Shown here: positions 1-64,000 of the stretch, one piece after another
How positions within the stretch are numbered: the first letter of the stretch is position 1
Layout: each line of letters starts with the position of its first letter
Origin: Marinibacterium anthonyi
Lineage (GTDB): Bacteria > Pseudomonadota > Alphaproteobacteria > Rhodobacterales > Rhodobacteraceae
Assembly: GCA_003217735.2 (NCBI GenBank)
Contig: CP031593.1
Location: forward strand, 1 to 64,000
Direction of reading: 5' to 3'
DNA length: 64,000 nt
Position numbers and translations under genes: made by a program
Notes under the pieces: model-generated
What the model was told of the DNA's origin: nothing
The model's database searches: none
The model's input: only the letters and a program-made list of their open reading frames with translations

Positions 1-1182
1 ATGGACGACATTCCGCGCGAGCGACTGAGCGGGCCCTTGCGCCGACCCGCGGTCAAGAAACACGTGGCGGCGATCCACGTGTCGGGCAAGCTGACGCTGC
101 TGCAGCGCAAGCTGTCGAACGTGTTGCTGGTGAATGCCTACGACACGCTGACCAGCCAAAGCCGCCACCAGATCGACGCGCGCACGCTGTGCCTGATGAT
201 CGGGTACAATTCCAACGACATGGACACGCTGAAGGATTCGCTGCGCGGCCTGGCGGAAACGGTGGCCGAATGGGACATGCTGGACGAGAAGGGCCAGCAG
301 GAATGGGGCGTGTCGAGCCTGTTGAGCTATGCCAAGCTGAAGGGCGGTGTCTGTGAATACGCCTATTCACCGGCGCTGGCCGAGAAGCTGTATGACCCAA
401 AGGTCTTTGCGCTGATCAACCTCAACATCCAGCGGCGGTTCACGTCCGGTCACGCGCTGGCGCTGTACGAGAATTGTTATCGCTTCGTGCGGACGGGCAG
501 CACCGGGTGGTGGTCGCTGGACCTGTTCCGCCGGCTTCTGGGGCTGGACGGGTCGGTGTATTACGAAAGCTACAAGCACCTGAACGCCAAGGTCATCAAG
601 CCGGCGGTCTCCGAGGTGAACAAGTCGTCCAACATCCTGATCGAGCCCGAGACGCGCAAGGCGGGGCGCACGATAACCGATATCCGCTTCCGGATCCGCG
701 AGAACCCGCAGCTGGCGATCCTGGACATGGACGACGGCGAGGGCGCGCGCCACGGGCAGGTCTACGCGCGGCTGCGCGAGCTGGGGGTCAGCGACCGGCT
801 GGCGCGGCAGTGGATATCGTCCCATGGCGAGGCGCAGGTGGCGGCGCGGCTGGATTACGTGGGCGGGCGCAAGAACGTGCGGTCGACGGTGGGCTACCTG
901 AAGGCGGCGCTTGATGGCGAATACGGGGGCCAAGATGCGCCGCCGGCGGAACCGACATCGGGCCGGGCGCTGCGGCTGGCCCGGGTGAACGCGGCGGTGA
1001 AGGCGCGCACGCCGACGCAAAGGGATGCGGACAAGCGGATGTTCCTGTCGCGGATCGACGATGCGGCCCGGCGGCTGGATTTCGAACGCTTCGGCTGGAT
1101 GTCGGCGCTGAACGCGGCCGAGATCGTGGCCTTCTGGCGGGCGTTTCAGCCCGAGCTGTTCGAGGATCTGCCAGAGGAATAG
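1..1182 (+). CDS. Plasmid replication initiator protein, Rep_3/RepB-like
   Basis: This 393-residue protein resembles initiators of iteron-type plasmids, which bind origin repeats and recruit DnaA and helicase. The stretch from about residue 20 to 230 has the expected two winged-helix layout, beginning with a segment rich in basic and hydrophobic residues (KLTLLQRKLSNVLL). A later block (KHLNAKVIKPAVSEVNKSS followed by KAGRTITDIRF) matches the second winged helix of Rep_3 proteins. The C-terminal 150 residues are less conserved and may be lineage specific. The window begins at its ATG, so its promoter lies outside. No parA/parB pair is visible here; partition genes would have to lie upstream across the circle junction. 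Its presence is the main reason to call this an extrachromosomal replicon. The family call is by eye. Confidence 0.8.
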   Translation: MDDIPRERLSGPLRRPAVKKHVAAIHVSGKLTLLQRKLSNVLLVNAYDTLTSQSRHQIDARTLCLMIGYNSNDMDTLKDSLRGLAETVAEWDMLDEKGQQEWGVSSLLSYAKLKGGVCEYAYSPALAEKLYDPKVFALINLNIQRRFTSGHALALYENCYRFVRTGSTGWWSLDLFRRLLGLDGSVYYESYKHLNAKVIKPAVSEVNKSSNILIEPETRKAGRTITDIRFRIRENPQLAILDMDDGEGARHGQVYARLRELGVSDRLARQWISSHGEAQVAARLDYVGGRKNVRSTVGYLKAALDGEYGGQDAPPAEPTSGRALRLARVNAAVKARTPTQRDADKRMFLSRIDDAARRLDFERFGWMSALNAAEIVAFWRAFQPELFEDLPEE

Positions 1183-1681
1183 GGCCGAAGCGGTCGCGAA
1201 TCTTTGCCCTGTTCCCGCCGATTGATGCTGATTCGGTAGCATATCCTCGCCGAAACGGCACAGAATCACATTTTCCGCGAGCGGGTACTGAGAATTTGCC
1301 CGGTGTTTTGGCTGCAACACTCCGCAAATGTCCTGTGACCAGCTTTGGCGCCCTGGTACGGAATGCCGCGACTGCGGAATCGGCGGCTACAAGGCTTGTA
1401 TTGCTTGCCTTTCCAAATTCTGCCGGTGCGACATTCCCGGTGCGGGAACATGTCGCAGGACAACAGGCCGGCGCCTTTGCGGGTACAGGGATGGTGCATG
1501 GTAACGCCTGACGCACGGGAAGGTTCCGGAAAAGATTGGTCGAAATGGCTACAAGCGGTTTACCGCCGATCTGCAATCGGGTTACCCTTCTTGTCACGGG
1601 CATAAATCGAGCCGCCGAATAATGGCAAACCGCCCGTCAGGACTTCAAAGATCGTGCGCTGGTTCTCCCCTCGGCAACCAT
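1183..1681. other. Gene-free stretch after the initiator gene, possible origin region
   Basis: No convincing gene is seen in these 500 bases. The stretch is less GC-biased than its surroundings and holds inverted repeats (1427-1457, and TGTCCTGTGAC at 1329-1339 against GTCGCAGGACA at 1452-1462). Short repeats such as GCGGGTAC near 1283 and 1487 occur, but no clean iteron array is visible. Rep_3 plasmids often keep the origin next to the initiator gene, so this is a plausible location, by inference only. It must also contain the promoter of the following ABC gene. Confidence 0.35.
1427..1457. repeat. Perfect-arm inverted repeat downstream of the replication gene
   Basis: TGCGACAT at 1427-1434 pairs with ATGTCGCA at 1450-1457. 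Inside this, TCCCG at 1435-1439 pairs with CGGGA at 1443-1447 around a GTG loop, leaving an AC bulge on one side. No T-tract follows, so it does not look like a simple terminator. It could be an origin hairpin or a protein-binding dyad. Confidence 0.5.
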
Positions 1682-3649
1682 ATGTTGTGGGGCCGGAGGA
1701 GATTTGCGCGCACCACCGAGGCGAGCAAATTGGGCAAAATCACAAGCTTCTGGGGCCTTCTGTCGGCCTACTGGACATCGGAGCGCTGGCGCGAAGCCTG
1801 GATCCTGTCGGCCATCGTTATCGGCCTGACGACCCTGCTGAGCAAGGCCAGCGTCTGGACCGCGACGGCAAGCGCGGATTTCCTGGCATCGTTGACCAAT
1901 TTCCACACCGGCGAGCTTGGCGCGCGTCCGGGGCACGTGGTCATGTTGGCGGCGCTGGCCTTCCTGGCGATCTTCCTGGCGCGGACGGCGGGCGTGGCGG
2001 TGCGCCATTTCGTGTCGGCGACGCTGCACCGGCGGGCGCGCGGCTGGCTGGTGGGGCAGTTCGACAGTTCGGTCCTGGCAAACGAACGCATCGCCTTCGA
2101 CCTGATGAGCGACCGGACCGAGGTCAACGGGGCCTCGCGGTTGCCGGATGCCATCGACCAGCGGATCGACGAATGTTCGATCGGGCTTTACGGCGGTATC
2201 ATCGGGCTGGCCATGGGGCTGTGGGGGGCGATCACCTCGATCTGGTTCATCTCGGCCGCGATCCTGGAACGCAGCCAGCCGGTGCCGTTCCTGGACCGCT
2301 GGGGCGCGTCGGCCAACGCGGCGCTGGTCGATTGGTTCGGGCCGGTGGGTGCCAAGATCAACCTGGTGCCGGGCGATTACGGATCGGCCCTGATGGCGGC
2401 GGCGCTGATCGTCGTCTACGTGCCGACCATTACGTATGTGGCCTGGCTGCTGGGGCGGATCATCGAACGGCTGAACCTGGAACGCCAGCGGCGCAACGGC
2501 GCCTGGCGGGGCGAATGGGGCGGTTTGCTGAACCGCGTCGCGCAGATGGCCGCGTCGCGGGGCGAGCGGGCGCAGCGGCGGATCAACGGCAAGCTTTACG
2601 CCGATGTCGATGAAACCTGGGGCCGGCAGAACAAGCTGGACGCCGGGATGATGATGTTCTCCAACACCTACGGGTTCCTGTCCAGCCGCCTGCTGGCCTA
2701 CCTGCCGGCGCTGCCGTCCTACATGGCCGGGCACCTGTCGTTCCGCAATTTCGCCGCCTCGTCCGAACTGACGGCCGAACTGATCGCCGACGTGTCCTGG
2801 TTCATCAACGTGATGCCGGCGATTGCGACGCTGAAGGCCAACGCCGCCCGCCTGACCGAAGTCGCGCAGGCCGTGGACCGGGTGCAGGCGCGCAAGGATT
2901 TCTATGCCGAGACCGGCGTCAGCAAGTTCGACCGGGTGCGCACGCAAACCGGCCCGCTGCTGGCGCTGAAGAACCTGGGGCTCTGCCACAAGGGGCTCGA
3001 TTCCGAACCCTTCGTCGCGGTGCCGCAGATGGATCTGTACCCGGGCGACCGCGTCTTTCTGCGCGGCCAGAACGGGTGCGGCAAAAGCAGCCTGCTGAAG
3101 GCGGTTGCCGGGCTCTGGCCCTATGGCGAAGGCCAGGTGGCGTTGCGCGAAGGGGCCGAGATGTTCTTTGCCGGGCAGGAACCGGATGTTCCCGACCGTC
3201 TGACCCTGAAGGCGCTGGTCACCTATCCGGATTTCCCCGAACAGCAGACGGACATCGCGGTGGCCCATGTCCTGGCGCGCGTCGGGCTGGGGGATTTCAT
3301 CAACTGCCTCGAAGACGACCTGCATCATGGCAAGAACTGGCGCAACGTCTTCTCGGGCGGTCAGAAGCAACGCCTTGTTCTCGCACGGATTCTTCTGGCA
3401 AAGCCCAAGGTCCTGCTGCTGGACGAGGCGACCTCGGCGCTGGATGTGGATGCCGTGGTGGACTTCCATCTCACCCTGTGCGAGGTCTTGCCCGACACCG
3501 CCGTACTCGCGGTGCTGCACGGCGATACCGTGCCGACCGACCCGGATGGGAACCCGTTCTACAGCGCGGTTCTCGACATCCGGAACGGCCTCGGGCACCT
3601 CTTTCCGGTGCAGCCGCAGCCGATGGTCGCACGCCACGCGGCAGAGTGA
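1682..3649 (+). CDS. ABC transporter, fused membrane and ATPase domains (SbmA/BacA/YddA type)
   Basis: This is a single-chain ABC half-transporter of about 655 residues. The N-terminal 400 residues carry several hydrophobic helices and resemble the ABC_membrane_2 (SbmA/BacA/ALDP-like) fold, beginning with a typical SFWGLLSAYW segment. The ATPase domain has a Walker A (GQNGCGKSS, near 3065), a signature motif (FSGGQKQR, near 3348), a Walker B with LLLDEATSALD (near 3415) and a switch histidine (VLHG). An upstream in-frame ATG at 1622 would add 20 residues; I prefer 1682 because homology starts shortly after it, although neither start has a good ribosome binding site. It sits 24 bases before a GH3 glycosidase, which suggests transport of an oligosaccharide, but relatives carry peptides or acyl compounds, so substrate and direction are open. 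Confidence 0.8.
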   Translation: MLWGRRRFARTTEASKLGKITSFWGLLSAYWTSERWREAWILSAIVIGLTTLLSKASVWTATASADFLASLTNFHTGELGARPGHVVMLAALAFLAIFLARTAGVAVRHFVSATLHRRARGWLVGQFDSSVLANERIAFDLMSDRTEVNGASRLPDAIDQRIDECSIGLYGGIIGLAMGLWGAITSIWFISAAILERSQPVPFLDRWGASANAALVDWFGPVGAKINLVPGDYGSALMAAALIVVYVPTITYVAWLLGRIIERLNLERQRRNGAWRGEWGGLLNRVAQMAASRGERAQRRINGKLYADVDETWGRQNKLDAGMMMFSNTYGFLSSRLLAYLPALPSYMAGHLSFRNFAASSELTAELIADVSWFINVMPAIATLKANAARLTEVAQAVDRVQARKDFYAETGVSKFDRVRTQTGPLLALKNLGLCHKGLDSEPFVAVPQMDLYPGDRVFLRGQNGCGKSSLLKAVAGLWPYGEGQVALREGAEMFFAGQEPDVPDRLTLKALVTYPDFPEQQTDIAVAHVLARVGLGDFINCLEDDLHHGKNWRNVFSGGQKQRLVLARILLAKPKVLLLDEATSALDVDAVVDFHLTLCEVLPDTAVLAVLHGDTVPTDPDGNPFYSAVLDIRNGLGHLFPVQPQPMVARHAAE

Positions 3650-3673
3650 CGGCCCTCACACGGGGTCTGAAAC

Positions 3674-5914
3674 ATGGACATCAAGCGCAAGGTCGGCCGG
3701 CTGATGGCCGACATGACGCTCGCCGAGAAGATCGGTCAACTGAACCTCCTGGCCGCGGGCGAAGGGCTTGTGACCGGGGCCGCCCAGCACACGCCGCTGG
3801 CCCAGCGGCTGGATGCGGGGCAGGTGGGCGCGATATTCGGCACGAAATCGCTGGCCTCTGCGCGGGCCATGCAGGAACGCGCGCTGGAAGGATCGCGGCT
3901 GAAGATCCCGCTGTTCTTCGCCGAAGACGTGATCCACGGGCATCGCACCGTCTTTCCGCTGCCGGTGGCCCTGGCCTGCAGCTGGGACCTGGACCTGATC
4001 GAGGAAACATCGGCCTTTGCCGCCGCCGAGGCATCGTCGGAAGGGCTGCACCAGGTCTATGCGCCGATGATCGACATCTCGCGCGATCCGCGCTGGGGCA
4101 GGGTGGCTGAAAGCCCGGGCGAAGATCCGCTTCTGGCCTCGCGCATCGCCGCCGCCGCCACGCGCGGGTTCCAGGGCGCCGGGATCGACACCAACGGGCG
4201 CGTCGCGGCCTGCCTGAAGCACTTCGTGGCGTACGGGGCGACCGAAAGCGGGCGGGATTACGATAACGCCAGCCTTGCCTGGGAAGACCTGCTGGGCATC
4301 TACCTGCCGCCGTTCACCGCTGGCATCGCCGAAGGCGCGGCCAGCGTGATGGCGTCCTTCAACGCGGTGAACAAGCTGGCGATGCACGCCCATGAACCGC
4401 TGATCGAAGGCTGGCTGCGTGGTACAAGCGGCTTCGACGGGCTGGTGGTGTCGGATTACACCGGGGTGATGGAACTGACGGGCCACGGGCTGGGGCCATC
4501 CCCCGTCGTGGTCGCGCGGGCGCTGCACGCCGGGGTCGACATGGACATGGTGGGCGAGGATTACCTCAAGGAACTGCCGGCGCTGGCGGCCAGGGGCGTC
4601 GACATGCCCGATGCCGGGGTGGCGTTCAGCTCGGACGAGATCCGCGCGCTGATCGACCGGTCCTGCGAACGGGTCCTGACCTTCAAGGCGCGGCTTGGCC
4701 TGCTGGACGATCCGTTCCGTGGCATGGCCGACACCACCGCGCCCAGCCGTCATGACGGGCGCAAGCTGGCGCGGCGCGCGGCGGCGCGCTCGGCGGTACT
4801 GTTGAAGAACCGTGGCGTTCTGCCCCTGGCCGAGGACACCGCCGTCGCGCTGATCGGCCCCTTCGCCAAGGACCGGCGCAACATGCTGGGCACCTGGGCG
4901 GTGTCGGGCAATTCCAACGACGTGGTCAGCCTGGATGCCGCCGTCACCGCGTTGACCGGCACGGTGCCGCGCACCGCCTGGGGGGCCAATATCGTCGCCG
5001 AAAGCTGGCTGGAACAGCGGTTGAACGTGCACGGCGTGACCGTCGAAAGCGATCCCCGGACCGAAGCCGACCTGCTGCTGGAAGCGCTGGCCGAGGCGCG
5101 TCAGGCCGACGTTATCATCGCCACCGTCGGCGAGGCGAAGGAAGCGGCCGGGGAATCCTCGTCCCTGTTGTCCCCGGATATTCCGCAGGCGCAGCACCGC
5201 CTGATCGCTGCGCTGAAGGAAACCGGCAAGCCGCTGGTCGTCGTCGTCTTTGCCGGACGGCCGCTGGCCCTGGGCGATATCCCGGCACAGGCCGACGCGC
5301 TGATCTATGCCTGGCATGGCGGTGTGGCGGGGCCCGAAGGCGTGGCCGACGTGATCTTTGGTGCGGCGGAACCGTCGGCCCGGCTGTGCGTGACGCTGCC
5401 CGCCAGCCCGGGCGAGGTGCCGCTAAGCTATGCCGACGAACGCACCGGGCGCCCGTTCGAGGGGCATTTCATGAAGTTCCGCACCGGCTGGCTGGACATG
5501 CCCGACGGGATCGAACGGTTCCCCTTCGGCTTTGGCCTGGGCTACGGCGATGTCCGCTATGGCACGCCGTCGCTGTCTGCCGCCACCGCTGTGGCGGGGG
5601 AAAAGGTGATGCTGCGGCTGGATGTCGAAAACCGGGGCGACCGCGCGGCGGTCGAGACGGTGCAGCTGTATGCGTCGGACCCCGTGGCGCGGATCACCCG
5701 GCCGGGGCGGTTCATGATCGATTTCAAGCAGATCACCCTGAATCCGGGCGAGAAACGCGACGTCGTGTTCGAAGTCGAGGCCGGCCAGTTCGCCTATCCC
5801 GTCGCGCCGTCGCTGGAGGCGGCGGAATGGGTGCGCGACCCCGGCCTGATCCGCCTGCACGTCGGCCCCAACAGCCGCGATACTCACCCGGTGGAGCTGA
5901 CATGGCTGACCTGA
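3674..5914 (+). CDS. Glycoside hydrolase family 3 beta-glucosidase
   Basis: This 746-residue enzyme is predicted to release glucose from the non-reducing end of beta-glucosides. The N-terminal barrel contains PRWGRVAESPGEDP and the KHF motif, with the nucleophile Asp261 in VVSDYTGV. The alpha/beta sandwich domain follows, and a fibronectin type III-like domain closes the protein (LDVENRGDRAAVETVQLY). It starts MDIKRKVGRL with no signal peptide, unlike secreted BglX, so it should act in the cytoplasm. It follows the ABC gene by 24 bases and overlaps the GH144 gene by 13. Together with a GH144 endo-beta-1,2-glucanase this points to hydrolysis of sophoro-oligosaccharides; GH3 specificity cannot be read from sequence alone. 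Confidence 0.88.
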   Translation: MDIKRKVGRLMADMTLAEKIGQLNLLAAGEGLVTGAAQHTPLAQRLDAGQVGAIFGTKSLASARAMQERALEGSRLKIPLFFAEDVIHGHRTVFPLPVALACSWDLDLIEETSAFAAAEASSEGLHQVYAPMIDISRDPRWGRVAESPGEDPLLASRIAAAATRGFQGAGIDTNGRVAACLKHFVAYGATESGRDYDNASLAWEDLLGIYLPPFTAGIAEGAASVMASFNAVNKLAMHAHEPLIEGWLRGTSGFDGLVVSDYTGVMELTGHGLGPSPVVVARALHAGVDMDMVGEDYLKELPALAARGVDMPDAGVAFSSDEIRALIDRSCERVLTFKARLGLLDDPFRGMADTTAPSRHDGRKLARRAAARSAVLLKNRGVLPLAEDTAVALIGPFAKDRRNMLGTWAVSGNSNDVVSLDAAVTALTGTVPRTAWGANIVAESWLEQRLNVHGVTVESDPRTEADLLLEALAEARQADVIIATVGEAKEAAGESSSLLSPDIPQAQHRLIAALKETGKPLVVVVFAGRPLALGDIPAQADALIYAWHGGVAGPEGVADVIFGAAEPSARLCVTLPASPGEVPLSYADERTGRPFEGHFMKFRTGWLDMPDGIERFPFGFGLGYGDVRYGTPSLSAATAVAGEKVMLRLDVENRGDRAAVETVQLYASDPVARITRPGRFMIDFKQITLNPGEKRDVVFEVEAGQFAYPVAPSLEAAEWVRDPGLIRLHVGPNSRDTHPVELTWLT

Positions 5915-7152
5915 TCCGCGGGCTGGATGACGCCGAATTGCGCGACCGCGTGGCCCAGGCCACGGCGGGCTATTTCCTGGACTGGAGCCACCCGGTCAGC
6001 GGCATGGCCCGCGAACGCAGTGCCGGGGACTTCGGTTATGACGTGACCGAAACCGTCTGCACCGGGGGCACCGGATTCGGGTTGCTGGCCCAGATCGTCG
6101 CCGCCGAACGGGGCTGGCGGCCCCGGCGCGACATCCTGGACCGGGTGGAACGGATTGTCGGGTTCCTGGAAGCCGCCGACCGGTTCGACGGGGTCTATCC
6201 GCATTTCCTGGCCGGCAGCACCGGGCGCGTCCTGCCGTTCATGGCGGGCGACGATGGTGGCGACCTGGTGGAAACCGCCTTCCTGATGACCGGCCTTCTG
6301 GGCGCGGCCGCCTATTTCACCGAGGCGCCGGAAATCGGCGCCCGGATCAAGGCGCTGTACGATGCCGTGAACTGGGCGGCGCATGTGCGCGACGATGGCG
6401 CCGTGATGTGGCACCGCCATCCCGATCGGCCGTGGCCCGACAATGCGCTGCCGATCCGGGGGTGGAACGAATGCCTGCCGGTCTTCGTGCTGGGCGCGGG
6501 GTCGGACACGCACCCGATCCCGGCGTCAGCCTATCACGACAGCTGGGCCAAGGCGCCCGCCTTCCGCAACGGCACGGCGTACGGTGACACGGTTTTGCCG
6601 CTGGGTCCGGATTGGGGCGGGCCGCTGTTCCTGTCGCAATATCCGTTCCTGGGCATCGACCCGCGGGGGCTGACCGACACCTATGCCGATTACTGGCAGC
6701 AGGCGCGCGCCCATGCGCTGGTGAACCGTCACCATTGCCTGGCGAACCCCAGGGAATGGCCCGCCTATGGCCCCGACCTTTGGGGTCTGACGGCAAGCGA
6801 CGATCCCACCGGCTATGTCGCGCATTCGCCCACGGATGACACTGGCACGATCACCCCCACCGCCGCGCTGGGATCCTTTGCCTATGCGCCGGACGAAGCC
6901 ATGCCGGTGCTGCGGCTGATGCACGACGGGCTGGGCGACCGGATATTCGGCGAAGCCGGTTTCGTCGATGCCTTTTCGCCGGTCAAGGACTGGGTCGCGG
7001 AAAGCCGGCTGGCCATCGACCAGGCGCCCATCGTCATCGGGCTGGAGAACCACCGGACCGGCCTGATATGGGACATTGTCTCATCTCGGGAAGAAATCCG
7101 GCAGGGTCTGGCGCGGCTGGGCTTCCGGGCGCCTTACCTGGCCAGCGTCTGA
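5902..7152 (+). CDS. GH144-type glucanase (Glycoamylase domain, PF10091)
   Basis: This 416-residue protein matches the PF10091/GH144 family, whose characterised members are endo-beta-1,2-glucanases. Hallmarks are DDGGDLVETAFLMTGLL, GWNECLPVFVLGAGS, GGPLFLSQYPFLGIDPR with a following DTYADYW, and WGLTASDDPTGY leading to DTGTITPTAALGSF. The ATG at 5902 lies inside the end of the GH3 gene, so the two are translationally coupled. No signal peptide is present, whereas many family members are secreted; the substrate would have to be imported first. Its 3' end overlaps the 3' end of the opposing GH15 gene by 19 bases. The family name 'glucoamylase' is historical; beta-1,2-glucan is the better guess. 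Confidence 0.85.
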   Translation: MADLIRGLDDAELRDRVAQATAGYFLDWSHPVSGMARERSAGDFGYDVTETVCTGGTGFGLLAQIVAAERGWRPRRDILDRVERIVGFLEAADRFDGVYPHFLAGSTGRVLPFMAGDDGGDLVETAFLMTGLLGAAAYFTEAPEIGARIKALYDAVNWAAHVRDDGAVMWHRHPDRPWPDNALPIRGWNECLPVFVLGAGSDTHPIPASAYHDSWAKAPAFRNGTAYGDTVLPLGPDWGGPLFLSQYPFLGIDPRGLTDTYADYWQQARAHALVNRHHCLANPREWPAYGPDLWGLTASDDPTGYVAHSPTDDTGTITPTAALGSFAYAPDEAMPVLRLMHDGLGDRIFGEAGFVDAFSPVKDWVAESRLAIDQAPIVIGLENHRTGLIWDIVSSREEIRQGLARLGFRAPYLASV

Positions 7153-8435
7153 ACCACCTTTGCCCGAGCGGCTGTCGCGGCGAGGAAGGCGGCGGCGGAC
7201 CAGGTCAACGCAAGGCATGAGGTCGGCGCGCCGGTTTCGCGGTCGAACTGCTCGGGCAGGGTTGTTTTCGGATTCGGGACAAATTCCGCGATCAGGGACA
7301 TCCAGGCTTCGGCCTTGGCGAGTGCTTCCTCGTCGCCGGTCAATGCGGCGATGCGGTAATGCAGTTCGGCAAAGCCCAGCGTGTTCGGATACCAGGGATT
7401 GCCGCCGAAATAGACATCGTCGGCCCACCGCCCGATTGCCGGCACGTCGCGGCCCCGGTTGATCGGGTAGATGTCGGCAAAGGTCCGTTCCAGCGCGGCC
7501 ACCGTCGCCAGCGTGCGCGGCGCGGTCAGGGCGAAGGGGCCGGAAGGACGGTCGGCATGCAGGATCGCCAGCACCGTGGCGCTGTCCAGATGGCCTTCGG
7601 GCGCTTCGATGCTTTCGCGGATCGCTCCGGTGGTCGGGTCCACCGCCTGATCCACCAGGGATGCGACCCGGTCGGCGGCATCCCGGTAGGCGTCGGGCGA
7701 CTGGCCCCGGGCCTGCGCCCGATCCGCCGCCCGATCCAGCGCGTCCCACTCCGCGATCAGCGTGAATGTGGTCCGCCGTGCGGGTTCTTCTTCCCACGGG
7801 CCGATGGCAGGGCGACCGGCGACCGAAAGCACATGCGCCAGGTCACGGTCGATCAGCCGGTCGGCGTCTTCCGTGGCGGCTTCGGGCAAAGACTCCTGCA
7901 GGCGCATCAGGACCGAGGCGCGCAGCGCCGGGCCGTCGTCCTGCGGACGGCTCCAGCGTTCGAGGTCAGGCGATCCGTCGGCGGCGAAGCGCGGTTCTTC
8001 CAGCCAGATCGCCCCGGTCAGCGCGGCCAGTTCGGCATCGGGCCGCAGGTATTCCAGGTGGCTCGGCCGGGTCGAGGCGCGGCGCGGGTTGGTCGCGGGG
8101 CCGTGGCGGTCGGGGTCGGAAATCTTCAGGGAAAAGCGGATATGGTCGGTCACCGCCTTGCGCCAGAAATCGCGCGATCCCGGATCGGCGGCGATGGCAT
8201 GGGGGACAGAGGCCAGCGCGATGGCGGCGTCGCGGATCCAGTGGTGGAAATAGTCCGGTTCGGGGTCCCAGTCGGCCATGCGGCTGGAGGCCAGGATCGA
8301 CCCCGGGGCAGGAGACAGCCGCCAGCCAAAGCCGGGGCGGCTGCGCACCAGGTGGGTGGCCGAGGTCGAGGCGCGCAGTTCTCCGGCCGAGGTGCGGATG
8401 CGGATGGCCAGCCAGTCGGGATTGATGCCGGTCAT
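7134..8435 (-). CDS. GH15 family glucoamylase-like glycosidase
   Basis: This 433-residue protein belongs to the GH15 (alpha/alpha)6-barrel family, inverting enzymes that release glucose from alpha-glucans or related alpha-glucosides. Supporting motifs are FHHWIRDAA, WSRPQDDGPALRA, GPWEEEP (the segment that carries the catalytic acid) and a late GGNPWYPNTLGFAELHY. The start is the ATG at 8435, which overlaps the upstream hydrolase stop as ATGA; a longer frame to 8495 would run into that gene. There is no signal peptide. An alpha-glucosidase beside GH3 and GH144 enzymes is unusual and suggests mixed-linkage or substituted glucans, or simply that glucan-degrading genes have been collected here. 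Confidence 0.85.
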   Translation of the reverse strand: MTGINPDWLAIRIRTSAGELRASTSATHLVRSRPGFGWRLSPAPGSILASSRMADWDPEPDYFHHWIRDAAIALASVPHAIAADPGSRDFWRKAVTDHIRFSLKISDPDRHGPATNPRRASTRPSHLEYLRPDAELAALTGAIWLEEPRFAADGSPDLERWSRPQDDGPALRASVLMRLQESLPEAATEDADRLIDRDLAHVLSVAGRPAIGPWEEEPARRTTFTLIAEWDALDRAADRAQARGQSPDAYRDAADRVASLVDQAVDPTTGAIRESIEAPEGHLDSATVLAILHADRPSGPFALTAPRTLATVAALERTFADIYPINRGRDVPAIGRWADDVYFGGNPWYPNTLGFAELHYRIAALTGDEEALAKAEAWMSLIAEFVPNPKTTLPEQFDRETGAPTSCLALTWSAAAFLAATAARAKVVQTLAR

Positions 8436-9175
8436 GCGCCCACCGCCATCAGGGCCGCCGCCAGCATCGCCGCGCAGTCGGGGCCGTCGGGGCAATGGTG
8501 CTGGCCGGGCAGCGATCCGAAGAACCGGGCGTTGGGGGCGGCGTCGAACCAGGCGCGGGCGTGGTCCAGCGTGACGATGCCGTCCTCGGCCCCGGTGACC
8601 ACGGCCGCGGGTGGGGTCGCGGATTTCAGCGTGGCGGTGGCATCCGCGACGTCCAGCTCGGCCCGGTATTGCGGGGCGTCGCGTTCCAGCTCGGCCATGG
8701 CCTGCGGTCCCATCGCCCGGCGCGCCGCCAGCAGGCGCTGGCCGGTCAGCACGGGCGAGACGGCCAGCAGGTGGTGCAGCGACGGGTCGCAGGACAACAT
8801 GGCCGTGGCGAAGCCGCCGATACTGTGACCGGTGATGGCGACCGTCCCGGGAAAGGCCCCGCGTGTCCAGGCCAGCACCTGGCCGGCGGTGCGCCAGTGG
8901 CCGTCGATCGACAGCCGGTCGGGCGGGCCAGAGGCGGGCAGGGCGGCGGAATGGGGCAGTTCGGGCGCGGCGACGCGCCAGCCGCGGGCCAGGTAGGCAT
9001 TGGCGATTTCGGCGATCTGGGGCTGGTCGGGGGCGCCGTTGCGCCCGTGGATCAGCAGAACGGTGCCGACCGGATCCTGCGCGGGGTCGGCGATGACGAC
9101 GGGAATCGGCGACGGGCCGGCTGCGACCGACTCGCGCCGCGCAGCCCTTGTCCAGTTCCGGCGCACGTCATCCAT
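8432..9175 (-). CDS. Alpha/beta hydrolase
   Basis: This 247-residue protein has the alpha/beta hydrolase order: an oxyanion-hole HG (LLIHGRNG), the nucleophile elbow GHSIGG, a late acidic residue (TGAEDGIV) and a histidine near the C terminus (PGQHHCPDG). No signal peptide is seen. It is the first gene of a two-gene operon with the GH15 enzyme, joined by an ATGA overlap. That pairing suggests an esterase acting on an acylated carbohydrate, but the family is too broad to assign a substrate. The opposing opgG-like gene starts about 200 bases away, so the gap between them must hold divergent promoters. Confidence 0.8.
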   Translation of the reverse strand: MDDVRRNWTRAARRESVAAGPSPIPVVIADPAQDPVGTVLLIHGRNGAPDQPQIAEIANAYLARGWRVAAPELPHSAALPASGPPDRLSIDGHWRTAGQVLAWTRGAFPGTVAITGHSIGGFATAMLSCDPSLHHLLAVSPVLTGQRLLAARRAMGPQAMAELERDAPQYRAELDVADATATLKSATPPAAVVTGAEDGIVTLDHARAWFDAAPNARFFGSLPGQHHCPDGPDCAAMLAAALMAVGA

Positions 9176-9389
9176 GACCTAGCAGATAGCGCAGCGCGGC
9201 GGCTGCGTGAAGGGGCATCGCCCGGTTATTGCGGTCGGCGAGGTCATGCCGCCGCTTGGGCTTAGACCCTTCAGATACAGCGATTTTTTGCCGCTTCGCA
9301 AATTCGACCTGTTGGCGTCGTATTATGGCATATTACACCGGTCATGATTTATGACATTCCCGACGCCCGATCCTGAGAGTTCCGCCGCG

Positions 9390-10991
9390 ATGGCCATCAC
9401 CGACCCCCGCCGACCCGTCCTGCTGTCCAACCCGATGCCGCGTCGCCGGTTCCTGGGGGCCGCCGCCGCCGGGCTGACCGCCCCGGCCCTCTGGCCCGGG
9501 CTGCCGGCCTTCGCCCAGACCACGGGCGAACCGTTTTCCTTCGACGCCCTGTCCGAGGACATGCGCAAGCTGTCCGAAAAGGTCTATCAGGACCCTGCGC
9601 CGATCGAAGGCTTCGTGGCCGATCTGGACTATGACGCCTACCAGCGGATCCGGTTCCGCCCCGATCACGCCCGATGGAACGCCGACGGCGTGGCTTTTCG
9701 GCTGCAGGCCTTCCATCCCGGCTGGCTGTTCAACACGCCGGTCAAGGTCCATGAGATCGTCGACGGCATCGACCAGGAGCTGACCTTTACCTCGTCGGAT
9801 TTCGAATATGACGACGCGGATCTGGCGGCGTCGATCCCGCCGGACACGCCGATCCCTGGGGTGGCGGGGTTCCGGGTGCACACGCCGCTGAACCGGGCCG
9901 ACATCTTTGACGAAATGGTGGTGTTCCAGGGGGCCAGCTATTTCCGGGCGCTGGGGCGCGGCAACAGCTATGGGCTGAGCGCGCGGGGCCTGGCGCTGAA
10001 CACCGGCCTGCCGGATGGCGAGGAATTTCCCCGGTTTACCGATTTCTGGCTGCAGCGGCCGAACCCCGGGGACCGGACGCTGACGCTTTACGCGGCGCTG
10101 GACAGCCCGTCGGTGACCGGGGCCTACCGGTTTGTGATCACACCCGGCGAGACGACGCAGATGGACGTCACCGCGCGGGTCTTCATGCGCAAGGCGGTGA
10201 CCGAGGTGGGCATCGCGCCGCTGACGTCGATGTTCCTGTTCGGCGGCGCCGACATGGGCGGGTTCGACGATTACCGCGCGGCCGTGCATGACAGCGAGGC
10301 GCTGGTGGTCAACATGGCCTCGGGCGAGACGGTGTACCGCGCGCTGAACAATCCGTCGCAGCTGGGCAATTCCTATCTTGAGGCCGAGAACCCCAAAAGC
10401 TTCGGCCTGGTACAGCGCAGCCGCGCGTTCGAGGATTACCTGGATGCGCAGGCCCATTACGGCAAGCGGCCTTCGCTTATGGTCCAGCCACTGGGTGACT
10501 GGGGCAAGGGCGCGGTGCGCCTGGTCGAGATCCCGTCGGACTTCGAGGTCAACGACAATATCGTCGCCTACTGGGTGCCCGAGGGCAAGCGGCGCGCCGG
10601 CGATGCGCTGGACCTGTCGTACCGGCTGAACTGGGGGATGAACCCGCCGGGGGCGGCGCCGAAGGATCTGGCCCGGGTGGTGCGCACGCGTGCAGGCGAA
10701 GGCGGTGTCGCCGGGGTCGAGACCAAGGGCGACACGCGCAAGTTCGTGATCGACTTTGCGGGCGGCCTTCTGGGCAGCCTGCCGCGCGATGCCGAGGTCA
10801 AGCCGGTGGTCGAGGTGAACGGCGGCGAGGTGTCCGAGACGGTGCTGAGCCCGGTGGATGGCAAGGACATCTGGCGGCTGGTGCTTGAGGTCAAGGCCAG
10901 GCAGGGCGACGTGGTGGAACTGCGCGCGGCGATCGCGGGCTATGACCGGACGCTGACCGAAACCTGGGCCTACCAGTGGATCGACGCCTGA
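9390..10991 (+). CDS. Periplasmic glucan protein OpgG/OpgD family (MdoG), Tat-exported
   Basis: The protein is about 530 residues and matches MdoG/OpgG (PF04349): the N-terminal sandwich has FSFDALSEDMRKLS, YDAYQRIRF and VKVHEIVDGI, and the C-terminal part has LDLSYRLNWG and DFAGGLLGSLP. OpgG/OpgD proteins act in the periplasm on osmoregulated beta-1,2-linked glucan backbones, and some members are now known to be glycoside hydrolases (GH186). A twin-arginine signal, PRRRFLGAAAAGL ending near AFAQ, is clear. In-frame starts occur at 9351, 9390 and 9435; none has a strong ribosome site, and 9390 gives a signal peptide of reasonable length. No opgH synthase is next to it, which favours a degradative or remodelling role in this glucan locus. 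Confidence 0.85.
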   Translation: MAITDPRRPVLLSNPMPRRRFLGAAAAGLTAPALWPGLPAFAQTTGEPFSFDALSEDMRKLSEKVYQDPAPIEGFVADLDYDAYQRIRFRPDHARWNADGVAFRLQAFHPGWLFNTPVKVHEIVDGIDQELTFTSSDFEYDDADLAASIPPDTPIPGVAGFRVHTPLNRADIFDEMVVFQGASYFRALGRGNSYGLSARGLALNTGLPDGEEFPRFTDFWLQRPNPGDRTLTLYAALDSPSVTGAYRFVITPGETTQMDVTARVFMRKAVTEVGIAPLTSMFLFGGADMGGFDDYRAAVHDSEALVVNMASGETVYRALNNPSQLGNSYLEAENPKSFGLVQRSRAFEDYLDAQAHYGKRPSLMVQPLGDWGKGAVRLVEIPSDFEVNDNIVAYWVPEGKRRAGDALDLSYRLNWGMNPPGAAPKDLARVVRTRAGEGGVAGVETKGDTRKFVIDFAGGLLGSLPRDAEVKPVVEVNGGEVSETVLSPVDGKDIWRLVLEVKARQGDVVELRAAIAGYDRTLTETWAYQWIDA

Positions 10992-11008
10992 GGCTGGACG
11001 TAAACGAG

Positions 11009-11031
11009 TCATTGGCATATATTGCCAATGA
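11009..11031. promoter_or_regulatory. Perfect palindrome upstream of parD, probable ParD operator
   Basis: TCATTGGCA at 11009-11017 is exactly mirrored by TGCCAATGA at 11023-11031 around a TATAT core. It lies 17 bases before the parD start codon, where ParD-ParE complexes normally bind to repress their own operon. A ribosome site (GGAGG, 11039-11043) follows. Confidence 0.75.
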
Positions 11032-11048
11032 CCTGAACGGAGGCTTCC

Positions 11049-11327
11049 ATGGCGACGCGTAACGTAGTGCTGACCGATCTGCAGTCGCGGTTCATCGACG
11101 ACCTCGTGGCGACGGGGCGGTATCAGAATGCGTCCGAAGCGCTGCGCGCCGGGCTGCGGCTGCTTGAGCGGGAAGAGACCGAGATGCAGGAGCTGAAAGT
11201 GCGCCTGAGCCGGGGTGTCGCGCAGGCGCGGGCCGGGGCATTCGCCGAAGGGTCCGGCGAAGAGGCGATGCGGCGGGTGTTTTCCGCGTCGACATCCGCA
11301 TCCGGGATGGCACGTCCGAAATCGTGA
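11049..11327 (+). CDS. parD: ParD-family antitoxin (ribbon-helix-helix)
   Basis: This 92-residue protein begins with a ribbon-helix-helix domain (RNVVLTDLQSRFIDDLVATGRYQNASEALRAGLRLLE compressed here to its features: one beta strand, two helices and a G-R-Y-x-N-A-S-E turn typical of ParD). The C-terminal half is the expected flexible toxin-binding tail. A GGAGG ribosome site lies 5 bases upstream. Its stop overlaps the toxin start as GTGA. It neutralises ParE and represses the operon through the palindrome just upstream. On a plasmid it probably acts in replicon maintenance. Confidence 0.88.
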   Translation: MATRNVVLTDLQSRFIDDLVATGRYQNASEALRAGLRLLEREETEMQELKVRLSRGVAQARAGAFAEGSGEEAMRRVFSASTSASGMARPKS

Positions 11328-11659
11328 TACGCCCGATACGCCCCTGGGTTCTGACGCTGCAGGCCGAAGCGGCCCTGCGCGAGATCGCGGACTGGACGAT
11401 CGAGACCTTTGGCGAACGCCAGGCGCAGATCTATGCCGAGGATCTGATCGCGGCCTGTGCGGATGCGGCGGCGGGCCGGGCCTTGGCGCGCGATTGCCGG
11501 CGGCTGGTGGATCCCGACCTGCCCGAGGATCTGAAGTTCCTGCGGTCGGGCCAGCATTACATCGTTTTCATAGACGACCCCGACCGGCTGGTCGTGGTGG
11601 ATGTCCTGCATGTGCGCAGCGATCTGCCGCGCCGGCTGGCCGCCCTGCAGGACAGGTGA
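11324..11659 (+). CDS. parE: ParE-family toxin
   Basis: This 111-residue protein has the RelE/ParE fold pattern: L-T-x-x-A-E-A-A-L-R-E-I near the start, FGERQAQIYAEDL in the first helices, and a C-terminal GQHYIVFIDD then VVVDVLHVRSDLPRRL. ParE toxins poison DNA gyrase. The start is a GTG inside the parD stop region, so translation is coupled. The typical ParE C-terminal histidine and arginines (HVRSD) are present, so it looks intact. A strong terminator hairpin follows immediately. Confidence 0.86.
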   Translation: MIRPIRPWVLTLQAEAALREIADWTIETFGERQAQIYAEDLIAACADAAAGRALARDCRRLVDPDLPEDLKFLRSGQHYIVFIDDPDRLVVVDVLHVRSDLPRRLAALQDR

Positions 11660-11660
11660 A

Positions 11661-11684
11661 GGGCGGGGCAACCCCGCCCCCTTT
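11661..11684. terminator. Terminator hairpin between parE and tctC
   Basis: GGGCGGGG at 11661-11668 pairs perfectly with CCCCGCCC at 11672-11679 around a CAA loop, followed by CCTTT on the plus strand. It lies directly after the parE stop and 3 bases before the tctC stop on the other strand, so it can end both convergent transcripts. Confidence 0.75.
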
Positions 11685-11686
11685 GG

Positions 11687-12655
11687 TCATTTCCCCTTGA
11701 CGCCGGCGGCGGTGATCAGCGGTTCCCACACGCCGATCTGCTTTTCGACGAAGGCGGTGTAATCCTCGGCCGACATGTCGGCATGGGTGATGCCAAGGTC
11801 CTGCAGCTGGGCCTGGACTTCGGGCAGGGCCAGCACGGCCAGGACGGTTTCGTGGATCTTGGCCGCGGTCTCGTCCGGGATTCCGTCGGGGCCGGTCAGG
11901 CCGACCCAGTTCTCGATCACGATGTCATAGCCCTGTTCGGAAAATGTCGGCACATCCGGCATGCCCGGGAACCGCTGCGAGGCCGCGATGGCGATCGCCA
12001 CCGCCTCGCCGTCCTCGATCATCTCGGAATTCTGGGCGACCATGTCGTAGAACGTGTCCAGCACGCCGGCGCGGAAATCCTGGATGGCCGGCGCGGACCC
12101 CTGGTAGGGAATGTGCAGCGTTTCCACGTCCAGCTTGGCATCGACCGCCTCGCCCAGGATGTGGCTGATCGACCCGACACCGGACGACCCGTACGAGATC
12201 GAGTGATCCTTGGCGGCTGCGACGAATTCGGCGACCGTGGTGATGCCGCTGTCGGGCTTGACGAACAGCCCGGGGGCCGAGGCGCCGATATAGACGATGT
12301 GGCTGAAATCCTCCATCGGGGCATAGGGCAGTTCGGCGAACTGGGTCGGCGCGATGGTGAACGGCGCGTTGTTGGCGATCATCAGCGTGGTGCCGTCCGG
12401 GTCCTGGTCGGCGACGTAATCGGCGGCCACGGTGCCGGCCGCGCCGGGGCGGTTGTCGACCACGGCCTTCTGGCCAAAGCTTTCGTCCAGGTGCTTGGCC
12501 AGCAGCCGCGCCACCAGGTCCGACGTGCCGCCCGGCGGAAAGGTGACCACGATGCGCACCGGATCGTCGGTCCAGGCGCCGGGGTCGGCGATGGCGGTGA
12601 CGGGGACAAGCGCGGTTGCCAGAAGGGCGAGGCGGGGAAGGGTGAGGGGACGCAT
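11687..12655 (-). CDS. tctC: TTT transporter substrate-binding protein (TctC/Bug family)
   Basis: This 322-residue periplasmic protein has an N-terminal signal peptide (cleavage after about residue 23, TAIAD) and the TctC fold. Hallmarks are VTFPPGGTSDLVAR, the VVDNRPGAAGT loop, and YGSSGVGSISHI with HIPYQGSAPAIQD. TctC proteins capture carboxylates or other small organic molecules for the TctA/TctB membrane pair. It is the last gene of uraD-uraH-tctB-tctA-tctC, 26 bases after tctA. That operon suggests a purine-breakdown intermediate or related ureide or carboxylate as ligand, but TctC ligands are not predictable by sequence. Confidence 0.9.
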   Translation of the reverse strand: MRPLTLPRLALLATALVPVTAIADPGAWTDDPVRIVVTFPPGGTSDLVARLLAKHLDESFGQKAVVDNRPGAAGTVAADYVADQDPDGTTLMIANNAPFTIAPTQFAELPYAPMEDFSHIVYIGASAPGLFVKPDSGITTVAEFVAAAKDHSISYGSSGVGSISHILGEAVDAKLDVETLHIPYQGSAPAIQDFRAGVLDTFYDMVAQNSEMIEDGEAVAIAIAASQRFPGMPDVPTFSEQGYDIVIENWVGLTGPDGIPDETAAKIHETVLAVLALPEVQAQLQDLGITHADMSAEDYTAFVEKQIGVWEPLITAAGVKGK

Positions 12656-12681
12656 GAAAGGACCTTTCGGCTGGGCTGGGA

Positions 12682-14187
12682 TTACTCGGTCGCCGGGACG
12701 CGCTGCCGCTTGCCGCGGAAGGTGGACCAGAGACCGTAAAGAAGGATGCAGGCGGTAATGGCGATCAGCGTGCCGCTGATCGGGCGTTCGATGAACACCA
12801 TCGGATCGCCGCGCGACAGCAGCAGCGCGCGGCGCAGCTGTTCTTCCATCATCGGACCAAGGACAAATCCGATCAGCAGCGGCGCCGGTTCGAAGCGGAA
12901 CAGCTTCATCAGGTAGCCGGCGAGGCCGAAGATCAGGGTCAGCCAGATGTCGAACACGTTGTTGTTCAGCGAATAGACCCCGATGCAGATCAGCACGACG
13001 ATGGCCGGGTACATCAGGCGATAGGGGATCTGCAGCAGCTTCACCCACATGCCGATCAGCGGCAGGTTCAGGACCAGCAATATGATGTTGCCCACCAGGA
13101 AACTGGCCACCAGCCCCCAGAACAGGTCCGCATGTTCCGTCAGGATGCGCGGCCCCGGCGTGATCCCGTGGATCATCAGCGCGCCGATCACCATGGCCAT
13201 CGACGCCGATCCCGGCACGCCCAGCGTCAGCGTCGGGATAAAGGCGGTCTGCGTGGCCGAGTTGTTGGCCGATTCCGGCACCGCGACGCCTTCGACGGCG
13301 CCCTTGCCGAAATTGGCCGCGTTCGGCGACACCTTCTTTTCGACCGCATAGCCCACGGCCGACGCGACGGTCTGCCCGGTGCCCGGCAGCGCGCCGAAGA
13401 AGGACCCGATCAGCCCGCCGCGCCAGATCGGCCCCCAGGCGGCCTTCCATTCGGCCCGTGTCGGGTAGAACTGGGCGAAATCGATCTTTTGCCGGCCACG
13501 GCCTTCCTTGTTGGCCATGATCGAGGAGATCAGCTCGCCCACCCCGAACAGGCCCATGGCGACGATCACCAGGTGCACGCCGTCGCGCAGTTCGGGGATA
13601 CCCATGGTGAACCGCAGGTCGCCGGTGGTCAGGTCGATGCCGACGGTGGCCAGCATCAGCCCCGCGAAGACCATGGCGATGCCCTTCAGCGCGCCGCCGT
13701 TCGACACGGCCGAGGCGGCGATCAGCCCCAGCAGGATCACCGAAAAGTATTCCGCCGGTCCGAAGTTCAGCGCCAGCCGGGCCAGGGCGGGGGACAGGAC
13801 GGCCATGACGACCATGCCGATCATGCCGCCGCCGAAGGACGCGATGGAGGTGATGAAAAGCGCGACTCCGGCCCGCCCGTTCCGGGCCATCGGATAGCCG
13901 TCGATGCAGGTGATCGATGACGACGGCGTGCCCGGGATGTTCATCAGGATCGACGCGATCGACCCGCCGTATTCCGCGCCGTAATAGACGCCCGCGATCA
14001 TGACGATGGCGGCGGTCGGGTCCAGGTAGAAGGTCAGCGGCAGGATCATCGCGATGGCGGCCATCGATCCGATACCGGGCAGGACGCCGATGAAAGTGCC
14101 AAGGAAACAGCCGACAAAGCAGTACAGCAGGACCGAAGGCGCCAGGATCGTCATCAGGCCGTTCCCGAAGTTCGACAGGATGTCCAT
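12682..14187 (-). CDS. tctA: TTT transporter large membrane subunit TctA
   Basis: This 501-residue membrane protein has about a dozen hydrophobic segments and the TctA signature regions FLGTFIGVLPGIGSMAAIAMILPLTF-like (residues about 30-55), YGGSIASILMNIPGTPSS and a second inverted-repeat copy FFGALPGTGQTVASA with FIPTLTLGVPGSASMA. The duplicated P-G-x-G and G-x-P-G-S/T motifs form the substrate site in this family. The start at 14187 lies 2 bases after the tctB stop. It works with TctB and a TctC binding protein as a cation-driven importer. Confidence 0.92.
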   Translation of the reverse strand: MDILSNFGNGLMTILAPSVLLYCFVGCFLGTFIGVLPGIGSMAAIAMILPLTFYLDPTAAIVMIAGVYYGAEYGGSIASILMNIPGTPSSSITCIDGYPMARNGRAGVALFITSIASFGGGMIGMVVMAVLSPALARLALNFGPAEYFSVILLGLIAASAVSNGGALKGIAMVFAGLMLATVGIDLTTGDLRFTMGIPELRDGVHLVIVAMGLFGVGELISSIMANKEGRGRQKIDFAQFYPTRAEWKAAWGPIWRGGLIGSFFGALPGTGQTVASAVGYAVEKKVSPNAANFGKGAVEGVAVPESANNSATQTAFIPTLTLGVPGSASMAMVIGALMIHGITPGPRILTEHADLFWGLVASFLVGNIILLVLNLPLIGMWVKLLQIPYRLMYPAIVVLICIGVYSLNNNVFDIWLTLIFGLAGYLMKLFRFEPAPLLIGFVLGPMMEEQLRRALLLSRGDPMVFIERPISGTLIAITACILLYGLWSTFRGKRQRVPATE

Positions 14188-14189
14188 TC

Positions 14190-14663
14190 TCAGACCCCCC
14201 TGATCGCGCGGAACGGCAGGCCGAGCGCCTGGATGAACAGCACCCAGGCCAGCAGGCCCATGAAGGCACCCAAGGCGATCTTGCCCCACCAGGGAAGCGT
14301 CCGGTCGGGGGCGCTGGCCACCAGGGTGGTCAGGAAGGCGGCGGGCAACAGGCCGAAGCGGTCGGCGGTCAGCGCGAAGGTCGCCAGCGACCCGCCGATG
14401 GCCAAAAAGGACACCCAGTCGGGCCGTTCCGCCAGCCCGTCGGACCGCAGGTCCTGCACGATGATGGCGACGGACAGCACGATCAGGATCGCGCCGGAAA
14501 AGAACGGGAAGGCGCCGGTGCCCGGCCGGAACGGCGTGCCAAGGCCCAGCTCGAGCCCGCCGATCATGAAATAGATCGACAGCGCGACCAGAACGCCGCC
14601 GCCCACGGCGCCCCACCAGGCGTGCGGGCGATCCCATTCGGTTTCCTGTGGTGTTTCGGTCAT
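14190..14663 (-). CDS. tctB: TTT transporter small membrane subunit TctB
   Basis: This 157-residue protein has four hydrophobic helices, as expected for TctB, and the family motif LGLGTPFRPGTGAFPFF after the first helix. The start chosen (MTETPQETEW) at 14663 lies 1 base after the uraH stop; a longer frame would overlap uraH. Its close packing between uraH and tctA is the main evidence that the transporter and the ureide enzymes form one operon. Confidence 0.88.
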   Translation of the reverse strand: MTETPQETEWDRPHAWWGAVGGGVLVALSIYFMIGGLELGLGTPFRPGTGAFPFFSGAILIVLSVAIIVQDLRSDGLAERPDWVSFLAIGGSLATFALTADRFGLLPAAFLTTLVASAPDRTLPWWGKIALGAFMGLLAWVLFIQALGLPFRAIRGV

Positions 14664-14664
14664 G

Positions 14665-15027
14665 TCATAGCCCTCCGCGAAACAGCGAATATCCCCATGC
14701 CGTGAACTTGAACGGCAGGTGATAATGCTGACGGGCATTGGCGACGCCGAAATGGTATTTCACCGTGTCAAGGAACGGCAGCGCGCCGGGGTCCGGGGCC
14801 TTGCCCGCGAAATAGGCGCCGACGTCGAATTCCGCGACATAAGTGCCTTCGGTGATGCCGTCGCCCTGCACGGTCGGATGAACGAAAAGCCCGCTTTCCC
14901 CGCAAGGGCCGGCGGCCAGCAACCGGGCAATGTCGCCGTCCAGGCGGATCAGGCGGACGGCCAGCCCCTCGGCCGGGCGGCCCGAGGCCACGTCGACCGC
15001 GTGGATGGAAATGCCCCCGGCGGTCAT
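14665..15027 (-). CDS. uraH: 5-hydroxyisourate hydrolase (transthyretin-related protein)
   Basis: The 120-residue size, the start ISIHAVDVASGRPAEGL and the block YHFGVANARQHYHLPFKF are those of transthyretin-related proteins, which hydrolyse 5-hydroxyisourate in purine breakdown. Active-site His near residue 9 and the later HYHLP histidines are present. The C terminus is unusual: the family normally ends in YRGS, but this protein ends in GYSLFRGGL, so the last motif is changed and one residue longer. It overlaps uraD by ATGA, which supports the assigned pathway step. Activity may still be altered by the tail. Confidence 0.88.
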   Translation of the reverse strand: MTAGGISIHAVDVASGRPAEGLAVRLIRLDGDIARLLAAGPCGESGLFVHPTVQGDGITEGTYVAEFDVGAYFAGKAPDPGALPFLDTVKYHFGVANARQHYHLPFKFTAWGYSLFRGGL

Positions 15028-15551
15028 GACAGCACCATTCCGCAGGCGGCCATCACGCGGGCGCGGCTGACCGAGGCGATCTCTTCGCAGGTTCTGGTCA
15101 TCTCTTCGTCGTGGCTGGCGGCAAGCCGCCTTTCGAACGTGTCGAGCAGCGTGGCCAGGTTCGGCAGGCGGTGCAGCGCGGCGATGAAGGGAAAGCCGAA
15201 CTTGTCCCGGTAGCGCAGGTTCAGATCGTCCAGCCGGGCGCGGTCGGCAGGGCCGAGGCCGGTCAGGCCAAGGCGGCCCTGTTCGGTCTGGGAATGGCGC
15301 GTCATCGTTTCGGGCGCGGGTGGCGCCAGTTCGGGATGACCCTGGAACAGCGCGACCCGTCCCAGCGTGCTGAGGTTCAGGATCTCGGCCCGGATCGCAT
15401 CGGCAAGCGCTGTCGGATCGGCAAAGGGCCGTCGGCCAGCGACGGCGGCGGCCAGCACCGGCGCGCGTTCGATGAAGGGCAGGATCAGCCCGGCCGCCTC
15501 GGCGGCGGTGGCACGGTTCAGCGCGTCGATGTCGAGGCTGTGGGGGGCCAT
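15024..15551 (-). CDS. uraD: OHCU decarboxylase
   Basis: This 175-residue, all-helical protein matches 2-oxo-4-hydroxy-4-carboxy-5-ureidoimidazoline decarboxylase, which turns the UraH product into S-allantoin. Diagnostic parts are FQGHPELAPP with the catalytic His, SQTEQGRLGL with the conserved Glu, and LNLRYRDKFGFPFIAAL. It is the first gene of the operon with uraH and the TTT transporter, and a LysR regulator is transcribed away from it. No urate oxidase or allantoinase lies in the window, so the pathway must be completed elsewhere. Confidence 0.9.
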   Translation of the reverse strand: MAPHSLDIDALNRATAAEAAGLILPFIERAPVLAAAVAGRRPFADPTALADAIRAEILNLSTLGRVALFQGHPELAPPAPETMTRHSQTEQGRLGLTGLGPADRARLDDLNLRYRDKFGFPFIAALHRLPNLATLLDTFERRLAASHDEEMTRTCEEIASVSRARVMAACGMVLS

Positions 15552-15651
15552 TGGGGTGATCCTTTCGCGGTTGCAGAAAGGCTAGCAAGGCAGATCGTTG
15601 CCAACTATGGCAAAATAAGTGATCCTGCGTTCTGGAAACGAGAATGGTTTG

Positions 15652-16587
15652 ATGTCGCTTCACCTGCTGCCCCGCCCTCTCAGGTACGTTTTGGCCGTGG
15701 CCGAACACGGTTCGGTCCAGGCGGCGTCGCGGGCGACGGGAATCGCGGCGTCGGCCATCGACCGGCATATCCACGCGCTGGAGGACGCCAGCGATACACC
15801 GCTGTTCGAACGGCTGCCCCGGGGGATGCGGCCCACGGCGGCGGGCGAGGCGGTGATCGTCATGGCGCGGCGCTGGCTGGCGGATGCCGAGCGGCTGGAA
15901 GACGGTCTGCAGGAGATGCGCGGCCAGGAACACGGGACCGTGCGGCTGGCGGCGATGGACAGCCTGGCGAACGGGGTGTTGCCGGAACTGGTGGCCTGGG
16001 TGCAGGCGGAGCATCCGCGGATCAGGCTGGCGGTGGATATCGTCACCCCGGCCGATGCGGCGCGGGCGCTGGATGACGGCACGGCGGATGCGGTGCTGGC
16101 CTTCAACCTGCCGCAGCAGCGGTATCAGCACCGGATCTGGACGGCGGATCTGCCGTTTGGCGTGGTCGTGGCGCCCGGCCATCCGCTGGCCGCGCGCGAC
16201 CTGGTGACGCTGACCGCGCTGGCCGATTTCCCGACCGCATCGCAAAGCGCGCTGTTGCCGGTGCGGCAGTACCTGGATGCGCGGTTCGGCTGGCTGTTTT
16301 CGCAGAACGCGCCGGTGCTGGTGACCAATTCGCTGCAATTGCTGAAGCAGGCGGTCGGGCAGGGCGACCTGGCGATCCTGACGTCGGAACTGGACGTGCT
16401 GCCCGAGCTTGAGACGGGGCAATTGGTCTTTCTGCCGCTGGTGGAGTCCGGGCTGCGCCCGCAGACGATTTCCGTGGCGATCGACACGCGCCGGCCACTG
16501 ACGCGGGTGACCCGCGTGGTGTCCGAACGCGCGGCCGAGGTGATGGCCGCGCGGCTGGCTGATGTGCGGGCGGGGGGCAGGGCCTAG
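15652..16587 (+). CDS. LysR-family transcriptional regulator
   Basis: This 311-residue protein has an N-terminal winged helix (LRYVLAVAEHGSVQAASRATGIAASAIDRHIHALE) pattern typical of LysR, in which the second helix and the HI-x-x-L-E recognition helix end are clear, followed by a periplasmic-binding-like effector domain. I start it at the ATG of MSLHLLPRP (15652) because an upstream ATG at 15619 adds residues unrelated to the family. It is divergent from uraD, with 100 bases between them, so it most likely controls the uraDH-tct operon in response to a ureide or purine compound. Its 3' end overlaps the opposing GFA gene end by 4 bases. Confidence 0.87.
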   Translation: MSLHLLPRPLRYVLAVAEHGSVQAASRATGIAASAIDRHIHALEDASDTPLFERLPRGMRPTAAGEAVIVMARRWLADAERLEDGLQEMRGQEHGTVRLAAMDSLANGVLPELVAWVQAEHPRIRLAVDIVTPADAARALDDGTADAVLAFNLPQQRYQHRIWTADLPFGVVVAPGHPLAARDLVTLTALADFPTASQSALLPVRQYLDARFGWLFSQNAPVLVTNSLQLLKQAVGQGDLAILTSELDVLPELETGQLVFLPLVESGLRPQTISVAIDTRRPLTRVTRVVSERAAEVMAARLADVRAGGRA

Positions 16588-16994
16588 CGGTTGGGCATCC
16601 CGTCCAGGCCCGGCACGTCCTCAAGATCGTGATCCCAGCCGGCGCGGCTGGACAGGCAGATGTGGTTGAAGGGCCGGATGTCGGGTTCGGTATCCAGGCT
16701 GCCGGCCGGGATCGACACGCGGCTGCCATCCGGCGCGACCCGGGGCAGGGCGGATCCGCAGGTGCCGCAGAAGGCCTTGCCAAAGCGGGTTTCGGGGAGC
16801 GCATAGGTACGCACCATGTCTTCGCCCGAAAGCCAGGTGAAATCCGCGTCGAACGCAAACAGGTTCGACGCATGGGCCGACCCCGTCACCTTGCGGCAGC
16901 GCGAACAATGGCACAGGTAGAAGGCGCTGAAGCTGCCTTCGATCCGGTAGGTCACGGCGCCGCAGAGGCAGGAGCCGGTGTTGGTTTCGGTCAT
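16584..16994 (-). CDS. GFA-family zinc-binding protein
   Basis: This 136-residue protein carries the glutathione-dependent formaldehyde-activating (GFA) fold pattern: GSCLCGAV near the N terminus, LCHCSRCRKVTGSAHASN, and AFCGTCGSAL. These cysteines are the structural and catalytic zinc ligands. The start at 16994 (MTETNTGSC) was chosen because homology begins there. Most GFA proteins have no proven activity, so formaldehyde chemistry should not be assumed. It lies 61 bases downstream of the RpiR regulator gene on the same strand and may share its transcript. Confidence 0.82.
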   Translation of the reverse strand: MTETNTGSCLCGAVTYRIEGSFSAFYLCHCSRCRKVTGSAHASNLFAFDADFTWLSGEDMVRTYALPETRFGKAFCGTCGSALPRVAPDGSRVSIPAGSLDTEPDIRPFNHICLSSRAGWDHDLEDVPGLDGMPNR

Positions 16995-17055
16995 TGATCG
17001 CCCTCGTGTTCCGACGTGATATTGATAGCCGCGCCGGGGCGCCGATGGCAAAGGA

Positions 17056-17907
17056 TCAATATTCGCCCAGCCGTTCGTTGATCTCGTCGATGCGGCGCAG
17101 GCGGTGCCTGCCGTCCGATGCGGCACGGTCCGAGGCGCGCACGACGATCCAGTGGCACAGGGTCATCACCGCGGCATGGTTGAACTGCGGCGACCGGGTT
17201 TCGCAGCGGCAGCGGAAATGCCAGTGGGCGTCGTCCTGGCGCGCCATGCCGTCGTCCGAGATCAGGGCAAGCCGGGCGCCTGTGGCGCGGATCTCGTGCA
17301 GGGCGGCTTCGGTGCCGGTGACGCGGCGGCGCAGGGCGATGTGGATGACCAGGTCGTCGGGCCGGATCGAAGCGATATGTTCGCCCAGCGTCTCGCCCGC
17401 GCGGGGCACGGTGACGATGTCGTCGACCAGCTTGACCAATTGCCACGACAGGTAGGTCGCAAAGGACTGGCTGATGCGATAGCCGACGATCCAGACCTTG
17501 CGGGCGGCAAACAGCGCGTCGACCAGCGCGTCGATCTCGGTCTCGGGGATGCGTTCGAAGGTCCAGGCGATGTTGTCGCGTTCCTCCTGCAGGGCGGCGT
17601 CCAGCGCGCTGCCCAGACCCGGTTCGGCATGGGCCAGGAACAGGCGCGACCCGGTGCGGCTTTCGTCGCGGGCGGCCTGGCGGGCCTGTTCGTAACTGTC
17701 GAACCCGATGCGGCGGACAAAGCGGGACACGGTGGCCTTGGACACCCCCGACAGCCGCGCCAGTTCCTGCGCGTCGTAGGAGGCAAGTTCGCCCGGGAAA
17801 TCGAGGAGGAATTCGCCAAGCTGCCGTTCGGCCCGGTGCATCACGGGCAGCTGATCGCGGATGCGGGCGAGGAAGCCGGGGGCGGTGTCGTGAAATTTGG
17901 ATTTCAT
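17056..17907 (-). CDS. MurR/RpiR-family transcriptional regulator
   Basis: This 283-residue protein has an N-terminal helix-turn-helix of the RpiR type (ELARLSGVSKATVSRFVRRIGFDSY) and a C-terminal SIS domain (VWIVGYRISQSFATYLSWQL), which usually senses a phosphosugar. The start at 17907 (MKSKFHDT) gives a normal RpiR length; a longer frame to 18105 would swallow the promoter region. It is divergent from an orphan tctC, and a long dyad lies between the two genes. It probably regulates the tctC-BMP pair and itself. Confidence 0.86.
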   Translation of the reverse strand: MKSKFHDTAPGFLARIRDQLPVMHRAERQLGEFLLDFPGELASYDAQELARLSGVSKATVSRFVRRIGFDSYEQARQAARDESRTGSRLFLAHAEPGLGSALDAALQEERDNIAWTFERIPETEIDALVDALFAARKVWIVGYRISQSFATYLSWQLVKLVDDIVTVPRAGETLGEHIASIRPDDLVIHIALRRRVTGTEAALHEIRATGARLALISDDGMARQDDAHWHFRCRCETRSPQFNHAAVMTLCHWIVVRASDRAASDGRHRLRRIDEINERLGEY

Positions 17908-18082
17908 GACAGGATGATTGGCCGAGGGTTGCGGGCAGGGCAAGAGCGAAGGCACAGAGGTTTGAACGAATCGGCCGGATGGCGGCAGGCGGCTTGTTTT
18001 CTGCGGAAATCGCGCGCTTTCGATCGCTGGCGCGCTGCTTTTGCCAACGGTGGCGCGGTGAAATCGTCCATTTCTTGTGCGG

Positions 18083-18122
18083 AACTGTGATTTCATGTGA
18101 AACACATCACGAAATCACAGTT
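18083..18122. promoter_or_regulatory. Nested inverted repeat, probable RpiR operator
   Basis: AACTGTGATTTC at 18083-18094 is exactly mirrored by GAAATCACAGTT at 18111-18122. Nested inside, ATGTG at 18095-18099 pairs with CACAT at 18103-18107. TTTCA/TGAAA half-sites of this kind are typical for RpiR/MurR-family regulators. The dyad lies 65 bases before the orphan tctC start and 176 bases before the divergent rpiR start. Confidence 0.65.
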
Positions 18123-18186
18123 TCACGTTTGAGGATGCCGCCCCGGCCCGCAGGCTGACCCAAATCCAGCCAGAAAGGGGATCCCC

Positions 18187-19161
18187 ATGAAGACCCGCAG
18201 AGACGTCCTGACCGCTTCCGTCCTGGCGCTTGGCGCCGCCCTTGCGCCGGCCCTGCCGGCCCTGGCCGATACCGCCTGGCCGGAAAAGCCGGTGCGCATC
18301 CTCGTGTCCTTCCCGCCGGGCGGGTCAAGCGACCTGGTGGCGCGGCTTCTGGGCGAAAAGCTGGGCGACAGCCTGGGCCAGAACTTTGTCGTGGAAAACA
18401 AGCCGGGCGCGGCGGGCACGGTGGCGGCGAATGCGCTGAAGGATGCCGAACCGGATGGCTATACCTTCATGCTGTCCAACCTCACGCCCTTCAGCGTCGC
18501 GCCCACCCGGTTCCCCGACACGCCCTATGACCCGGTCGCCGATTTCACCCATGTCAGCTATATCGGCACGGTCTACCTGGGTCTTTTCGTGTCGCCCAAG
18601 CTGGGGATCACATCGCTGGGCGATTACGTGAAGCAGGCCGTGGCCGAACCGGGCAAGTTCGAATACGGCAGTTCCGGCGTGGGGTCCTGGGGCCATATCA
18701 TCGCCGAACAGTTCCAGGACGAAACGGGCGCGGAGCTTCTGCATGTGCCCTACAAGGGGTCCGGCCCGATGCGGCTGGATTTCCGGGGCGAATTCGTGAC
18801 CTCGATCTTCGACGCGGTGCCGCAGAACCTGCCTGCGGTCGAGGATGGCACCGCCATCGCGCTGGCGGTGTCGTCGCCCAGGCGGATCGACACGCTGCCC
18901 GATGTGCCGACGTTTACCGAGATGGGCTATGACATCGTGGCCGAGAACTGGCTGGGCATGTCGGCGCCCGCGGGGCTGGACCCGGAAATCGCGACGAAGC
19001 TTGACGCCGCACTGGCCGAGGCGATGGCCGATCCGGAGGTGATCGCGCAATTCGACACCTGGGGGCTGGTGCACGAACCCAAGACTTCGGCCGAATTTTC
19101 CGACTATGTCGCCGCGCAGTTCGAAGCCTGGAAGCCGCTGGTCGCGGCGGCGATGAACTGA
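18187..19161 (+). CDS. Orphan TctC/Bug-family substrate-binding protein
   Basis: This 324-residue protein is a TctC homologue with VSFPPGGSSDLVAR, VVENKPGAAGTVAAN and EYGSSGVGSWGHI. Its N terminus, MKTRRDVLTASVLALG ending near PALA, has a twin-arginine look, so it may be exported by Tat. A good ribosome site (GAAAGGGGA) lies upstream. There is no tctA or tctB beside it; it may hand ligand to the TctAB pair encoded 4 kb away, or act as a sensor, as many orphan Bug proteins are thought to do. It resembles the other TctC of this window closely enough to suggest relatedness. The next gene, a BMP-type protein, follows 5 bases later. Confidence 0.88.
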   Translation: MKTRRDVLTASVLALGAALAPALPALADTAWPEKPVRILVSFPPGGSSDLVARLLGEKLGDSLGQNFVVENKPGAAGTVAANALKDAEPDGYTFMLSNLTPFSVAPTRFPDTPYDPVADFTHVSYIGTVYLGLFVSPKLGITSLGDYVKQAVAEPGKFEYGSSGVGSWGHIIAEQFQDETGAELLHVPYKGSGPMRLDFRGEFVTSIFDAVPQNLPAVEDGTAIALAVSSPRRIDTLPDVPTFTEMGYDIVAENWLGMSAPAGLDPEIATKLDAALAEAMADPEVIAQFDTWGLVHEPKTSAEFSDYVAAQFEAWKPLVAAAMN

Positions 19162-19166
19162 CGGAC

Positions 19167-20066
19167 ATGGGCATGCGCATCGGGGTGCTCTTTGTGGGCG
19201 AACTTCATGACGGGGGGTTCAACGCCATTGCCCTGGACGGGGTGAACCGGGCGGGGGCCGATCTGACGGTGCTGTCGGGCGTGCCCTATGATCAGGGGGC
19301 GATCCGGGACCGGATCGAAGCCGAGATGGCGGCACTGGACGGGCTGATCTGCATCGGCGGGCAGGGCAACCGGGTGATGCCGGACGTGGCCGCAGCCCAC
19401 CCGGACAAGCACTTTGCCGTGGTGCAGGGGGCGGTGACGGGGGCGAACCTGGCCAGCTATGACGTGCGGCAGGAACAATCCGCCTACCTGGCCGGATGCC
19501 TGGCCGGGCTGGTGACGCGGACCGGGACGGTGGGGCACCTGTCGGGGCATCGGGTGACGCCGGGGCTGAAGGGCCGGGCGGCCTTTGTGGCGGGCGTGCG
19601 CGATACCGCGCCCGAGGTGCGGGTGCTGACCGGCTTTTGCGGCACGCAGGACGACAACGCCGTCGTGCGCGACTGGGCCGATGCCCAGATCGCGGGCGGG
19701 GCGGATGTGATATTCACAATGCTGAACGGCGCGCGGCAGGGCGCGATAGACGCCTGTCGGGCGGGCGGCATCCGCCAGATCGGCAATGCGCGGGACTGGA
19801 CGCTGGTGGATCCGGCGGTGTTCCTGGCATCGGCCGTCGCGCGCATCGACCTGGGCGTCGAACGGGCCATCGCCGACATGCGGGCCGGGGAGGTGCCGGA
19901 ACAGATCCGCCATTTCGGCCTGGCCGAGGGCGATTACGCCGCGCTGAGCCTTGCCGAAGATGTGCCACAAAACACCCGGATCCGGCTGGACGGCGTGGCG
20001 GCGCGGATCCGGGCAGGGGCCCTGTCGGTGCCCGAGACCTACGAGGGTCCGGAATTCGCGCCGTGA
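19167..20066 (+). CDS. BMP/Med-type ligand-binding protein without signal peptide
   Basis: This 299-residue protein resembles the Bmp/PnrA (PF02608) family: IGVLFVGELHDGGFNAIALDGV, DGLICIGGQGNR, FAVVQGAVTGANLASYDVRQEQSAYLAGCLAGLV and DVIFTMLNGARQGAIDACR. Family members are normally lipoproteins that bind nucleosides for ABC importers. Here the protein starts directly at the first strand (MRIGVLFVG), with no signal peptide or lipobox, so it should be cytoplasmic. It is 5 bases behind the orphan tctC. A role as an intracellular sensor or enzyme subunit is possible, but no function is known to me. The ATG at 19173 is an alternative start. Confidence 0.75.
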   Translation: MGMRIGVLFVGELHDGGFNAIALDGVNRAGADLTVLSGVPYDQGAIRDRIEAEMAALDGLICIGGQGNRVMPDVAAAHPDKHFAVVQGAVTGANLASYDVRQEQSAYLAGCLAGLVTRTGTVGHLSGHRVTPGLKGRAAFVAGVRDTAPEVRVLTGFCGTQDDNAVVRDWADAQIAGGADVIFTMLNGARQGAIDACRAGGIRQIGNARDWTLVDPAVFLASAVARIDLGVERAIADMRAGEVPEQIRHFGLAEGDYAALSLAEDVPQNTRIRLDGVAARIRAGALSVPETYEGPEFAP

Positions 20067-20083
20067 GGCAGGGCCCCACGGCG
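20059..20083. terminator. Possible terminator hairpin at the BMP gene end
   Basis: CGCCGTG at 20059-20065 pairs with CACGGCG at 20077-20083. It overlaps the stop codon of the BMP-type gene and lies 8 bases before the opposing DUF992 stop. There is no T-tract, so it is only a candidate. Confidence 0.35.
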
Positions 20084-20091
20084 CGGAGTCA

Positions 20092-20580
20092 TCAGGTGGC
20101 GGGAACGTAGGTCAGTTCCATCTGGCCGATGCCGCCGGCGATGTTCAGGCCCTTCTGGGTCTGCACCGACACCGGCTGCAGCGAAAAGCTGTCCTTGCCG
20201 CCGACCAGGATGTTCGCGCCGACGCCGCCGGCCACGGTGACCTCGGCGTTGACGCCGGTGTACTTGCCGGCCAGCGCGCCCGCATCGTCATGCTTGGAAC
20301 GGGCAAAGACTTCCCACGCGATGTGGGATTCCTTGGTGACGCCGATATCGATGCCGATGTTCAGGACGTGACCCTTGTAGGTCTCGGTCGTGCCGTCTTC
20401 CTTCTTGAACTCGCAGGTCATGTCCTTCTTGGACCCCAACAGCATGCCGACGCCGCCTTCGACATCGCATTTCAGCGTGCCCTGGTGGATCTTGGCGTCT
20501 TCCGCGTGGGCGGCCGAGACGGCCAGCGACAGGGGCAGCAACAGCGCCGCGACGCGGCAGGTTTTCAACATCAGACTCAT
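20092..20580 (-). CDS. DUF992 family exported protein
   Basis: This 162-residue protein has a signal peptide (AALLLPLSLAVSAAHAED, cleavage near residue 26) and a mature domain of about 135 residues matching DUF992. Seen in it are a conserved Cys pair (GTLKCDVEGGVG and MTCEFKKEDG), and glycine-rich beta-strand repeats such as GVGANILVGG and GLNIAGGIGQMELTYVP. Proteins of this family are periplasmic or outer-membrane associated in Rhizobiales and Rhodobacterales and have no established function. The start at 20580 has a GAGGA ribosome site 10 bases upstream. It stands alone between convergent and divergent neighbours. Confidence 0.82.
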   Translation of the reverse strand: MSLMLKTCRVAALLLPLSLAVSAAHAEDAKIHQGTLKCDVEGGVGMLLGSKKDMTCEFKKEDGTTETYKGHVLNIGIDIGVTKESHIAWEVFARSKHDDAGALAGKYTGVNAEVTVAGGVGANILVGGKDSFSLQPVSVQTQKGLNIAGGIGQMELTYVPAT

Positions 20581-20997
20581 TTTAACATTATCCTCGGATC
20601 ATGAGTTTGCGGGTCCCACGGGCGGGTCCGACGGTACGGCCGGCCCCTGAAAGTGTGGTCGTGGACGAGTGGAGAGGAGATCCGGGGCGCGCTGGAACGG
20701 CGGCCCGGGGGCCAGATCGGAAGGGGAGACGACGTCTCCGGCGGGAACCTCCTTTTCCACCTGCGGCCCGTGTGCGCCGGAACCTGTGGTGCCCGGGCCA
20801 TGCATGGGCACAACGTGGGTGTTTCAGGCGCGATGGCAAGTCATTTCTTGCGGAACAGCTTTGTGATCGGGGCCGGATCGGGCGTCTGGCCGAATGCCGG
20901 GTTGCCTTTGCGGAAGGGCCGGGGTAGCGGCCTTGCCCAACAGCAGCGACCCGCCGTCCGGCGCGATGCCGCCCGCTGCACAGGGAACGGGACCGCG
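20581..20997. other. Non-coding gap between DUF992 and ClC genes
   Basis: No frame in these 417 bases looks like a real gene. A 15-base palindrome with GGAGAC and GTCTCC arms sits at 20725-20739. The gap should hold divergent promoters for the DUF992 gene and the ClC gene. Confidence 0.4.
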
Positions 20998-22326
20998 ATG
21001 CGCAACGACATGCAGCCGCACGGCAATATCCGCTTCGTCAAGAGCCTGACGCAGGACATGCCCGGCGCGATCACGCTGGCGCTGCTGGCGGGCGTCGTGG
21101 GGCTGGCCTCGGGCGTGGTCTGTGCGCTGTTTCATGCCGCGCTGACCCTTGTCGTCCGGGTGCACGACCAGGTGACGGCGCAGGCGCAGGCGTCTCCCTG
21201 GCCGATGCTTCTGTTGCTGGTCGGCGGGTCGGCCCTGGCCACGGGGATCGCGGCAAGCCTGGTGCGGCGCCTGGCGCCGGCCGCCAGCGGCAGCGGCATT
21301 CCCCATGTCGAAGCGGTGCTGGAGGGCGAGATGCGGCCCGCCAAGGCGCGGCTGATCCCGATCAAGTTCGTCGGGGGCTGCCTGGCCATCGGCAGCGGCC
21401 TGGCGCTTGGCCGCGAAGGGCCCAGCGTTCAGATGGGCGCCGCCATCGGCAACCTTGTCGGGCACCTGTCGCGGCGCGACCTGGCCGACCGCCGCGCCTT
21501 GCTGGCCGGCGGGGCCGGGGCGGGGCTGGCCACGGCGTTCAACGCGCCCGGCGCCGGCGCGGTTTTCGTGCTGGAGGAACTGGTCGGCCGGTTCGATGCC
21601 CGCATCGTATTGGTGGCGATCGGGTCGACCGTGGGCGCGATATTCGTGTCGCGCTGGATCCTGGGCGGGGCGCTGGATTTCCCGGCGCCCGATTTCGCCA
21701 GCGGCGGGTCCGCCGCGCTGCCGCTGTTCCTGGTTCTGGGTCTGGTGGTCGGGCTGGCATCGGTGATCTACAACCGCTGCCTGCTGGGCACGCTGAGGCT
21801 GATGGAAAAGGTCCCCGGCCCGGCCGAGCTGCGCGCGGCGGTGATCGGCGGGCTGGCGGGTCTGGTGGCGTATGTCGCGCCCGACATGGTCGGCGGCGGC
21901 GACGACATGGTGACCCGGCTGATCCGGGCCGACGTGGCGCTGACGCTGATCCCGATGCTGTTCCTGGTGCGGCTTCTGTTCAGCACCCTGTCCTATGCGG
22001 CCGACACGCCCGGCGGGCTTTTCGCCCCGATGCTGGCACTTGGCGCGCTGGTGGGGCTGGGGTTCGGCCTGATCGCCGCGCCGGCCTTTCCCGGGCTGGG
22101 CGTGCAGGCGGGGGCCTATGCGGTGGTGGCCATGGGCGCGTTCTTTGCGGGGTCGGTCCGCGCCCCGCTGACCGGCATCGTTCTGGTGACCGAGATGACC
22201 GGGGGGTCGGCGTTGATCCTGCCGCTGCTGTCGGCCAGTTTCGGCGCCATGCTGGTGACCGAGATGCTGGGCGAACCCCCGGTCTATGCGCAATTGCGCG
22301 AACGCGCGGCCCGGTCGGAACGCTGA
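20998..22326 (+). CDS. ClC-family chloride channel/transporter
   Basis: This 442-residue membrane protein has the three ClC selectivity motifs: GSGIPHVEAVL, GREGPSVQMG with the gating glutamate, and GGLFAPMLALGAL. About 10 hydrophobic helices are present and the last part (FFAGSVRAPLTGIVLVTEMTG) is typical. No CBS domains follow, so it is the short bacterial form, which usually exchanges chloride for protons. The start at 20998 was chosen since residues before MRNDMQ are unlike the family; 21010 is an alternative. It stands alone and ends 6 bases from the opposing GntR gene. Confidence 0.88.
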   Translation: MRNDMQPHGNIRFVKSLTQDMPGAITLALLAGVVGLASGVVCALFHAALTLVVRVHDQVTAQAQASPWPMLLLLVGGSALATGIAASLVRRLAPAASGSGIPHVEAVLEGEMRPAKARLIPIKFVGGCLAIGSGLALGREGPSVQMGAAIGNLVGHLSRRDLADRRALLAGGAGAGLATAFNAPGAGAVFVLEELVGRFDARIVLVAIGSTVGAIFVSRWILGGALDFPAPDFASGGSAALPLFLVLGLVVGLASVIYNRCLLGTLRLMEKVPGPAELRAAVIGGLAGLVAYVAPDMVGGGDDMVTRLIRADVALTLIPMLFLVRLLFSTLSYAADTPGGLFAPMLALGALVGLGFGLIAAPAFPGLGVQAGAYAVVAMGAFFAGSVRAPLTGIVLVTEMTGGSALILPLLSASFGAMLVTEMLGEPPVYAQLRERAARSER

Positions 22327-22332
22327 CGGGGT

Positions 22333-23049
22333 TCAGCCGGCGGTGCGCAGCTGGCCCTCGCGGATGACATGGACCATGGCGGCCTGGGCTTCGGCGGGCA
22401 GGCCCTTGCAGATGGCCTTGGCGATCAGGCGGTGATTGCCGGCGACCTCGGTGCGGGCCTTCAGGAATGCCTCTTCGCTGTCGATCAGGAACAGGGAATA
22501 CAGCGCCGTCTGCACGATATGGCCCAGCGACTGCAGGAACCGGTTGCCCGACAGCGCCAGCACTTCCTGGTGGAATTCGTAATCAGCCACGGCGAAATCG
22601 GCGCGGCTGCGGGCGGCGGCGAGGGCGTCGCACAACCCGAACAGCGTGGCGCAATCGGCGTCGTTGGCGTGGCGCGCGGCCTGGGCGGCGGCGGCGGGTT
22701 CGAAGATCAGGCGGATTTCCAGCAATTCCTCGTAGAACCGGCCCGGGTTTTTCATCGAGGTGTGCCAGCGCAGGACATCTTCGTCGAAGAGGTTCCATTC
22801 GACGGCCGGGCGCACATGGGTGCCGACCTTGGCCTTGGACTGGATCAGCCCCTTGGCCGACAGGGTCTTCTTGGCCTCGCGCACGACGGTGCGCGAGACG
22901 TCGAACATCTCGCACAGGTCGGGATCCAGCGGGATCATCGATTCAACCGGGTATTCGCCCGCCACGATGGCACGACCGATCTGTTCCACCACAAAATTGG
23001 TGTGGTTGGACGCCCGTTCCAGCCGCGCGCCGGGCGAGACCAGCGTCAT
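22333..23049 (-). CDS. GntR-family regulator (FadR/FCD subfamily)
   Basis: This 238-residue protein has a GntR winged helix (QIGRAIVAGEYPVESMIPLDPDLCEMFDVSRTVVREA pattern, shown by the EYPxxSxIPxDxxL and VSRTVVREAKKTL motifs) and a C-terminal helical FCD domain with candidate metal-binding histidines (DYEFHQEVL and AGNHRLI). It is the last gene of the ytf-type operon and overlaps yjfF by ATGA, so it is co-expressed with the transporter it presumably controls. Related regulators respond to sugar acids or sugars; galactofuranose or a derivative is the likely inducer here. Confidence 0.85.
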   Translation of the reverse strand: MTLVSPGARLERASNHTNFVVEQIGRAIVAGEYPVESMIPLDPDLCEMFDVSRTVVREAKKTLSAKGLIQSKAKVGTHVRPAVEWNLFDEDVLRWHTSMKNPGRFYEELLEIRLIFEPAAAAQAARHANDADCATLFGLCDALAAARSRADFAVADYEFHQEVLALSGNRFLQSLGHIVQTALYSLFLIDSEEAFLKARTEVAGNHRLIAKAICKGLPAEAQAAMVHVIREGQLRTAG

Positions 23050-24038
23050 GATTGCGTGGCGAAGCCAGTCGCGGTTCTCTTGCGCGCCGTTGTTGCCCAA
23101 GTCAGTCCCTTCTGGAGCAGGATGAATGCAAACAGCAGTCCGCCGATGACGATCTTTGTCCACCAGCTTGACAGGCTGCCGTCGAAGACGATGTAGGTCT
23201 GTATCAGACCCATGATGAGAATGCCGAAGAAGGTGCCTGCGACAAATCCGTACCCGCCGCTGAGCAACGTGCCCCCGATCACCACTGCGGCGATGGCATC
23301 CAGTTCGACGCCGACGGTGGCCAGCGAATAGCCCGCCGAGGTGTATAGCGAAAAGACGATCCCGGCGAGGCCCGCAAGGCCCCCCGACACGGCGTAGATG
23401 CCGATGGTGGTCGATGCCAGCGGCACGCCCATCAGCCGCGCCGTGGCCGCACCGCCACCCAGGGCATAGACATTCTGACCGAACCGGGTACGGTGCAGGA
23501 CGATGCCGGCGACCACGAAGGTCAGGATCATCAGCCCCCCGATCAGGCGAAAGCGGCCGCCCGACGGGGCCTTCCAGTAGATGTCCTTCAGCACGTCGTA
23601 GAAGGCGTGGTCGATCGGCACGCTGTCGGTCGACAGCACGTAGGCCGCGCCGCGCGCCAGGAACATGCCGGCGAGTGTGACGATGAAGGGCGGCATTTCC
23701 AGGTAGTGGATCAGCGCGCCCATGATGGCGCCGAAGGCGGTGGTGATGATCAGCGCCAGCATGAAGGCCGGCAGCGGGTGGATCGAGGTATCGCGCAGGA
23801 TCACCGCCAGGAAGACGCCGGTGAAGGCGATGACCGATCCGACCGACAGGTCGATGCCGCCCGACAGGATGACAAAGGTCATCCCCACCGCGACGATCCC
23901 CAGGAAGGCGTTGTCCGTCAGCAGGTTGGCGACCACGCGGGTGGAAAACATCGCCGGGTACTGCATGCCGCACAGAACGAAGGCCAGCAGAAAGGTGGCC
24001 AGCGTGACCATGAGCGGAAGGTGATGGGACCGGATCAT
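23046..24038 (-). CDS. yjfF: Sugar ABC transporter permease YjfF-like
   Basis: This 330-residue protein is a RbsC-type inner-membrane permease with about 9-10 helices and the family motifs GGIDLSVGSVIAFTG, MPPFIVTLAGMFLARG and GVELDAIAAVVIGGTLLSGGYG. Gene order and the strong YtfQ match make it the YjfF counterpart of the E. coli galactofuranose importer. It overlaps both its neighbours by ATGA, upstream with ytfT and downstream with the GntR gene. YtfT and YjfF would form a heterodimeric channel. Confidence 0.87.
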   Translation of the reverse strand: MIRSHHLPLMVTLATFLLAFVLCGMQYPAMFSTRVVANLLTDNAFLGIVAVGMTFVILSGGIDLSVGSVIAFTGVFLAVILRDTSIHPLPAFMLALIITTAFGAIMGALIHYLEMPPFIVTLAGMFLARGAAYVLSTDSVPIDHAFYDVLKDIYWKAPSGGRFRLIGGLMILTFVVAGIVLHRTRFGQNVYALGGGAATARLMGVPLASTTIGIYAVSGGLAGLAGIVFSLYTSAGYSLATVGVELDAIAAVVIGGTLLSGGYGFVAGTFFGILIMGLIQTYIVFDGSLSSWWTKIVIGGLLFAFILLQKGLTWATTARKRTATGFATQS

Positions 24039-25090
24039 CGGGTCTTCTCCTGCGTGGGGGTGACGCGGGGCGGGGTGCCCGGGTTGGCGAAGGCGCGCGG
24101 GCCGGCGGCGCGCAGCATGTAGACGGCGTGGCCGACCTTGGGCGACTGGATCACCAGGATCGCGAGGATCAGCAGCGCCTTGATCACCAGGTTGAATTCC
24201 GGCGGCATGCCCGACAGCAGGATCACCGAATTGACCGACTGGATGATCAGCGCGCCAAGCAGCGAGGCGATGATCGAGAAGCGGCCGCCGAGCAGGGAAT
24301 TGCCGCCGATGACGACCGCCAGGATCGCGTCGAGTTCCAGCCACAGGCCGGCGTTGTTGGCATCCGCCCCCTTGATGTCGGCGGCGACGATGACACCGGC
24401 CAGCGCGGCGCACAGGCCCGAGACCAGGTAGACCGAAATCAGCAGGACCCGCGCGTTGATGCCGGCCAGGCGCGAGGACGCCTGGTTGATGCCGATGGCC
24501 TCGATCAGCAGGCCCAGTGCCGTGCGGCGGACGGCGAAGGCGGCGAAGGCGCCCAGCGTGATCCACAGGATGATCGGCGTCGGCACGCCCGCGATGGTGC
24601 CCGAACCCAGGCGGCTGAGGCCGGGGTTGAGGAAGGTCAGGATCGTGCCTTCGGTGATCAGCTGCGCGATGCCGCGCCCGGCGACCATGAGGACCAGCGT
24701 CGCCACGATGGGCTGGATGCGGAACAGCGCGACAAGGATGCCGTTCCACGCGCCGCACAGGCCCCCGACCACCAGCGCGCCGATCAGCGCCATGGCCCAG
24801 CCGTGGCCGTCGACGACGATGCTGGCCGCCGTGGCGCCCGCGATGGCCATGACCGCGCCGACCGACAGGTCGATGCCGCGCGTGGCGATGACCAGCGTCA
24901 TGCCGATGGACAGCAGCGCGACGGGCGCGCCCCGGTTCAGCACGTCGATGAGGTTGCCGAACAGGCGGCCGTTCTGGAATTCGATCCGGAAGAAATCGGG
25001 GAAGACCAGGACGTTGAGCAGCAGCGCGCAGGCCAGGATCAGCAGCTGCGGCAGGATGCGGCGGAAGGTCGAGGTGGTGGTGCTGGCCAT
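24035..25090 (-). CDS. ytfT: Sugar ABC transporter permease YtfT-like
   Basis: This 351-residue protein is a second RbsC-type permease, with ATRGIDLSVGAVMAIAGA, IQPIVATLVLMVAGRGIAQLI and LWLELDAILAVVIGGNSLLGG. It is slightly longer than YjfF because of a C-terminal extension after the last helix. ATGA overlaps join it to the ATPase gene upstream and yjfF downstream. The pairing of two distinct permeases with one ATPase is characteristic of the galactofuranose system. Confidence 0.87.
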   Translation of the reverse strand: MASTTTSTFRRILPQLLILACALLLNVLVFPDFFRIEFQNGRLFGNLIDVLNRGAPVALLSIGMTLVIATRGIDLSVGAVMAIAGATAASIVVDGHGWAMALIGALVVGGLCGAWNGILVALFRIQPIVATLVLMVAGRGIAQLITEGTILTFLNPGLSRLGSGTIAGVPTPIILWITLGAFAAFAVRRTALGLLIEAIGINQASSRLAGINARVLLISVYLVSGLCAALAGVIVAADIKGADANNAGLWLELDAILAVVIGGNSLLGGRFSIIASLLGALIIQSVNSVILLSGMPPEFNLVIKALLILAILVIQSPKVGHAVYMLRAAGPRAFANPGTPPRVTPTQEKTR

Positions 25091-26607
25091 CAGGAGGCCT
25101 CCTCCAGCGGTTCGTCGGCGATGGCGTGGATGATGTTCTGCGCGGTGATCCGGTCGCCGGTCAGTTCGCTGACCTGCCGGCGGTCGCGCAGGACGATGAC
25201 GCGGGTGGAATAGGCGACCAGTTCTTCCAGTTCGGACGACGCGACCAGCAGGGCCATACCCTGTTCGCGCAGGGATTCGATCAGCGCGATGATCTCGGCA
25301 TGGGCACCGACGTCGATGCCACGGGTCGGTTCATCGAGGATCAGGAAGTCGGGCGCGGTGGCCAGCCACCTTGCCAGCAGTGCCTTTTGCTGGTTGCCGC
25401 CCGACAGCAGCCGGATCGGCATGTCGAGGCTGGCCAGCCGGATATCCAGCGCCTTGACGTAATGTTCGGCGATCTCGTTGACCTTGGCGCGGGGGATGGG
25501 GCGGGACCAGCCTTGGCGGGCCTGAAGCGCCAGGATGATATTGTCGCGCACCGACAGGTCGCCGACGATGCCGTCGGTCTTGCGGTCCTCGGGGCACAGG
25601 GCGAACCCCTGCGCCACCGCATCGCGCGGATTGGCGATGCGGATGGGACGGCCGTCGCGCAGGATTCGGCCCTGATCGGCGGTCACCGCGCCGAAGATCA
25701 GGTTCGCCGTTTCGGTCCGGCCCGACCCCAGAAGCCCCGCCAGCCCCACGACCTCGCCCTTGTGGATCTGCATGGAAACGGGTTCCAGAAGCCCTGATTT
25801 GGCCAGCCCGTCGACGTCCAGCAGCAAGTCTCCCACCGCGCGCGGCGCGCGGTCATGGACGCGGGCCTCCAACTGGCGGCCCAGCATCAGCGTGATGATG
25901 TCCTTCTGCGATGTGCCTTCCAGCACCCGCGTGCCGACGACGCGCCCGTTGCGCAGGATCGTGGCGCGGTCGGAGATATCGAAGACCTGGTCGAGGAAAT
26001 GGGTGATGAAGACGATCGCCAGCCCGCGATCCTTAAGCCGCCGGATGACCGAGAACAGCAGCTGCACCTCGTCCCGGTCGAGCGACGCGGTGGGTTCATC
26101 CAGGATCAGGACCTTGCCCGACATCTCGACCGCGCGGGCGATGGCGACGACCTGCTGGACGGCGACAGAATAGGAAGTCAGCGGTTCGCCCGGGTCGATA
26201 TCCAGCCCGAAATCGGCCAGCAGCGTGCGGGCCTCGTTGACCATGCGGCGGCGGGCCAGAAGCCCCATGCGCAAAGGCTGGCGACCCAGGAAGAGGTTTT
26301 CGGCCACCGTCAGGTTGGGCAGCAGGTTGACCTCCTGGTAGACCGTGCCGATGCCCAGACCCTGGCTGTCCAGCGTCGAATGGGGGTCAACCTCGGCCCC
26401 GTCCAGGGTGATCGTGCCGCCGTCGCGCCGGTAGACGCCGGTCAGGCACTTGATCAGGGTCGATTTCCCGGCGCCGTTCTCGCCCAGCAGGGCATGGACC
26501 TCTCCGGGATAAAGCTTCAGTTCGACGTCATCCAGCGCAACGGCGCCCGGAAAGAACTTGGACACGCCCCTGGCGTGCAGCATCGGTCTGTGATCGTCCG
26601 TCATCAT
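25090..26607 (-). CDS. ytfR: Sugar ABC transporter ATPase YtfR-like (two-domain)
   Basis: This 505-residue protein has two ABC domains, as in RbsA/YtfR. The first has Walker A at residues 42-50 (GENGAGKST) and LDEPTASLD. The second has the degenerate Walker A usual for the family (GLLGSGRTE) but intact LSGGNQQKALLARW and ILDEPTRGIDVGAH. It is separated from the binding-protein gene by 90 bases that contain a strong hairpin, and coupled to ytfT by an ATGA overlap. Starts at 26607 and 26604 are equivalent (MMTDDH). Confidence 0.9.
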   Translation of the reverse strand: MMTDDHRPMLHARGVSKFFPGAVALDDVELKLYPGEVHALLGENGAGKSTLIKCLTGVYRRDGGTITLDGAEVDPHSTLDSQGLGIGTVYQEVNLLPNLTVAENLFLGRQPLRMGLLARRRMVNEARTLLADFGLDIDPGEPLTSYSVAVQQVVAIARAVEMSGKVLILDEPTASLDRDEVQLLFSVIRRLKDRGLAIVFITHFLDQVFDISDRATILRNGRVVGTRVLEGTSQKDIITLMLGRQLEARVHDRAPRAVGDLLLDVDGLAKSGLLEPVSMQIHKGEVVGLAGLLGSGRTETANLIFGAVTADQGRILRDGRPIRIANPRDAVAQGFALCPEDRKTDGIVGDLSVRDNIILALQARQGWSRPIPRAKVNEIAEHYVKALDIRLASLDMPIRLLSGGNQQKALLARWLATAPDFLILDEPTRGIDVGAHAEIIALIESLREQGMALLVASSELEELVAYSTRVIVLRDRRQVSELTGDRITAQNIIHAIADEPLEEAS

Positions 26608-26667
26608 GTCCGCCTCGAAGGCTCCGGGCCCTGGATCGACGTATCGATCAGGCCCGAAGCGGATCGT

Positions 26668-26689
26668 GCGGGCGGGTCGCCCCGCCCGC
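26668..26689 (-). terminator. Intercistronic hairpin after ytfQ
   Basis: GCGGGCGGG at 26668-26676 pairs perfectly with CCCGCCCGC at 26681-26689 around a 4-base loop. It lies 9 bases after the ytfQ stop and before ytfR. No T-run follows, so partial termination or 3'-end protection of the binding-protein message is more likely than full termination. Confidence 0.65.
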
Positions 26690-26697
26690 CGGGAGGT

Positions 26698-27651
26698 TCA
26701 GTAGCCAAGGTCCTTCTTCATCTCGTAAACCGACTGGTTGTCGTCCGCGGTGGTGAACAGCTTGGAATCCGTCTGGATCCATTTCGGCGGCACGGTGCCG
26801 TCGGCCAGGTACTTGTCCAGCGCGTCCAGCGCGGGGCCGGCCATGTTCGGCGTCAGTTCGATCGTGGCGTTCATCTCGCCCTGGGCGATGGCCAGGTGGG
26901 CATCCGGCACCGCGTCGATGGCGACGATCTTGATGTCCTCGCCCGGTTTCAGCCCGGCTTCCTTGATGGCCTGAATGGCACCGACGGCCATGTCGTCGTT
27001 ATGGGCATAAAGGGCACAGATGTTCTCTCCGCCTTCGGCCTTGAGAAAGCTTTCCATGACGACCTTGCCCTGCGAGCGGGTGAAATCGCCGGTCTGGCTG
27101 CGCACGATTTCCAGGTTGTCATGGCCCGCGATGCCCTGTTCGAACCCCTTCTTGCGGTCGATGGCGGGCGACGATCCGGTGGTGCCCTGCAGTTCGACAA
27201 TGCGGCAGGGGGTGTCGCCCATCTCGGCCGCCAGCCATTCGCCGGCCACCTGGCCTTCGTGCACCAGGTCCGATGTCACGGCGGTCAGGTAAAGGTCATC
27301 GGGGGCGTCGACGGTGCGGTCCAGCAGGATCACCGGGATTTCGGCGTCCTGGGCTTCTTCCAGCACCTCGTCCCAGCCGGTGGCAACCACGGGGGCGATC
27401 AGGATCGCATCGACGCCCTGGGCAATGAAGGACCGGATCGCCTTGATCTGGTTTTCCTGCTTCTGCTGGGCATCCGCGAACTTCAGCTCGATGCCGCGTT
27501 CCTCGGCCTGCTGCTTGGTGACGGTGGTCTCGGCCGCGCGCCAGCCGGATTCCGATCCGATCTGCGAGAAGCCGATCGTAAGGTCGGCGGCGTGGGCGGC
27601 AAAGGGCGACAGGGCGACGGCGCTCGCAAGAAGCGTTGCCTTGATGTTCAT
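26698..27651 (-). CDS. ytfQ: Galactofuranose-type periplasmic binding protein YtfQ
   Basis: This 317-residue protein has a signal peptide (cleaved after AAHAAD, about residue 22) and follows E. coli YtfQ, as I remember it, along its whole length: TIGFSQIGSESGWRAAET, QQKQENQIKAIRSFIAQG, LIAPVVATGWDEVL, RSQTGDFTRSQGK and YAHNDDMAVGAIQAIKEAG. This makes galactofuranose, the five-membered-ring form of galactose, the likely ligand. A GGGAGGAGA ribosome site precedes the ATG. It is the first gene of the operon. No galactofuranosidase lies nearby, so the sugar may be scavenged from surrounding organisms. Confidence 0.92.
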   Translation of the reverse strand: MNIKATLLASAVALSPFAAHAADLTIGFSQIGSESGWRAAETTVTKQQAEERGIELKFADAQQKQENQIKAIRSFIAQGVDAILIAPVVATGWDEVLEEAQDAEIPVILLDRTVDAPDDLYLTAVTSDLVHEGQVAGEWLAAEMGDTPCRIVELQGTTGSSPAIDRKKGFEQGIAGHDNLEIVRSQTGDFTRSQGKVVMESFLKAEGGENICALYAHNDDMAVGAIQAIKEAGLKPGEDIKIVAIDAVPDAHLAIAQGEMNATIELTPNMAGPALDALDKYLADGTVPPKWIQTDSKLFTTADDNQSVYEMKKDLGY

Positions 27652-28075
27652 GTGGTTCTCCTCCCTTGAACATTCAGTGTTGGCGACAGGTATTAAGTAT
27701 TACTTTTTACCATCTGTAAACGGGATTCGTGAGAATGAGGCTTAGAACACTCGCCTTCGGGCTGTGCCCGGGTTGGATGCATGGGCTGACGTGTTTCGCC
27801 AAGGCTTTGAAATAGAAGTAAAATTGATGAAAAACAAAAAGGACCCCACCTGCCCGGATGCGAACCCGGTGCTGCGGCGGCCGTCGTTCGTGATGGCCGG
27901 GATCCTGGGACTCCGGTCGGCAATTCCAGCCGTTTGTCCAGTTTTCGGGCCGGTGAACGCCTGGCGCGGTTCATTGGCGGGGCGTGCAGGCTTCCCGGGC
28001 GGCTGCGGTTGCGCGGGCGGACTACATTCAGCCGTGGCTGCAGGACACGGCGGCCCTGGCGCTTTTGGTTGGATC

Positions 28076-28112
28076 GCAGGAACCGCCTGCGATGGTCAGG
28101 GTCGTTTCCTGC
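28076..28112 (-). terminator. Hairpin directly after the small membrane peptide
   Basis: GCAGGAA at 28076-28082 pairs with TTCCTGC at 28106-28112, 2 bases beyond the stop codon of the 19-residue frame on the minus strand. The loop is 23 bases and no T-run follows, so it is a candidate only. Confidence 0.35.
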
Positions 28113-28114
28113 GC

Positions 28115-28174
28115 CTATGCACAGGCGACCAGCAGGATGGCGGCGAAGATGGCGAAGCTCATGAGGTGCGACAT
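28115..28174 (-). CDS. Candidate 19-residue hydrophobic membrane peptide
   Basis: The minus strand reads MSHLMSFAIFAAILLVACA and stops. Residues 5-18 are almost entirely hydrophobic, enough for one membrane helix. An AGGAG ribosome site lies exactly 7 bases before the ATG (28182-28186), which is better than for most genes in this window. The codons are GC-ending as in neighbouring genes. A hairpin follows the stop. It does not match a small protein I know; it might be a membrane-complex accessory peptide, a leader peptide, or chance. It is 464 bases upstream of ytfQ on the same strand. Confidence 0.45.
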   Translation of the reverse strand: MSHLMSFAIFAAILLVACA

Positions 28175-28322
28175 GCCGTGGCTCCTAGGATGTCCGGGGC
28201 TCGGGATCGACAATGAATACGGGGATCGGCCCTGTCGATGCAATCCGCAGTGCGGCGGGCGCTGGCCGCGCAATTGGCGTGCGGGAATGGCTCGACGGCC
28301 CCGGATTGATCACCTTGCGCTT

Positions 28323-28378
28323 GGCAGGCCCCCACAATTTACATAATCCAACTTACACGGATAAATGTGTGTCCTGCC
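28323..28378 (-). terminator. AT-rich inverted-repeat element ending the inositol operon
   Basis: GGCAGG at 28323-28328 pairs with CCTGCC at 28373-28378, and inside it ACAT/ATGT (28341-28344, 28365-28368) and ATCC/GGAT (28346-28349, 28359-28362) also pair. The core is AT-rich in an otherwise GC-rich region. Position directly after the last operon gene suggests a terminator, but the long interrupted stem is atypical. Confidence 0.35.
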
Positions 28379-28397
28379 CCGCCCCTTGACCCGCCAG

Positions 28398-29177
28398 TCA
28401 CAAAGTGAAGGCCTCAACGAAGGCATCGACCGCCGTGTCGCTGTCACCTGCGGCAAAGGCTTCCATTCCGACCGGGCCGCGATAGCCCATGCGGTCCAGC
28501 GCACGGGCGACGGCGGGATAGCTGATCTCTCCGGTCCCGGGTTCACAGCGGCCGGGGGTGTCGGCCACCTGGATCTCGCCCACCCATGGCAGGCACTTTT
28601 CACACCAGCGGATCAGGTCGCCCTCGCCGATCTGGGTGTGATAAAGGTCCAGGTTGATGCGCAGTTGCGGCCGGTCGATGGACGATACCAGCGCCAGCAC
28701 ATCGGCGGTGGACCCGAAGGGGCAACCCGGGTGATCCATCAGGTTCAGGTTTTCCAGCGTGAAAACAACGCCTTCCTCTTCGGCCATGTCGCAGACGCGC
28801 GACAGGGTATCGTGGGCTTTCAGCCACATCGGGCCTGTGATCACATCATGCTGCCAGATCGGGATGCCGCCGTCGCCCAGCCCCGTGCCGTGCAGGTTCA
28901 GCCGGTCGACCCCCAGCCTCTTGCCCACCTGCGCTGTCTTTCGGGCCGAAGACAGAAGCATCTCGGCGCCCTCGTCATCGGCCAGACGGCCCTGCAGGTA
29001 GCCGTTCATGATCGTGTAATTGGCGCCCACCTTTTCAAGCGCGTCGAGATCGTGATCGGGCCAGTTCCACAGGCCCACGCCAAGCCCGTGTTCGGTGAGC
29101 CGCGCGGCGCGCCAGTCGATGGGGCGGTCCGGCCATAACATTTCCGCACAAGCGGCCAGCTGGAAGGGTTGGGACAT
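28398..29177 (-). CDS. TIM-barrel sugar isomerase (hydroxypyruvate isomerase/IolI-IolO type)
   Basis: This 259-residue protein has the xylose isomerase-like barrel (AP endonuclease 2 family). Metal-site residues are suggested by LENLNLMDHPGCPFG (Glu), INLDLYHTQIGEGDL (Asp and His), GEIQVADTPGRCEPGTGEI, which is the hydroxypyruvate isomerase signature, and a final VGMEAF (Glu). It is the last gene of the inositol operon, 18 bases after iolB. In that context it may interconvert inososes (as IolI/IolO do) instead of hydroxypyruvate and tartronate semialdehyde; sequence alone does not settle this. Confidence 0.8.
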   Translation of the reverse strand: MSQPFQLAACAEMLWPDRPIDWRAARLTEHGLGVGLWNWPDHDLDALEKVGANYTIMNGYLQGRLADDEGAEMLLSSARKTAQVGKRLGVDRLNLHGTGLGDGGIPIWQHDVITGPMWLKAHDTLSRVCDMAEEEGVVFTLENLNLMDHPGCPFGSTADVLALVSSIDRPQLRINLDLYHTQIGEGDLIRWCEKCLPWVGEIQVADTPGRCEPGTGEISYPAVARALDRMGYRGPVGMEAFAAGDSDTAVDAFVEAFTL

Positions 29178-29195
29178 GTTCGCGTCTCCGACGGG

Positions 29196-29990
29196 TTACA
29201 TCAGGTGCGCGACCTGCGGCGCGGCGACGAACCGCCATTTGCGCAGGGGGCCGGCCATGACGTTGAGGTAATACATCTCGAATCCGTGCGGCGCGCCGCA
29301 GGGGTGGTGACCGCGCGGGACACAGACGACATCGTGGTCATGGACCGCCATGGTCTCGTTCAGTTGCAGGTCGTCGGTATAGACGCGCTGGATGCCAAAG
29401 CCATCCGCCGGGTTCAGGCGGTGGTAGTAGGTTTCTTCCAGGTAGGTGATCCGGGGGAAGTCGTCTTCGTCGTGGCGGTGGCTGGGATAGGAGGACCAGT
29501 TGCCTGCCGGGGTGAAGACCTCTGTCACCAGAAGGGCATCGGCGTAATCCTCGTTCTCCATCGCTATGTTGTTGATATGGCGCGTGTTGCAGCCTTCGCC
29601 CCGTTGCGTCAGCGTGATGCCGTCGGGGCCGATCCGCCGCGCCTCGTGACCCGAGTGTCCGGGCGCCTTGCAGACGGCGATGGTGCAATCGGTGGTCGCC
29701 TCGGCCTGCCAGTCGGTGCCGTTCGGCAGGTACAGGCAATGCGGCGGGGTCTTCTCGAAGACATTCATCCTCTCGCCCAACTCGCCCCAATCCCTGCCCG
29801 CACCGGTCAGTTTCGCCTTGCCCTCGACCGTGACGATGATCACCTCGGTGGATCCGGTCGCTTCGGCCACCACATCGCCCGGCCTCAGCCGGTGCAGGTC
29901 GAACCCCACATACCGCCAGCCGGCGTTTTCCGGGGTGATCTGGTGCACCTTGCCATGGGTGCCGAAGGGGCGTTTCAGAAGGTCGGGCAT
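29196..29990 (-). CDS. iolB: 5-deoxy-glucuronate isomerase IolB
   Basis: This 264-residue cupin-type protein matches IolB, which converts 5-deoxy-D-glucuronate to 5-dehydro-2-deoxy-D-gluconate. Diagnostic parts are NVFEKTPPHCLYLP, NWSSYPSHRHDEDDFPRITYLEETYYHRLNPADGFGIQ-type block (histidines of the metal site in SYPSHRHDED), and HDHDVVCVPRGHHPCGAPHG. It lies 10 bases after iolE in the operon. Confidence 0.94.
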   Translation of the reverse strand: MPDLLKRPFGTHGKVHQITPENAGWRYVGFDLHRLRPGDVVAEATGSTEVIIVTVEGKAKLTGAGRDWGELGERMNVFEKTPPHCLYLPNGTDWQAEATTDCTIAVCKAPGHSGHEARRIGPDGITLTQRGEGCNTRHINNIAMENEDYADALLVTEVFTPAGNWSSYPSHRHDEDDFPRITYLEETYYHRLNPADGFGIQRVYTDDLQLNETMAVHDHDVVCVPRGHHPCGAPHGFEMYYLNVMAGPLRKWRFVAAPQVAHLM

Positions 29991-30000
29991 GGGGAAATCC

Positions 30001-30897
30001 TCAGCTTGTCAGGCCGCATTCACGGGCAATGCGCTTGAGCGTGCACAGCCCCAGTGTCTGGTACAAAAGCGGGTTGCGTTCGGCGGGGTCCTGTTCGGCC
30101 TCGATCACGATCCAGCCGTCGTAGCCATTCTCGGCCAGGATCTTCAGCAGCGGTTCGAAATCGACGGCGCCATCCTGGTCGCCGGGCACGGTAAAGACCC
30201 CGGCCCGGACACCATCCATGAAGGACATGCCCTCGCTCTCGACCCGCGCGCGCACGGCGGGGCGCACGTTCTTTGCATGGAAATGCCGGACCCGGCCGAT
30301 GTGTTTCGTCAGCACCTCTGCCGGTTCGCCGCCGCCGAAATAGCAATGGCCCGCATCGAACAGCAGCTTGGTCGCCGGCCCCGTGGCGGCCATGAAGGCA
30401 TCGATATCCTCGGGGCTTTGCACGACGGTGCCCATGTGATGGTGATAGACCAGATCGATGCCCTGATCGGCGCAATACCGGGCGATTTCCTCGACCTTTG
30501 CGGCGAAATCCTGCATCGCGGGCCCGTCCAGCACCGGCCTTGTCGACAACGGCTGGTCCAGACCCTGCACGGAATTCGACGTCTCGCAGGTGATGCAGAC
30601 TTTGCAGCCGTTATGTTTCAGCTTGTCCAGGTGCGGCTGGATCGCGCGCTTCTCGTCCTCGACCGAATGAGCCAGCAGGTTCAGCGAATGCCAGCCCGAG
30701 ATAAAGCGCAGCCCGTGGGCGCCCAGCAGGGTCTTCAACTCTTCCGGGTCGTCGGGCCAGCGGTGGCCATTCTCGATCCCGTCAAAGCCGATCAGGTGGC
30801 CCGCTTCTTCCAGGATGCGGGTCGTGGGGATGTCGGCGCCAAGGCTCTGGTCGTCGTCATTCGCCCAGGCGATGGGATTGGTGCCGAAGTGGATCAT
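30001..30897 (-). CDS. iolE: Inosose dehydratase IolE
   Basis: This 298-residue TIM-barrel protein matches myo-inosose-2 dehydratase. It starts MIHFGTNPIAWANDDD, typical for IolE, and has ISGWHSLNLL, DLVYHHHMGTVVQSPEDIDAFM, LLFDAGHCYFGGGEP and HFHAKNVRP, which hold the metal ligands. It dehydrates 2-keto-myo-inositol, the IolG product. It follows iolD by 23 bases. Confidence 0.94.
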   Translation of the reverse strand: MIHFGTNPIAWANDDDQSLGADIPTTRILEEAGHLIGFDGIENGHRWPDDPEELKTLLGAHGLRFISGWHSLNLLAHSVEDEKRAIQPHLDKLKHNGCKVCITCETSNSVQGLDQPLSTRPVLDGPAMQDFAAKVEEIARYCADQGIDLVYHHHMGTVVQSPEDIDAFMAATGPATKLLFDAGHCYFGGGEPAEVLTKHIGRVRHFHAKNVRPAVRARVESEGMSFMDGVRAGVFTVPGDQDGAVDFEPLLKILAENGYDGWIVIEAEQDPAERNPLLYQTLGLCTLKRIARECGLTS

Positions 30898-30920
30898 GGG
30901 TCGTCTCCGGAAGGCCGCGG

Positions 30921-32762
30921 TCAGTTCACCAGACGCTGGCGGCTTGTGTTGTCGAGATAGGCGGAATAGGCGGCCCGCAGCTTGTCGGTGCTGCCGGTTT
31001 CGGGCACCGCGACGTCCCACCAATGGCCCGCTTGGCCGAAACCGGGTCCCTCGGTCGGGTCGGTGTCGATGACGATGACCGTCGGGATGTCGCAGGTACG
31101 GGCGGCCTTGATCCGGGCTTCGAGGTCGGCGATGGAGCCCGCCTTGACCGCATGCGCGCCCATCGACGCGGCGTGGGCGACATAGTCGATCTCGGGCTGC
31201 ACGACGATGTTGCTGTCGCGGTAAAGGTTGTTGAAGGGTTCGCCGCCGCAGCCCTGCTGCAGCCGGTTGATGCAACCGTAGCCCCGGTTGTCGGTCAGCA
31301 CCACGGTGAAGGGGATGCGACGCATGACGGCGGTGGCCAGTTCGCTGTTGGCCATCATGTAGGATCCGTCGCCGACAAAGCAGATGACTTCGCGGTCCGG
31401 GCTGGCAAGCTTCAGCCCCATGGCGCCGGCGATCTCGTAGCCCATGCAGGAAAAGCCGTATTCCATGTGATAGCCGCCCTGCCCGGGCTGCCACAGCAGC
31501 TTCAGCGCGCCGGGCATGGTGCCGGCAGCGCACATGGCGATGGCGGTTTCATCCGTGGCGCGCTGGACGGCGCCGATGACTTCGGCGTCGATTGGCAGGT
31601 CGCCGGGCGCGCGGTTGCGGTCGCGGCAATGGTCGGTGACGGCGTCCAGCCAGGCCTGGCGCGCGGCAGCGTCGACATGGGTGAACCGGGTGTCGCCCAG
31701 TTGGGCCGACAGCTGTTCCAGCGCGGTTTTCGCGTCGCCCATCACCGGCAGCGCGCCATGTTTCGCGGCGTCATAGGCTGCTACGTTGATCGACACCAGC
31801 CGGCGGTTCGGGTTGGAAAACAGTGCCCAGGACCCGGTGGTGAAATCCTGGAACCGCGTGCCCACGCCGATCACCAGATCTGCCTCGGCCGAGACCGCGT
31901 TGGCGGCGGCCGAACCGTCGACGCCCGAGGCGCCGAAGTTCATCGGATGGCTTTGGGCCAGTGCGGATTTCCCGGCCTGGGTTTCGACGACGGGGATGCC
32001 GTGGGTGGTGGCGAAATCCGCCAGCGTGTCCTCGGCCTGCGAATAGATCACGCCGCCGCCGGCCACGATCACCGGTGTCTTCGCGGCCTTCAGCAATGTG
32101 ATCACATCCTCGATCTCGCGCGGATCGGGCTGCGGGCGACGGATGCGCCAGACCTGTCTGTCAAAGAATTCCTCAGGGTAATCATAGGCTTCGGCCTGCA
32201 CATCCTGACAGAAGGCCAAGGTCACCGGCCCGCAGGTGGCGGGATCTGTCATGGTTGCCAGCGCGCGCGGCAGGGCCGTCAACAGCTGTTCGGGCCGCAC
32301 GATCCTGTCGAAATAGCGCGACACCGGGCGCAGGCAGTCGTTGGCCGAAACGGTGCCATCCTCGAAATCCTCGACCTGCTGCAGCACCGGATCGGGGCGG
32401 CGGTTGGCGAAGACGTCGCCGGGGATCAGCAGGATCGGCAGGCGGTTCACATGTGCCAGCGCCGCCGCCGTCACCATGTTGGTCGCCCCCGGCCCGATGG
32501 ACGACGTCACCGCCATGGCCCGCGTGCGTTTCCTGGCCTTGGCATAGGCAATGGCGGCGTGCGCCATGGTCTGTTCGTTCTGGCCGCGCCAGGTCGGGAA
32601 ATCCTGCCGGGCCTTTTCCAGCGCCTCGCCCAGGCCCGCCACGTTGCCATGGCCGAAGATGCCCCAGATGCCTTCGATGAAGCGATCTCCGTCCTCGGTC
32701 ATCTGCGCGGCCAGCCATTTCACCATGGCCTGCGCGGCGGTCAGTCGGATCGTCCGGGTCAT
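30921..32762 (-). CDS. iolD: 3D-trihydroxycyclohexanedione acylhydrolase IolD
   Basis: This 613-residue thiamine-diphosphate enzyme matches IolD, which opens the cyclohexanedione ring in inositol breakdown. The N-terminal domain has GIWGIFGHGNVAGLGEAL with the family's activating region, the middle has VIVAGGGVIYSQAEDTL, and the C-terminal cofactor domain has GDGSYMMANSELATA (the GDGS...N motif). The start at 32762 overlaps iolC by ATGA. Confidence 0.94.
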   Translation of the reverse strand: MTRTIRLTAAQAMVKWLAAQMTEDGDRFIEGIWGIFGHGNVAGLGEALEKARQDFPTWRGQNEQTMAHAAIAYAKARKRTRAMAVTSSIGPGATNMVTAAALAHVNRLPILLIPGDVFANRRPDPVLQQVEDFEDGTVSANDCLRPVSRYFDRIVRPEQLLTALPRALATMTDPATCGPVTLAFCQDVQAEAYDYPEEFFDRQVWRIRRPQPDPREIEDVITLLKAAKTPVIVAGGGVIYSQAEDTLADFATTHGIPVVETQAGKSALAQSHPMNFGASGVDGSAAANAVSAEADLVIGVGTRFQDFTTGSWALFSNPNRRLVSINVAAYDAAKHGALPVMGDAKTALEQLSAQLGDTRFTHVDAAARQAWLDAVTDHCRDRNRAPGDLPIDAEVIGAVQRATDETAIAMCAAGTMPGALKLLWQPGQGGYHMEYGFSCMGYEIAGAMGLKLASPDREVICFVGDGSYMMANSELATAVMRRIPFTVVLTDNRGYGCINRLQQGCGGEPFNNLYRDSNIVVQPEIDYVAHAASMGAHAVKAGSIADLEARIKAARTCDIPTVIVIDTDPTEGPGFGQAGHWWDVAVPETGSTDKLRAAYSAYLDNTSRQRLVN

Positions 32763-34690
32763 GCCCTGGCTCCCATCTTTTCGGTGATCCCGGCGCGTGC
32801 CGTATCCCAGATTTCGCACAGGCGCGCATAGCGGTCGCTCATGCGGGTCACGGCGGTGGCGTCGTCGATCTCGCCCGTCATCCAGGCGCGGGCAGCGTCG
32901 CCGAATATCGTCCGGCCGACGGCAAACCCCTTGACCAGGTCGAACCGCGCGGCGACGGCAAAGCTTTCGGCCAGTTCGGCCTCGGGCGCGTCGAGGCCCA
33001 GGACGACGATGCCGCGCGTATGGCGGTCGTGGTCCTCGATGGCGGCGACGGCGTTGGCCCATGCGGCGTGCGTGCGCAAGGGTTCCAGCTTCCACCAGTC
33101 GGGGTAGATGCCGGCGGCGTAGAACTGGCGGATCAGGGTGGCGGTGGTGGTGTCGTCGGTCGGGGCGACCTTGGAGGGGATGATTTCCAGCAGGAATTCC
33201 AGGTTGTTGCGGCGTCCGGCGGTGAACAGCCGTTTCACCGTCTCTTCCTGCTGTTGGCGCATCTTGGGCGCGTCGCCCGGGTGGCAGAAACACAGCACCT
33301 TGATGACGTTCTCGCGCGCCCATTCCACCAGCATGCCGCAATCGGCGCCCAGTTCGGGTTCCAGCGTCAAGGGCCGCGAACCCGGCCATTCGCAGGGCCG
33401 CCCGATCCACAGCCCCGTGCCGCTGGCCCGGTGCAGCGCCGAGCGGCCGATGCGGTTGTCGCACAGGATGCCATAGCCGGGCGCGCCGCCCTGCACCGCC
33501 AGTGCCGCATCAAGGCACAGCTCCTTGAACTTGCTGCCCTTTTCTGGGGTAAAGCCCGCCATCTCCTCAAGCTGGACGCGGTGGTCGAAGGCGAATACCC
33601 GCATGGTGGACCGGTCGCCGCTGGTGCGGGTGTGGCGGGTTGTCGACCAGTGGATCTGTTCCAGCTCGGGATCGTTGCGCAGGTCGGGGCGCTTGACGCC
33701 GCGGGCCAGGAAGAAGTCCAGTTCTTCAAGCGAGGGATAGGCCGGGGTGCAGCCATGGCGCGACACGGCGAAGGCCCCGCAGGCATTGGCGAATTTCAGG
33801 GCCATGGGCCAGCCGCGGTCTTCCATCCAGCCCTTCAGGAGCCCCGAGAAGAACCCGTCGCCCGCGCCCAGAACGTTGAAGACCTCGATCGGGAAGCCCT
33901 GGCCGGTCTGGCCGTCGTCAAGGCTGTCGGGCACCTGGCCTTCGAAGGCCGCCGCGCCCAGGGCGCCGCGTTTGCAGACCAGCGTGGCGGCGGAGTTTTC
34001 CCGCACCCGGCGCAGCGCGGCGAGCGTGTCGGTGGAGCCTCCGGCGATGTGGAATTCCTCTTCGGTTCCCACGATCAGGTCGAAAAGATGCAGCGTCGCC
34101 AACAGCTTATCGGTCACCTCGGCGCTTTCCACGAAACGGCTTTCGCCGTCGCCATGGCCCGCCACCCCCCACAGGTTCGGGCGATAGTCGATATCCAGCG
34201 CCGTGCGCAGCCCGTGTTTCCGGGCGATGGTCAGGGCCTTGATCACGGCGGCGGCGGTGCGCGGATGGGACAGGTGCGTGCCGGTCACCACCACGGCGCG
34301 GGCGCGGGTGATGAAGGCCTCGTCGATGTCGTCCTCGCACAGGGCCATGTCGGCGCAGTTCTCGCGGTAGAAGATCAGCGGGAACTGTTCGCTGTCGCGG
34401 ATGCCCAGGATCACCAGCGCGGTCAGCCGGTCGGGGTCGGTTTTCACCCCGTCGGTGCACACACCTTCGCGGGCCAGCTGTTCGCGGATGAACCGGCCCA
34501 TGTGTTCGTCGCCGACCCGGGTGATCAGGCCGGTCTTCAGGCCCAGCCGCGACGTGCCGCAGGCGATGTTGGTGGGCGATCCGCCGATGTATTTCTCGAA
34601 GGACCCCATGTCCTCCAGCCGCCCGCCGATCTGCGCGCCGTAAAGGTCCACGCCCGCCCGGCCGATGGTGATGACGTCGAGATCCTTCAT
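32759..34690 (-). CDS. iolC: Fused 5-dehydro-2-deoxygluconokinase IolC with DUF2090 aldolase-like domain
   Basis: This 643-residue protein joins two steps. Residues 1 to about 325 are a PfkB-family kinase (VITIGRAGVDLYG, FEKYIGGSPTNIACG, and the catalytic VLGAGDGFFSG). Residues about 345-640 are a DUF2090 barrel (MRVFAFDHRVQLEEMAG, KVLCFCHPGDAPKM, WWKLEP, IVVLGLDAPEAEL). The first phosphorylates 5-dehydro-2-deoxygluconate; the second is thought to be the aldolase that splits the phosphate product, replacing a separate iolJ. This fusion is common in proteobacteria. It begins the iolCDEB block, 16 bases after the Gfo/Idh/MocA gene. Confidence 0.93.
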   Translation of the reverse strand: MKDLDVITIGRAGVDLYGAQIGGRLEDMGSFEKYIGGSPTNIACGTSRLGLKTGLITRVGDEHMGRFIREQLAREGVCTDGVKTDPDRLTALVILGIRDSEQFPLIFYRENCADMALCEDDIDEAFITRARAVVVTGTHLSHPRTAAAVIKALTIARKHGLRTALDIDYRPNLWGVAGHGDGESRFVESAEVTDKLLATLHLFDLIVGTEEEFHIAGGSTDTLAALRRVRENSAATLVCKRGALGAAAFEGQVPDSLDDGQTGQGFPIEVFNVLGAGDGFFSGLLKGWMEDRGWPMALKFANACGAFAVSRHGCTPAYPSLEELDFFLARGVKRPDLRNDPELEQIHWSTTRHTRTSGDRSTMRVFAFDHRVQLEEMAGFTPEKGSKFKELCLDAALAVQGGAPGYGILCDNRIGRSALHRASGTGLWIGRPCEWPGSRPLTLEPELGADCGMLVEWARENVIKVLCFCHPGDAPKMRQQQEETVKRLFTAGRRNNLEFLLEIIPSKVAPTDDTTTATLIRQFYAAGIYPDWWKLEPLRTHAAWANAVAAIEDHDRHTRGIVVLGLDAPEAELAESFAVAARFDLVKGFAVGRTIFGDAARAWMTGEIDDATAVTRMSDRYARLCEIWDTARAGITEKMGARA

Positions 34691-34706
34691 GGTTGCTCTC
34701 CCAATG

Positions 34707-35816
34707 TCACGCCAGGGTCACGGGGCGGCCCTGCGAGGCCGCCATGGCGTGGATGATGCGTTCGATGGTCAGGCCGGCGGCGAAATCCGGGCCGGCGTTC
34801 GGGGCGCCCGCGATCGCGGCGCACAGGTCGCGGGCCTCGATCACCTTCTGTTCGTTGAAGCCGAAGTTGTGGCCCGGTGCCGGGCAGAAGGCGGCGAATT
34901 CGGGTTGATCGGGGCCGGTCAGGTGGCGGGTAAAGCCCGCCTCTCCGGCGCGGTGCAGCCAGAGTTCGTTCATGTTCTCCTGGTCGAAGACGATGGTGCC
35001 GTCCGATCCGTGGACTTCCCATTGCAGGCGGCACTTGCGGCCGCGCGCCACGCGCGACGTGGCAAAGGAGCCCTGCGCGCCCGAGGCGAAGCGGATCAGG
35101 GCCAGCGCGCTGTCGTCGTTTTCCACCGGCTTCATCCCGTCGCCCGAAGGGCGTTTGGGGATCGAGATCTGGGTCATCGCGGTCAGTTCGGCGACCGGGC
35201 CCATCAGCGCGACCATCTGGCTGACCAGGTGGCAGCCCAGGTCGCCAAGCGCACCCAGCCCGCCGCCCGCATGGGTCATCCGCCAGGACCAGGGCAGGGT
35301 CGGGTCGGCGGAATAATCCTCGTCGTAGACACCGCGAAACGCCTTGGGCACACCGATGTCGCCGGCGGCGATCATCGACAGCGCCGCCTTGAAGGCCGGG
35401 TTGCGCAAGTAGTTGTAGCCCAGCATCGTCACCTGCCCGGGGTGGGCGGCGGCCAGCGCGGCCATGGCTTCGGCGTCTTCCAGCGTCAGCGCCATGGGCT
35501 TTTCCAGCCAGACGTGTTTGCCGGCGGCCAGCGCCGCTTCGGCCATGGGGCGGTGCATGCCGTTGGGCGTGGTGATCGAAACCACATCGACAGCCGGATC
35601 TGCGACGGCGGCCTGCCAGTCGGTTGTCGCGCGGGCGAAACCGAACCGGGCGGCATGGGCCGCGGCGGCCGTATCGGTCGCATCGCAGAGGATTTCCAGC
35701 CGGGGCCGCGCGCCGCCATAGACGGTGGCCACGTTGTTCCATGCCATCGCGTGGCACTTGCCCATGAAGCCCGTCCCGATCAGGGCCACACCAAGCGGTT
35801 TGTCTGGCATCGACAT
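34707..35816 (-). CDS. Gfo/Idh/MocA-family oxidoreductase
   Basis: This 369-residue NAD(P)-dependent dehydrogenase has a Rossmann start ([18 protein letters not shown]) and the family EKP motif ([14 protein letters not shown]), then [16 protein letters not shown] with the catalytic-type Asp and His. The start at 35816 has an AAGGA ribosome site 7 bases upstream. It lies between the sugar ABC genes and iolC in the operon, so it probably oxidises another inositol isomer (scyllo- or chiro-) or an inositol derivative. It is distinct from the iolG gene at the head of the operon. Confidence 0.86.
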
Positions 35817-35849
35817 GTGCTGTCCTTCAAAGCGCATTTGGCGCGAAAC

Positions 35850-35893
35850 ATCCCCGGTGGCGGACGGCACCCGAAAGCGCCGCCCGCCGGGGG
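35850..35893 (-). terminator. Hairpin between inositol ABC ATPase and oxidoreductase genes
   Basis: The 85 bases between the ATPase stop and the next start contain an imperfect GC stem formed by CCCCGG-TGGCGGACGGC (from about 35852) and GCCGCCCGCCGGGG (to about 35893), with a bulged base. It may trim transcription between the transport and enzyme halves of the operon. Confidence 0.4.
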
Positions 35894-35900
35894 GAGGAAC

Positions 35901-36680
35901 CTAGATCGTGCCGCCGAGCGAGCCTTCGAGTTCGGCCAGTTCCTGGCCGCCGGCCATCAGGTCCTGCAATTCGGCGGCGGTGATGTTGCCCTTGACGGCG
36001 GTGCCCAGCGTCTGGCCCCGGTTCAGAACGGTGAACCGGTCGCCCACGGCCATGGCGTGGCGGACATTGTGGCTGATGAAGACGACGCCGACGCCCTGCT
36101 TGCGCACCCGGTCGATGGTCGACAGCACGTTGGACGTCTGGCGCACACCCAGCGCGGACGTGGGTTCGTCGAGGATCAGCACCTTGGCACCGAAATGCAC
36201 CGCGCGGGCAATGGCCACCGTCTGGCGTTCACCGCCCGACAGCGTGCCGACCGCCTGGTCGGGCGCGCGCAGGTTGATGCCCATCTTGCGCATCTCCTCC
36301 ATGCAGATCTCGTTCGCGTGCTGGACGTCGAACCGCTTGGCGATGCCCTTCCCCTTGGTGGGTTCGCGGCCCATGAAGAAGTTCCGCGTCACCGACATCA
36401 GGGGGATCATGGCAAGGTCCTGGAACACCGTGGCGATCCCGGCCTCCATCGCTTCTCGCGGGCTGTCGAAGGTGGTGGGCTTGCCTTCGACATAGATCTG
36501 GCCCGAGGACGGTTTGTGCACGCCCGACATCGTCTTGATGAAGGTGGACTTGCCCGCGCCGTTGTCGCCCAGAAGGCAATGGCATTCGCCCGGTGTCACA
36601 TCGAAGGTCACCCCGTTCAGCGCGATGACATTGCCGAAGTGCTTCTTGATGTTTTCCATGTGGATGATCGGGTTGGTCAT
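35901..36680 (-). CDS. Sugar/inositol ABC transporter ATPase (single domain)
   Basis: This 259-residue protein is one ABC domain, with Walker A at residues 38-46 (GDNGAGKST), [14 protein letters not shown] and [11 protein letters not shown] followed by VFISHN. Most ribose-type systems have two fused ATPase domains; single-domain forms like this occur in FrcBCA- and inositol-type transporters of alphaproteobacteria. It is 1 base after the permease gene. Inositol is the expected substrate from the operon. Confidence 0.88.
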
Positions 36681-36681
36681 C

Positions 36682-37788
36682 TTACCGTTCTCCCGTCACG
36701 CGCTTGCGGATCTCGTTGTTGAAGACCACGGCCAGCAGAAGCATGCCCCCCAGGAAGACCTGGAACCAGTCCTGGTCGAAATCGGTGTAGGTCAGCCCGA
36801 TGGTGACCATGCCGAAGATGATCGCCCCGAAGAAGGCGCCGATGGCCGACCCGTAACCGCCGGTCAGAAGGCAGCCGCCGATGACGGCCGTGATGATTGC
36901 CTCGAATTCCTTCTGGAAGCCGCGGCGCGCATCGGTGGACCCGGCGTCGACCACGGTGATCACGGCGACCAGCGCTGCGGCGCAGGCGGTCAGCATGAAA
37001 AGCGAGATCTGCACCTTGCGCACCGGCACGCCTGAATTCTTGGCCGCGTTGGTGTCGCCGCCGGTGGCGAAGATCCAGTTGCCCACGGGGGTGCGTTGCA
37101 GGATGTAGGTGGCCACGAGCGCGAAGCCGATGAACCACAGGATCTCGACCGGGATGCCGGGGACCTTGGGGGTGCCGGACTTGAACGTGTCGATGATGCC
37201 GTGCGCGGCCAGCCAGGTGAACAGCCCGCCAAAGGCATCGCCCGAGAAGAACGGCGCCAGCCAGTCGCCTTCGACCGCTTCGCGCACGCCGCGCAGCTGG
37301 GTGGACCCGCCGGTAAAGACCTTGAGCCCGACCAGCGTCGCGCCGCGCAGGATGAAGAGCCCGGCCAGCGTCACGATGAACGACGGCAGCCCGGTGCGCA
37401 GGACGATCATGCCGTTGACGGCGCCGATGCAGGCGGCGAAGGCCATGGTCAGGGGAATGGCGAACAGCAGCGGCAGGCCGGCGTTCACGGTCAGCACGCC
37501 GAAGATCATGCCGGCAAAGGCCACCATGGACCCGATCGACAGGTCGAATTCACCGCCGATCATCAGCATTGCAGCGGCAATGCCCAGGATGCCCAGCTGC
37601 GCCGAGGGCGTCATGAAGTTCATGATGCCCGACAGGGTGAACATCGAACTGTCGGCGGTGGTCAGGAAGAACAGGGTGACGAGAACCACGCCTCCGATGG
37701 CACCCAGTTCAGGTTTCTTCATGAGTTTTGTCGTGAAGGATTCCGTGCGTACGCGCTCGTCGTCCTTATCTGTGGTCTCGGCAGACAT
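36682..37788 (-). CDS. Sugar/inositol ABC transporter permease
   Basis: This 368-residue RbsC/FrcC-type permease has a cytoplasmic N terminus rich in charged residues, then about 8-10 helices with [32 protein letters not shown] and [24 protein letters not shown] periplasmic insert between helices ([21 protein letters not shown]) is longer than in RbsC. It follows the binding-protein gene after a 63-base gap that holds a hairpin. Confidence 0.88.
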
Positions 37789-37812
37789 CGGCCCCTCTCC
37801 CGTTCGGTGGAC

Positions 37813-37835
37813 GGGCCGCGCGGCATGCGCGACCC
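37813..37835 (-). terminator. Intercistronic hairpin after the inositol binding-protein gene
   Basis: GGGCCGCGC at 37813-37821 pairs with GCGCGACCC at 37827-37835 (one G-T wobble on the transcript) around a 5-base loop. It lies 17 bases after the binding-protein stop and before the permease start. Confidence 0.6.
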
Positions 37836-37851
37836 GGAGTGTTTCCGCGCG

Positions 37852-38775
37852 TCAGCGAATGCCCTGGCCGGCCAGGTCGATCACCTGTGCCGCGGTGTCC
37901 TGGGTCACCAGGTTCGGACCCGACGGCACGTCGCCGCCCGGGACCAGCCCGTATTCGGCGTTCAGCGCCAGGAACACCACCGGCAGGTAGCCCTGCAGGA
38001 ATTGCTGCTGATCGACGGCGAAGGCGGCCTTGCCGTCGGCCACGTCCTGCAGGAAGCCGGCGGACAGGTCGAAGGACGCCACCAGAACGTCGTCCCGGCC
38101 GATCGCCTGAACGGCTTTCACGGCGGGTTCCCCCACCAGCGGCGCGCTCAGGCCCAGCACGGCGTTGACGTCGGGGTCGGATTCCAGCGCGGCGCGCACC
38201 TTGGCTTCCACCTCTGCCGGGTCATTCATTGTCGGGATCACGTTGACCTCGTTGCCGAACCCCTCGGCGAAGCCCGCGCAGCGCTGGTCAAGCGAGACGT
38301 TGCCGACCTCCTGGTTCACGCAGATGCCCTTGGTGCCGCCCATCTCGGCCAGCTTTTCGCCGGCGGCCTTGCCGGCATCGAATTCCGATTGGCCCACGTG
38401 CAGCAGCGCGCCCAGGTCGTGCGACACGTCACCGCCCGAGTTCATCGAGATCACCGGAATCCCGGCTTCGACCGCGCGCTGGATCGATGGCCCAAGCGCA
38501 TCGGCGTCGGGTATCGAAACCACCAGCCCGTCGGGCTCCTGGTTGACGGCGGCGTCGATCATCTGGCTCATCTGGACCATGTCGAAGGTCTCGGGCGACC
38601 GGAAGTCGACGTTCGCGCCGGTGTCCTCGCCCGCCTTCTGCACGCCGTTCTTGACCACCGACCAGAACGGATCGTTGGCCTGGCCGTGGGCGACGACGAT
38701 GATGTCGGTCGCCAGCGCGGGGCCGGCCGCAGCCATGATGGCCGCCGTTGCGACGGACGCGATGAGTTTTTTCAT
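37852..38775 (-). CDS. Sugar/inositol ABC transporter substrate-binding protein
   Basis: This 307-residue protein begins MKKLIASVATAAIMAAAGPALATD, a clear signal peptide cleaved near residue 22. The mature part is a type I periplasmic binding protein of the ribose/inositol cluster (IVVAHGQANDPFWSVVKNGVQKA, DGLVVSIPDADAL, GIPVISMNSGG, CVNQEVGNVSLDQRC). The start at 38775 is required by the signal peptide. Its place in the iol operon makes an inositol the likely ligand. Confidence 0.9.
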   Translation of the reverse strand: MKKLIASVATAAIMAAAGPALATDIIVVAHGQANDPFWSVVKNGVQKAGEDTGANVDFRSPETFDMVQMSQMIDAAVNQEPDGLVVSIPDADALGPSIQRAVEAGIPVISMNSGGDVSHDLGALLHVGQSEFDAGKAAGEKLAEMGGTKGICVNQEVGNVSLDQRCAGFAEGFGNEVNVIPTMNDPAEVEAKVRAALESDPDVNAVLGLSAPLVGEPAVKAVQAIGRDDVLVASFDLSAGFLQDVADGKAAFAVDQQQFLQGYLPVVFLALNAEYGLVPGGDVPSGPNLVTQDTAAQVIDLAGQGIR

Positions 38776-38858
38776 TGGGTTTTCCCTCCCTAGGAAATTT
38801 GAAGCGTCGGCCGGATGGGCCGCGCCGTGAAACGGCACCCGTGGTACCGAATGGATGA

Positions 38859-38896
38859 CCCTGTCCCGACGAAACTCCCCTTGCGGCGGGACAGGG
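38859..38896 (-). terminator. Long-stem hairpin between iolG and the binding-protein gene
   Basis: CCCTGTCCCG at 38859-38868 is exactly mirrored by CGGGACAGGG at 38887-38896, with an 18-base loop. It lies 11 bases after the iolG stop. It could separate iolG expression from that of the transporter or stabilise the upstream message. Confidence 0.5.
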
Positions 38897-38907
38897 GGAT
38901 GATCCGG

Positions 38908-39900
38908 TCAGGCCGTGACGGTGACGGCCTGGCCTGTCTTGGCGGATTCGGTCGCGGCCTCGGCCAGCGCCAGCGCTGCGATCCCGTCCTCAAGCGTGAC
39001 GGGCACCGGTTTGCCATCCAGGATCGCCGCCACGAAGGCGTCCCATTCGGCCACGTAGGCCGGCATGTAGCGTTCCAGGAAGAAATACGTGGGCTTGGCC
39101 GATACGACGCCCTGAACGGTGGATTTCACCAGCGTGTTTTCCAGCATGTTCTCGGCCTGCAGCAGGCCTTCGGATCCCAGCAATTCGACCCGCTGGTCAT
39201 AGCCGTAGACCGCGCGGCGGCTGTTGCGGATGACGGCGATCCGGCCGTCGGCATAGCTCATGGTGACGACGGCGGTATCGACGTCGCCGGCGGCGCCGAT
39301 CGCGGGATCGACCACGGCGGAGCCGACGGCGCGGATTTCGACCGGGGTATCGCCCATCAGGAAATTCGCCATGTCGAAGTCATGGATCATCATGTCGCGG
39401 AACAACCCGCCCGACACCTTGATGTAGCTGACCGGTGGCGGGCCCGGATCGAACGAGGTGACGGACAGCAGTTCCGACTTGCCGATCTCGCCGTTCAGGC
39501 TGGCGGCCTTCATGGCCGCGAAATTCGGATCGAAGCGGCGATTGAAGCCGATCATCACCGCCTGCCCGGTGGTCTTTACCTTGGCCAGGCACGCCTTGGC
39601 ACGCTGCAGCGACAGGTCGACCGGCTTTTCGCACAGAACGGCCTTGCCGGCGGCGGTGGCGGCCTCGATCAGGTCGGAATGCGTGTCGGTCGAGGTGGCG
39701 ACCAGCACCGCGTCGATCGACGGATCGCCCAGGATCTCGTCCGAACTGCGGGCTTCGGCACCGTATTTGCCCGCAAGCGTCGCGGCGGCATCGGCCACCA
39801 CGTCCGAGACGGCGACAAGTGTCGACCGGGGGTTGGCCGCGATGTTGACCGCGTGCACCTGACCGATGCGTCCCGCGCCCAGCAAACCTACCTTGAGCAT
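38908..39900 (-). CDS. iolG: Inositol 2-dehydrogenase IolG
   Basis: This 330-residue Gfo/Idh/MocA enzyme matches inositol 2-dehydrogenase: LKVGLLGAGRIGQVHAVNI, VLCEKPVDLSLQRAKAC, GFNRRFDPNFAAMK, GGLFRDMMIHDFDMANFL with the catalytic Asp and His, and NSRRAVYGYDQRVELLGS. It oxidises myo-inositol to 2-keto-myo-inositol with NAD+. It is the first gene of the operon, just behind two LacI-type operators. The start MLKVGLLG at 39900 is fixed by the Rossmann fold; a GGAGG ribosome site lies just upstream. Confidence 0.93.
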   Translation of the reverse strand: MLKVGLLGAGRIGQVHAVNIAANPRSTLVAVSDVVADAAATLAGKYGAEARSSDEILGDPSIDAVLVATSTDTHSDLIEAATAAGKAVLCEKPVDLSLQRAKACLAKVKTTGQAVMIGFNRRFDPNFAAMKAASLNGEIGKSELLSVTSFDPGPPPVSYIKVSGGLFRDMMIHDFDMANFLMGDTPVEIRAVGSAVVDPAIGAAGDVDTAVVTMSYADGRIAVIRNSRRAVYGYDQRVELLGSEGLLQAENMLENTLVKSTVQGVVSAKPTYFFLERYMPAYVAEWDAFVAAILDGKPVPVTLEDGIAALALAEAATESAKTGQAVTVTA

Positions 39901-39959
39901 GAATTCCTCCCACTTCCACGACTCCCTCCAGAGCCGCTGCACTCATAGGCATACAAGCT

Positions 39960-39975
39960 TTGCACGCGCGTGCAA
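39960..39975. promoter_or_regulatory. LacI-family operator, copy 1
   Basis: TTGCACGCGCGTGCAA is a perfect 16-bp palindrome with the central CG of LacI-family operators. It lies 60 bases before iolG and 121 before the divergent lacI-type gene. Confidence 0.85.
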
Positions 39976-39982
39976 GACATTT

Positions 39983-39998
39983 TTGCACGCGCGTGCAA
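39983..39998. promoter_or_regulatory. LacI-family operator, copy 2
   Basis: A second identical TTGCACGCGCGTGCAA begins 23 bases after the first, about two helical turns, so two dimers could bind on nearly the same face of the DNA. It probably controls both iolG and the LacI regulator gene. Confidence 0.85.
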
Positions 39999-40095
39999 AG
40001 ATCGTGCAATGGCGCCGATTTCACGCTAGAAGGAAATGAAAAGCGCGTTATAAGCGCGATCCGGCCCAGACGATGACCCCAGGGAGGACCAAGGC

Positions 40096-41109
40096 GTGAG
40101 CGACAAGCCCCTGCCCGAAAACGTGACGGCGGACGACGTGGCAGCGGCGGCCGGCGTGTCGCGCTGGACGGTGAACCGTGCCTTCAAGAAAGAGGCGTCG
40201 ATTTCGCCCGCGACACGGGAAAAGGTGATGAACGCGGCGCGGGCGCTGGGGTATCTGCCGGATCTGCGGGCGGCGGCGCTGGCTTCGACCCGGTCCAACC
40301 TGGTGGCCCTGCTGATTGACGATTTCGCCAATCCGCACAAGCTGGTGATGCTGGAACGCCTGACCCGCGCCCTGCGCAGCCGGGGCTGGGACATGCTGCT
40401 GGTGAACACGCTGGACCGCGAAGACACCGAACCGGCCCTGATGAACGCCAGCCAGCGGCGGGTGGATGCCACGATCCTGATCGGGATCCAGTTCGACGAC
40501 GATGTCCTGACCGCGGCGCATTCGGCGCGCCGCTTCAAGAAGCTGATCATCTTCGCGCGCACCTCGGCCAATCCCGACACGATATCCATCGCTGTCGACG
40601 ACATCGCCGCAACGCGCGAAATCGCGCAATACGTGATGGATCGCGGCTATCGCAAACCGCTTTACCTGGCCGGTCCGCGCACCGTGTCGGCGCACCTGAT
40701 GCGCAAGGAGACCTTCATCGAGGTCTGGAAGAACCATTTCGGCGTCGAACCCGCGTCGGTCCCCGTGGCGTCCTACGATTCCGTGCTTGCCTCGGAGGTG
40801 GTGACCGAAACACTGCGCGCGCGGGACGTTTCCGATTATCCCGACATCATCGTCTGCGAGAACGACGCGCTGGCGCTTGGTACGATCGACACGATCCGGC
40901 ACGAATTCGGGCTGCGCGTGCCAGACGACATCGCCGTCATCGGCTTCGACGACGTGCCGCAAGCGGCCAGCCCGAACTATCGCCTGACCACCTATCGCCA
41001 GCCGCTCACCGACATGGCGAATTACCTGGTCGACGTGCTGGAAAGTTCCGAGTCGACGATCCGCGACCGGACCTTCCGGGGCAACCTGGTGATCCGCGAA
41101 AGCGCCTGA
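40096..41109 (+). CDS. LacI-family regulator of the inositol operon
   Basis: This 337-residue protein has a LacI helix-turn-helix at about residues 10-35 (TADDVAAAAGVSRWTVNRAF), a hinge helix (RAAALASTRSNLVALL) and a type I periplasmic-binding-like core (VIGFDDVPQAASPNYRLTTYRQP). It starts at a GTG behind a GGGAGGA ribosome site. The two operators in the divergent promoter region make it almost certainly the repressor of the iol operon, relieved by an inositol breakdown product. Confidence 0.9.
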   Translation: MSDKPLPENVTADDVAAAAGVSRWTVNRAFKKEASISPATREKVMNAARALGYLPDLRAAALASTRSNLVALLIDDFANPHKLVMLERLTRALRSRGWDMLLVNTLDREDTEPALMNASQRRVDATILIGIQFDDDVLTAAHSARRFKKLIIFARTSANPDTISIAVDDIAATREIAQYVMDRGYRKPLYLAGPRTVSAHLMRKETFIEVWKNHFGVEPASVPVASYDSVLASEVVTETLRARDVSDYPDIIVCENDALALGTIDTIRHEFGLRVPDDIAVIGFDDVPQAASPNYRLTTYRQPLTDMANYLVDVLESSESTIRDRTFRGNLVIRESA

Positions 41110-41522
41110 TCGCGGGGCGGAACGGGTTTCCGGACTTTGGATGCGGGGCATCGGGTGCAAGGGCCCGCGCGGGGCGCGCACATTTCATGAGCAGCTTTCA
41201 GAATCTTGATCATACGCGGGAAATCTCGTTGGGCTGCCAGCGATCTTTGCCCGGCCCGGCCGACCCATGGCTTCTGTCTCTATACCACTGAAAATCCTTG
41301 TATAATAGGATACAAGCAACGCGCCCTGTCGATCCATCGCACCTGGCAGGCCGTGATAACCGTATTCCCGGACGCAAAAAATTGTTTGTGTACTTTCGGT
41401 TTTTCCGCTCGGATCGGGCCTGTCCCCGCATCCTGCGGGGTGCAAGCAGATCGCCGGCCTGTCAGACATTGTCAGACAAGCGCGGCACATGTCACCGCAA
41501 GCAGAAAAGGGGAACTGGGCAG
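41110..41522. promoter_or_regulatory. Long leader region before the flavin monooxygenase operon
   Basis: No gene is seen in these 413 bases. They are AT-richer around 41280-41400 and hold four ordered elements: a 20-base dyad (41297-41316), a perfect hairpin with CCCCGCA/TGCGGGG arms and a TCC loop (41424-41440), and TGTCAGACA twice in tandem (41460-41468 and 41470-41478). The dyad is operator-like. The downstream hairpin and repeats would lie in the mRNA leader if transcription starts near the dyad, leaving room for RNA-level control. Confidence 0.45.
41297..41316. promoter_or_regulatory. Operator-like dyad CTTGTAT/ATACAAG
   Basis: CTTGTAT at 41297-41303 is mirrored by ATACAAG at 41310-41316 with 6 bases between. 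The TTGTAT half-site recurs in the boxes between the hyuA and reductase operons at 55.5-55.7 kb, though with different spacing. The spacer includes TATAAT-like bases, so it may overlap a -10 element. Confidence 0.55.
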
Positions 41523-42836
41523 ATGCTGGACGGGTCACGCCGGATGCACCTGGTCGCTTACCTCAAGACCGGCCCCACCGCGCGCCATGTCGGCGGCTGG
41601 CGCCACCCCGAGGCGGTGCTTGACGATTTCCTGACGCCGCAGCGTTATGCCGACACGGCCCGGATGCTGGAGGCGGCGAAATTCGACGGCTGCTTCTTTG
41701 CCGATCTCTTCGGGCTTTACGACATCCACCGCGGCAGCCACGAGGCCTACGTGCGCCATGGCGGGCAGGTCAGCTGGCTTGATCCCAAGGTCGTGCTGCC
41801 GGTGATGGCGGGCGCGACGACGCACCTGGGTCTGGGCGCCACCCTGTCGACCACCTTCCACATGCCCTATGAACTCGCCCGCTGGCTGGGCTCGCTTGAC
41901 GTGATGAGCGGCGGGCGGGTGGCCTGGAACGTCGTGACCTCGGCCACCGACCTTGAGGCGAAGAACGCCGGGATCGACCGGCTGCCGGACAGGCAGGAAC
42001 GCTATGATCGCGCCGACGAGGTGCTGGAGGCCTGTTTCAGGCTCTGGGACAGCTGGGACGAGGATCCGTTCATCCTGGACAAGACGGCCGGGGTCTTTGC
42101 CGATCCGGACAAGGTGCACTACGCCAATTACGAAGGCCGCTACGTGCGCACGCGCGGGCCGCTGTCGGTGCCGCGGTCTGCGCAGGGGCGGCCGGTGATC
42201 ATGCAGGCCGGCAGTTCGGACCGGGGCCGCGATTTCGCCGCCCGCTGGGCCGAGGCGATCTTTACCGCCCATCGCGGGATCGCGGACATGCAGGCCTTTT
42301 CCACCGATATCCGCACGCGGATGGCCGACCTGGGGCGCGACCCCGGTGACGTCAAGATCCTGACCGCCACCTCGGTCGTGCTGGGCGAAACCGAAAGCAT
42401 CGCGCGTGAACGGGCCGACTACCTGGCAAGCCTGGTAGAGCCGGAACTGGCGACCGCCAATTCCTCAAGCCGCCTGGGCGCCGACCTGACGAAACTGGCC
42501 GAAGGCAGGTCCTTGGCCGACCTGCAGGGCAACCAGGGCATCAAGGGATCGCAACTGCTGCTGGAACAGACCATGAAGGCCGAAGGCGTCAGCCTGGCGC
42601 AGGCAGCGGCGGGTGCCGGGCAAAGCGAGATCGTCGGCACGGCGGAAACCGTGGCGGACCGGCTGGAAGAGATGTTCGTGTCGGGCGGCTGCGACGGCTT
42701 TGTCGTGGCGCCCACCTATCACCCCGGTATGTTCGAACAATTCTGCCGCTCGGTCGTCCCCGAGCTGCAGCGCCGCGGCTTGTTCCGCACCCAATACCGT
42801 GCATCCACCTTGCGCGGCAATCTTCGTGACGGATGA
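41523..42836 (+). CDS. LLM-class flavin monooxygenase (NtaA/SnaA/DszA group), first copy
   Basis: This 437-residue protein belongs to the two-component, luciferase-like FMNH2-dependent monooxygenases. Seen are HVGGWRHPEA, DGCFFADLFGLYD, AWNVVTSATDLEAKNAG and RYDRADEVLEACFRLWDSWDED, with PVIMQAGSSDRGRDFAA near the flavin phosphate site. Relatives oxidise EDTA-like chelators, sulfones, pristinamycin or pyrimidines. The start MLDGSRRMHL at 41523 lacks a close ribosome site, but homology begins at MHLVAY. It is the first gene of an operon with a polar amino-acid-type transporter and a second LLM enzyme. A flavin reductase is not found nearby. Confidence 0.86.
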   Translation: MLDGSRRMHLVAYLKTGPTARHVGGWRHPEAVLDDFLTPQRYADTARMLEAAKFDGCFFADLFGLYDIHRGSHEAYVRHGGQVSWLDPKVVLPVMAGATTHLGLGATLSTTFHMPYELARWLGSLDVMSGGRVAWNVVTSATDLEAKNAGIDRLPDRQERYDRADEVLEACFRLWDSWDEDPFILDKTAGVFADPDKVHYANYEGRYVRTRGPLSVPRSAQGRPVIMQAGSSDRGRDFAARWAEAIFTAHRGIADMQAFSTDIRTRMADLGRDPGDVKILTATSVVLGETESIARERADYLASLVEPELATANSSSRLGADLTKLAEGRSLADLQGNQGIKGSQLLLEQTMKAEGVSLAQAAAGAGQSEIVGTAETVADRLEEMFVSGGCDGFVVAPTYHPGMFEQFCRSVVPELQRRGLFRTQYRASTLRGNLRDG

Positions 42837-42894
42837 CACCGTCGCGTCCAACAGGGACGGCGGCCCCGGCCGTCCAAGCAAAGGAAAGTCAGAC

Positions 42895-43758
42895 ATGAAA
42901 TTCGCCTCACTCACCTCGGGACTGGCCGTTCTGGCCATCGCCTTTGCCGGCGCCATGGCGCAGGCCGAAGAGATCGCCGTGGTGTCCGAAGCCCGTGACG
43001 CCCTGCCCGACGACATCAGGGACGCCGGTGTCCTGAACATCGCGACCTCGCTGCAATGGGCGCCCTTCGGCTTTACCGACGAAAGCGGCGAACCCGAAGG
43101 CATCGACCTGCAGCTGATGACCCTGCTGGCGGCGAAACTGGGGCTGGAAGCGCAGTTCAACGACATCAAGTTCCCTTCGATCGTGCCCGGCGTGCAGACC
43201 GGCCGTTATGATGCCGGGGTCAACCAGATGGGCATCACCGCCGAACGGTCCGAAGTCGTGTCCTTCGTGCCCTACTTCAATTCGAAATACGGCCTGCTGG
43301 TGCCCGCCGGCAAATCCGACACCGACATCAACGACCTTTGCGGCCTGAAACTGGCGCTGACGCAGGGCTCCAGCCAGATCGCCATCGCCGAGGAACTGTC
43401 GGCCAAGTGCGAAGCCGACGGCAAGACGCCGATCGCGATGGATTTCTACCCGAACTCGGCCGACACCTACATGGCCGTGGCCAACGGCCGGGGCGATGGG
43501 TTCCTGACCGCGCGCGCCGTGGGCGTCTATACCGCGCAGCACAACGACAAGCTGGAAATGACCGACGGCATCCTGGACGGGCGCAGCTCGATTTCCGGCA
43601 TCGTGGTGGGCAAGGATGACGCGGCCCTGCAAAACGCCCTGACCCTCGCGCTGGTCAGCGCGATCAACGACGGGACCTATGCCAAGATCCTCGACAATTT
43701 CGGCGTGCCCGAAGGCATCCTGACCGTCGAGCAGGTCGAGACCCCGCCGAGCTTCTGA
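42895..43758 (+). CDS. Polar amino-acid-type ABC substrate-binding protein
   Basis: This 287-residue protein has a signal peptide (LAIAFAGAMAQAEE, cleaved near residue 24) and the family 3 solute-binding fold: LNIATSLQWAPFGFTDESGEPEGIDLQLM, GRYDAGVNQMGITAERSEVV and LALTQGSSQ. Such proteins usually bind amino acids, but members also take up opines and aromatic or heterocyclic acids. The operon suggests the substrate is the compound oxidised by the flanking monooxygenases. An 88-base gap with a hairpin separates it from the permease gene. Confidence 0.88.
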   Translation: MKFASLTSGLAVLAIAFAGAMAQAEEIAVVSEARDALPDDIRDAGVLNIATSLQWAPFGFTDESGEPEGIDLQLMTLLAAKLGLEAQFNDIKFPSIVPGVQTGRYDAGVNQMGITAERSEVVSFVPYFNSKYGLLVPAGKSDTDINDLCGLKLALTQGSSQIAIAEELSAKCEADGKTPIAMDFYPNSADTYMAVANGRGDGFLTARAVGVYTAQHNDKLEMTDGILDGRSSISGIVVGKDDAALQNALTLALVSAINDGTYAKILDNFGVPEGILTVEQVETPPSF

Positions 43759-43798
43759 CGCTGGCCCTGAACAGGCATCCTGATAACGAAAACCGCTT

Positions 43799-43820
43799 CG
43801 GACGGCCGTCGGGCCGCCCG
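43799..43820 (+). terminator. Intercistronic hairpin after the binding-protein gene
   Basis: CGGACGGCC at 43799-43807 pairs with GGCCGCCCG at 43812-43820 (one mismatch) around GTCG, 40 bases after the binding-protein stop and before the permease gene. It matches the placement of hairpins in the other two sugar ABC operons of the window. Confidence 0.5.
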
Positions 43821-43846
43821 AACGACAGCAAAAGGACAAGACCCAG

Positions 43847-44749
43847 ATGACCATGGCGCCGCCGAGCGATGGCACGCAGGACCGCACGGGCGGCGTTCCA
43901 AGGGACGTGCCGGCGATCCTGAAACGCAGCAACCCCTGGCGCTGGCTGGGCGTTGCGGTGGTCGTGCTGGTGCTGGCCTGGATCGCCTTCCAGATCCTGA
44001 CCAACCCGGGTTTCGAATGGGACGTGGTGGGCAGGTACATGTTCCACCCCAGCGTGCTGAAGGGCGTCGGCACGACGCTGTGGCTGACCGCGCTGGTGAT
44101 GATCATGGGGATCCTGCTGGGCATCGTGATCGCGGTGATGCGGCTGTCCTCCGACAGGATGCTCAGCGGCACCGCCATCGCGTTCGTCTGGTTCTTCCGG
44201 GGCACGCCGGTGCTGGTGCAACTGGTCTTCTGGTACAACCTTGCCGCCATCTTCCCCGATATCTCCCTTGGCATCCCCTTCGGCGGCCCGAAAGTCTTTG
44301 AAATCTCCGCGACCGTGGCGATTTCCTCCTTCACCGCCGCCCTGCTGGGGCTGGGTTTCAACGAAGGCGCCTACATGGCCGAAATCATTCGCGCCGGTCT
44401 GACGTCGGTCGATCCGGGCCAGACCGAGGCGTCCAAGGCGCTGGGTCACAAGCCCTGGCAGACCTTCCGCGTTATCGTGCTGCCGCAGGCGATGAAGGCC
44501 ATCATCCCGCCCACCGGCAACCAGGTGATCGGGATGCTGAAATACACCTCGCTGGCCTCCGTCGTGGCATTGGGAGAGCTGATGCATTCGGTCGAGACCA
44601 TATACTCCCGCACCTTCCAGACCATGCCGCTGCTGATCGTGGCCGCGCTGTGGTATCTGATCCTGGTCTCGATCCTGTCGGTCATCCAGTACTACATCGA
44701 ACGCCACTATTCGCGCGGCTGGAAGATCCAGTCGAACACGGCGGCCTGA
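43847..44749 (+). CDS. Polar amino-acid-type ABC permease
   Basis: This 300-residue protein has a cytoplasmic N-terminal tail of about 40 residues, then 5-6 helices of the HisM/GlnP type. Family motifs include GTTLWLTALVMIMGILLGIVIAVM, FVWFFRGTPVLVQLVFWYN and the EAA loop (EASKALGHKPWQTFRVIVLPQAMK). Only one permease gene is present, so it should act as a homodimer with the ATPase encoded 13 bases downstream. Confidence 0.89.
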   Translation: MTMAPPSDGTQDRTGGVPRDVPAILKRSNPWRWLGVAVVVLVLAWIAFQILTNPGFEWDVVGRYMFHPSVLKGVGTTLWLTALVMIMGILLGIVIAVMRLSSDRMLSGTAIAFVWFFRGTPVLVQLVFWYNLAAIFPDISLGIPFGGPKVFEISATVAISSFTAALLGLGFNEGAYMAEIIRAGLTSVDPGQTEASKALGHKPWQTFRVIVLPQAMKAIIPPTGNQVIGMLKYTSLASVVALGELMHSVETIYSRTFQTMPLLIVAALWYLILVSILSVIQYYIERHYSRGWKIQSNTAA

Positions 44750-44762
44750 GGAGATGCGCGAC

Positions 44763-45548
44763 ATGGAGACCAACGAACCGCTGATCCGCGCCATCGACAT
44801 CTGGATGAACCGGGGCGAGAACGTCGTGCTGAAAGGCGTCTCGCTTCAGGCGCAAAAGGGCGAGGTCATCGCGCTTCTGGGGCCTTCGGGTGCGGGCAAG
44901 TCGACGTTGCTGCGGTGCATGAACGCCATCGAACTTGCCGACCGGGGGCTGGTGGTGCTGGACGGCGAGACCATCGGCTGCACCAGGGTGGGTGAGGAAT
45001 ACTACCGCCTGCCGGAAAGGGAGCTGAGCCGCCAGCGGGCCGAGATCGGCATGGTGTTCCAGAACTTCAACCTGTTCCCCCACATGTCGGTGCTGGAAAA
45101 CATCATCGACGCGCCGATGCGCGTGCGTCGCACGCGCAAGAAAGAGGCCGTCGCCAAGGCACACGAACTGCTTGCCCGCGTGCGGCTGTCGGACAAGGCC
45201 GACGCCTATCCCCGGCACCTGTCGGGCGGCCAGCAGCAGCGCATCGCCATCGCGCGGGCGCTGGCGATGAACCCCAAGGTGATGCTGTTCGATGAACCGA
45301 CCTCGGCGCTGGACCCGCACCTGACCGACGAGGTTCTGGACGTGATCCGCGAACTGGCCGAAACCGGGATGACCATGATCATCGTCACCCACGAGGTCCA
45401 GTTCGCCCGCGACGTGGCGCACAAGGTCGCCGTGATGGGCGACGGCACGATCATGGAAATGGGCCCCCCGGACGAGGTGCTGCGCGCGCCGAAAGACCCG
45501 CGCGTGCAGGAATTCCTGGCCCGGTCCCTGAAGGAGATGAACGCATGA
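44763..45548 (+). CDS. Polar amino-acid-type ABC ATPase
   Basis: This 261-residue ATPase has Walker A at residues 40-48 (GPSGAGKST), HLSGGQQQRIAIARAL and VMLFDEPTSALDP, followed by MIIVTHEVQFARDVA, as in GlnQ/HisP. The start at 44763 (METNEPL) is preferred to the ATG at 44754 because the GAGGAG ribosome site at 44748-44753 is 9 bases before the former and touches the latter. It overlaps the next gene by ATGA. Confidence 0.9.
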   Translation: METNEPLIRAIDIWMNRGENVVLKGVSLQAQKGEVIALLGPSGAGKSTLLRCMNAIELADRGLVVLDGETIGCTRVGEEYYRLPERELSRQRAEIGMVFQNFNLFPHMSVLENIIDAPMRVRRTRKKEAVAKAHELLARVRLSDKADAYPRHLSGGQQQRIAIARALAMNPKVMLFDEPTSALDPHLTDEVLDVIRELAETGMTMIIVTHEVQFARDVAHKVAVMGDGTIMEMGPPDEVLRAPKDPRVQEFLARSLKEMNA

Positions 45549-46102
45549 CCACCGAAGACTGGCTTTTCGTGATCGACATCCAGCCGGCGTTTTCCGACCC
45601 GGCCAGCCCGTGGTTCTGCGCCGCGCTCGACGCGGCCAAGGCCAATATCGCCCGCCTTCTGCCCGCCTACGGCGACCGCGTGCTGTTTTCGCGCTTTGTC
45701 CCGCCGGAACAGGTGTTCGGTGCCTGGATCGAATATTACGACACCTGGGCCTTTGCGCTTCCCCCCGAGGCCAAGCCGCTGTGGAGCGTGGACGAACCCT
45801 GGGGCCATTACCCCAGCATGCAAAGCCACACGCTGTCCAAGTGGGTTCCGGCCGCGAAACAGATGCTGCCCGAGGACGCCACCATCGCGCTGTGCGGCGT
45901 GTCGACCGATTGCTGCGTCATGTCGACGGCGCTGGCCGCCATCGACGACGGCCGCCGCGTTCGGCTGATCGAAGACGCCTGCGCCGCCGGCAGCGAAGAG
46001 ATTCAGCGCCAGTCGGTCGAGCTGATGCGCCTGCGCGCGCCGATGCTGACCGTGACGGACACCCAAAAGGAACTGGCAAGGGCCGGGGCCGGGGCCGTCT
46101 GA
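45545..46102 (+). CDS. Isochorismatase-fold cysteine hydrolase
   Basis: This 185-residue protein has the triad positions of the isochorismatase-like amidohydrolases: Asp11 (FVIDIQPAF), Lys99 (LSKW) and a Cys at 124 in GVSTDCCVMSTALAAIDDG. Relatives include nicotinamidase and RutB, the ureidoacrylate amidohydrolase. It overlaps the transporter ATPase by ATGA and is followed by an LLM monooxygenase, an arrangement reminiscent of the RutA-RutB pair that opens uracil. It probably cleaves an amide or ring-opened product of the monooxygenases. Substrate unknown. Confidence 0.85.
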   Translation: MTTEDWLFVIDIQPAFSDPASPWFCAALDAAKANIARLLPAYGDRVLFSRFVPPEQVFGAWIEYYDTWAFALPPEAKPLWSVDEPWGHYPSMQSHTLSKWVPAAKQMLPEDATIALCGVSTDCCVMSTALAAIDDGRRVRLIEDACAAGSEEIQRQSVELMRLRAPMLTVTDTQKELARAGAGAV

Positions 46103-46129
46103 CGGCCAAAGACTGAAAAGGAATGGAAG

Positions 46130-47452
46130 ATGGCTGAAATGATGCATCTGGGCACGATCGTCGGCGCCGCCGGGCACCACGTGGCCGGCTGGCGCATGCC
46201 GGATGCCGAATTCGGGTCCGAGAACCTCGACCTGATCACCCGCATCGTGAAGACCTGGGAAGACGCAAAGTTCGACCTGATCTTCTTTGCCGACGCCGTG
46301 AACACCGGCCTCGACGCGCACCCGACCCACATGCTGCGGCTGGAACCGCTGACGCTGCTGGGGGCGCTCTGCATGACGACGTCGCGCATCGGGATCGTGG
46401 CGACGGTGTCGACCACCTATTCCGAACCCTACAACGTCGCCCGGATGCTGGCGTCCATCGACCACATGAGCAAGGGACGCGGCGGCTGGAACGTGGTGAC
46501 GGGCTCCAGCCCCGACGCGGCGGCGAACTTCGGGTCCGATCCGCATCCCGAACACGCCACCCGCTATGAACGCGCCGGCGAATACCTTCGGGTCGTCAAG
46601 GGCCTCTGGGACACCTGGGAAGACGACGCCTATATCGCCGACAAGGCCACGGGCCGCTACGTGGACGGTGCCAAGATGCACCTGCTGGACCACAAGGGCC
46701 CGCATTTTTCGGTCCGTGGCCCGCTGAACATCTCGCGCCCGCCCCAGGGCTATCCGGTGATCATGCAGGCCGGCGCGTCGGACACCGGCAAGGCTTTCGC
46801 CGCCGCCTCGGCCGAGGTCGTGTTCGCGACCCAGCAGGTGCTGGAAGACGCCGTTGCCTTCGCCGAAGACCTGCGCGACCGCACCGAAGCCGCCGGCCGC
46901 CCCCGCGACGACATCCGCCTGATGCTGGGCGTCGCCCCGGTCATCGGCAAGACCCGGCAAGAGGCGCAGGCCAAGCTTTCCGAACTGGCCGCCCTGATCG
47001 ATCCGGTGACGGCGCTGCGCGTGCTGTCGGACCGGATCGGGACGGACCTGTCGGGCTATGACCTGGACGGCCCGGTGCCGGACCTGCCGCCGTCCGGCAT
47101 GATGCAGGGCCATGCGGTGGTGCTGCAGGCCGTGGCGAAGAAACACGACATGACCATCCGCGAACTGCGCGATTACGCTGCCGTTTCCTCGGGCCACCGT
47201 CTGGTCTTTGGCACGCCCGAAGACGTGGCCGACGATCTGGAAACCTGGTGGCGGGCCGGCGCCTGTGACGGGTTCATCATCCTGCCGTCCTATTACATGC
47301 AGCCGCAGATCGATTTCTGCGACCGGGTGGTCCCGATCCTGCAGCAACGGGGCATCTTCCGCACCGAATACACCGGCACCACCCTGCGCGACCACCTCGG
47401 CCTCGCCCGTCCGGCGCACCCCGCCGCGGCGGCCGAAACCGAATGCGCCTGA
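46130..47452 (+). CDS. LLM-class flavin monooxygenase (NtaA/SnaA/DszA group), second copy
   Basis: This 440-residue protein is a paralogue of the enzyme at the head of the operon. Motifs are AGHHVAGWRMPDAE, DLIFFADAVNTG, GRGGWNVVTGSSPDAAANFG, RYERAGEYLRVVKGLWDTWEDDA and PVIMQAGASDTGKAFAA. Both share the C-terminal pattern GACDGFIILPSYYMQPQIDFCDRVVPILQQRG and GLFRT/GIFRTEYTG-like ends. A GAAAAGGAA ribosome site precedes the ATG. Two different LLM enzymes in one operon suggest two sequential oxygenations or alternative substrates. Confidence 0.87.
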   Translation: MAEMMHLGTIVGAAGHHVAGWRMPDAEFGSENLDLITRIVKTWEDAKFDLIFFADAVNTGLDAHPTHMLRLEPLTLLGALCMTTSRIGIVATVSTTYSEPYNVARMLASIDHMSKGRGGWNVVTGSSPDAAANFGSDPHPEHATRYERAGEYLRVVKGLWDTWEDDAYIADKATGRYVDGAKMHLLDHKGPHFSVRGPLNISRPPQGYPVIMQAGASDTGKAFAAASAEVVFATQQVLEDAVAFAEDLRDRTEAAGRPRDDIRLMLGVAPVIGKTRQEAQAKLSELAALIDPVTALRVLSDRIGTDLSGYDLDGPVPDLPPSGMMQGHAVVLQAVAKKHDMTIRELRDYAAVSSGHRLVFGTPEDVADDLETWWRAGACDGFIILPSYYMQPQIDFCDRVVPILQQRGIFRTEYTGTTLRDHLGLARPAHPAAAAETECA

Positions 47453-47459
47453 GGCCCGC

Positions 47460-47924
47460 GTGTCCCTGCGCCTGACGGTGAATGGCAAGGAGGTCACGCT
47501 CGACCTCCCTCCCGGCACGACGCTTCTTGAGGCGTTGCGGTCCGATCTTGGCCTGCACGGGCCGAAGTACGGCTGCGGCCTGGCCCAATGCGGCGCCTGT
47601 TCCGTCCTGGTGGACGGACAGGTGGCGCGGGCCTGCGTCATGCAGGCGTCGTCCGCCGAAGGGCGCAAGGTCACCACGCTGGAAGGGCTGGGCGGCGATC
47701 ACCCGGTGCAGCGGGCCTTCATCGACTGCCAGGCGGCCCAATGCGGCTATTGCCTGAACGGCATGATCATGCAGACCGTGGCGCTGTTGCAGGCCATCCC
47801 CAGCCCTGACGAAACCACCATCCGCCGCGCCCTTCGTCACAACCTCTGCCGCTGCGGTACGCATCTGGAAATCCTTGCCGCCGTGCGCCGCGCGGTGACG
47901 CTGACCGCCGGGGATACGCAATGA
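47460..47924 (+). CDS. NicA-like [2Fe-2S] subunit of a molybdenum hydroxylase
   Basis: This 154-residue protein carries the two [2Fe-2S] clusters of xanthine-oxidase-family small subunits. Cys39, Cys44, Cys47 and Cys59 (GCGLAQCGACSV then RAC) bind the plant-ferredoxin-type cluster; AAQCGYCLNG and NLCRCGTHLE bind the second. It starts at a GTG 5 bases after the preceding stop. It overlaps the large-subunit gene by ATGA. With a cytochrome-fused partner this is the two-subunit NicAB plan of Pseudomonas nicotinate hydroxylase, so ring hydroxylation of an N-heterocycle is the likely reaction. Confidence 0.88.
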   Translation: MSLRLTVNGKEVTLDLPPGTTLLEALRSDLGLHGPKYGCGLAQCGACSVLVDGQVARACVMQASSAEGRKVTTLEGLGGDHPVQRAFIDCQAAQCGYCLNGMIMQTVALLQAIPSPDETTIRRALRHNLCRCGTHLEILAAVRRAVTLTAGDTQ

Positions 47925-50900
47925 ACGACGCGGCGATCACCATCTGGCGGCAGGGGAAATCCGGCGCCGAGATCCTGTTGCAGGTCGCGCCCAACGGCGA
48001 TGCCACCGGTTTCAACGGCCACGTGGACCTTGGCACCGGCCTGCGCACCGCCTTCGTCCAGATCGTCGCCGAGGAACTGGACCTGCCCCCGTCGCGCGTG
48101 CGTGTCGTGATGGGCGATACCGCCCGGACGCCGGACCAGGGGCCGACCATCGCCTCGGAATCCATCCAGATCGCCGCTGTCCCCCTGCGCCAGGCCGCCG
48201 CCCAGGCGCGGGCGATCCTGGCCGACCTCGCCAGCGCCCGGCTGAACGCCGGGCTGGAGGATCTGGAATTCCGCGACGGTTCCATCGGAACCGACCAGGC
48301 GACAGCCGGCTTTGCCGACCTTCTGGCCGACGTCAGCGTCTCGGTCGAACTGGACACCGCTGCCCGGGTCAAGACGCCCGCCGAATACCGCCTTGTCGGC
48401 ACCTCTTCCCCCCGGGTCGATCTGGCGGGCAAGGCCACCGGGGCATGGACCTATGTCCACGACGTCGCAATGCCCGGCATGCTGCACGGCCACGTCATCC
48501 GGCCCCCCTACGCGGGCCGCGACAGTGGCGATTTCATCGCCCGCAGCCTGCTGGAGTATGACGAAGCGGCAGTGGCGGAAATGCCCGGCTTTGTCGCCCT
48601 TGTCCGCAAGGGCGATTTCCTGGGCGTCGTGGCCCTGCGCGAAGGCCAGGCCCGCGCCATTGCCGAAACGTTGCCGGTCCGCTGGGCCACGCCCCCCGAC
48701 TTGCCCGACCTGACGGACATCCCCGGCACCCTGCGCGACATGCCGTCGGAAAAGCGCATGCTGACAGACCGGGGCGACGTGGACGGCGCGCTGGCCCGGG
48801 CACAGACACGACTGACCCGCAGCTATACATGGCCCTGGAACCTGCACGGCTCCATCGGGCCGTCCTGCGCCGTGGCCGACTGGCAGGGCGGGCGCCTGAC
48901 GATCTGGTCCGGCACCCAGAACCCCCACATGCTGCGCGGCGACATCGCCCAGCTGATGGAGCTGCCCGAAACCGCCGTCGAGATTGTCCGCCACGAGGCC
49001 GCCGGCTGTTTCGGTCGCAATTGCGCCGATGACGTCTGCGGCGACGCGGCGCTTCTGTCCCGCGCCGTGGGCCGCCCCGTCCGGGTCCAGCTGACCCGCG
49101 AACAGGAACACCTGTGGGAACCCAAGGGCGCCGCCCAGCTGATGGACGTCTCGGGCGGACTGGACGACACCAACACGTTCGACGTCTACGACTTTGAAAC
49201 CCGCTACCCGTCGAACCGCGGTCCCAACCTTGCGCTGCTTCTCACCGGCACCATCGATCCGGCCCCGCGCCCCTGCGACATGGGCGACCGCACGGCGATC
49301 CCGCCCTACCGCATCCCCAACCTGCGCGCCGCCGTCCACGACATGGCCCCCATCGTGCGGGCCAGCTGGTTCCGGGGCGTGTCGGCCATGCCGAACACCT
49401 TCGCGCATGAATGTTTCGTCGACGAACTCGCCGCCGAGGCGGGGGAAGACCCCGTCGACTTCCGCCTGCGCCACCTGGACGACCCGCGCACCATCGACCT
49501 GATCCGGCGCACCGCCGAGGAAGGCGGCTGGGTCCCCCGCACCGGCCCGCGCCTGGCAACGGACGGCGACATCGCCCGTGGCCAGGGTTTCGCCCATGCC
49601 ACATATGTCCACGGCCCCTTCCCCGGCGTCGCAGCCGCGCAGGCCGCGTGGCTGGCCGATATCTCGGTGAACAAAAGGACCGGAGAGGTCACGCTGGACC
49701 GCATCGTCGTGGCACAGGACCAGGGGCTGATGATCAACCCCGACGGCGTGCGCCACCAGATCAACGGCAACGTCGTCCAGTCGATCAGCCGCACCATGGG
49801 CGAAGACAGCCAGTTCGACCAGGCCGGATCCATCGACCGCGAATGGGGCGGCTATCCGCTCGCCCGGTTCGAGGACCTGCCCGAGGTCCGCACCCTGCTG
49901 GTCGAACGCCCCGAAGACCCGCCCCTGGGCGTCGGCGAAAGCGCCTCTGTCCCCTCGGCCGCCGCCATCGCCAACGCGATTTACGATGCCACGGGGGTCA
50001 GGATGCGCGAACTGCCCTTCACCCCCGAACGGGTCAAGGCGGCGCTGGACGGCGCGCCCATGCCAAGGGCGCTGCCCGCGCCTGAACCCGCCCCCCGCTG
50101 GAAGGGCATGGCCAAGGGCTTTGGCGCGGCAATTGCCGGCGGCCTCATGGTCGGCGCCGTGGGCTTCTCGATCAAGGCCGAGATCCCGCGCATCCCCCGA
50201 CCCGACAACATCTGGTCGGCCGAAACCCTGGACCGCGGTCGCCAGCTGTTCGCCGCCGGCGACTGTGCCGTCTGCCACACGGCCGAAGGCGGCATCCCCC
50301 TGACCGGCGGCCGGCCCATGGAAACCCCCTTCGGCACCGTCCACACCACCAACCTGACGCCGGATCCCGAAACCGGGCTTGGCGCATGGTCCTACCCCGC
50401 CTTCGCCCGCGCCATGCGCGACGGCATCTCGCGCGATGGCCGCCACCTGTATCCGGCCTTTCCCTACACGTCCTTCGCGAAGATGGCCGAAACCGACCTG
50501 CAGGCGCTTTACGCCTATATCCAGTCGCTCGACCCCGTCCGCGCCAAGGTCCCGCAAGCGAAGATGATCACGCCGGTGAACCTGCGCAGCTCCATGGCGG
50601 CCTGGAACGCGCTTTACCACGATCCGGCGCCGTTCATCCCGGACCCGGTGCAATCCGACCTGTGGAACCGGGGCGCCTACCTGGTCGAAGGCGTCGGCCA
50701 TTGTTCGGCCTGCCACAGCCCGCGCAACGCGCTGGGAGCCGAACGGAAAGGCGCCGCGCACCTGTCGGGCGGCGTGGTCGATGGCTGGCTGGCCCCGGCG
50801 CTGAACGGCACCGGACCGGCGCCGCTGAACTGGTCCGAAGCCGACTTTTACGATTACCTCCGCACCGGCGTGTCCATCCGCCACGGTGCCGCCGCCGGAC

Positions 50901-51373
50901 CGATGGCGCCGGTGATCGACGAATTGACCGCCCTGCCCGACGACGATCTGCGCGCCATGGCCCACTATCTGGCGTCGACAGGCCCCGACACGCCCGCCCC
51001 CATCACAGTCGATATCACCGCGTTCGACATGGCGCTGGAAACCGCCCAGGGCCCCGCCGCCCGCCTTTTCCGGGCCAGCTGCGGGTCGTGCCACATCGCC
51101 GGGCCGGTGCCGTCAGCCACCGCCGCCCGGGTGCCGCTGGGCTTGTCGACGGCTGTGCATGCCGATCGGCCCGACAACCTGGTCCGCGCCGTGATCGACG
51201 GATTGCCCGCCACCGGCACCACGGACCCGCGCACCATGCCCGCCTTCGGCCTGGCGCTGGACGCCACCCGCATCGCCCAGATCGCCCGTTTCCTGCGCCA
51301 GACTCTGGCACCGGACAAACCGGCCTGGACCGGCGTGGACGATGCCATCGCCAGGGCCCGCGCCGCGCCCTGA
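47921..51373 (+). CDS. NicB-like molybdopterin subunit fused to three cytochrome c domains
   Basis: This 1150-residue protein joins an aldehyde oxidase/xanthine dehydrogenase-type molybdenum domain (about residues 1-725; GSIGPSCAVADW, GCFGRNCADDVCGDAALL, GVGESASVPSAAAIANAIYDATG with the Mo-site Glu) to a membrane anchor (about 730-752, GFGAAIAGGLMVGAVGFSI) and three haem c sites: CAVCH at 782, CSACH at 928 and CGSCH at 1054. This equals the plan of Pseudomonas NicB, which passes electrons to the respiratory chain rather than to NAD or oxygen. The haem domains must be periplasmic, but no N-terminal signal is present, as also noted for NicB relatives. Substrate nicotinate is likely but other azaarenes are possible. 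Confidence 0.9.
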   Translation: MNDAAITIWRQGKSGAEILLQVAPNGDATGFNGHVDLGTGLRTAFVQIVAEELDLPPSRVRVVMGDTARTPDQGPTIASESIQIAAVPLRQAAAQARAILADLASARLNAGLEDLEFRDGSIGTDQATAGFADLLADVSVSVELDTAARVKTPAEYRLVGTSSPRVDLAGKATGAWTYVHDVAMPGMLHGHVIRPPYAGRDSGDFIARSLLEYDEAAVAEMPGFVALVRKGDFLGVVALREGQARAIAETLPVRWATPPDLPDLTDIPGTLRDMPSEKRMLTDRGDVDGALARAQTRLTRSYTWPWNLHGSIGPSCAVADWQGGRLTIWSGTQNPHMLRGDIAQLMELPETAVEIVRHEAAGCFGRNCADDVCGDAALLSRAVGRPVRVQLTREQEHLWEPKGAAQLMDVSGGLDDTNTFDVYDFETRYPSNRGPNLALLLTGTIDPAPRPCDMGDRTAIPPYRIPNLRAAVHDMAPIVRASWFRGVSAMPNTFAHECFVDELAAEAGEDPVDFRLRHLDDPRTIDLIRRTAEEGGWVPRTGPRLATDGDIARGQGFAHATYVHGPFPGVAAAQAAWLADISVNKRTGEVTLDRIVVAQDQGLMINPDGVRHQINGNVVQSISRTMGEDSQFDQAGSIDREWGGYPLARFEDLPEVRTLLVERPEDPPLGVGESASVPSAAAIANAIYDATGVRMRELPFTPERVKAALDGAPMPRALPAPEPAPRWKGMAKGFGAAIAGGLMVGAVGFSIKAEIPRIPRPDNIWSAETLDRGRQLFAAGDCAVCHTAEGGIPLTGGRPMETPFGTVHTTNLTPDPETGLGAWSYPAFARAMRDGISRDGRHLYPAFPYTSFAKMAETDLQALYAYIQSLDPVRAKVPQAKMITPVNLRSSMAAWNALYHDPAPFIPDPVQSDLWNRGAYLVEGVGHCSACHSPRNALGAERKGAAHLSGGVVDGWLAPALNGTGPAPLNWSEADFYDYLRTGVSIRHGAAAGPMAPVIDELTALPDDDLRAMAHYLASTGPDTPAPITVDITAFDMALETAQGPAARLFRASCGSCHIAGPVPSATAARVPLGLSTAVHADRPDNLVRAVIDGLPATGTTDPRTMPAFGLALDATRIAQIARFLRQTLAPDKPAWTGVDDAIARARAAP

Positions 51374-51549
51374 CCTTTGTGCTACCGGCCCCCAAACCTG
51401 CGAGACGTTCGACAAGGTCGTCCTGACCCGCACCTGCCGCGCAATGGTCAAGCAGGAACAGGCGCGCAGGCTGGTGGAACAGACACTGGCCGACCCGCTG
51501 GTCGTCAAATTCGTCGTCGAACGCGCTTGCGTCGACTGACGGTATGAAC

Positions 51550-51582
51550 AAGGGGCCCGGGAGGTATGTCCCCCGGCCCTTT
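51550..51582. terminator. Hairpin between the NicB-like and hyuB genes
   Basis: AAGGG at 51550-51554 pairs with CCCTT from 51577, continuing through a GC stem with two bulges to a TATGT loop at 51565-51569. It lies between convergent gene ends, 4 bases from the hyuB stop, and can serve both strands. Confidence 0.55.
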
Positions 51583-51585
51583 CCG

Positions 51586-53325
51586 CTATCGTGTTGTGCG
51601 TTCTGCGTCTGTCGCGGTGGCATCGACCTGGCCCGAGACACCGACCACCACCCCGAAGCGCTGCTTTGCCTGCTGTGGCGTGTACCGGCCCAATCGCACG
51701 TCCTCGGCCACCAGCGCGGGATCGCGGGTGAAGGGGTCGCCGTAGCCGCCGCCGCCGGGGGTGGCGACGCGGACGCGGTCGCCGGCCTGCAGGGGGATGT
51801 CCTGGGCCTTGGACAGGTGTTCCGGCGTGGTTTCCACCCCGCCCTGGGTCACCGTCACCCGGTTCACCTGCCCGTCGGCGCCGCCCAGAACGCCCTGCGG
51901 GCCGAACCGGCCGTGGTCCATCACAAAGCTGGCGCGCGCGGTGCCCTTGCGCAGCTCGACCTCGTAATCCAGCCCGAAGCCGCCGCGATGCCGCCCCGCC
52001 CCGCCCGATCCTTCGTGCAGGGCGTAGCGGTGGTACAGCACCGGGAACTGCTGCTCCATGATCTCAACCGGGGGCGCCTTGGATATGCCGATGGTCGAAC
52101 AGCCGTTCGAGATGCCGTCGCCCCCGGCCCAGCCGCCGTAGCCGCCGCCGGAGATCTGGTACATGACGAAGCTGCGGTGCTCATCCGGCACCGTGCCGCC
52201 CAGGGCAAAGTTGCCCGAACTGCCCGCTGGCGCGGCGGTGACCCGGTCCGGCAGCGCCCCGGCCAGGGCGGCGAAAACCGCCTCGGCGATGCGCTGGCTG
52301 ACCTCGGCCGCGCAGCCCGAGACCGGGCGCGGGTAATGGGCGTCAAGGAAGGTGCCGGTCGGGCGGATCACCTCCAGCGGTTCGAACGCGCCGGCCGAAA
52401 TCGGCACGTCGGGGAAGATGTGGCGCGTGGCCAGGTAGACTGAGGACAGGGTCGTCGCCAGCACCGAGTTCATCGGCCCCGCGCAGGGCGGCGAGGAGCC
52501 GGCGAAGTCGAAGGTCAGCCGGTCGCCGGTGGCGGTGATCGAAAGCCGGATCTCGAGCGGCTCGTTGACCACGCCGTCGCTGTCCACGTAAGCGACCGAT
52601 GTATAGGTGCCCTCGGGGATCTCGCGGATGCAGGCGCGCATCTGGTCGGCGGCGCGGATGCGCAGTTCGGCAATAGCGGCGCGCACGGTGTCGTCGCCGT
52701 AGCGGTCCAGCAGCCGGGTCAGCCGCGACTGGCCGACATACAGCGCGGCGGCCTGCGCCTTGACGTCACCGATGCGCTGGTCGGCGACGCGGATGTTGGA
52801 ACAGATGATGCCGTAGATCTCGGGATCCAGCACGCCTTCCTTGAACAGGCGCACCGGCGGCAGGCGCAGGCCCTCCTGTTCCACCGACGTCGCCGAGGCG
52901 GAAAAGCCCCCCGGCACCGCGCCCCCGGTGTCGGGCCAGTGGCCGGTGTTGGACAGCCAGCAGAAGATCTCTCCGTCGCGCCAGAACGGCATGGCGAACC
53001 GCACGTCCATCAGGTGGGTGCCGCCCAGGTAGGGATCGTTGACGATGTAGATGTCGCCCGGTTTCGGCGCGACTGCCCGGCCATCGGCGATCCATTCGAT
53101 CAGGGTGCGGGTGGAATATTGCATCGTACCCACGAACACCGGCAAACCTTGCGAGCCTTGCGCGATCAGCGAACCGTCCTCGGCGGAATAGATCCCGTCG
53201 GACCGGTCATTGGCCTCGGCGATCACCGGCGAGAAGGCGGCGCGGGAAAAGCTCAGGTCCATCTCGTCGCAGACCTGCTGCAGACCGGACTGGATGACCG
53301 ACAGCGTGATCGGATCAAGGCTCAT
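51586..53325 (-). CDS. hyuB: Hydantoinase B/oxoprolinase family subunit
   Basis: This 579-residue protein matches HyuB (PF02538): DPITLSVIQSGLQQVCDEMD, SRAAFSPVIAEANDRSDGIY, GDIYIVNDPYLGGTHLMDV, GSGGAGRHRGGFGLDYEVEL and RVATPGGGGYGDPFTRDP. HyuA/HyuB pairs hydrolyse cyclic amides (hydantoins, 5-oxoproline, caprolactam) with ATP. It is coupled to hyuA by an ATGA overlap. In this island the natural substrate could be the lactam formed by reduction of a hydroxypyridine ring. Confidence 0.9.
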   Translation of the reverse strand: MSLDPITLSVIQSGLQQVCDEMDLSFSRAAFSPVIAEANDRSDGIYSAEDGSLIAQGSQGLPVFVGTMQYSTRTLIEWIADGRAVAPKPGDIYIVNDPYLGGTHLMDVRFAMPFWRDGEIFCWLSNTGHWPDTGGAVPGGFSASATSVEQEGLRLPPVRLFKEGVLDPEIYGIICSNIRVADQRIGDVKAQAAALYVGQSRLTRLLDRYGDDTVRAAIAELRIRAADQMRACIREIPEGTYTSVAYVDSDGVVNEPLEIRLSITATGDRLTFDFAGSSPPCAGPMNSVLATTLSSVYLATRHIFPDVPISAGAFEPLEVIRPTGTFLDAHYPRPVSGCAAEVSQRIAEAVFAALAGALPDRVTAAPAGSSGNFALGGTVPDEHRSFVMYQISGGGYGGWAGGDGISNGCSTIGISKAPPVEIMEQQFPVLYHRYALHEGSGGAGRHRGGFGLDYEVELRKGTARASFVMDHGRFGPQGVLGGADGQVNRVTVTQGGVETTPEHLSKAQDIPLQAGDRVRVATPGGGGYGDPFTRDPALVAEDVRLGRYTPQQAKQRFGVVVGVSGQVDATATDAERTTR

Positions 53326-55385
53326 GCCGCACCTCCCAAAGTGATGATGATGTTGCCATCCGCGTCCTGCGCCGCGACATCGCCGGGTTCCAGGACGATG
53401 GTCGTGTCCATCTGTTCGACGATGGCGGGGCCGGTCAGCGTGGCGTCGCCGGGCAGGTGATCGCGCCAGTAGACGGGCGTGTCGTGCCAGCCGTCGAACC
53501 ACACGCGGCGGGTGCCGGTCAGGGCCTCCGCCACGCTGGCCTTGCGCCCCTGGGCATCGATCAGCAGGCCCAGGTCGATCTCGGGGCGGCGCCCGATGAC
53601 AGAGCAATTGACGTTGACCAGCGCGGGCCGGATCTCGGGCAGGTCCACCTGGAAGCGGCGATAATAGGCCGCCGAGAAGAGGCTGCGCAGATCCTCACGC
53701 GAGGGCGTCGGCGTCTCCAGCGGCACGCGCAGCAGGTGGGTCTGGCCGATGAACTGCATGTCGACGCTGGGCATGATGCGAATGTCGCTGACTTCCACCG
53801 CCTCGGCATCGATCGCTGCGGTTCCGGCCGCGATCTGCTGGGCGAACAGGACATGGACCGCGTCGATATCCACCTGGTCCAGCGGCCGGTTCACGGTGTT
53901 GACGAAGTCGTGGCGCAGGTCGGCGACCACGCATCCCAGCGCGTTGGTGATCCCCGGCCGCGCCGGCACCAGCACCCGGGGCACGCCCAGTTCGCGGGCA
54001 ATGGCGCTGGCGTGCAGCGGCCCCGCGCCGCCAAAGGCGAACAGCGCGAAGTCGCGCGGGTCTTCCCCAAGGCTGACCGAGACCATCCGCACCGCATCCG
54101 CCATCTTCGCCGTGGCGATGCGCAGCACCGCCTCGGCGGCGGCTTCGGCATCCAGCCCCAGAGGCGCGCCCAGGTCGGCGGCAAAGATCGCGCGGATCTC
54201 CTCCAGCGTGACCGGCGCGGCGGAGGTTGTGAACTTGGCCGGATCCATCCGCCCCAGCAGCAGGTTCGCATCCGATATCGTGGGCCTGGTCCCGCCCCGC
54301 CCGTAACAGATCGGGCCCGGCACCGACCCGGCGCTTTCCGGGCCGACCTGCAGCAGCCCCGCCGCGTTGACCCGCGCGATCGACCCGCCGCCCGCGCCCA
54401 CGGTGCGCACGTCGACCATCGGCACGTGGATCGGCATCGCGTATTCGATCTCGATCTCGTGGCTGACCGCCGGTTCGGCACCGCGGATCAGCGCGACATC
54501 GGTGCTGGTCCCGCCCATGTCATAGGTCAGCAAATCCGGGATCCCGGCGCGCCGCCCGGTATAGGCCGCCGCCATCACGCCGGACGCGGGCCCCGACATC
54601 ACCGTCTTGGCGGCCTCCTTCGCGACGATCCGGGCCGAGACCATGCCGCCATTGCCGTTCATCACCAGCAGCTCGTGCCGGTATCCCCGCGCCGCCAGCT
54701 TGTCGGCCAGCCGCTCCACGTAACGCCGCAACAGCGGCTGGACCGAGGCATTGACCGCCGCCGTCACCCCGCGTTCGAACTCGCGGCTTTCCGACAGCAG
54801 CGCATGGCCCAGCGTGATGTTCTCGTTCGGCCAGACCTCGGCAGCGATCTCGCCGGCGCGCAGCTCGTGCGCGGGGTTGGCATAGGCATGCAAGAAATGG
54901 ATCACCAGCGCCTCGCAGCCCTGGTCGACCAGCGCCTGCAGCGTCCCCCGCAGCGCGTCTTCGTCCAGCGCCACCAGCTCCTGGCCGCTCGCATCCATCC
55001 GCTCGGGCACTTCCATCCGCAGATCGCGCGGGATCAGCGGGCGGAAGTCGCCCTTCATCCCGTAGGCATGGGGCCGCGTCCGCCGCCCCAGTTCCAGCAC
55101 GTCGCGGAAGCCCGCCGTGGTGATCAGCCCGGTGCGGCACAATTGCCGTTCCAGCACCGCGTTGGTCGTCGTCGTCGTGCCGTGCACGATCAGGTCCAGC
55201 GCGGCCACGTCCGCCCCGGCGGCGTCCAGCGCGTCCACCACGCCGGTCGACTGGTTGTCCAGCGTCGTCGCCACCTTGGCCAGGCGCACCGCCGCGTTGC
55301 GGCTGTCGAACAGCACCAGGTCGGTGAAGGTGCCCCCGACGTCGATCCCGGCGACAAGTCCCGAGGTTGCGGTCTTGCTGGTCAT
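53322..55385 (-). CDS. hyuA: Hydantoinase A/oxoprolinase family subunit
   Basis: This 687-residue protein has the acetate/sugar kinase-like nucleotide fold of HyuA: GIDVGGTFTDLVLFD, IVHGTTTTTNAVLE, TYDMGGTSTDVALI and VGAGGGSIARVN, then FGGAGPLHASAIARELG. It is the ATP-binding partner of HyuB. An AGGAGG ribosome site ends 5 bases before the ATG at 55385, which decides this start over an ATG 21 bases upstream. It is divergent from the reductase operon and a TTGTATRCGAACA box lies about 130 bases upstream. Confidence 0.91.
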   Translation of the reverse strand: MTSKTATSGLVAGIDVGGTFTDLVLFDSRNAAVRLAKVATTLDNQSTGVVDALDAAGADVAALDLIVHGTTTTTNAVLERQLCRTGLITTAGFRDVLELGRRTRPHAYGMKGDFRPLIPRDLRMEVPERMDASGQELVALDEDALRGTLQALVDQGCEALVIHFLHAYANPAHELRAGEIAAEVWPNENITLGHALLSESREFERGVTAAVNASVQPLLRRYVERLADKLAARGYRHELLVMNGNGGMVSARIVAKEAAKTVMSGPASGVMAAAYTGRRAGIPDLLTYDMGGTSTDVALIRGAEPAVSHEIEIEYAMPIHVPMVDVRTVGAGGGSIARVNAAGLLQVGPESAGSVPGPICYGRGGTRPTISDANLLLGRMDPAKFTTSAAPVTLEEIRAIFAADLGAPLGLDAEAAAEAVLRIATAKMADAVRMVSVSLGEDPRDFALFAFGGAGPLHASAIARELGVPRVLVPARPGITNALGCVVADLRHDFVNTVNRPLDQVDIDAVHVLFAQQIAAGTAAIDAEAVEVSDIRIMPSVDMQFIGQTHLLRVPLETPTPSREDLRSLFSAAYYRRFQVDLPEIRPALVNVNCSVIGRRPEIDLGLLIDAQGRKASVAEALTGTRRVWFDGWHDTPVYWRDHLPGDATLTGPAIVEQMDTTIVLEPGDVAAQDADGNIIITLGGAA

Positions 55386-55514
55386 CGGACCCTCCTGTGC
55401 GGTCATGACACCCGGACCCGGCGCCCGTGATGGTCCCGGTCTGCCCCGGCAGCAAGACCGGCCCCGGCGGGGCTGTCAATGGTCCGCACCGCCGGGACCG
55501 GCCCGCGCCTTACA

Positions 55515-55527
55515 TGTTCGTATACAA
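55515..55527 (-). promoter_or_regulatory. Box TTGTATACGAACA facing hyuA
   Basis: Read on the minus strand the sequence is TTGTATACGAACA. It matches the second box at 55703 in 12 of 13 bases and is oriented towards hyuA. A MarR-family regulator encoded at the end of the divergent operon is the obvious candidate to bind it. Confidence 0.6.
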
Positions 55528-55702
55528 ATGACATTGAGAGGACGATTCCCCACCCGGGCGGCTAAAAAACAGGCGACTCCGCCGCCGGCCGCGCATGCCC
55601 CGCTGGCAAAGCCGCTTTAACCGGCACCGAACCCTTGCAGCCCCCCGAAAGCTCCGGGCCGGCCGGCGAAGATCATTGACTTGGATCCGCGCCCATGGTC
55701 GC

Positions 55703-55715
55703 TTGTATGCGAACA
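55703..55715 (+). promoter_or_regulatory. Box TTGTATGCGAACA facing the reductase operon
   Basis: The site sits in CTTGTATGCGAACAAG (55702-55717), which has CTTGT/ACAAG symmetric ends, and lies about 70 bases before the reductase start. It is the partner of the box at 55515. Confidence 0.6.
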
Positions 55716-55785
55716 AGTTTGCCGTCACATACCTTACCGCCACATTCGCCCGCCGCAGCACGCGGTCGCAGAAAGGCCAGCCAAC

Positions 55786-57327
55786 GTGAGCGACACACCG
55801 ACCATCCCGGCGCCCGCCCCCCAGAAGATCCGCTGCGATGCCTGCCCCGTCATGTGCTACATCGCCGACGGCCGCGCCGGCGCCTGCGACCGCTATGCCA
55901 ACCACGACGGCCAGCTTGTCCGGCTCGACCCGCTCACCGTCATCGAGAACCGCGCCAGGACCGTGGGCGGCGCTGGCGGAGATGCAGATGGCGACATCCC
56001 CCTCGTGCCCTTCCTCGACACCACGTGGGACGGCTCCATCGTCGGCGGAGACCGCCAGTTCGTTACCGCCATCGGCGCCGGCACCACCTATCCCGACTAC
56101 AAGCCCGCGCCCTTCATCGTCGCCTCGGAATACGACGGCGTCGACATGGTCACCGTGGTGACCGAAGGCATCTTTTCCTACTGCGGCGCCAAGGTGAAGA
56201 TCGACACCGACCGCCACCTTGGATCGGAATGCGCGCCGGTGCGCGCCGACGGGCAGGTCGTGGGCCATGTCACCACGTCGGAATACGGCAGCCAGATGCT
56301 GTCGCTGGGCGGCGTCACCCACCTGACCGGCGGCGACAAGAAGGAAGGCCGGGTCACCTGCGCCACGCTTCTGGCGCTGTGCAACGGCGCAGCGGTCGAC
56401 CTGGCCATCGACGGCGGCGCCGAGGTCACCGTGCAGGCGGGCCAGGCGCCCGTCGTCAACGGGCTGCGCGAGGAACGCATGCGCGTGGGCTGCGGATCGG
56501 CCACCGTCGGCATCTTCGCCGCGCAATGGCAGGGGCTGGTCGATGAAGTCGTCGTCGTCGACGACCACATCACCGGCGTCATGAGCGAACACCAGGCCGG
56601 CAAGGTCATCGGCTGGGAGCCCACCGGCATCAAGATCCTCGGCCGCCGGTCCACCCCGGGCCGCTACTTCCAGGTGGCCGAACCCGGCACCGGCTGGGGC
56701 GGCACCGACATGACCGACCCGCTGACCATCCTGGGGCCGTGGAACCCCAAGATCGCGCGCCCCGGATTGTCGCTGCTCATGGTCTCGACCACCGGCGAAC
56801 ACGCCGCGTATTACGAGCTGGACGAAGACCTTCGCCCCGTCCGGATGGAGATCCCCGACCGCCTGATCCCCTCTACCCGCCGGATCGAGGAGAACTGCGA
56901 ACCGGCGCTGTGTTCCGTCCTGTTCATGGGCGGCGCGGGGGGCAGCCTGCGCGCCGGGGTCACCCGCAATCCCATCGGGCTGACCCGGTCGGTGCAGAAC
57001 GCCCTGACCCGCGTCACCGTCGGCGGCGCGCCGGCCTATGTCTGGCCCGGCGGCGGCATCACCCTGATGGCCGATGTCACGCAGATGCCGTCCAATGCCT
57101 TCGGCTATGTCCCCACCCCGGCACTGGTCGCCCCGATCGAGTTCACCCTGCGCCGCGCCGATTACGAAGCGCTTGGCGGCCACATGGACCATATCGTGCC
57201 GCTGTCCGAGGCGCTGGAGGGCACCCTTGGACGGCAAAGCGATCACGTGCTCTCGGGCCGCCGCGACGTGGCGCGCGCGCCCGGCGCCCCCTGGCCCGCC
57301 CGGCCCCTGAAGGGCCCGCGCGGATGA
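55786..57327 (+). CDS. 6-hydroxynicotinate reductase-like iron-sulfur protein
   Basis: This 513-residue protein begins with a cysteine cluster at 17, 20, 24 and 34 (CDACPVMCYIADGRAGAC), fit for a [4Fe-4S] cluster. The rest has no common domain I can name, but the whole pattern fits proteins annotated as 6-hydroxynicotinate reductase, which reduce the ring to 1,4,5,6-tetrahydro-6-oxonicotinate. The middle holds many glycine-rich turns (GGVTHLTGGDKKEGRVTC, GKVIGWEPTGIKILGRRSTPG). The GTG start at 55786 has an AAAGG ribosome site 9 bases upstream. It overlaps the UPF0280 gene by ATGA. The NicAB-like hydroxylase nearby would supply its substrate. The name rests on recalled annotation and context. 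Confidence 0.7.
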   Translation: MSDTPTIPAPAPQKIRCDACPVMCYIADGRAGACDRYANHDGQLVRLDPLTVIENRARTVGGAGGDADGDIPLVPFLDTTWDGSIVGGDRQFVTAIGAGTTYPDYKPAPFIVASEYDGVDMVTVVTEGIFSYCGAKVKIDTDRHLGSECAPVRADGQVVGHVTTSEYGSQMLSLGGVTHLTGGDKKEGRVTCATLLALCNGAAVDLAIDGGAEVTVQAGQAPVVNGLREERMRVGCGSATVGIFAAQWQGLVDEVVVVDDHITGVMSEHQAGKVIGWEPTGIKILGRRSTPGRYFQVAEPGTGWGGTDMTDPLTILGPWNPKIARPGLSLLMVSTTGEHAAYYELDEDLRPVRMEIPDRLIPSTRRIEENCEPALCSVLFMGGAGGSLRAGVTRNPIGLTRSVQNALTRVTVGGAPAYVWPGGGITLMADVTQMPSNAFGYVPTPALVAPIEFTLRRADYEALGGHMDHIVPLSEALEGTLGRQSDHVLSGRRDVARAPGAPWPARPLKGPRG

Positions 57328-58217
57328 CCCGGCCCGTCGATCGCGCCCTCGCCGGGATGTCCGCAGATGGTCGCCGGCTGCGCCTGACCCACGGGCCCAT
57401 CGACGTGATCCTCACCGCCGAGGGGCCCGATGCCGCCCGCCGGGCCGCCTTTGCCCGCGCCCGGGCCGCCTTTGGTCCGCTGTTGGGCGACCTTGTCACC
57501 GAACTGCCCCGGTTGCGCAGCGCCACCGGGCCCGACCTGCAAGGCCCCGTCGCCCGCCGCATGGCCACCGCCGTCGCCCCCTTTGCGCCCGCTTTCGTCA
57601 CCCCGATGGCCGCCGTCGCCGGATCCGTCGCCGATCACCTGCGCGACGCCGCCCTGTCCCCGGGCCAAGACGATGACCACGGGCTGACCAGCCTCATCGT
57701 CAACAACGGCGGCGACATCGCGCTGTGGCAGGCCACCGGCCAGCTGACCGCCGCCGTCTGCGACGACCCGATATCGGGCCGCGCGGGCACCCGCATCGCC
57801 ATTCCCGCCGGGTCGGGCATCGGCGGGCTTGCCACCTCGGGCTGGCGCGGGCGGTCGTTCTCTCTGGGCATCGCGGACGCCGTCACCGTGCTGGCGGATT
57901 GCGCCGCCACCGCCGACGCCGCCGCCACGCTGATCGCCAATGCCGTCGACCTGCCGGACCATCCCGCCATCCTGCGCACCCCGGCCCGCGACATCGCCCC
58001 CGACAGCGACCTGGGCGCCCGCCCCGTCACCATCGACGTCGCCCCCCTGTCCGTGCCCGACCGCCAGGGCGCCATCGACAGCGGCGCCCGCCTGGCCCAG
58101 GATTACCTGGACCGCGGCCTGATCCGCGCCGCCTATCTCTCGCTTGAAGACACCCGCGCCATCATCGCCTCCCAGACCGCCCCCCAAATCGCCTCCAAGG
58201 ACGCCCTCCATGCCTGA
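57324..58217 (+). CDS. UPF0280 family protein (ApbE-like fold)
   Basis: This 297-residue protein matches UPF0280: FVTPMAAVAGSVADHL, LIVNNGGDIALW, GLATSGWRGRSFSLGIADAVTVLADCAATADAAATLIANAVD. The family is distantly related to the FMN transferase ApbE and has no established reaction. It is coupled to the reductase gene by ATGA and overlaps the next gene by 8 bases. A role in flavin attachment or maturation of the reductase is a reasonable guess, given the ApbE relationship and strict coupling. Confidence 0.8.
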   Translation: MTRPVDRALAGMSADGRRLRLTHGPIDVILTAEGPDAARRAAFARARAAFGPLLGDLVTELPRLRSATGPDLQGPVARRMATAVAPFAPAFVTPMAAVAGSVADHLRDAALSPGQDDDHGLTSLIVNNGGDIALWQATGQLTAAVCDDPISGRAGTRIAIPAGSGIGGLATSGWRGRSFSLGIADAVTVLADCAATADAAATLIANAVDLPDHPAILRTPARDIAPDSDLGARPVTIDVAPLSVPDRQGAIDSGARLAQDYLDRGLIRAAYLSLEDTRAIIASQTAPQIASKDALHA

Positions 58218-58794
58218 ACCCGTCATCCGCAAGACCGCCCTGCAGCTGGAAACCATCTGGCACGACGGCGGACCCACCGCCGGCACGCCCCTGAAGAAGG
58301 CCGCCGCCATCGCCGTGATCGCCAACCCCTTCGCCGGCGCCTACCACGAGGACATCGCCGGCTTCATGGACGATCTCAAACCGCTGGGCCTGCGCATGGC
58401 GCAGGACCTGATCGACGCGCTTGGCGGTGACGCGTCGGCCATCCAGGGCTATGGCAAGGGCGCCATCGTCGGCACCAATGGCGAGTTGGAACACGGCGCG
58501 CTCTGGCACGTGCCCGGCGGCTATTCCATGCGCGAAAAGATCGCCGCCAGCGCCGCCATCGTGCCCTCGACCAAGAAGATCGGCGGCCCGGGCACCCGGC
58601 TTGACGTGCCCATCACCCACACCAACGCCTCCTACGTGCGGTCCCACTTCGACGCGATGGAGGTCGGGCTGGCGGACGGACCGAAGGCCGACGAGATCGC
58701 GCTGATCCTGGTCATGTCCACCGGGGCGCGCGTGCATGCCCGCGTCGGCGGGCTGGCCCATGACGACGTCAAGGGCGAGGACGGGCTGCGCTGA
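58210..58794 (+). CDS. AA_synth family protein (PF06684), first paralogue
   Basis: This 194-residue protein matches the 'amino acid synthesis' family by ANPFAGAYHEDIAGFMDDL, QGYGKGAIVGTNGELEHGALWHVPGG, SAAIVPSTKKIGGPGTRLDVPITHTNASYVRSHFDAMEV-type block (IGGPGTRLDVPITH) and a C-terminal RVGGLAHDDVKGEDGLR. The family name comes from a general guess; no reaction is proven to my knowledge. It overlaps both neighbours, and its paralogue follows directly. The pair may form a heteromer acting on a ring or ring-opened intermediate. Confidence 0.8.
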   Translation: MPEPVIRKTALQLETIWHDGGPTAGTPLKKAAAIAVIANPFAGAYHEDIAGFMDDLKPLGLRMAQDLIDALGGDASAIQGYGKGAIVGTNGELEHGALWHVPGGYSMREKIAASAAIVPSTKKIGGPGTRLDVPITHTNASYVRSHFDAMEVGLADGPKADEIALILVMSTGARVHARVGGLAHDDVKGEDGLR

Positions 58795-59399
58795 TGCCCG
58801 CAATGAAAGGGGCCCGGAACGGCGCGGTCATCCGCAAACTGGTGACCCTGGCCGAGACCACCGAACGCGAGATGGGCCGCCCGATTGCAGGCTGCCAGAA
58901 GGCCGCCGCCGCCGCCATCATCGCCAACCCCTGCGCCGGGCGCTACGTCGAGGACCTCTCGGAGCTGATCGACATCGGTGCCGCGATGGGCGACCTGCTG
59001 GCGCGCGAGGCCCTGGCCCTGATGCGCGTGGAGCCGTCCGCCATCCAGTCCTACGGCAAGGCCGCCCTGGTCGGCGAGAACGGCGAGCTGGAACATGCCG
59101 CCGCCCTGCTGCATCCTGCCCTCTGCGCGCCCCTGCGCGCCGTGCTCGGCGGCGGCGCCGCGCTGGTGCCCTCCTCCAAGGCCATCGGCGGGCCCGGCGA
59201 CATCCTCGACATCCCGCTTGGCCACAAGGACGCGGCCTACGTGCGGTCCCATTTCGACGGCATGCGCCTGCGCATCGCCGACGCGCCCCGCCTCGGCGAG
59301 ATCGTCATCGCCGTGGCGCTTGCCACCTCCGGCCGCCCCCTGCCCCGCGTCGGCGGGCTGACCCATGCCGCCGCGAAAGGCACCGACGGCCTGCGCTGA
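58794..59399 (+). CDS. AA_synth family protein (PF06684), second paralogue
   Basis: This 201-residue protein shares with its neighbour the block IANPCAGRYVEDLSELID, QSYGKAALVGENGELEHAAALLHP, VPSSKAIGGPGDILDIPLGHKDAAYVRSHFD and the end RVGGLTHAAAKGTDGLR. The start ATG shares one base with the preceding stop (TGATG). Loops between the conserved blocks differ, so the two are probably not redundant. A ring-modifying role is inferred only from operon membership. Confidence 0.8.
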   Translation: MPAMKGARNGAVIRKLVTLAETTEREMGRPIAGCQKAAAAAIIANPCAGRYVEDLSELIDIGAAMGDLLAREALALMRVEPSAIQSYGKAALVGENGELEHAAALLHPALCAPLRAVLGGGAALVPSSKAIGGPGDILDIPLGHKDAAYVRSHFDGMRLRIADAPRLGEIVIAVALATSGRPLPRVGGLTHAAAKGTDGLR

Positions 59400-59479
59400 G
59401 CCTGACCCAACGCCCGCATTGCGCCCGGCCGCCCCGACAGGCTATGGCTGACGCGGATACAACCAAAAGGAGAACCCGG

Positions 59480-59950
59480 GTGACCGACGACATCGACCCA
59501 GCGCCCCCGGAACCCACAGCCACCACCGGGTTCGACACCCGGGGCTATGTCCTCGACGCCCAGGTCGGCTTTCTCCTGCGCAAGGCCTACCAGCGCAACT
59601 CCCTGATCTTCGCCGACCTCATCCCCGGCAGCCTTACCACCACCCAGTTCTCCGTCATGTTCCGTCTCGCCGAACAGGGGCCCATGTCCCAGAACATGCT
59701 GGGCCGTTCCGTCGCCATGGACGGCGCCACCACAAAGGGCGTCGTCGACCGCCTCGTCGCCCGCGACATCCTGCGCACAGACCCCGACCCCGATGACCGC
59801 CGCCGCTACATCGTCTCCCTCACTCCAGACGGAGAAACCCTCCTCGCACAGGCCATCCACCGCGCGCACGAGGTCACAAGAACAACACTCTCGCCCCTGA
59901 AGCCGAACGAACGAAAAACCCTTCTCAGGCTGCTGGGAAAAATTACCTGA
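59480..59950 (+). CDS. MarR-family regulator
   Basis: This 156-residue protein has the MarR winged helix: TTTQFSVMFRLAEQGPMSQNMLGRSVAMDGATTKGVVDRLVARDILRTDPDPDDRRRYIVSLT-type arrangement, with the recognition segment (MDGATTKGVVDRL) and the wing motif DPDDRRRY clear. It starts at a GTG with an AAGGAG ribosome site 7 bases upstream. It is the last gene of the reductase operon, 80 bases after the second AA_synth gene. Pseudomonas nicotinate genes are controlled by a MarR repressor, NicR, so a matching role here is likely. Confidence 0.86.
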   Translation: MTDDIDPAPPEPTATTGFDTRGYVLDAQVGFLLRKAYQRNSLIFADLIPGSLTTTQFSVMFRLAEQGPMSQNMLGRSVAMDGATTKGVVDRLVARDILRTDPDPDDRRRYIVSLTPDGETLLAQAIHRAHEVTRTTLSPLKPNERKTLLRLLGKIT

Positions 59951-59960
59951 GGAGATAGGC

Positions 59961-59988
59961 CGCGCGCCCAGGCATCCCCGGGCGCGCG
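59961..59988 (+). terminator. Hairpin after the marR-type gene
   Basis: CGCGCGCCC at 59961-59969 pairs perfectly with GGGCGCGCG at 59980-59988 around a 10-base loop, 10 bases after the stop codon. There is no T-run. Confidence 0.55.
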
Positions 59989-60052
59989 CTGCGCGGGTCC
60001 GCGACGTTCAACCAAGTGTAGAGCAATGGGGCGATCTCACCAATTTTAGTAG

Positions 60053-60066
60053 ATTTGTCGACAAAT
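60053..60066. promoter_or_regulatory. Palindrome ATTTGTCGACAAAT in an AT-rich promoter region
   Basis: The 14-base sequence is a perfect palindrome in a stretch (60000-60130) that is far more AT-rich than the rest of the window. It lies about 170 bases before the best start of the oxygenase gene and could be a regulator site for the biosynthetic locus. Confidence 0.5.
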
Positions 60067-60224
60067 TCGTTAACGGCAGCAGTATTCTGTTGACCGAACC
60101 ATTAATTACGCAGCGTTAATTATTGAACCTTTTCGAGATCCGAGCCGACCCAATAAGCACGTGGCGGACATCGGAGCTTGGAAGATCCGGTTCGGCCCAA
60201 CATATTTGGGAGTTATACGAGGCT

Positions 60225-61151
60225 ATGTTGGACACTCAATTTCCCAAGGTCGTGCAGGCTGCAGACGCGGTCGACCTGGGCGACTTCATCGAAACCAACG
60301 GCAACCGGATATCGGACTGGTTGAGCACACATGGCGCGTTGCTGTTCCGTGGATTTCCTGTCGACGGTCCCGAAACCTTCGAAAATGCCTGTGCCCGGTT
60401 CAGCCCGGGGTTGCAGCGCTATGTCGGCGGCGGCGCCCTGCGCAAGAATGTCAGCGGCCGTGTCTATACCTCGACCGAGATCGCGGCCGACCAGGTCATC
60501 CCGCTGCATTGCGAATCCTCCTATTTCCAGGTCCCGCCCGAACGGATCTGGTTTTATTGCGACACCCCGGCCGCGACCGGGGGCCAGACGCCCGTCGGCG
60601 ACATGGCCCGGGTGCTTGAACGCCTGCCCGACGACCTGGTGCAACGGTTCGACAGCCGCGGGGTGCGGTACTTCTACAACATGCACGCCGGCAAAGGGTT
60701 TGGCCGCGGTTGGCCGGACGCCTTCGGGACCCAGGATCGGGCCGAAGTCGAAGCCTGGCTGGACGAGAAGGGGTTTTCCCATGAATGGCGCCCCGACGGA
60801 CACCTTTATGCCGAGATGAACGCGCCCGGACTGCGGGTGCACGCGGGCACCGGCGTGACGGTCTGGGGGAACCAGGCGGCATCCTGGCATGTCCGGGGGC
60901 TGGGCGCCGGGCCGGCGCGGGCGATCCGGGGCGTCTACAAGCAGGAACGGCTGTTCCCCAAGCACGCGCTGTTCGGCGACGGAACCAGCATTCCGGACGC
61001 GGACATCGAAACCATCCTCGCCACGCTGGCCGAAGAAGAGGTCGCATTCGACTGGCAGGCGGGCGACGTGCTGTTGTGCGACAATCACCGCATCGCCCAT
61101 GGCCGCCGCCCGTTCACCGGCGCGCGCCGTGTCCTGGTGACCCTCGCATGA
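60225..61151 (+). CDS. TauD/TfdA-family Fe(II)/2-oxoglutarate oxygenase (SyrP-like)
   Basis: This protein of about 308 residues has the TauD/TfdA pattern: LSTHGALLFRGFPVDGPETFE near the N terminus, a metal-binding HCES (His-x-Glu), and the distal CDNHRIAHGRRPFTGARRVL with the second His and the 2-oxoglutarate-binding Arg. The start at 60225 (MLDTQFPKVV) fits the family; an upstream TTG at 60123 would add 34 residues of doubtful origin. Its stop overlaps the NRPS-like gene start as ATGA. SyrP-type relatives hydroxylate an amino acid held on a carrier domain, which fits this pairing. Confidence 0.84.
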   Translation: MLDTQFPKVVQAADAVDLGDFIETNGNRISDWLSTHGALLFRGFPVDGPETFENACARFSPGLQRYVGGGALRKNVSGRVYTSTEIAADQVIPLHCESSYFQVPPERIWFYCDTPAATGGQTPVGDMARVLERLPDDLVQRFDSRGVRYFYNMHAGKGFGRGWPDAFGTQDRAEVEAWLDEKGFSHEWRPDGHLYAEMNAPGLRVHAGTGVTVWGNQAASWHVRGLGAGPARAIRGVYKQERLFPKHALFGDGTSIPDADIETILATLAEEEVAFDWQAGDVLLCDNHRIAHGRRPFTGARRVLVTLA

Positions 61152-64000
61152 CCCGGGTCGCGCCGCAGGCCCTGCTGAACCTGCCCGGACATGCCACGCC
61201 CCCCGGCGGCGGCACGCGGTTCCTGCCCTGGCTGGAGGAAATGGCCCGCGCGGCCCCCACGACCCCCGCGATCGAAGGCGTCGACGGCGCCGCAATCGAC
61301 CGGGCCGGGCTGCACCGGGCGGTCACCGACCTGGGCGACCGGCTTCTGGCCGTCGGCGCCGGACGCGGCCAGGTCGTGCTGAGCGACCTGGGCAACGGGC
61401 CGGATGCGCTGGTGGCCTGGCTGGGCGCGGCCAGCGTGTCGACCGTCTGTGCCATCGGCGGCGAAGAACCCGACCTGCGGATCCTCGAGCTGCTGGACAT
61501 GTTCCCGGTGGCCGCCGTCATGGTGCATGGCGACCGGACCTCGCGCTTGCGCCGGCTGGCCCAGGCCCATGGACTTCCGCGCCTGATCGTGGGCACGGGC
61601 CAGGAACCGCAAAGCTGGCAGATCGAACCCGGCCCCACGACGCCCATCCCGGCGGAACCGACACGGGCCGGGGATGGCGCCGTCATCGCGATGACATCGG
61701 GCACGACGGGCATGCCCAAGGCGGTGGCCTGGTCGCAGGAAAGCGTGATGCTGTCGGCCCGGGCGCTGGCGGACTGGATGACGCTTGGCGCCGGGGATCG
61801 CAGCCTGTGCGTGATGCCGCTGTCGCACCTGCACGCATTGGTGCGCAGCCTGTTGCCGGTGATGATTGCCGGCGGCACGGCCATTTGCGCGCCGGGGCTC
61901 GACCCCGCGCGGGTGCTGGGCTGGCTGGAAACCTGCCGCCCGACGCTGATGACCGGCTCTCCGGCCGTGTTCCGAACCATTGCCGACCGGATCGAGGCGC
62001 GCGGCACCCCGCTGGACTGTCCCGGCCTGACCCGGATCGCCAGCGGGTCGGACGCGCTGGACCCGGCCAGCGCGGACCGGATTTCCCGGATGTTCGGCGT
62101 TCCGCTGGCGGAATTCTACGGCCAGTCCGAGATCGCGCCGATGATCGCCGGATCGCAAGGCGGCATCGTGGCCCGGCAGGGCGATCCCACGCTGGTCGGC
62201 CGGCTCATGGCACCCTGGACCGTCGCCTTCCGCGACGATCACGGCGTCATCCATGACGGCCCGGGCGAAGGCGAGATCCTGATCCGCGGCGGGGTGGCCA
62301 ACCCTGTCATCAGCGGTCCGCCCCTGGTGCAGGGCGACTGGATCGCAACCGGCGACACGGGGCGGATGGGCTCGGACGGCGCGTTGCACATCAACGGCCG
62401 GGTGCACACGCGGATCAACCGAGGCGGCCGCAAGATCGAACCGATCACGGTGGAACTTGCGCTGGAACGCCAGCCCGGCGTGCGCGAGGCTCTGGTCTTT
62501 GCCCTGCCCGACCCGGTGCTGGGCGCTCGCGTCGCGGCGGCCATCGTCGGCGATGCGACGCCCCGGGCACTGCAGGCGGCGCTGGCCGACAGCCTGCCCG
62601 ACTACATGATCCCCGACCGCATCGTCCTGGTCGATGCGCTGCCCCGCACCGAAACCGGCAAGCTGCGCCGGGACGGGGCCGACAGGCGTTTCGCCAAGGC
62701 CCTGGAAAGCGCCGCGCTCACGTCGGCCGCCCCTGCGACACAGGACCCGCTGACCACCGAGATCGCCGCGATGATGGGGCAATTGCTTGAGCTGTCCCCG
62801 TTCGACGCCGACACCGATTTCTTTGCCGCCGGCGGCAATTCCTTCGTCGCCCTGAACCTGATGCTTGAACTGCAGGACGGCTACGGCGTCGAACTCACTC
62901 CCGGTGAGCTGATCGCCAGCAGCACGGCGGTCGCACTGGCCGCCCTGGTCCGCGATCGCCAAACCGCGGACGCCGCCGCCGAACCCCAAGCCACCCGCCA
63001 CCCGGTGACCTTGCGAACCGTGCAGACCGGCACGGGACCGATGTCGCTGATCCTGGCCCACGCGGTCGACGGATCGGCGCCCCATGCGCGCCCTCTGGCC
63101 CGCACGCTGGGGCCGGAATGGACGCTGCATACGCTGGAGGCCACGTCCATCGGGCGCGAACTGCCCGAGGACCGGGACACGTTGCCCGGCCTGCGCGACC
63201 ACGCCCGGATCTGCGCCGACGCGATCCGCGCGGCGGGGATCGAAGGGCCCTATTGCCTGGCAGGTCATTCCTTTGGCGCCCACCTGGCCCTGGAAATCGC
63301 CCAGGCGCTGGTGGCCGGCGGCGCGGCGGTGCCCTTCGTCGGCATCCTCGATGACGAAGCGGACTGGGAAAAACGCCATTTCGCCATTCGTGCCGGCCGG
63401 CAGGCCGCGCCGGCGCAATACGCGGCCGGTCGGATGATGCTGAATTCGAACGTGCTCAGGCCCTATCCCGGCGATGCCTGGCTGTTCCGCGCCGTGGCCC
63501 AGCCCGAAAGCTGGCTGGCCGACCGCACGTTGGGCTGGAGCTGGACCATCGCCGGCACCCTGACCGAGGTCGATCTGAATTCGGACCACCTGGGCATCCT
63601 GCGGCACGGGGCGATCGAAAGGACCGCCGAGGCCCTTGCCGAAGGGATCGCCCAGGCCGTGGCGCGATACGACGCCGATGGGCACGGGGCGGTCGTGGCG
63701 CGCCACGCGGCCCTGGCCCGCAGCATCGACGCCCGTCCCGAATGCGCCATCCTGGTCAAGGCTTGCGAAGCGGCCAAGGACGGCGATCTGGACCAGGAGA
63801 TCGGGACCTACTGGCGCGCCCTGTCGGTCGGCGCCGATCTGCCCTACTGGGCGTACCGCAACCTGGGCGACGCGCTGGTGCAAAGGGGGGACGTGGAGGA
63901 CGCCGAAGAGGCCTTTCGCAAGGCCGTCGACCGCGAGGACTGCCCGATCGGCGGGTTGCGCCGGCTGTCCGCGATCCTGCGCGAAACCGGGCGCATGGAA
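61148..64000 (+). CDS. NRPS-like A-PCP-thioesterase-TPR protein, runs off the window
   Basis: The frame stays open for 951 codons to the window end, so the 3' end is missing. Domains in order: an adenylation domain (residues about 20-535; MTSGTTGMPKA at 182, EFYGQSE, GDWIATGDTGRM, and PRTETGKLRR), a carrier domain with Ser565 (DFFAAGGNSF), a thioesterase with Ser708 (GHSFGAH), and a tetratricopeptide-like segment from about 890 (YRNLGDALVQRGDVEDAEEAFRKAV). No condensation domain is seen. It would activate one acid as an adenylate, tether it, and release it. Coupling by ATGA to the TauD-type oxygenase suggests on-carrier hydroxylation. The substrate cannot be predicted by eye. Confidence 0.87.
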   Translation, partial: MTRVAPQALLNLPGHATPPGGGTRFLPWLEEMARAAPTTPAIEGVDGAAIDRAGLHRAVTDLGDRLLAVGAGRGQVVLSDLGNGPDALVAWLGAASVSTVCAIGGEEPDLRILELLDMFPVAAVMVHGDRTSRLRRLAQAHGLPRLIVGTGQEPQSWQIEPGPTTPIPAEPTRAGDGAVIAMTSGTTGMPKAVAWSQESVMLSARALADWMTLGAGDRSLCVMPLSHLHALVRSLLPVMIAGGTAICAPGLDPARVLGWLETCRPTLMTGSPAVFRTIADRIEARGTPLDCPGLTRIASGSDALDPASADRISRMFGVPLAEFYGQSEIAPMIAGSQGGIVARQGDPTLVGRLMAPWTVAFRDDHGVIHDGPGEGEILIRGGVANPVISGPPLVQGDWIATGDTGRMGSDGALHINGRVHTRINRGGRKIEPITVELALERQPGVREALVFALPDPVLGARVAAAIVGDATPRALQAALADSLPDYMIPDRIVLVDALPRTETGKLRRDGADRRFAKALESAALTSAAPATQDPLTTEIAAMMGQLLELSPFDADTDFFAAGGNSFVALNLMLELQDGYGVELTPGELIASSTAVALAALVRDRQTADAAAEPQATRHPVTLRTVQTGTGPMSLILAHAVDGSAPHARPLARTLGPEWTLHTLEATSIGRELPEDRDTLPGLRDHARICADAIRAAGIEGPYCLAGHSFGAHLALEIAQALVAGGAAVPFVGILDDEADWEKRHFAIRAGRQAAPAQYAAGRMMLNSNVLRPYPGDAWLFRAVAQPESWLADRTLGWSWTIAGTLTEVDLNSDHLGILRHGAIERTAEALAEGIAQAVARYDADGHGAVVARHAALARSIDARPECAILVKACEAAKDGDLDQEIGTYWRALSVGADLPYWAYRNLGDALVQRGDVEDAEEAFRKAVDREDCPIGGLRRLSAILRETGRME

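What the first reader, a model, noticed from the sequence alone, without database searches (positions are those of the whole stretch)
41523..59950. Composite N-heteroaromatic degradation island with two divergent operon blocks
Seen: two LLM flavin monooxygenases, a polar amino-acid-type ABC importer, an isochorismatase-fold hydrolase, a NicA/NicB-like hydroxylase, HyuAB, a 6-hydroxynicotinate reductase-like protein, UPF0280, two AA_synth proteins and a MarR regulator, all contiguous. Known: NicAB hydroxylates nicotinate at C6; 6-hydroxynicotinate reductase makes 1,4,5,6-tetrahydro-6-oxonicotinate; HyuAB-type enzymes open lactams with ATP. Inferred: this is an aerobic route that reduces the ring instead of using the NicC-type monooxygenase, with LLM enzymes and the AA_synth pair in unassigned steps. 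The full combination is not one I recognise as described.
Basis: partly seen in the sequence, partly recalled or inferred. Interest (0 to 1): 0.85.

Follow-up and report, generated by a model that had tools for sequence, protein, structure and literature searches.

The report
Vitamin-B3 breakdown island with swapped ring-opener
A bacterium carries a gene island that probably breaks down nicotinic acid by first reducing its ring, a known route, but here and in 24 related genomes an ATP-using enzyme appears to have taken the place of the usual ring-opening hydrolase, and an importer with two extra oxygenases seems wired to the same switch.

Summary
The core (nicAB, hnr, UPF0280, two AA_synth, MarR) belongs to the aerobic reductive nicotinate cluster already described for Azorhizobium and Bradyrhizobiaceae (PMC3511419), so the route is not new. 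Two things look new. (1) The enamidase that normally opens the tetrahydro-6-oxonicotinate ring is missing and HyuAB stands in its place: of 95 hnr genomes searched, 68 have the enamidase, 25 have this HyuA, none has both, two degenerate cases have neither; the state changed about four times on the Hnr tree. (2) The LLM/importer/isochorismatase block is not part of the conserved cluster (both LLM genes in 0 of 100 loci), yet an operator motif learned from relatives' hnr promoters lies upstream of its first gene, and upstream of a related importer-LLM operon near the hnr cluster of a same-genus genome. It is probably wired into the nicotinate regulon in this lineage; its substrate is unknown. 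The MarR protein is close to BpsR, a repressor released by 6-hydroxynicotinate. Roles for UPF0280 and AA_synth are hypotheses. Nothing was tested experimentally.

The parts
41380..41397 (.). predicted MarR-type operator upstream of the g038 operon
   Evidence: matrix built from relatives' hnr promoters: 15.2 bits, best site of the 102-kb contig outside the hyuA-hnr region; 1 site >=14 in 247,825 control bases
41523..42836 (+). g038, LLM flavin monooxygenase, NtaA/DmoA type
   Evidence: Bac_luciferase, TIGR03860; 60% to an LLM gene about 8 kb beyond the MarR gene of the hnr cluster in G001
42895..43758 (+). g039, SBP_bac_3 solute-binding protein
   Evidence: Pfam
43847..44749 (+). g040, ABC permease, polar amino-acid type
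   Evidence: best NCBIfam model a cystine permease, below its cut-off
44754..45548 (+). g041, ABC ATPase
   Evidence: best NCBIfam model TcyN, below its cut-off
45545..46102 (+). g042, isochorismatase-fold cysteine hydrolase; Asp11, Lys99 and Cys123 look like the usual triad (triad recalled)
   Evidence: Pfam, sequence, PDB matches
46130..47452 (+). g043, LLM flavin monooxygenase, closest solved relatives YtnJ/MoxC
   Evidence: TIGR03860; PDB
47460..47924 (+). nicA-like [2Fe-2S] subunit of the hydroxylase
   Evidence: Pfam Fer2, Fer2_2
47921..51373 (+). nicB-like permuted molybdopterin subunit fused to a triheme cytochrome c
   Evidence: Pfam, CXXCH at 782, 928, 1054; best tblastn piece 53-56% to most NicB-type genes beside hnr in Bradyrhizobium and Azorhizobium loci, 59% in one short locus
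51586..53325 (-). hyuB, metal-site subunit of an ATP-dependent lactamase
   Evidence: Hydantoinase_B; His104, Asp107 and His129 fit the spacing of CapB metal ligands (ligands from PMC8453981)
53322..55385 (-). hyuA, ATP-binding subunit; predicted functional replacement of enamidase
   Evidence: Pfam; DxGGT at 15 and 289, GxxPGP at 353; exclusivity with enamidase
55512..55533 (.). predicted operator, hyuA side of the hyuA-hnr intergenic region
   Evidence: 17.7 and 15.8 bits, top two sites of the contig
55697..55718 (.). predicted operator, hnr side of the intergenic region
   Evidence: 13.5 and 11.7 bits
55786..57327 (+). hnr, 6-hydroxynicotinate reductase-like protein
   Evidence: 67-86% to nine homologues in hnr clusters; matches in 22 of 61 sampled genomes, the own one included
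57324..58217 (+). UPF0280/COG2122 protein
   Evidence: NCBIfam PRK04334.1-2, 305 bits, cut-off 290; PDB 2o34
58210..58794 (+). AA_synth (DUF1185) copy 1
   Evidence: Pfam; PDB 3byq, 2qtp
58803..59399 (+). AA_synth (DUF1185) copy 2
   Evidence: Pfam
59480..59950 (+). MarR regulator, BpsR-like
   Evidence: PDB 2nnn and 6pcp/6pco (BpsR) far ahead of the next match

Best explanation
The island is an aerobic reductive nicotinate catabolism regulon of the Azorhizobium/Bradyrhizobium kind in which the ring-opening enzyme has been replaced. NicAB hydroxylates nicotinate to 6-hydroxynicotinate; Hnr reduces this to 1,4,5,6-tetrahydro-6-oxonicotinate (THON); HyuAB, instead of enamidase, hydrolyses the THON lactam at the cost of ATP, giving aminomethylene-glutarate or 2-formylglutarate; further steps lead to glutarate. 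The MarR protein g053 probably binds operators at 41380, 55512 and 55697 and is released by 6-hydroxynicotinate or a close analogue. The importer, the two LLM monooxygenases and the isochorismatase-fold hydrolase are joined to the nicAB operon in this lineage and probably import and convert a nicotinate precursor. Shown by computation: gene content, enamidase/HyuA exclusivity, repeated exchange, operator matches. Inferred from families and papers: the reactions of NicAB, Hnr and enamidase, the glutarate end, the inducer. Hypothesis only: UPF0280 as a maturation factor of Hnr (a covalent flavin in the E. barkeri enzyme is recalled), AA_synth as enzymes of the 2-formyl/enamine stage, and the LLM substrate.
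For: Exclusivity: 95 hnr genomes, enamidase in 68, HyuA at >=62% identity in 25, both 0, neither 2; the other listed HyuA homologues lie at <=46%. Four changes of state on a quick Hnr tree, at least three forced by starred branches. The exchanged gene's closest solved relative is enamidase 2vun, E 2e-107. In Neorhizobium and Pleomorphomonas plasmids hyuAB directly follows hnr-UPF0280-AA_synth, and in Neorhizobium an operator starts 31 bp before hyuA. OplAB of the same family hydrolyses the six-membered delta-valerolactam with ATP (PMC11033972, passages). Operators lie upstream of nicA in four of four relatives looked at. g053 is close to BpsR, which binds 6-hydroxynicotinate.
Against: No enzyme was assayed. 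The genomes are related; only about four exchanges are independent. Two of four BpsR ligand contacts differ in g053 (Phe31 and Asn40 in place of His). S. medicae has a 62% HyuA with AA_synth, MarR and the operator in a 22-kb stretch without an annotated hnr, so this HyuA group may have another substrate there. Over 100 loci only 1 of 204 strong sites was assigned to a HyuA start, partly because hyuA often lies behind hydroxylase genes. ATP-driven opening is costlier and no reason for the exchange was found. Block A genes do not recur near hnr in the 100 loci, and g043's closest solved relative is YtnJ (organosulfur role recalled).
Confidence: 0.74

Rival explanations
1. Block A (g038-g043) is a separate organosulfur or other LLM/ABC acquisition module that landed in front of nicAB and shares only the promoter.
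For: g043 is closest to YtnJ/MoxC among solved proteins (YtnJ role recalled); the best NCBIfam models of permease and ATPase, below cut-off, are cystine transporters; the genome gives 23 matches to the g043 query, itself and short ones included; block A is absent from 100 hnr loci except one g042 homologue.
Against: A nic-type operator precedes g038. In same-genus G001 the motif (22.9 bits) precedes an ABC-LLM operon whose LLM is 60% identical to g038, about 8 kb from the hnr cluster, and an isochorismatase 48% identical to g042 directly follows the MarR gene. The window lacks the LIV-type importer that many other clusters have between AA_synth and MarR.
Confidence: 0.3
2. HyuAB acts on a different lactam or hydantoin and only co-occurs with hnr; THON is opened by an unrecognised enzyme.
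For: The HyuA family includes enzymes with other substrates; S. medicae has a 62% HyuA in a stretch without annotated hnr.
Against: Enamidase and this HyuA never occur together in 95 genomes and only two degenerate cases lack both, with repeated exchange.
Confidence: 0.15
3. The island serves another azaarene (isonicotinate, picolinate, isoquinoline or similar) rather than nicotinate.
For: The Mo-hydroxylase/cytochrome architecture is shared with other oxidoreductases: an aldehyde dehydrogenase, 8gy3, is the best solved match, ahead of nicotinate dehydrogenase 3hrd; no NicB of known activity could be compared here.
Against: hnr, with enamidase in sister clusters; the published nicotinate cluster; the BpsR-like regulator.
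Confidence: 0.1

Closest known systems
Aerobic nicotinate degradation cluster via THON (Azorhizobium caulinodans AZC_2804-2790, Bradyrhizobium, Rhodopseudomonas, strain SG-6C; PMC3511419)
   Same: [quoted passage not shown] same reductive chemistry
   Different: HyuAB instead of enamidase; no LIV-type importer between AA_synth and MarR; LLM, SBP3 importer and isochorismatase genes in the nicAB operon
Eubacterium barkeri nicotinate fermentation (Hnr, enamidase)
   Same: Hnr step and THON intermediate (PMC3511419 and PMC7356986 passages)
   Different: anaerobe; enamidase; later steps differ (recalled)
ATP-dependent lactamases CapAB, OplAB, HyuAB (PMC8453981, PMC11033972)
   Same: two subunits, ATP motifs, most of the CapB-like metal site; a six-membered lactam is a known OplAB substrate
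   Different: below the caprolactamase model cut-offs; place in a nicotinate regulon
Trigonelline (tgn) pathway of Acinetobacter baylyi
   Same: an AA_synth relative, TgnF (PMC7913881 passage), and an LLM oxygenase (recalled)
   Different: oxidative ring opening without Hnr or HyuAB (recalled)
BpsR/NicR MarR-type nicotinate regulators
   Same: closest solved sequences; two of four ligand contacts kept
   Different: two contacts differ; operators were not compared

Membership tests
Aerobic reductive nicotinate (THON) cluster | hnr beside a Mo hydroxylase | tested here: met
   g044/g045 and g049 lie 4.4 kb apart; same pairing in relatives
Aerobic reductive nicotinate (THON) cluster | enamidase for ring opening | tested here: not met
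   no enamidase in G000 at E<=1e-20; HyuAB present instead
Aerobic reductive nicotinate (THON) cluster | UPF0280 and AA_synth genes with hnr | tested here: met
   g050-g052; homologues in 96, 94 and 94 of 100 loci
Aerobic reductive nicotinate (THON) cluster | growth on nicotinate via THON | not testable with these tools
   needs culture work
ATP-dependent lactamase (HyuAB/OplAB/CapAB) | ATP-binding motifs DxGGT twice and GxxPGP in the A subunit | tested here: met
   motifs from PMC8453981
ATP-dependent lactamase (HyuAB/OplAB/CapAB) | Asp-His-Asp-His metal site in the B subunit | tested here: inconclusive
   His104, Asp107, His129 fit; the first Asp (43 or 50) is not at the exact CapB spacing
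Caprolactamase CapAB | NCBIfam CapA/CapB equivalog cut-offs | tested here: not met
   485 and 316 bits against 1000
BpsR-type 6-hydroxynicotinate sensor | Tyr15, His23, Arg26, His32 | tested here: inconclusive
   Tyr23 and Arg34 kept, Phe31 and Asn40 differ, by the phmmer register
Nicotinate dehydrogenase NicAB | small [2Fe-2S] subunit plus Mo subunit with three cytochrome c hemes (architecture recalled) | tested here: met
Nicotinate dehydrogenase NicAB | activity on nicotinate | not testable with these tools
   no tested NicAB sequence was compared
NtaA/DmoA LLM monooxygenases | TIGR03860 above cut-off | tested here: met

The most novel reading that the evidence does not exclude
The regulon couples an oxidative front end to reductive ring opening: imported N-substituted or amide-linked nicotinates are stripped by the LLM pair and the isochorismatase-fold hydrolase, fed to NicAB and Hnr, and opened by an ATP-dependent THON lactamase; UPF0280 matures Hnr (covalent flavin) and the AA_synth pair handles the 2-formylglutarate stage. 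This would give three uncharacterised families a role at once.
Probability: 0.2. Interest if true: 0.78.

Novelty: new variant of a known kind. Interest (0 to 1): 0.56.

Why it matters
If HyuAB opens THON, the hydantoinase/oxoprolinase family gains a new physiological substrate, and one pathway step is shown to have been swapped repeatedly between an ATP-free and an ATP-using enzyme. One assay would test it. The shared operator also gives a cheap way to find further members of the nicotinate regulon and to place the UPF0280 and AA_synth families, whose roles here are open.

Tried and rejected

g042 as a nicotinamidase: the metal-site motif of nicotinamidases (recalled) is not evident in its sequence, so it is not claimed.

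LLM relatives: no relative of g043 above 55% in 336 other class genomes (E<=1e-135) and none above 62% in plasmids; g038 relatives reach 71% and 74%. In the stretches of 11-25 kb read around such relatives no hnr match (L147-L150) or hnr annotation (L168) was seen. Rieske oxygenase: a match in 15 of 25 HyuA genomes, 13 of them at >=63% identity, and none in the other ten, among them G000, G001, G002, G373 and G374; a swap between Rieske and LLM front ends remains a guess.

Literature: the searches listed no paper that I saw to tie HyuAB to nicotinate; none of the 10 papers holds 'hydantoinase' at all. One search listed 30 of 43 and 15 of 26 papers; PMC6346535 (holds both 6-hydroxynicotinic acid and oxoprolinase) was not opened. 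All papers cited by PMC number were seen as passages, none in full. Alhapel 2006 and Perchat 2018 were not held.
Full report
What is there. The window is the first 64 kb of a 102,121-base contig of a 6.8-Mb genome. Gene calling gives, from 41523 to 59950: LLM, SBP3, permease, ATPase, isochorismatase, LLM, nicA, nicB on the plus strand with short gaps (LLM to nicA 7 bp, nicA and nicB overlapping); hyuB-hyuA on the minus strand; then hnr, UPF0280, AA_synth, AA_synth and MarR on the plus strand, the first three overlapping by a few bases. Families were checked with Pfam and NCBIfam. Upstream lie an inositol 2-dehydrogenase and a LacI gene; downstream a TauD-type gene, an adenylation/thioesterase/TPR protein and a PaoC-like Mo hydroxylase subunit.

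The core is known. PMC3511419 (passages) describes a nicotinate degradation cluster via THON conserved in Azorhizobium caulinodans and Bradyrhizobiaceae, found through the E. barkeri genes. hnr matches were found in 22 of 61 sampled genomes, the own one included; a scan of named genomes kept the best 80 of 581 confirmed stretches. I read 100 loci (L024-L123; L052 appears to repeat the contig of L025, having the same length). Homologues at >=38% identity over half the length were: UPF0280 96, AA_synth 94 and 94, small Fe-S subunit 81, MarR 75, NicB type 28, HyuA 17, HyuB 14; block A genes g038, g039, g040 and g043 0, g042 1. Contigs often end early, so these are lower bounds. Where hnr was called as a gene (85), UPF0280 was the next gene on the same strand in 79, in 35 of them with a 4-base overlap. 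Over half of the loci carry FAD-type hydroxylase genes (c5 in 59, c6 in 54 of 101 sets, the window's contig being one) where others have NicAB.

The swap. A recurring neighbour (cluster c9) is a close relative of enamidase 2vun (E 2e-107; its source E. barkeri recalled). I searched whole genomes with this enamidase and with the window's HyuA. First set, 47 handles of which 45 were held: enamidase 25 (one a contig-end piece), HyuA at >=70% 20, both 0, neither 0. Second set, 51 handles of which 50 were held (L116, L119, L120 left out for the cap, L052 as a repeat): enamidase 43 (a few in pieces), HyuA at >=62% 5, both 0, neither 2, namely G016, whose hnr match holds five stop codons, and G413, a 2.1-Mb bin. 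HyuA matches at 40-46% were not counted; among listed matches (E<=1e-150) nothing lies between 46 and 62%. I fixed no threshold in advance; the gap was seen in the output. Together 68, 25, 0 and 2 of 95. On a quick tree of 100 Hnr sequences, 93 of them labelled, the state needs 4 changes, at least 3 forced by starred branches, against about 22 in shuffles; the HyuA rows form groups of 16 and 6 and three single rows from a SAR116, a Rhodospirillaceae and a Granulosicoccaceae genome.

Why HyuAB fits the step. THON is a six-membered lactam. OplAB hydrolyses delta-valerolactam with ATP (PMC11033972, passages) and CapAB caprolactam (PMC8453981, passages). HyuA keeps both DxGGT motifs and GxxPGP; HyuB keeps His-x-x-Asp and the later His at the CapB spacing, but the first Asp is not at the exact distance. 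On annotated plasmids hyuAB follows hnr, UPF0280 and AA_synth in one direction (Neorhizobium NCHU2750; Pleomorphomonas SM30) and follows the hydroxylase genes in Sagittula.

Regulation. A symmetric motif was trained on the upstream regions of hnr in relatives (54 sites, 35 different when last built; window excluded, seed motif taken from the window). On the 102-kb contig its best sites are in the hyuA-hnr region and, at 15.2 bits, 143 bp upstream of g038: second of 23 intergenic regions; the frequency in shuffled copies of that region is 0.018. In 247,825 control bases, which were what I had at hand and not a random draw, one site reached 14 bits. The motif also precedes nicA in L024, L026, L044 and L045, with 12 to 20 bits. 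Of 204 strong sites in the 100 loci, assignments to gene starts within 400 bp were: FAD subunit 51, hnr 49, nicA-type 29, enamidase 29, reductase c13 24, MarR 13, Rieske 5, HyuA, AA_synth and c5 1 each, other genes 51, none 43 (a site can count more than once). In same-genus G001 the motif scores 22.9 upstream of an importer operon that ends in an LLM gene 60% identical to g038; that stretch, L154, is a second contig with the G001 hnr cluster and is not one of the 100 loci.

The regulator. g053 matches 2nnn and BpsR (6pcp, 6pco) at 2.5e-27 or better, the next at 6.6e-10. BpsR is released from DNA by 6-hydroxynicotinate and contacts it with Tyr15, His23, Arg26 and His32 (PMC6837509, passages). 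By the phmmer register Tyr and Arg are kept in g053; the other two are Phe and Asn. Among 67 MarR proteins of these loci, the window's included, Arg is kept in 65 of 65 with a letter there, Tyr in 58 of 60, and the last position is His in 50 and Asn in 13 of 65.

Block A. Both LLM proteins are TIGR03860 members. The query g043 finds 23 places in this genome, itself and short ones included. Neither LLM has a homologue near hnr in the 100 loci. Two readings stand: a precursor-processing front end of the nicotinate regulon, favoured by the operator, by the G001 operon and by the lack of the LIV-type importer that many other clusters have between AA_synth and MarR; or an organosulfur-type module that shares the promoter, favoured by the YtnJ resemblance of g043 and the cystine-type transporter models.

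UPF0280 and AA_synth. COG2122 is needed for homocysteine synthesis in Desulfovibrio and is distantly related to ApbE (PMC5764234, passages). I recall that E. barkeri Hnr carries a covalent flavin; the paper was not held. Maturation of Hnr is thus a possible but unproven role. AA_synth proteins are hexamers with a chorismate-mutase-like fold (PMC2954203, passages); TgnF of the trigonelline pathway is a relative (PMC7913881, passage). Both copies keep the conserved Glu-x-Glu-His and Arg-x-Gly-Gly stretches, so neither looks dead.

Limits. No experiment; no tested NicB or Hnr sequence for direct comparison; gene calls in relatives by a simple codon model that missed genes (hnr called in 85 of 100 loci); genomes that are not independent. 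The exclusivity is the strongest result; the LLM substrate is the weakest part.

Noticed in passing
L154:10496-18209 and L172:18958-22492: In same-genus G001 and in Pleomorphomonas SM30 a PotD-like binding protein and an MGH1/YgjK-like glycosidase (57% and 62% identical between the two) sit near the hnr cluster behind a nic-type operator, which hints at uptake of a glycosylated nicotinate.
   Followed up: partly
L154:8495-10492: In G001 the MarR gene is followed by an isochorismatase and a phosphorylase-superfamily gene with an operator before the latter: possible feeding from nicotinamide or its riboside.
   Followed up: partly
L171:9890-22037: Sinorhizobium medicae has a 62% HyuA with AA_synth, MarR, isochorismatase, two nucleoside hydrolases and a BMP-type importer, with the same operator before HyuA but no hnr annotated in the stretch.
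   Followed up: partly
loci L025, L046-L050, L052-L055, L088, L108 and others (cluster c12): 24 hnr loci carry a VanA-like Rieske oxygenase, often between AA_synth and the LIV importer, and 22 loci a ferredoxin-reductase-like gene (c13); possibly a demethylating front end.
   Followed up: partly
G016:C28:4385-5620: hnr-like stretch with four TAG and one TAA inside; this genome has neither the enamidase nor this HyuA.
   Followed up: no
G001:C9 and G001:C21: The G001 hnr cluster appears on two contigs with equal match scores, perhaps an assembly overlap; only the C9 copy was followed downstream.
   Followed up: no
window 60225-64000 and contig to 66785: A TauD-type oxygenase, a 1117-aa adenylation/PCP/thioesterase/TPR protein and a PaoC-like Mo hydroxylase subunit follow the island.
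   Followed up: no
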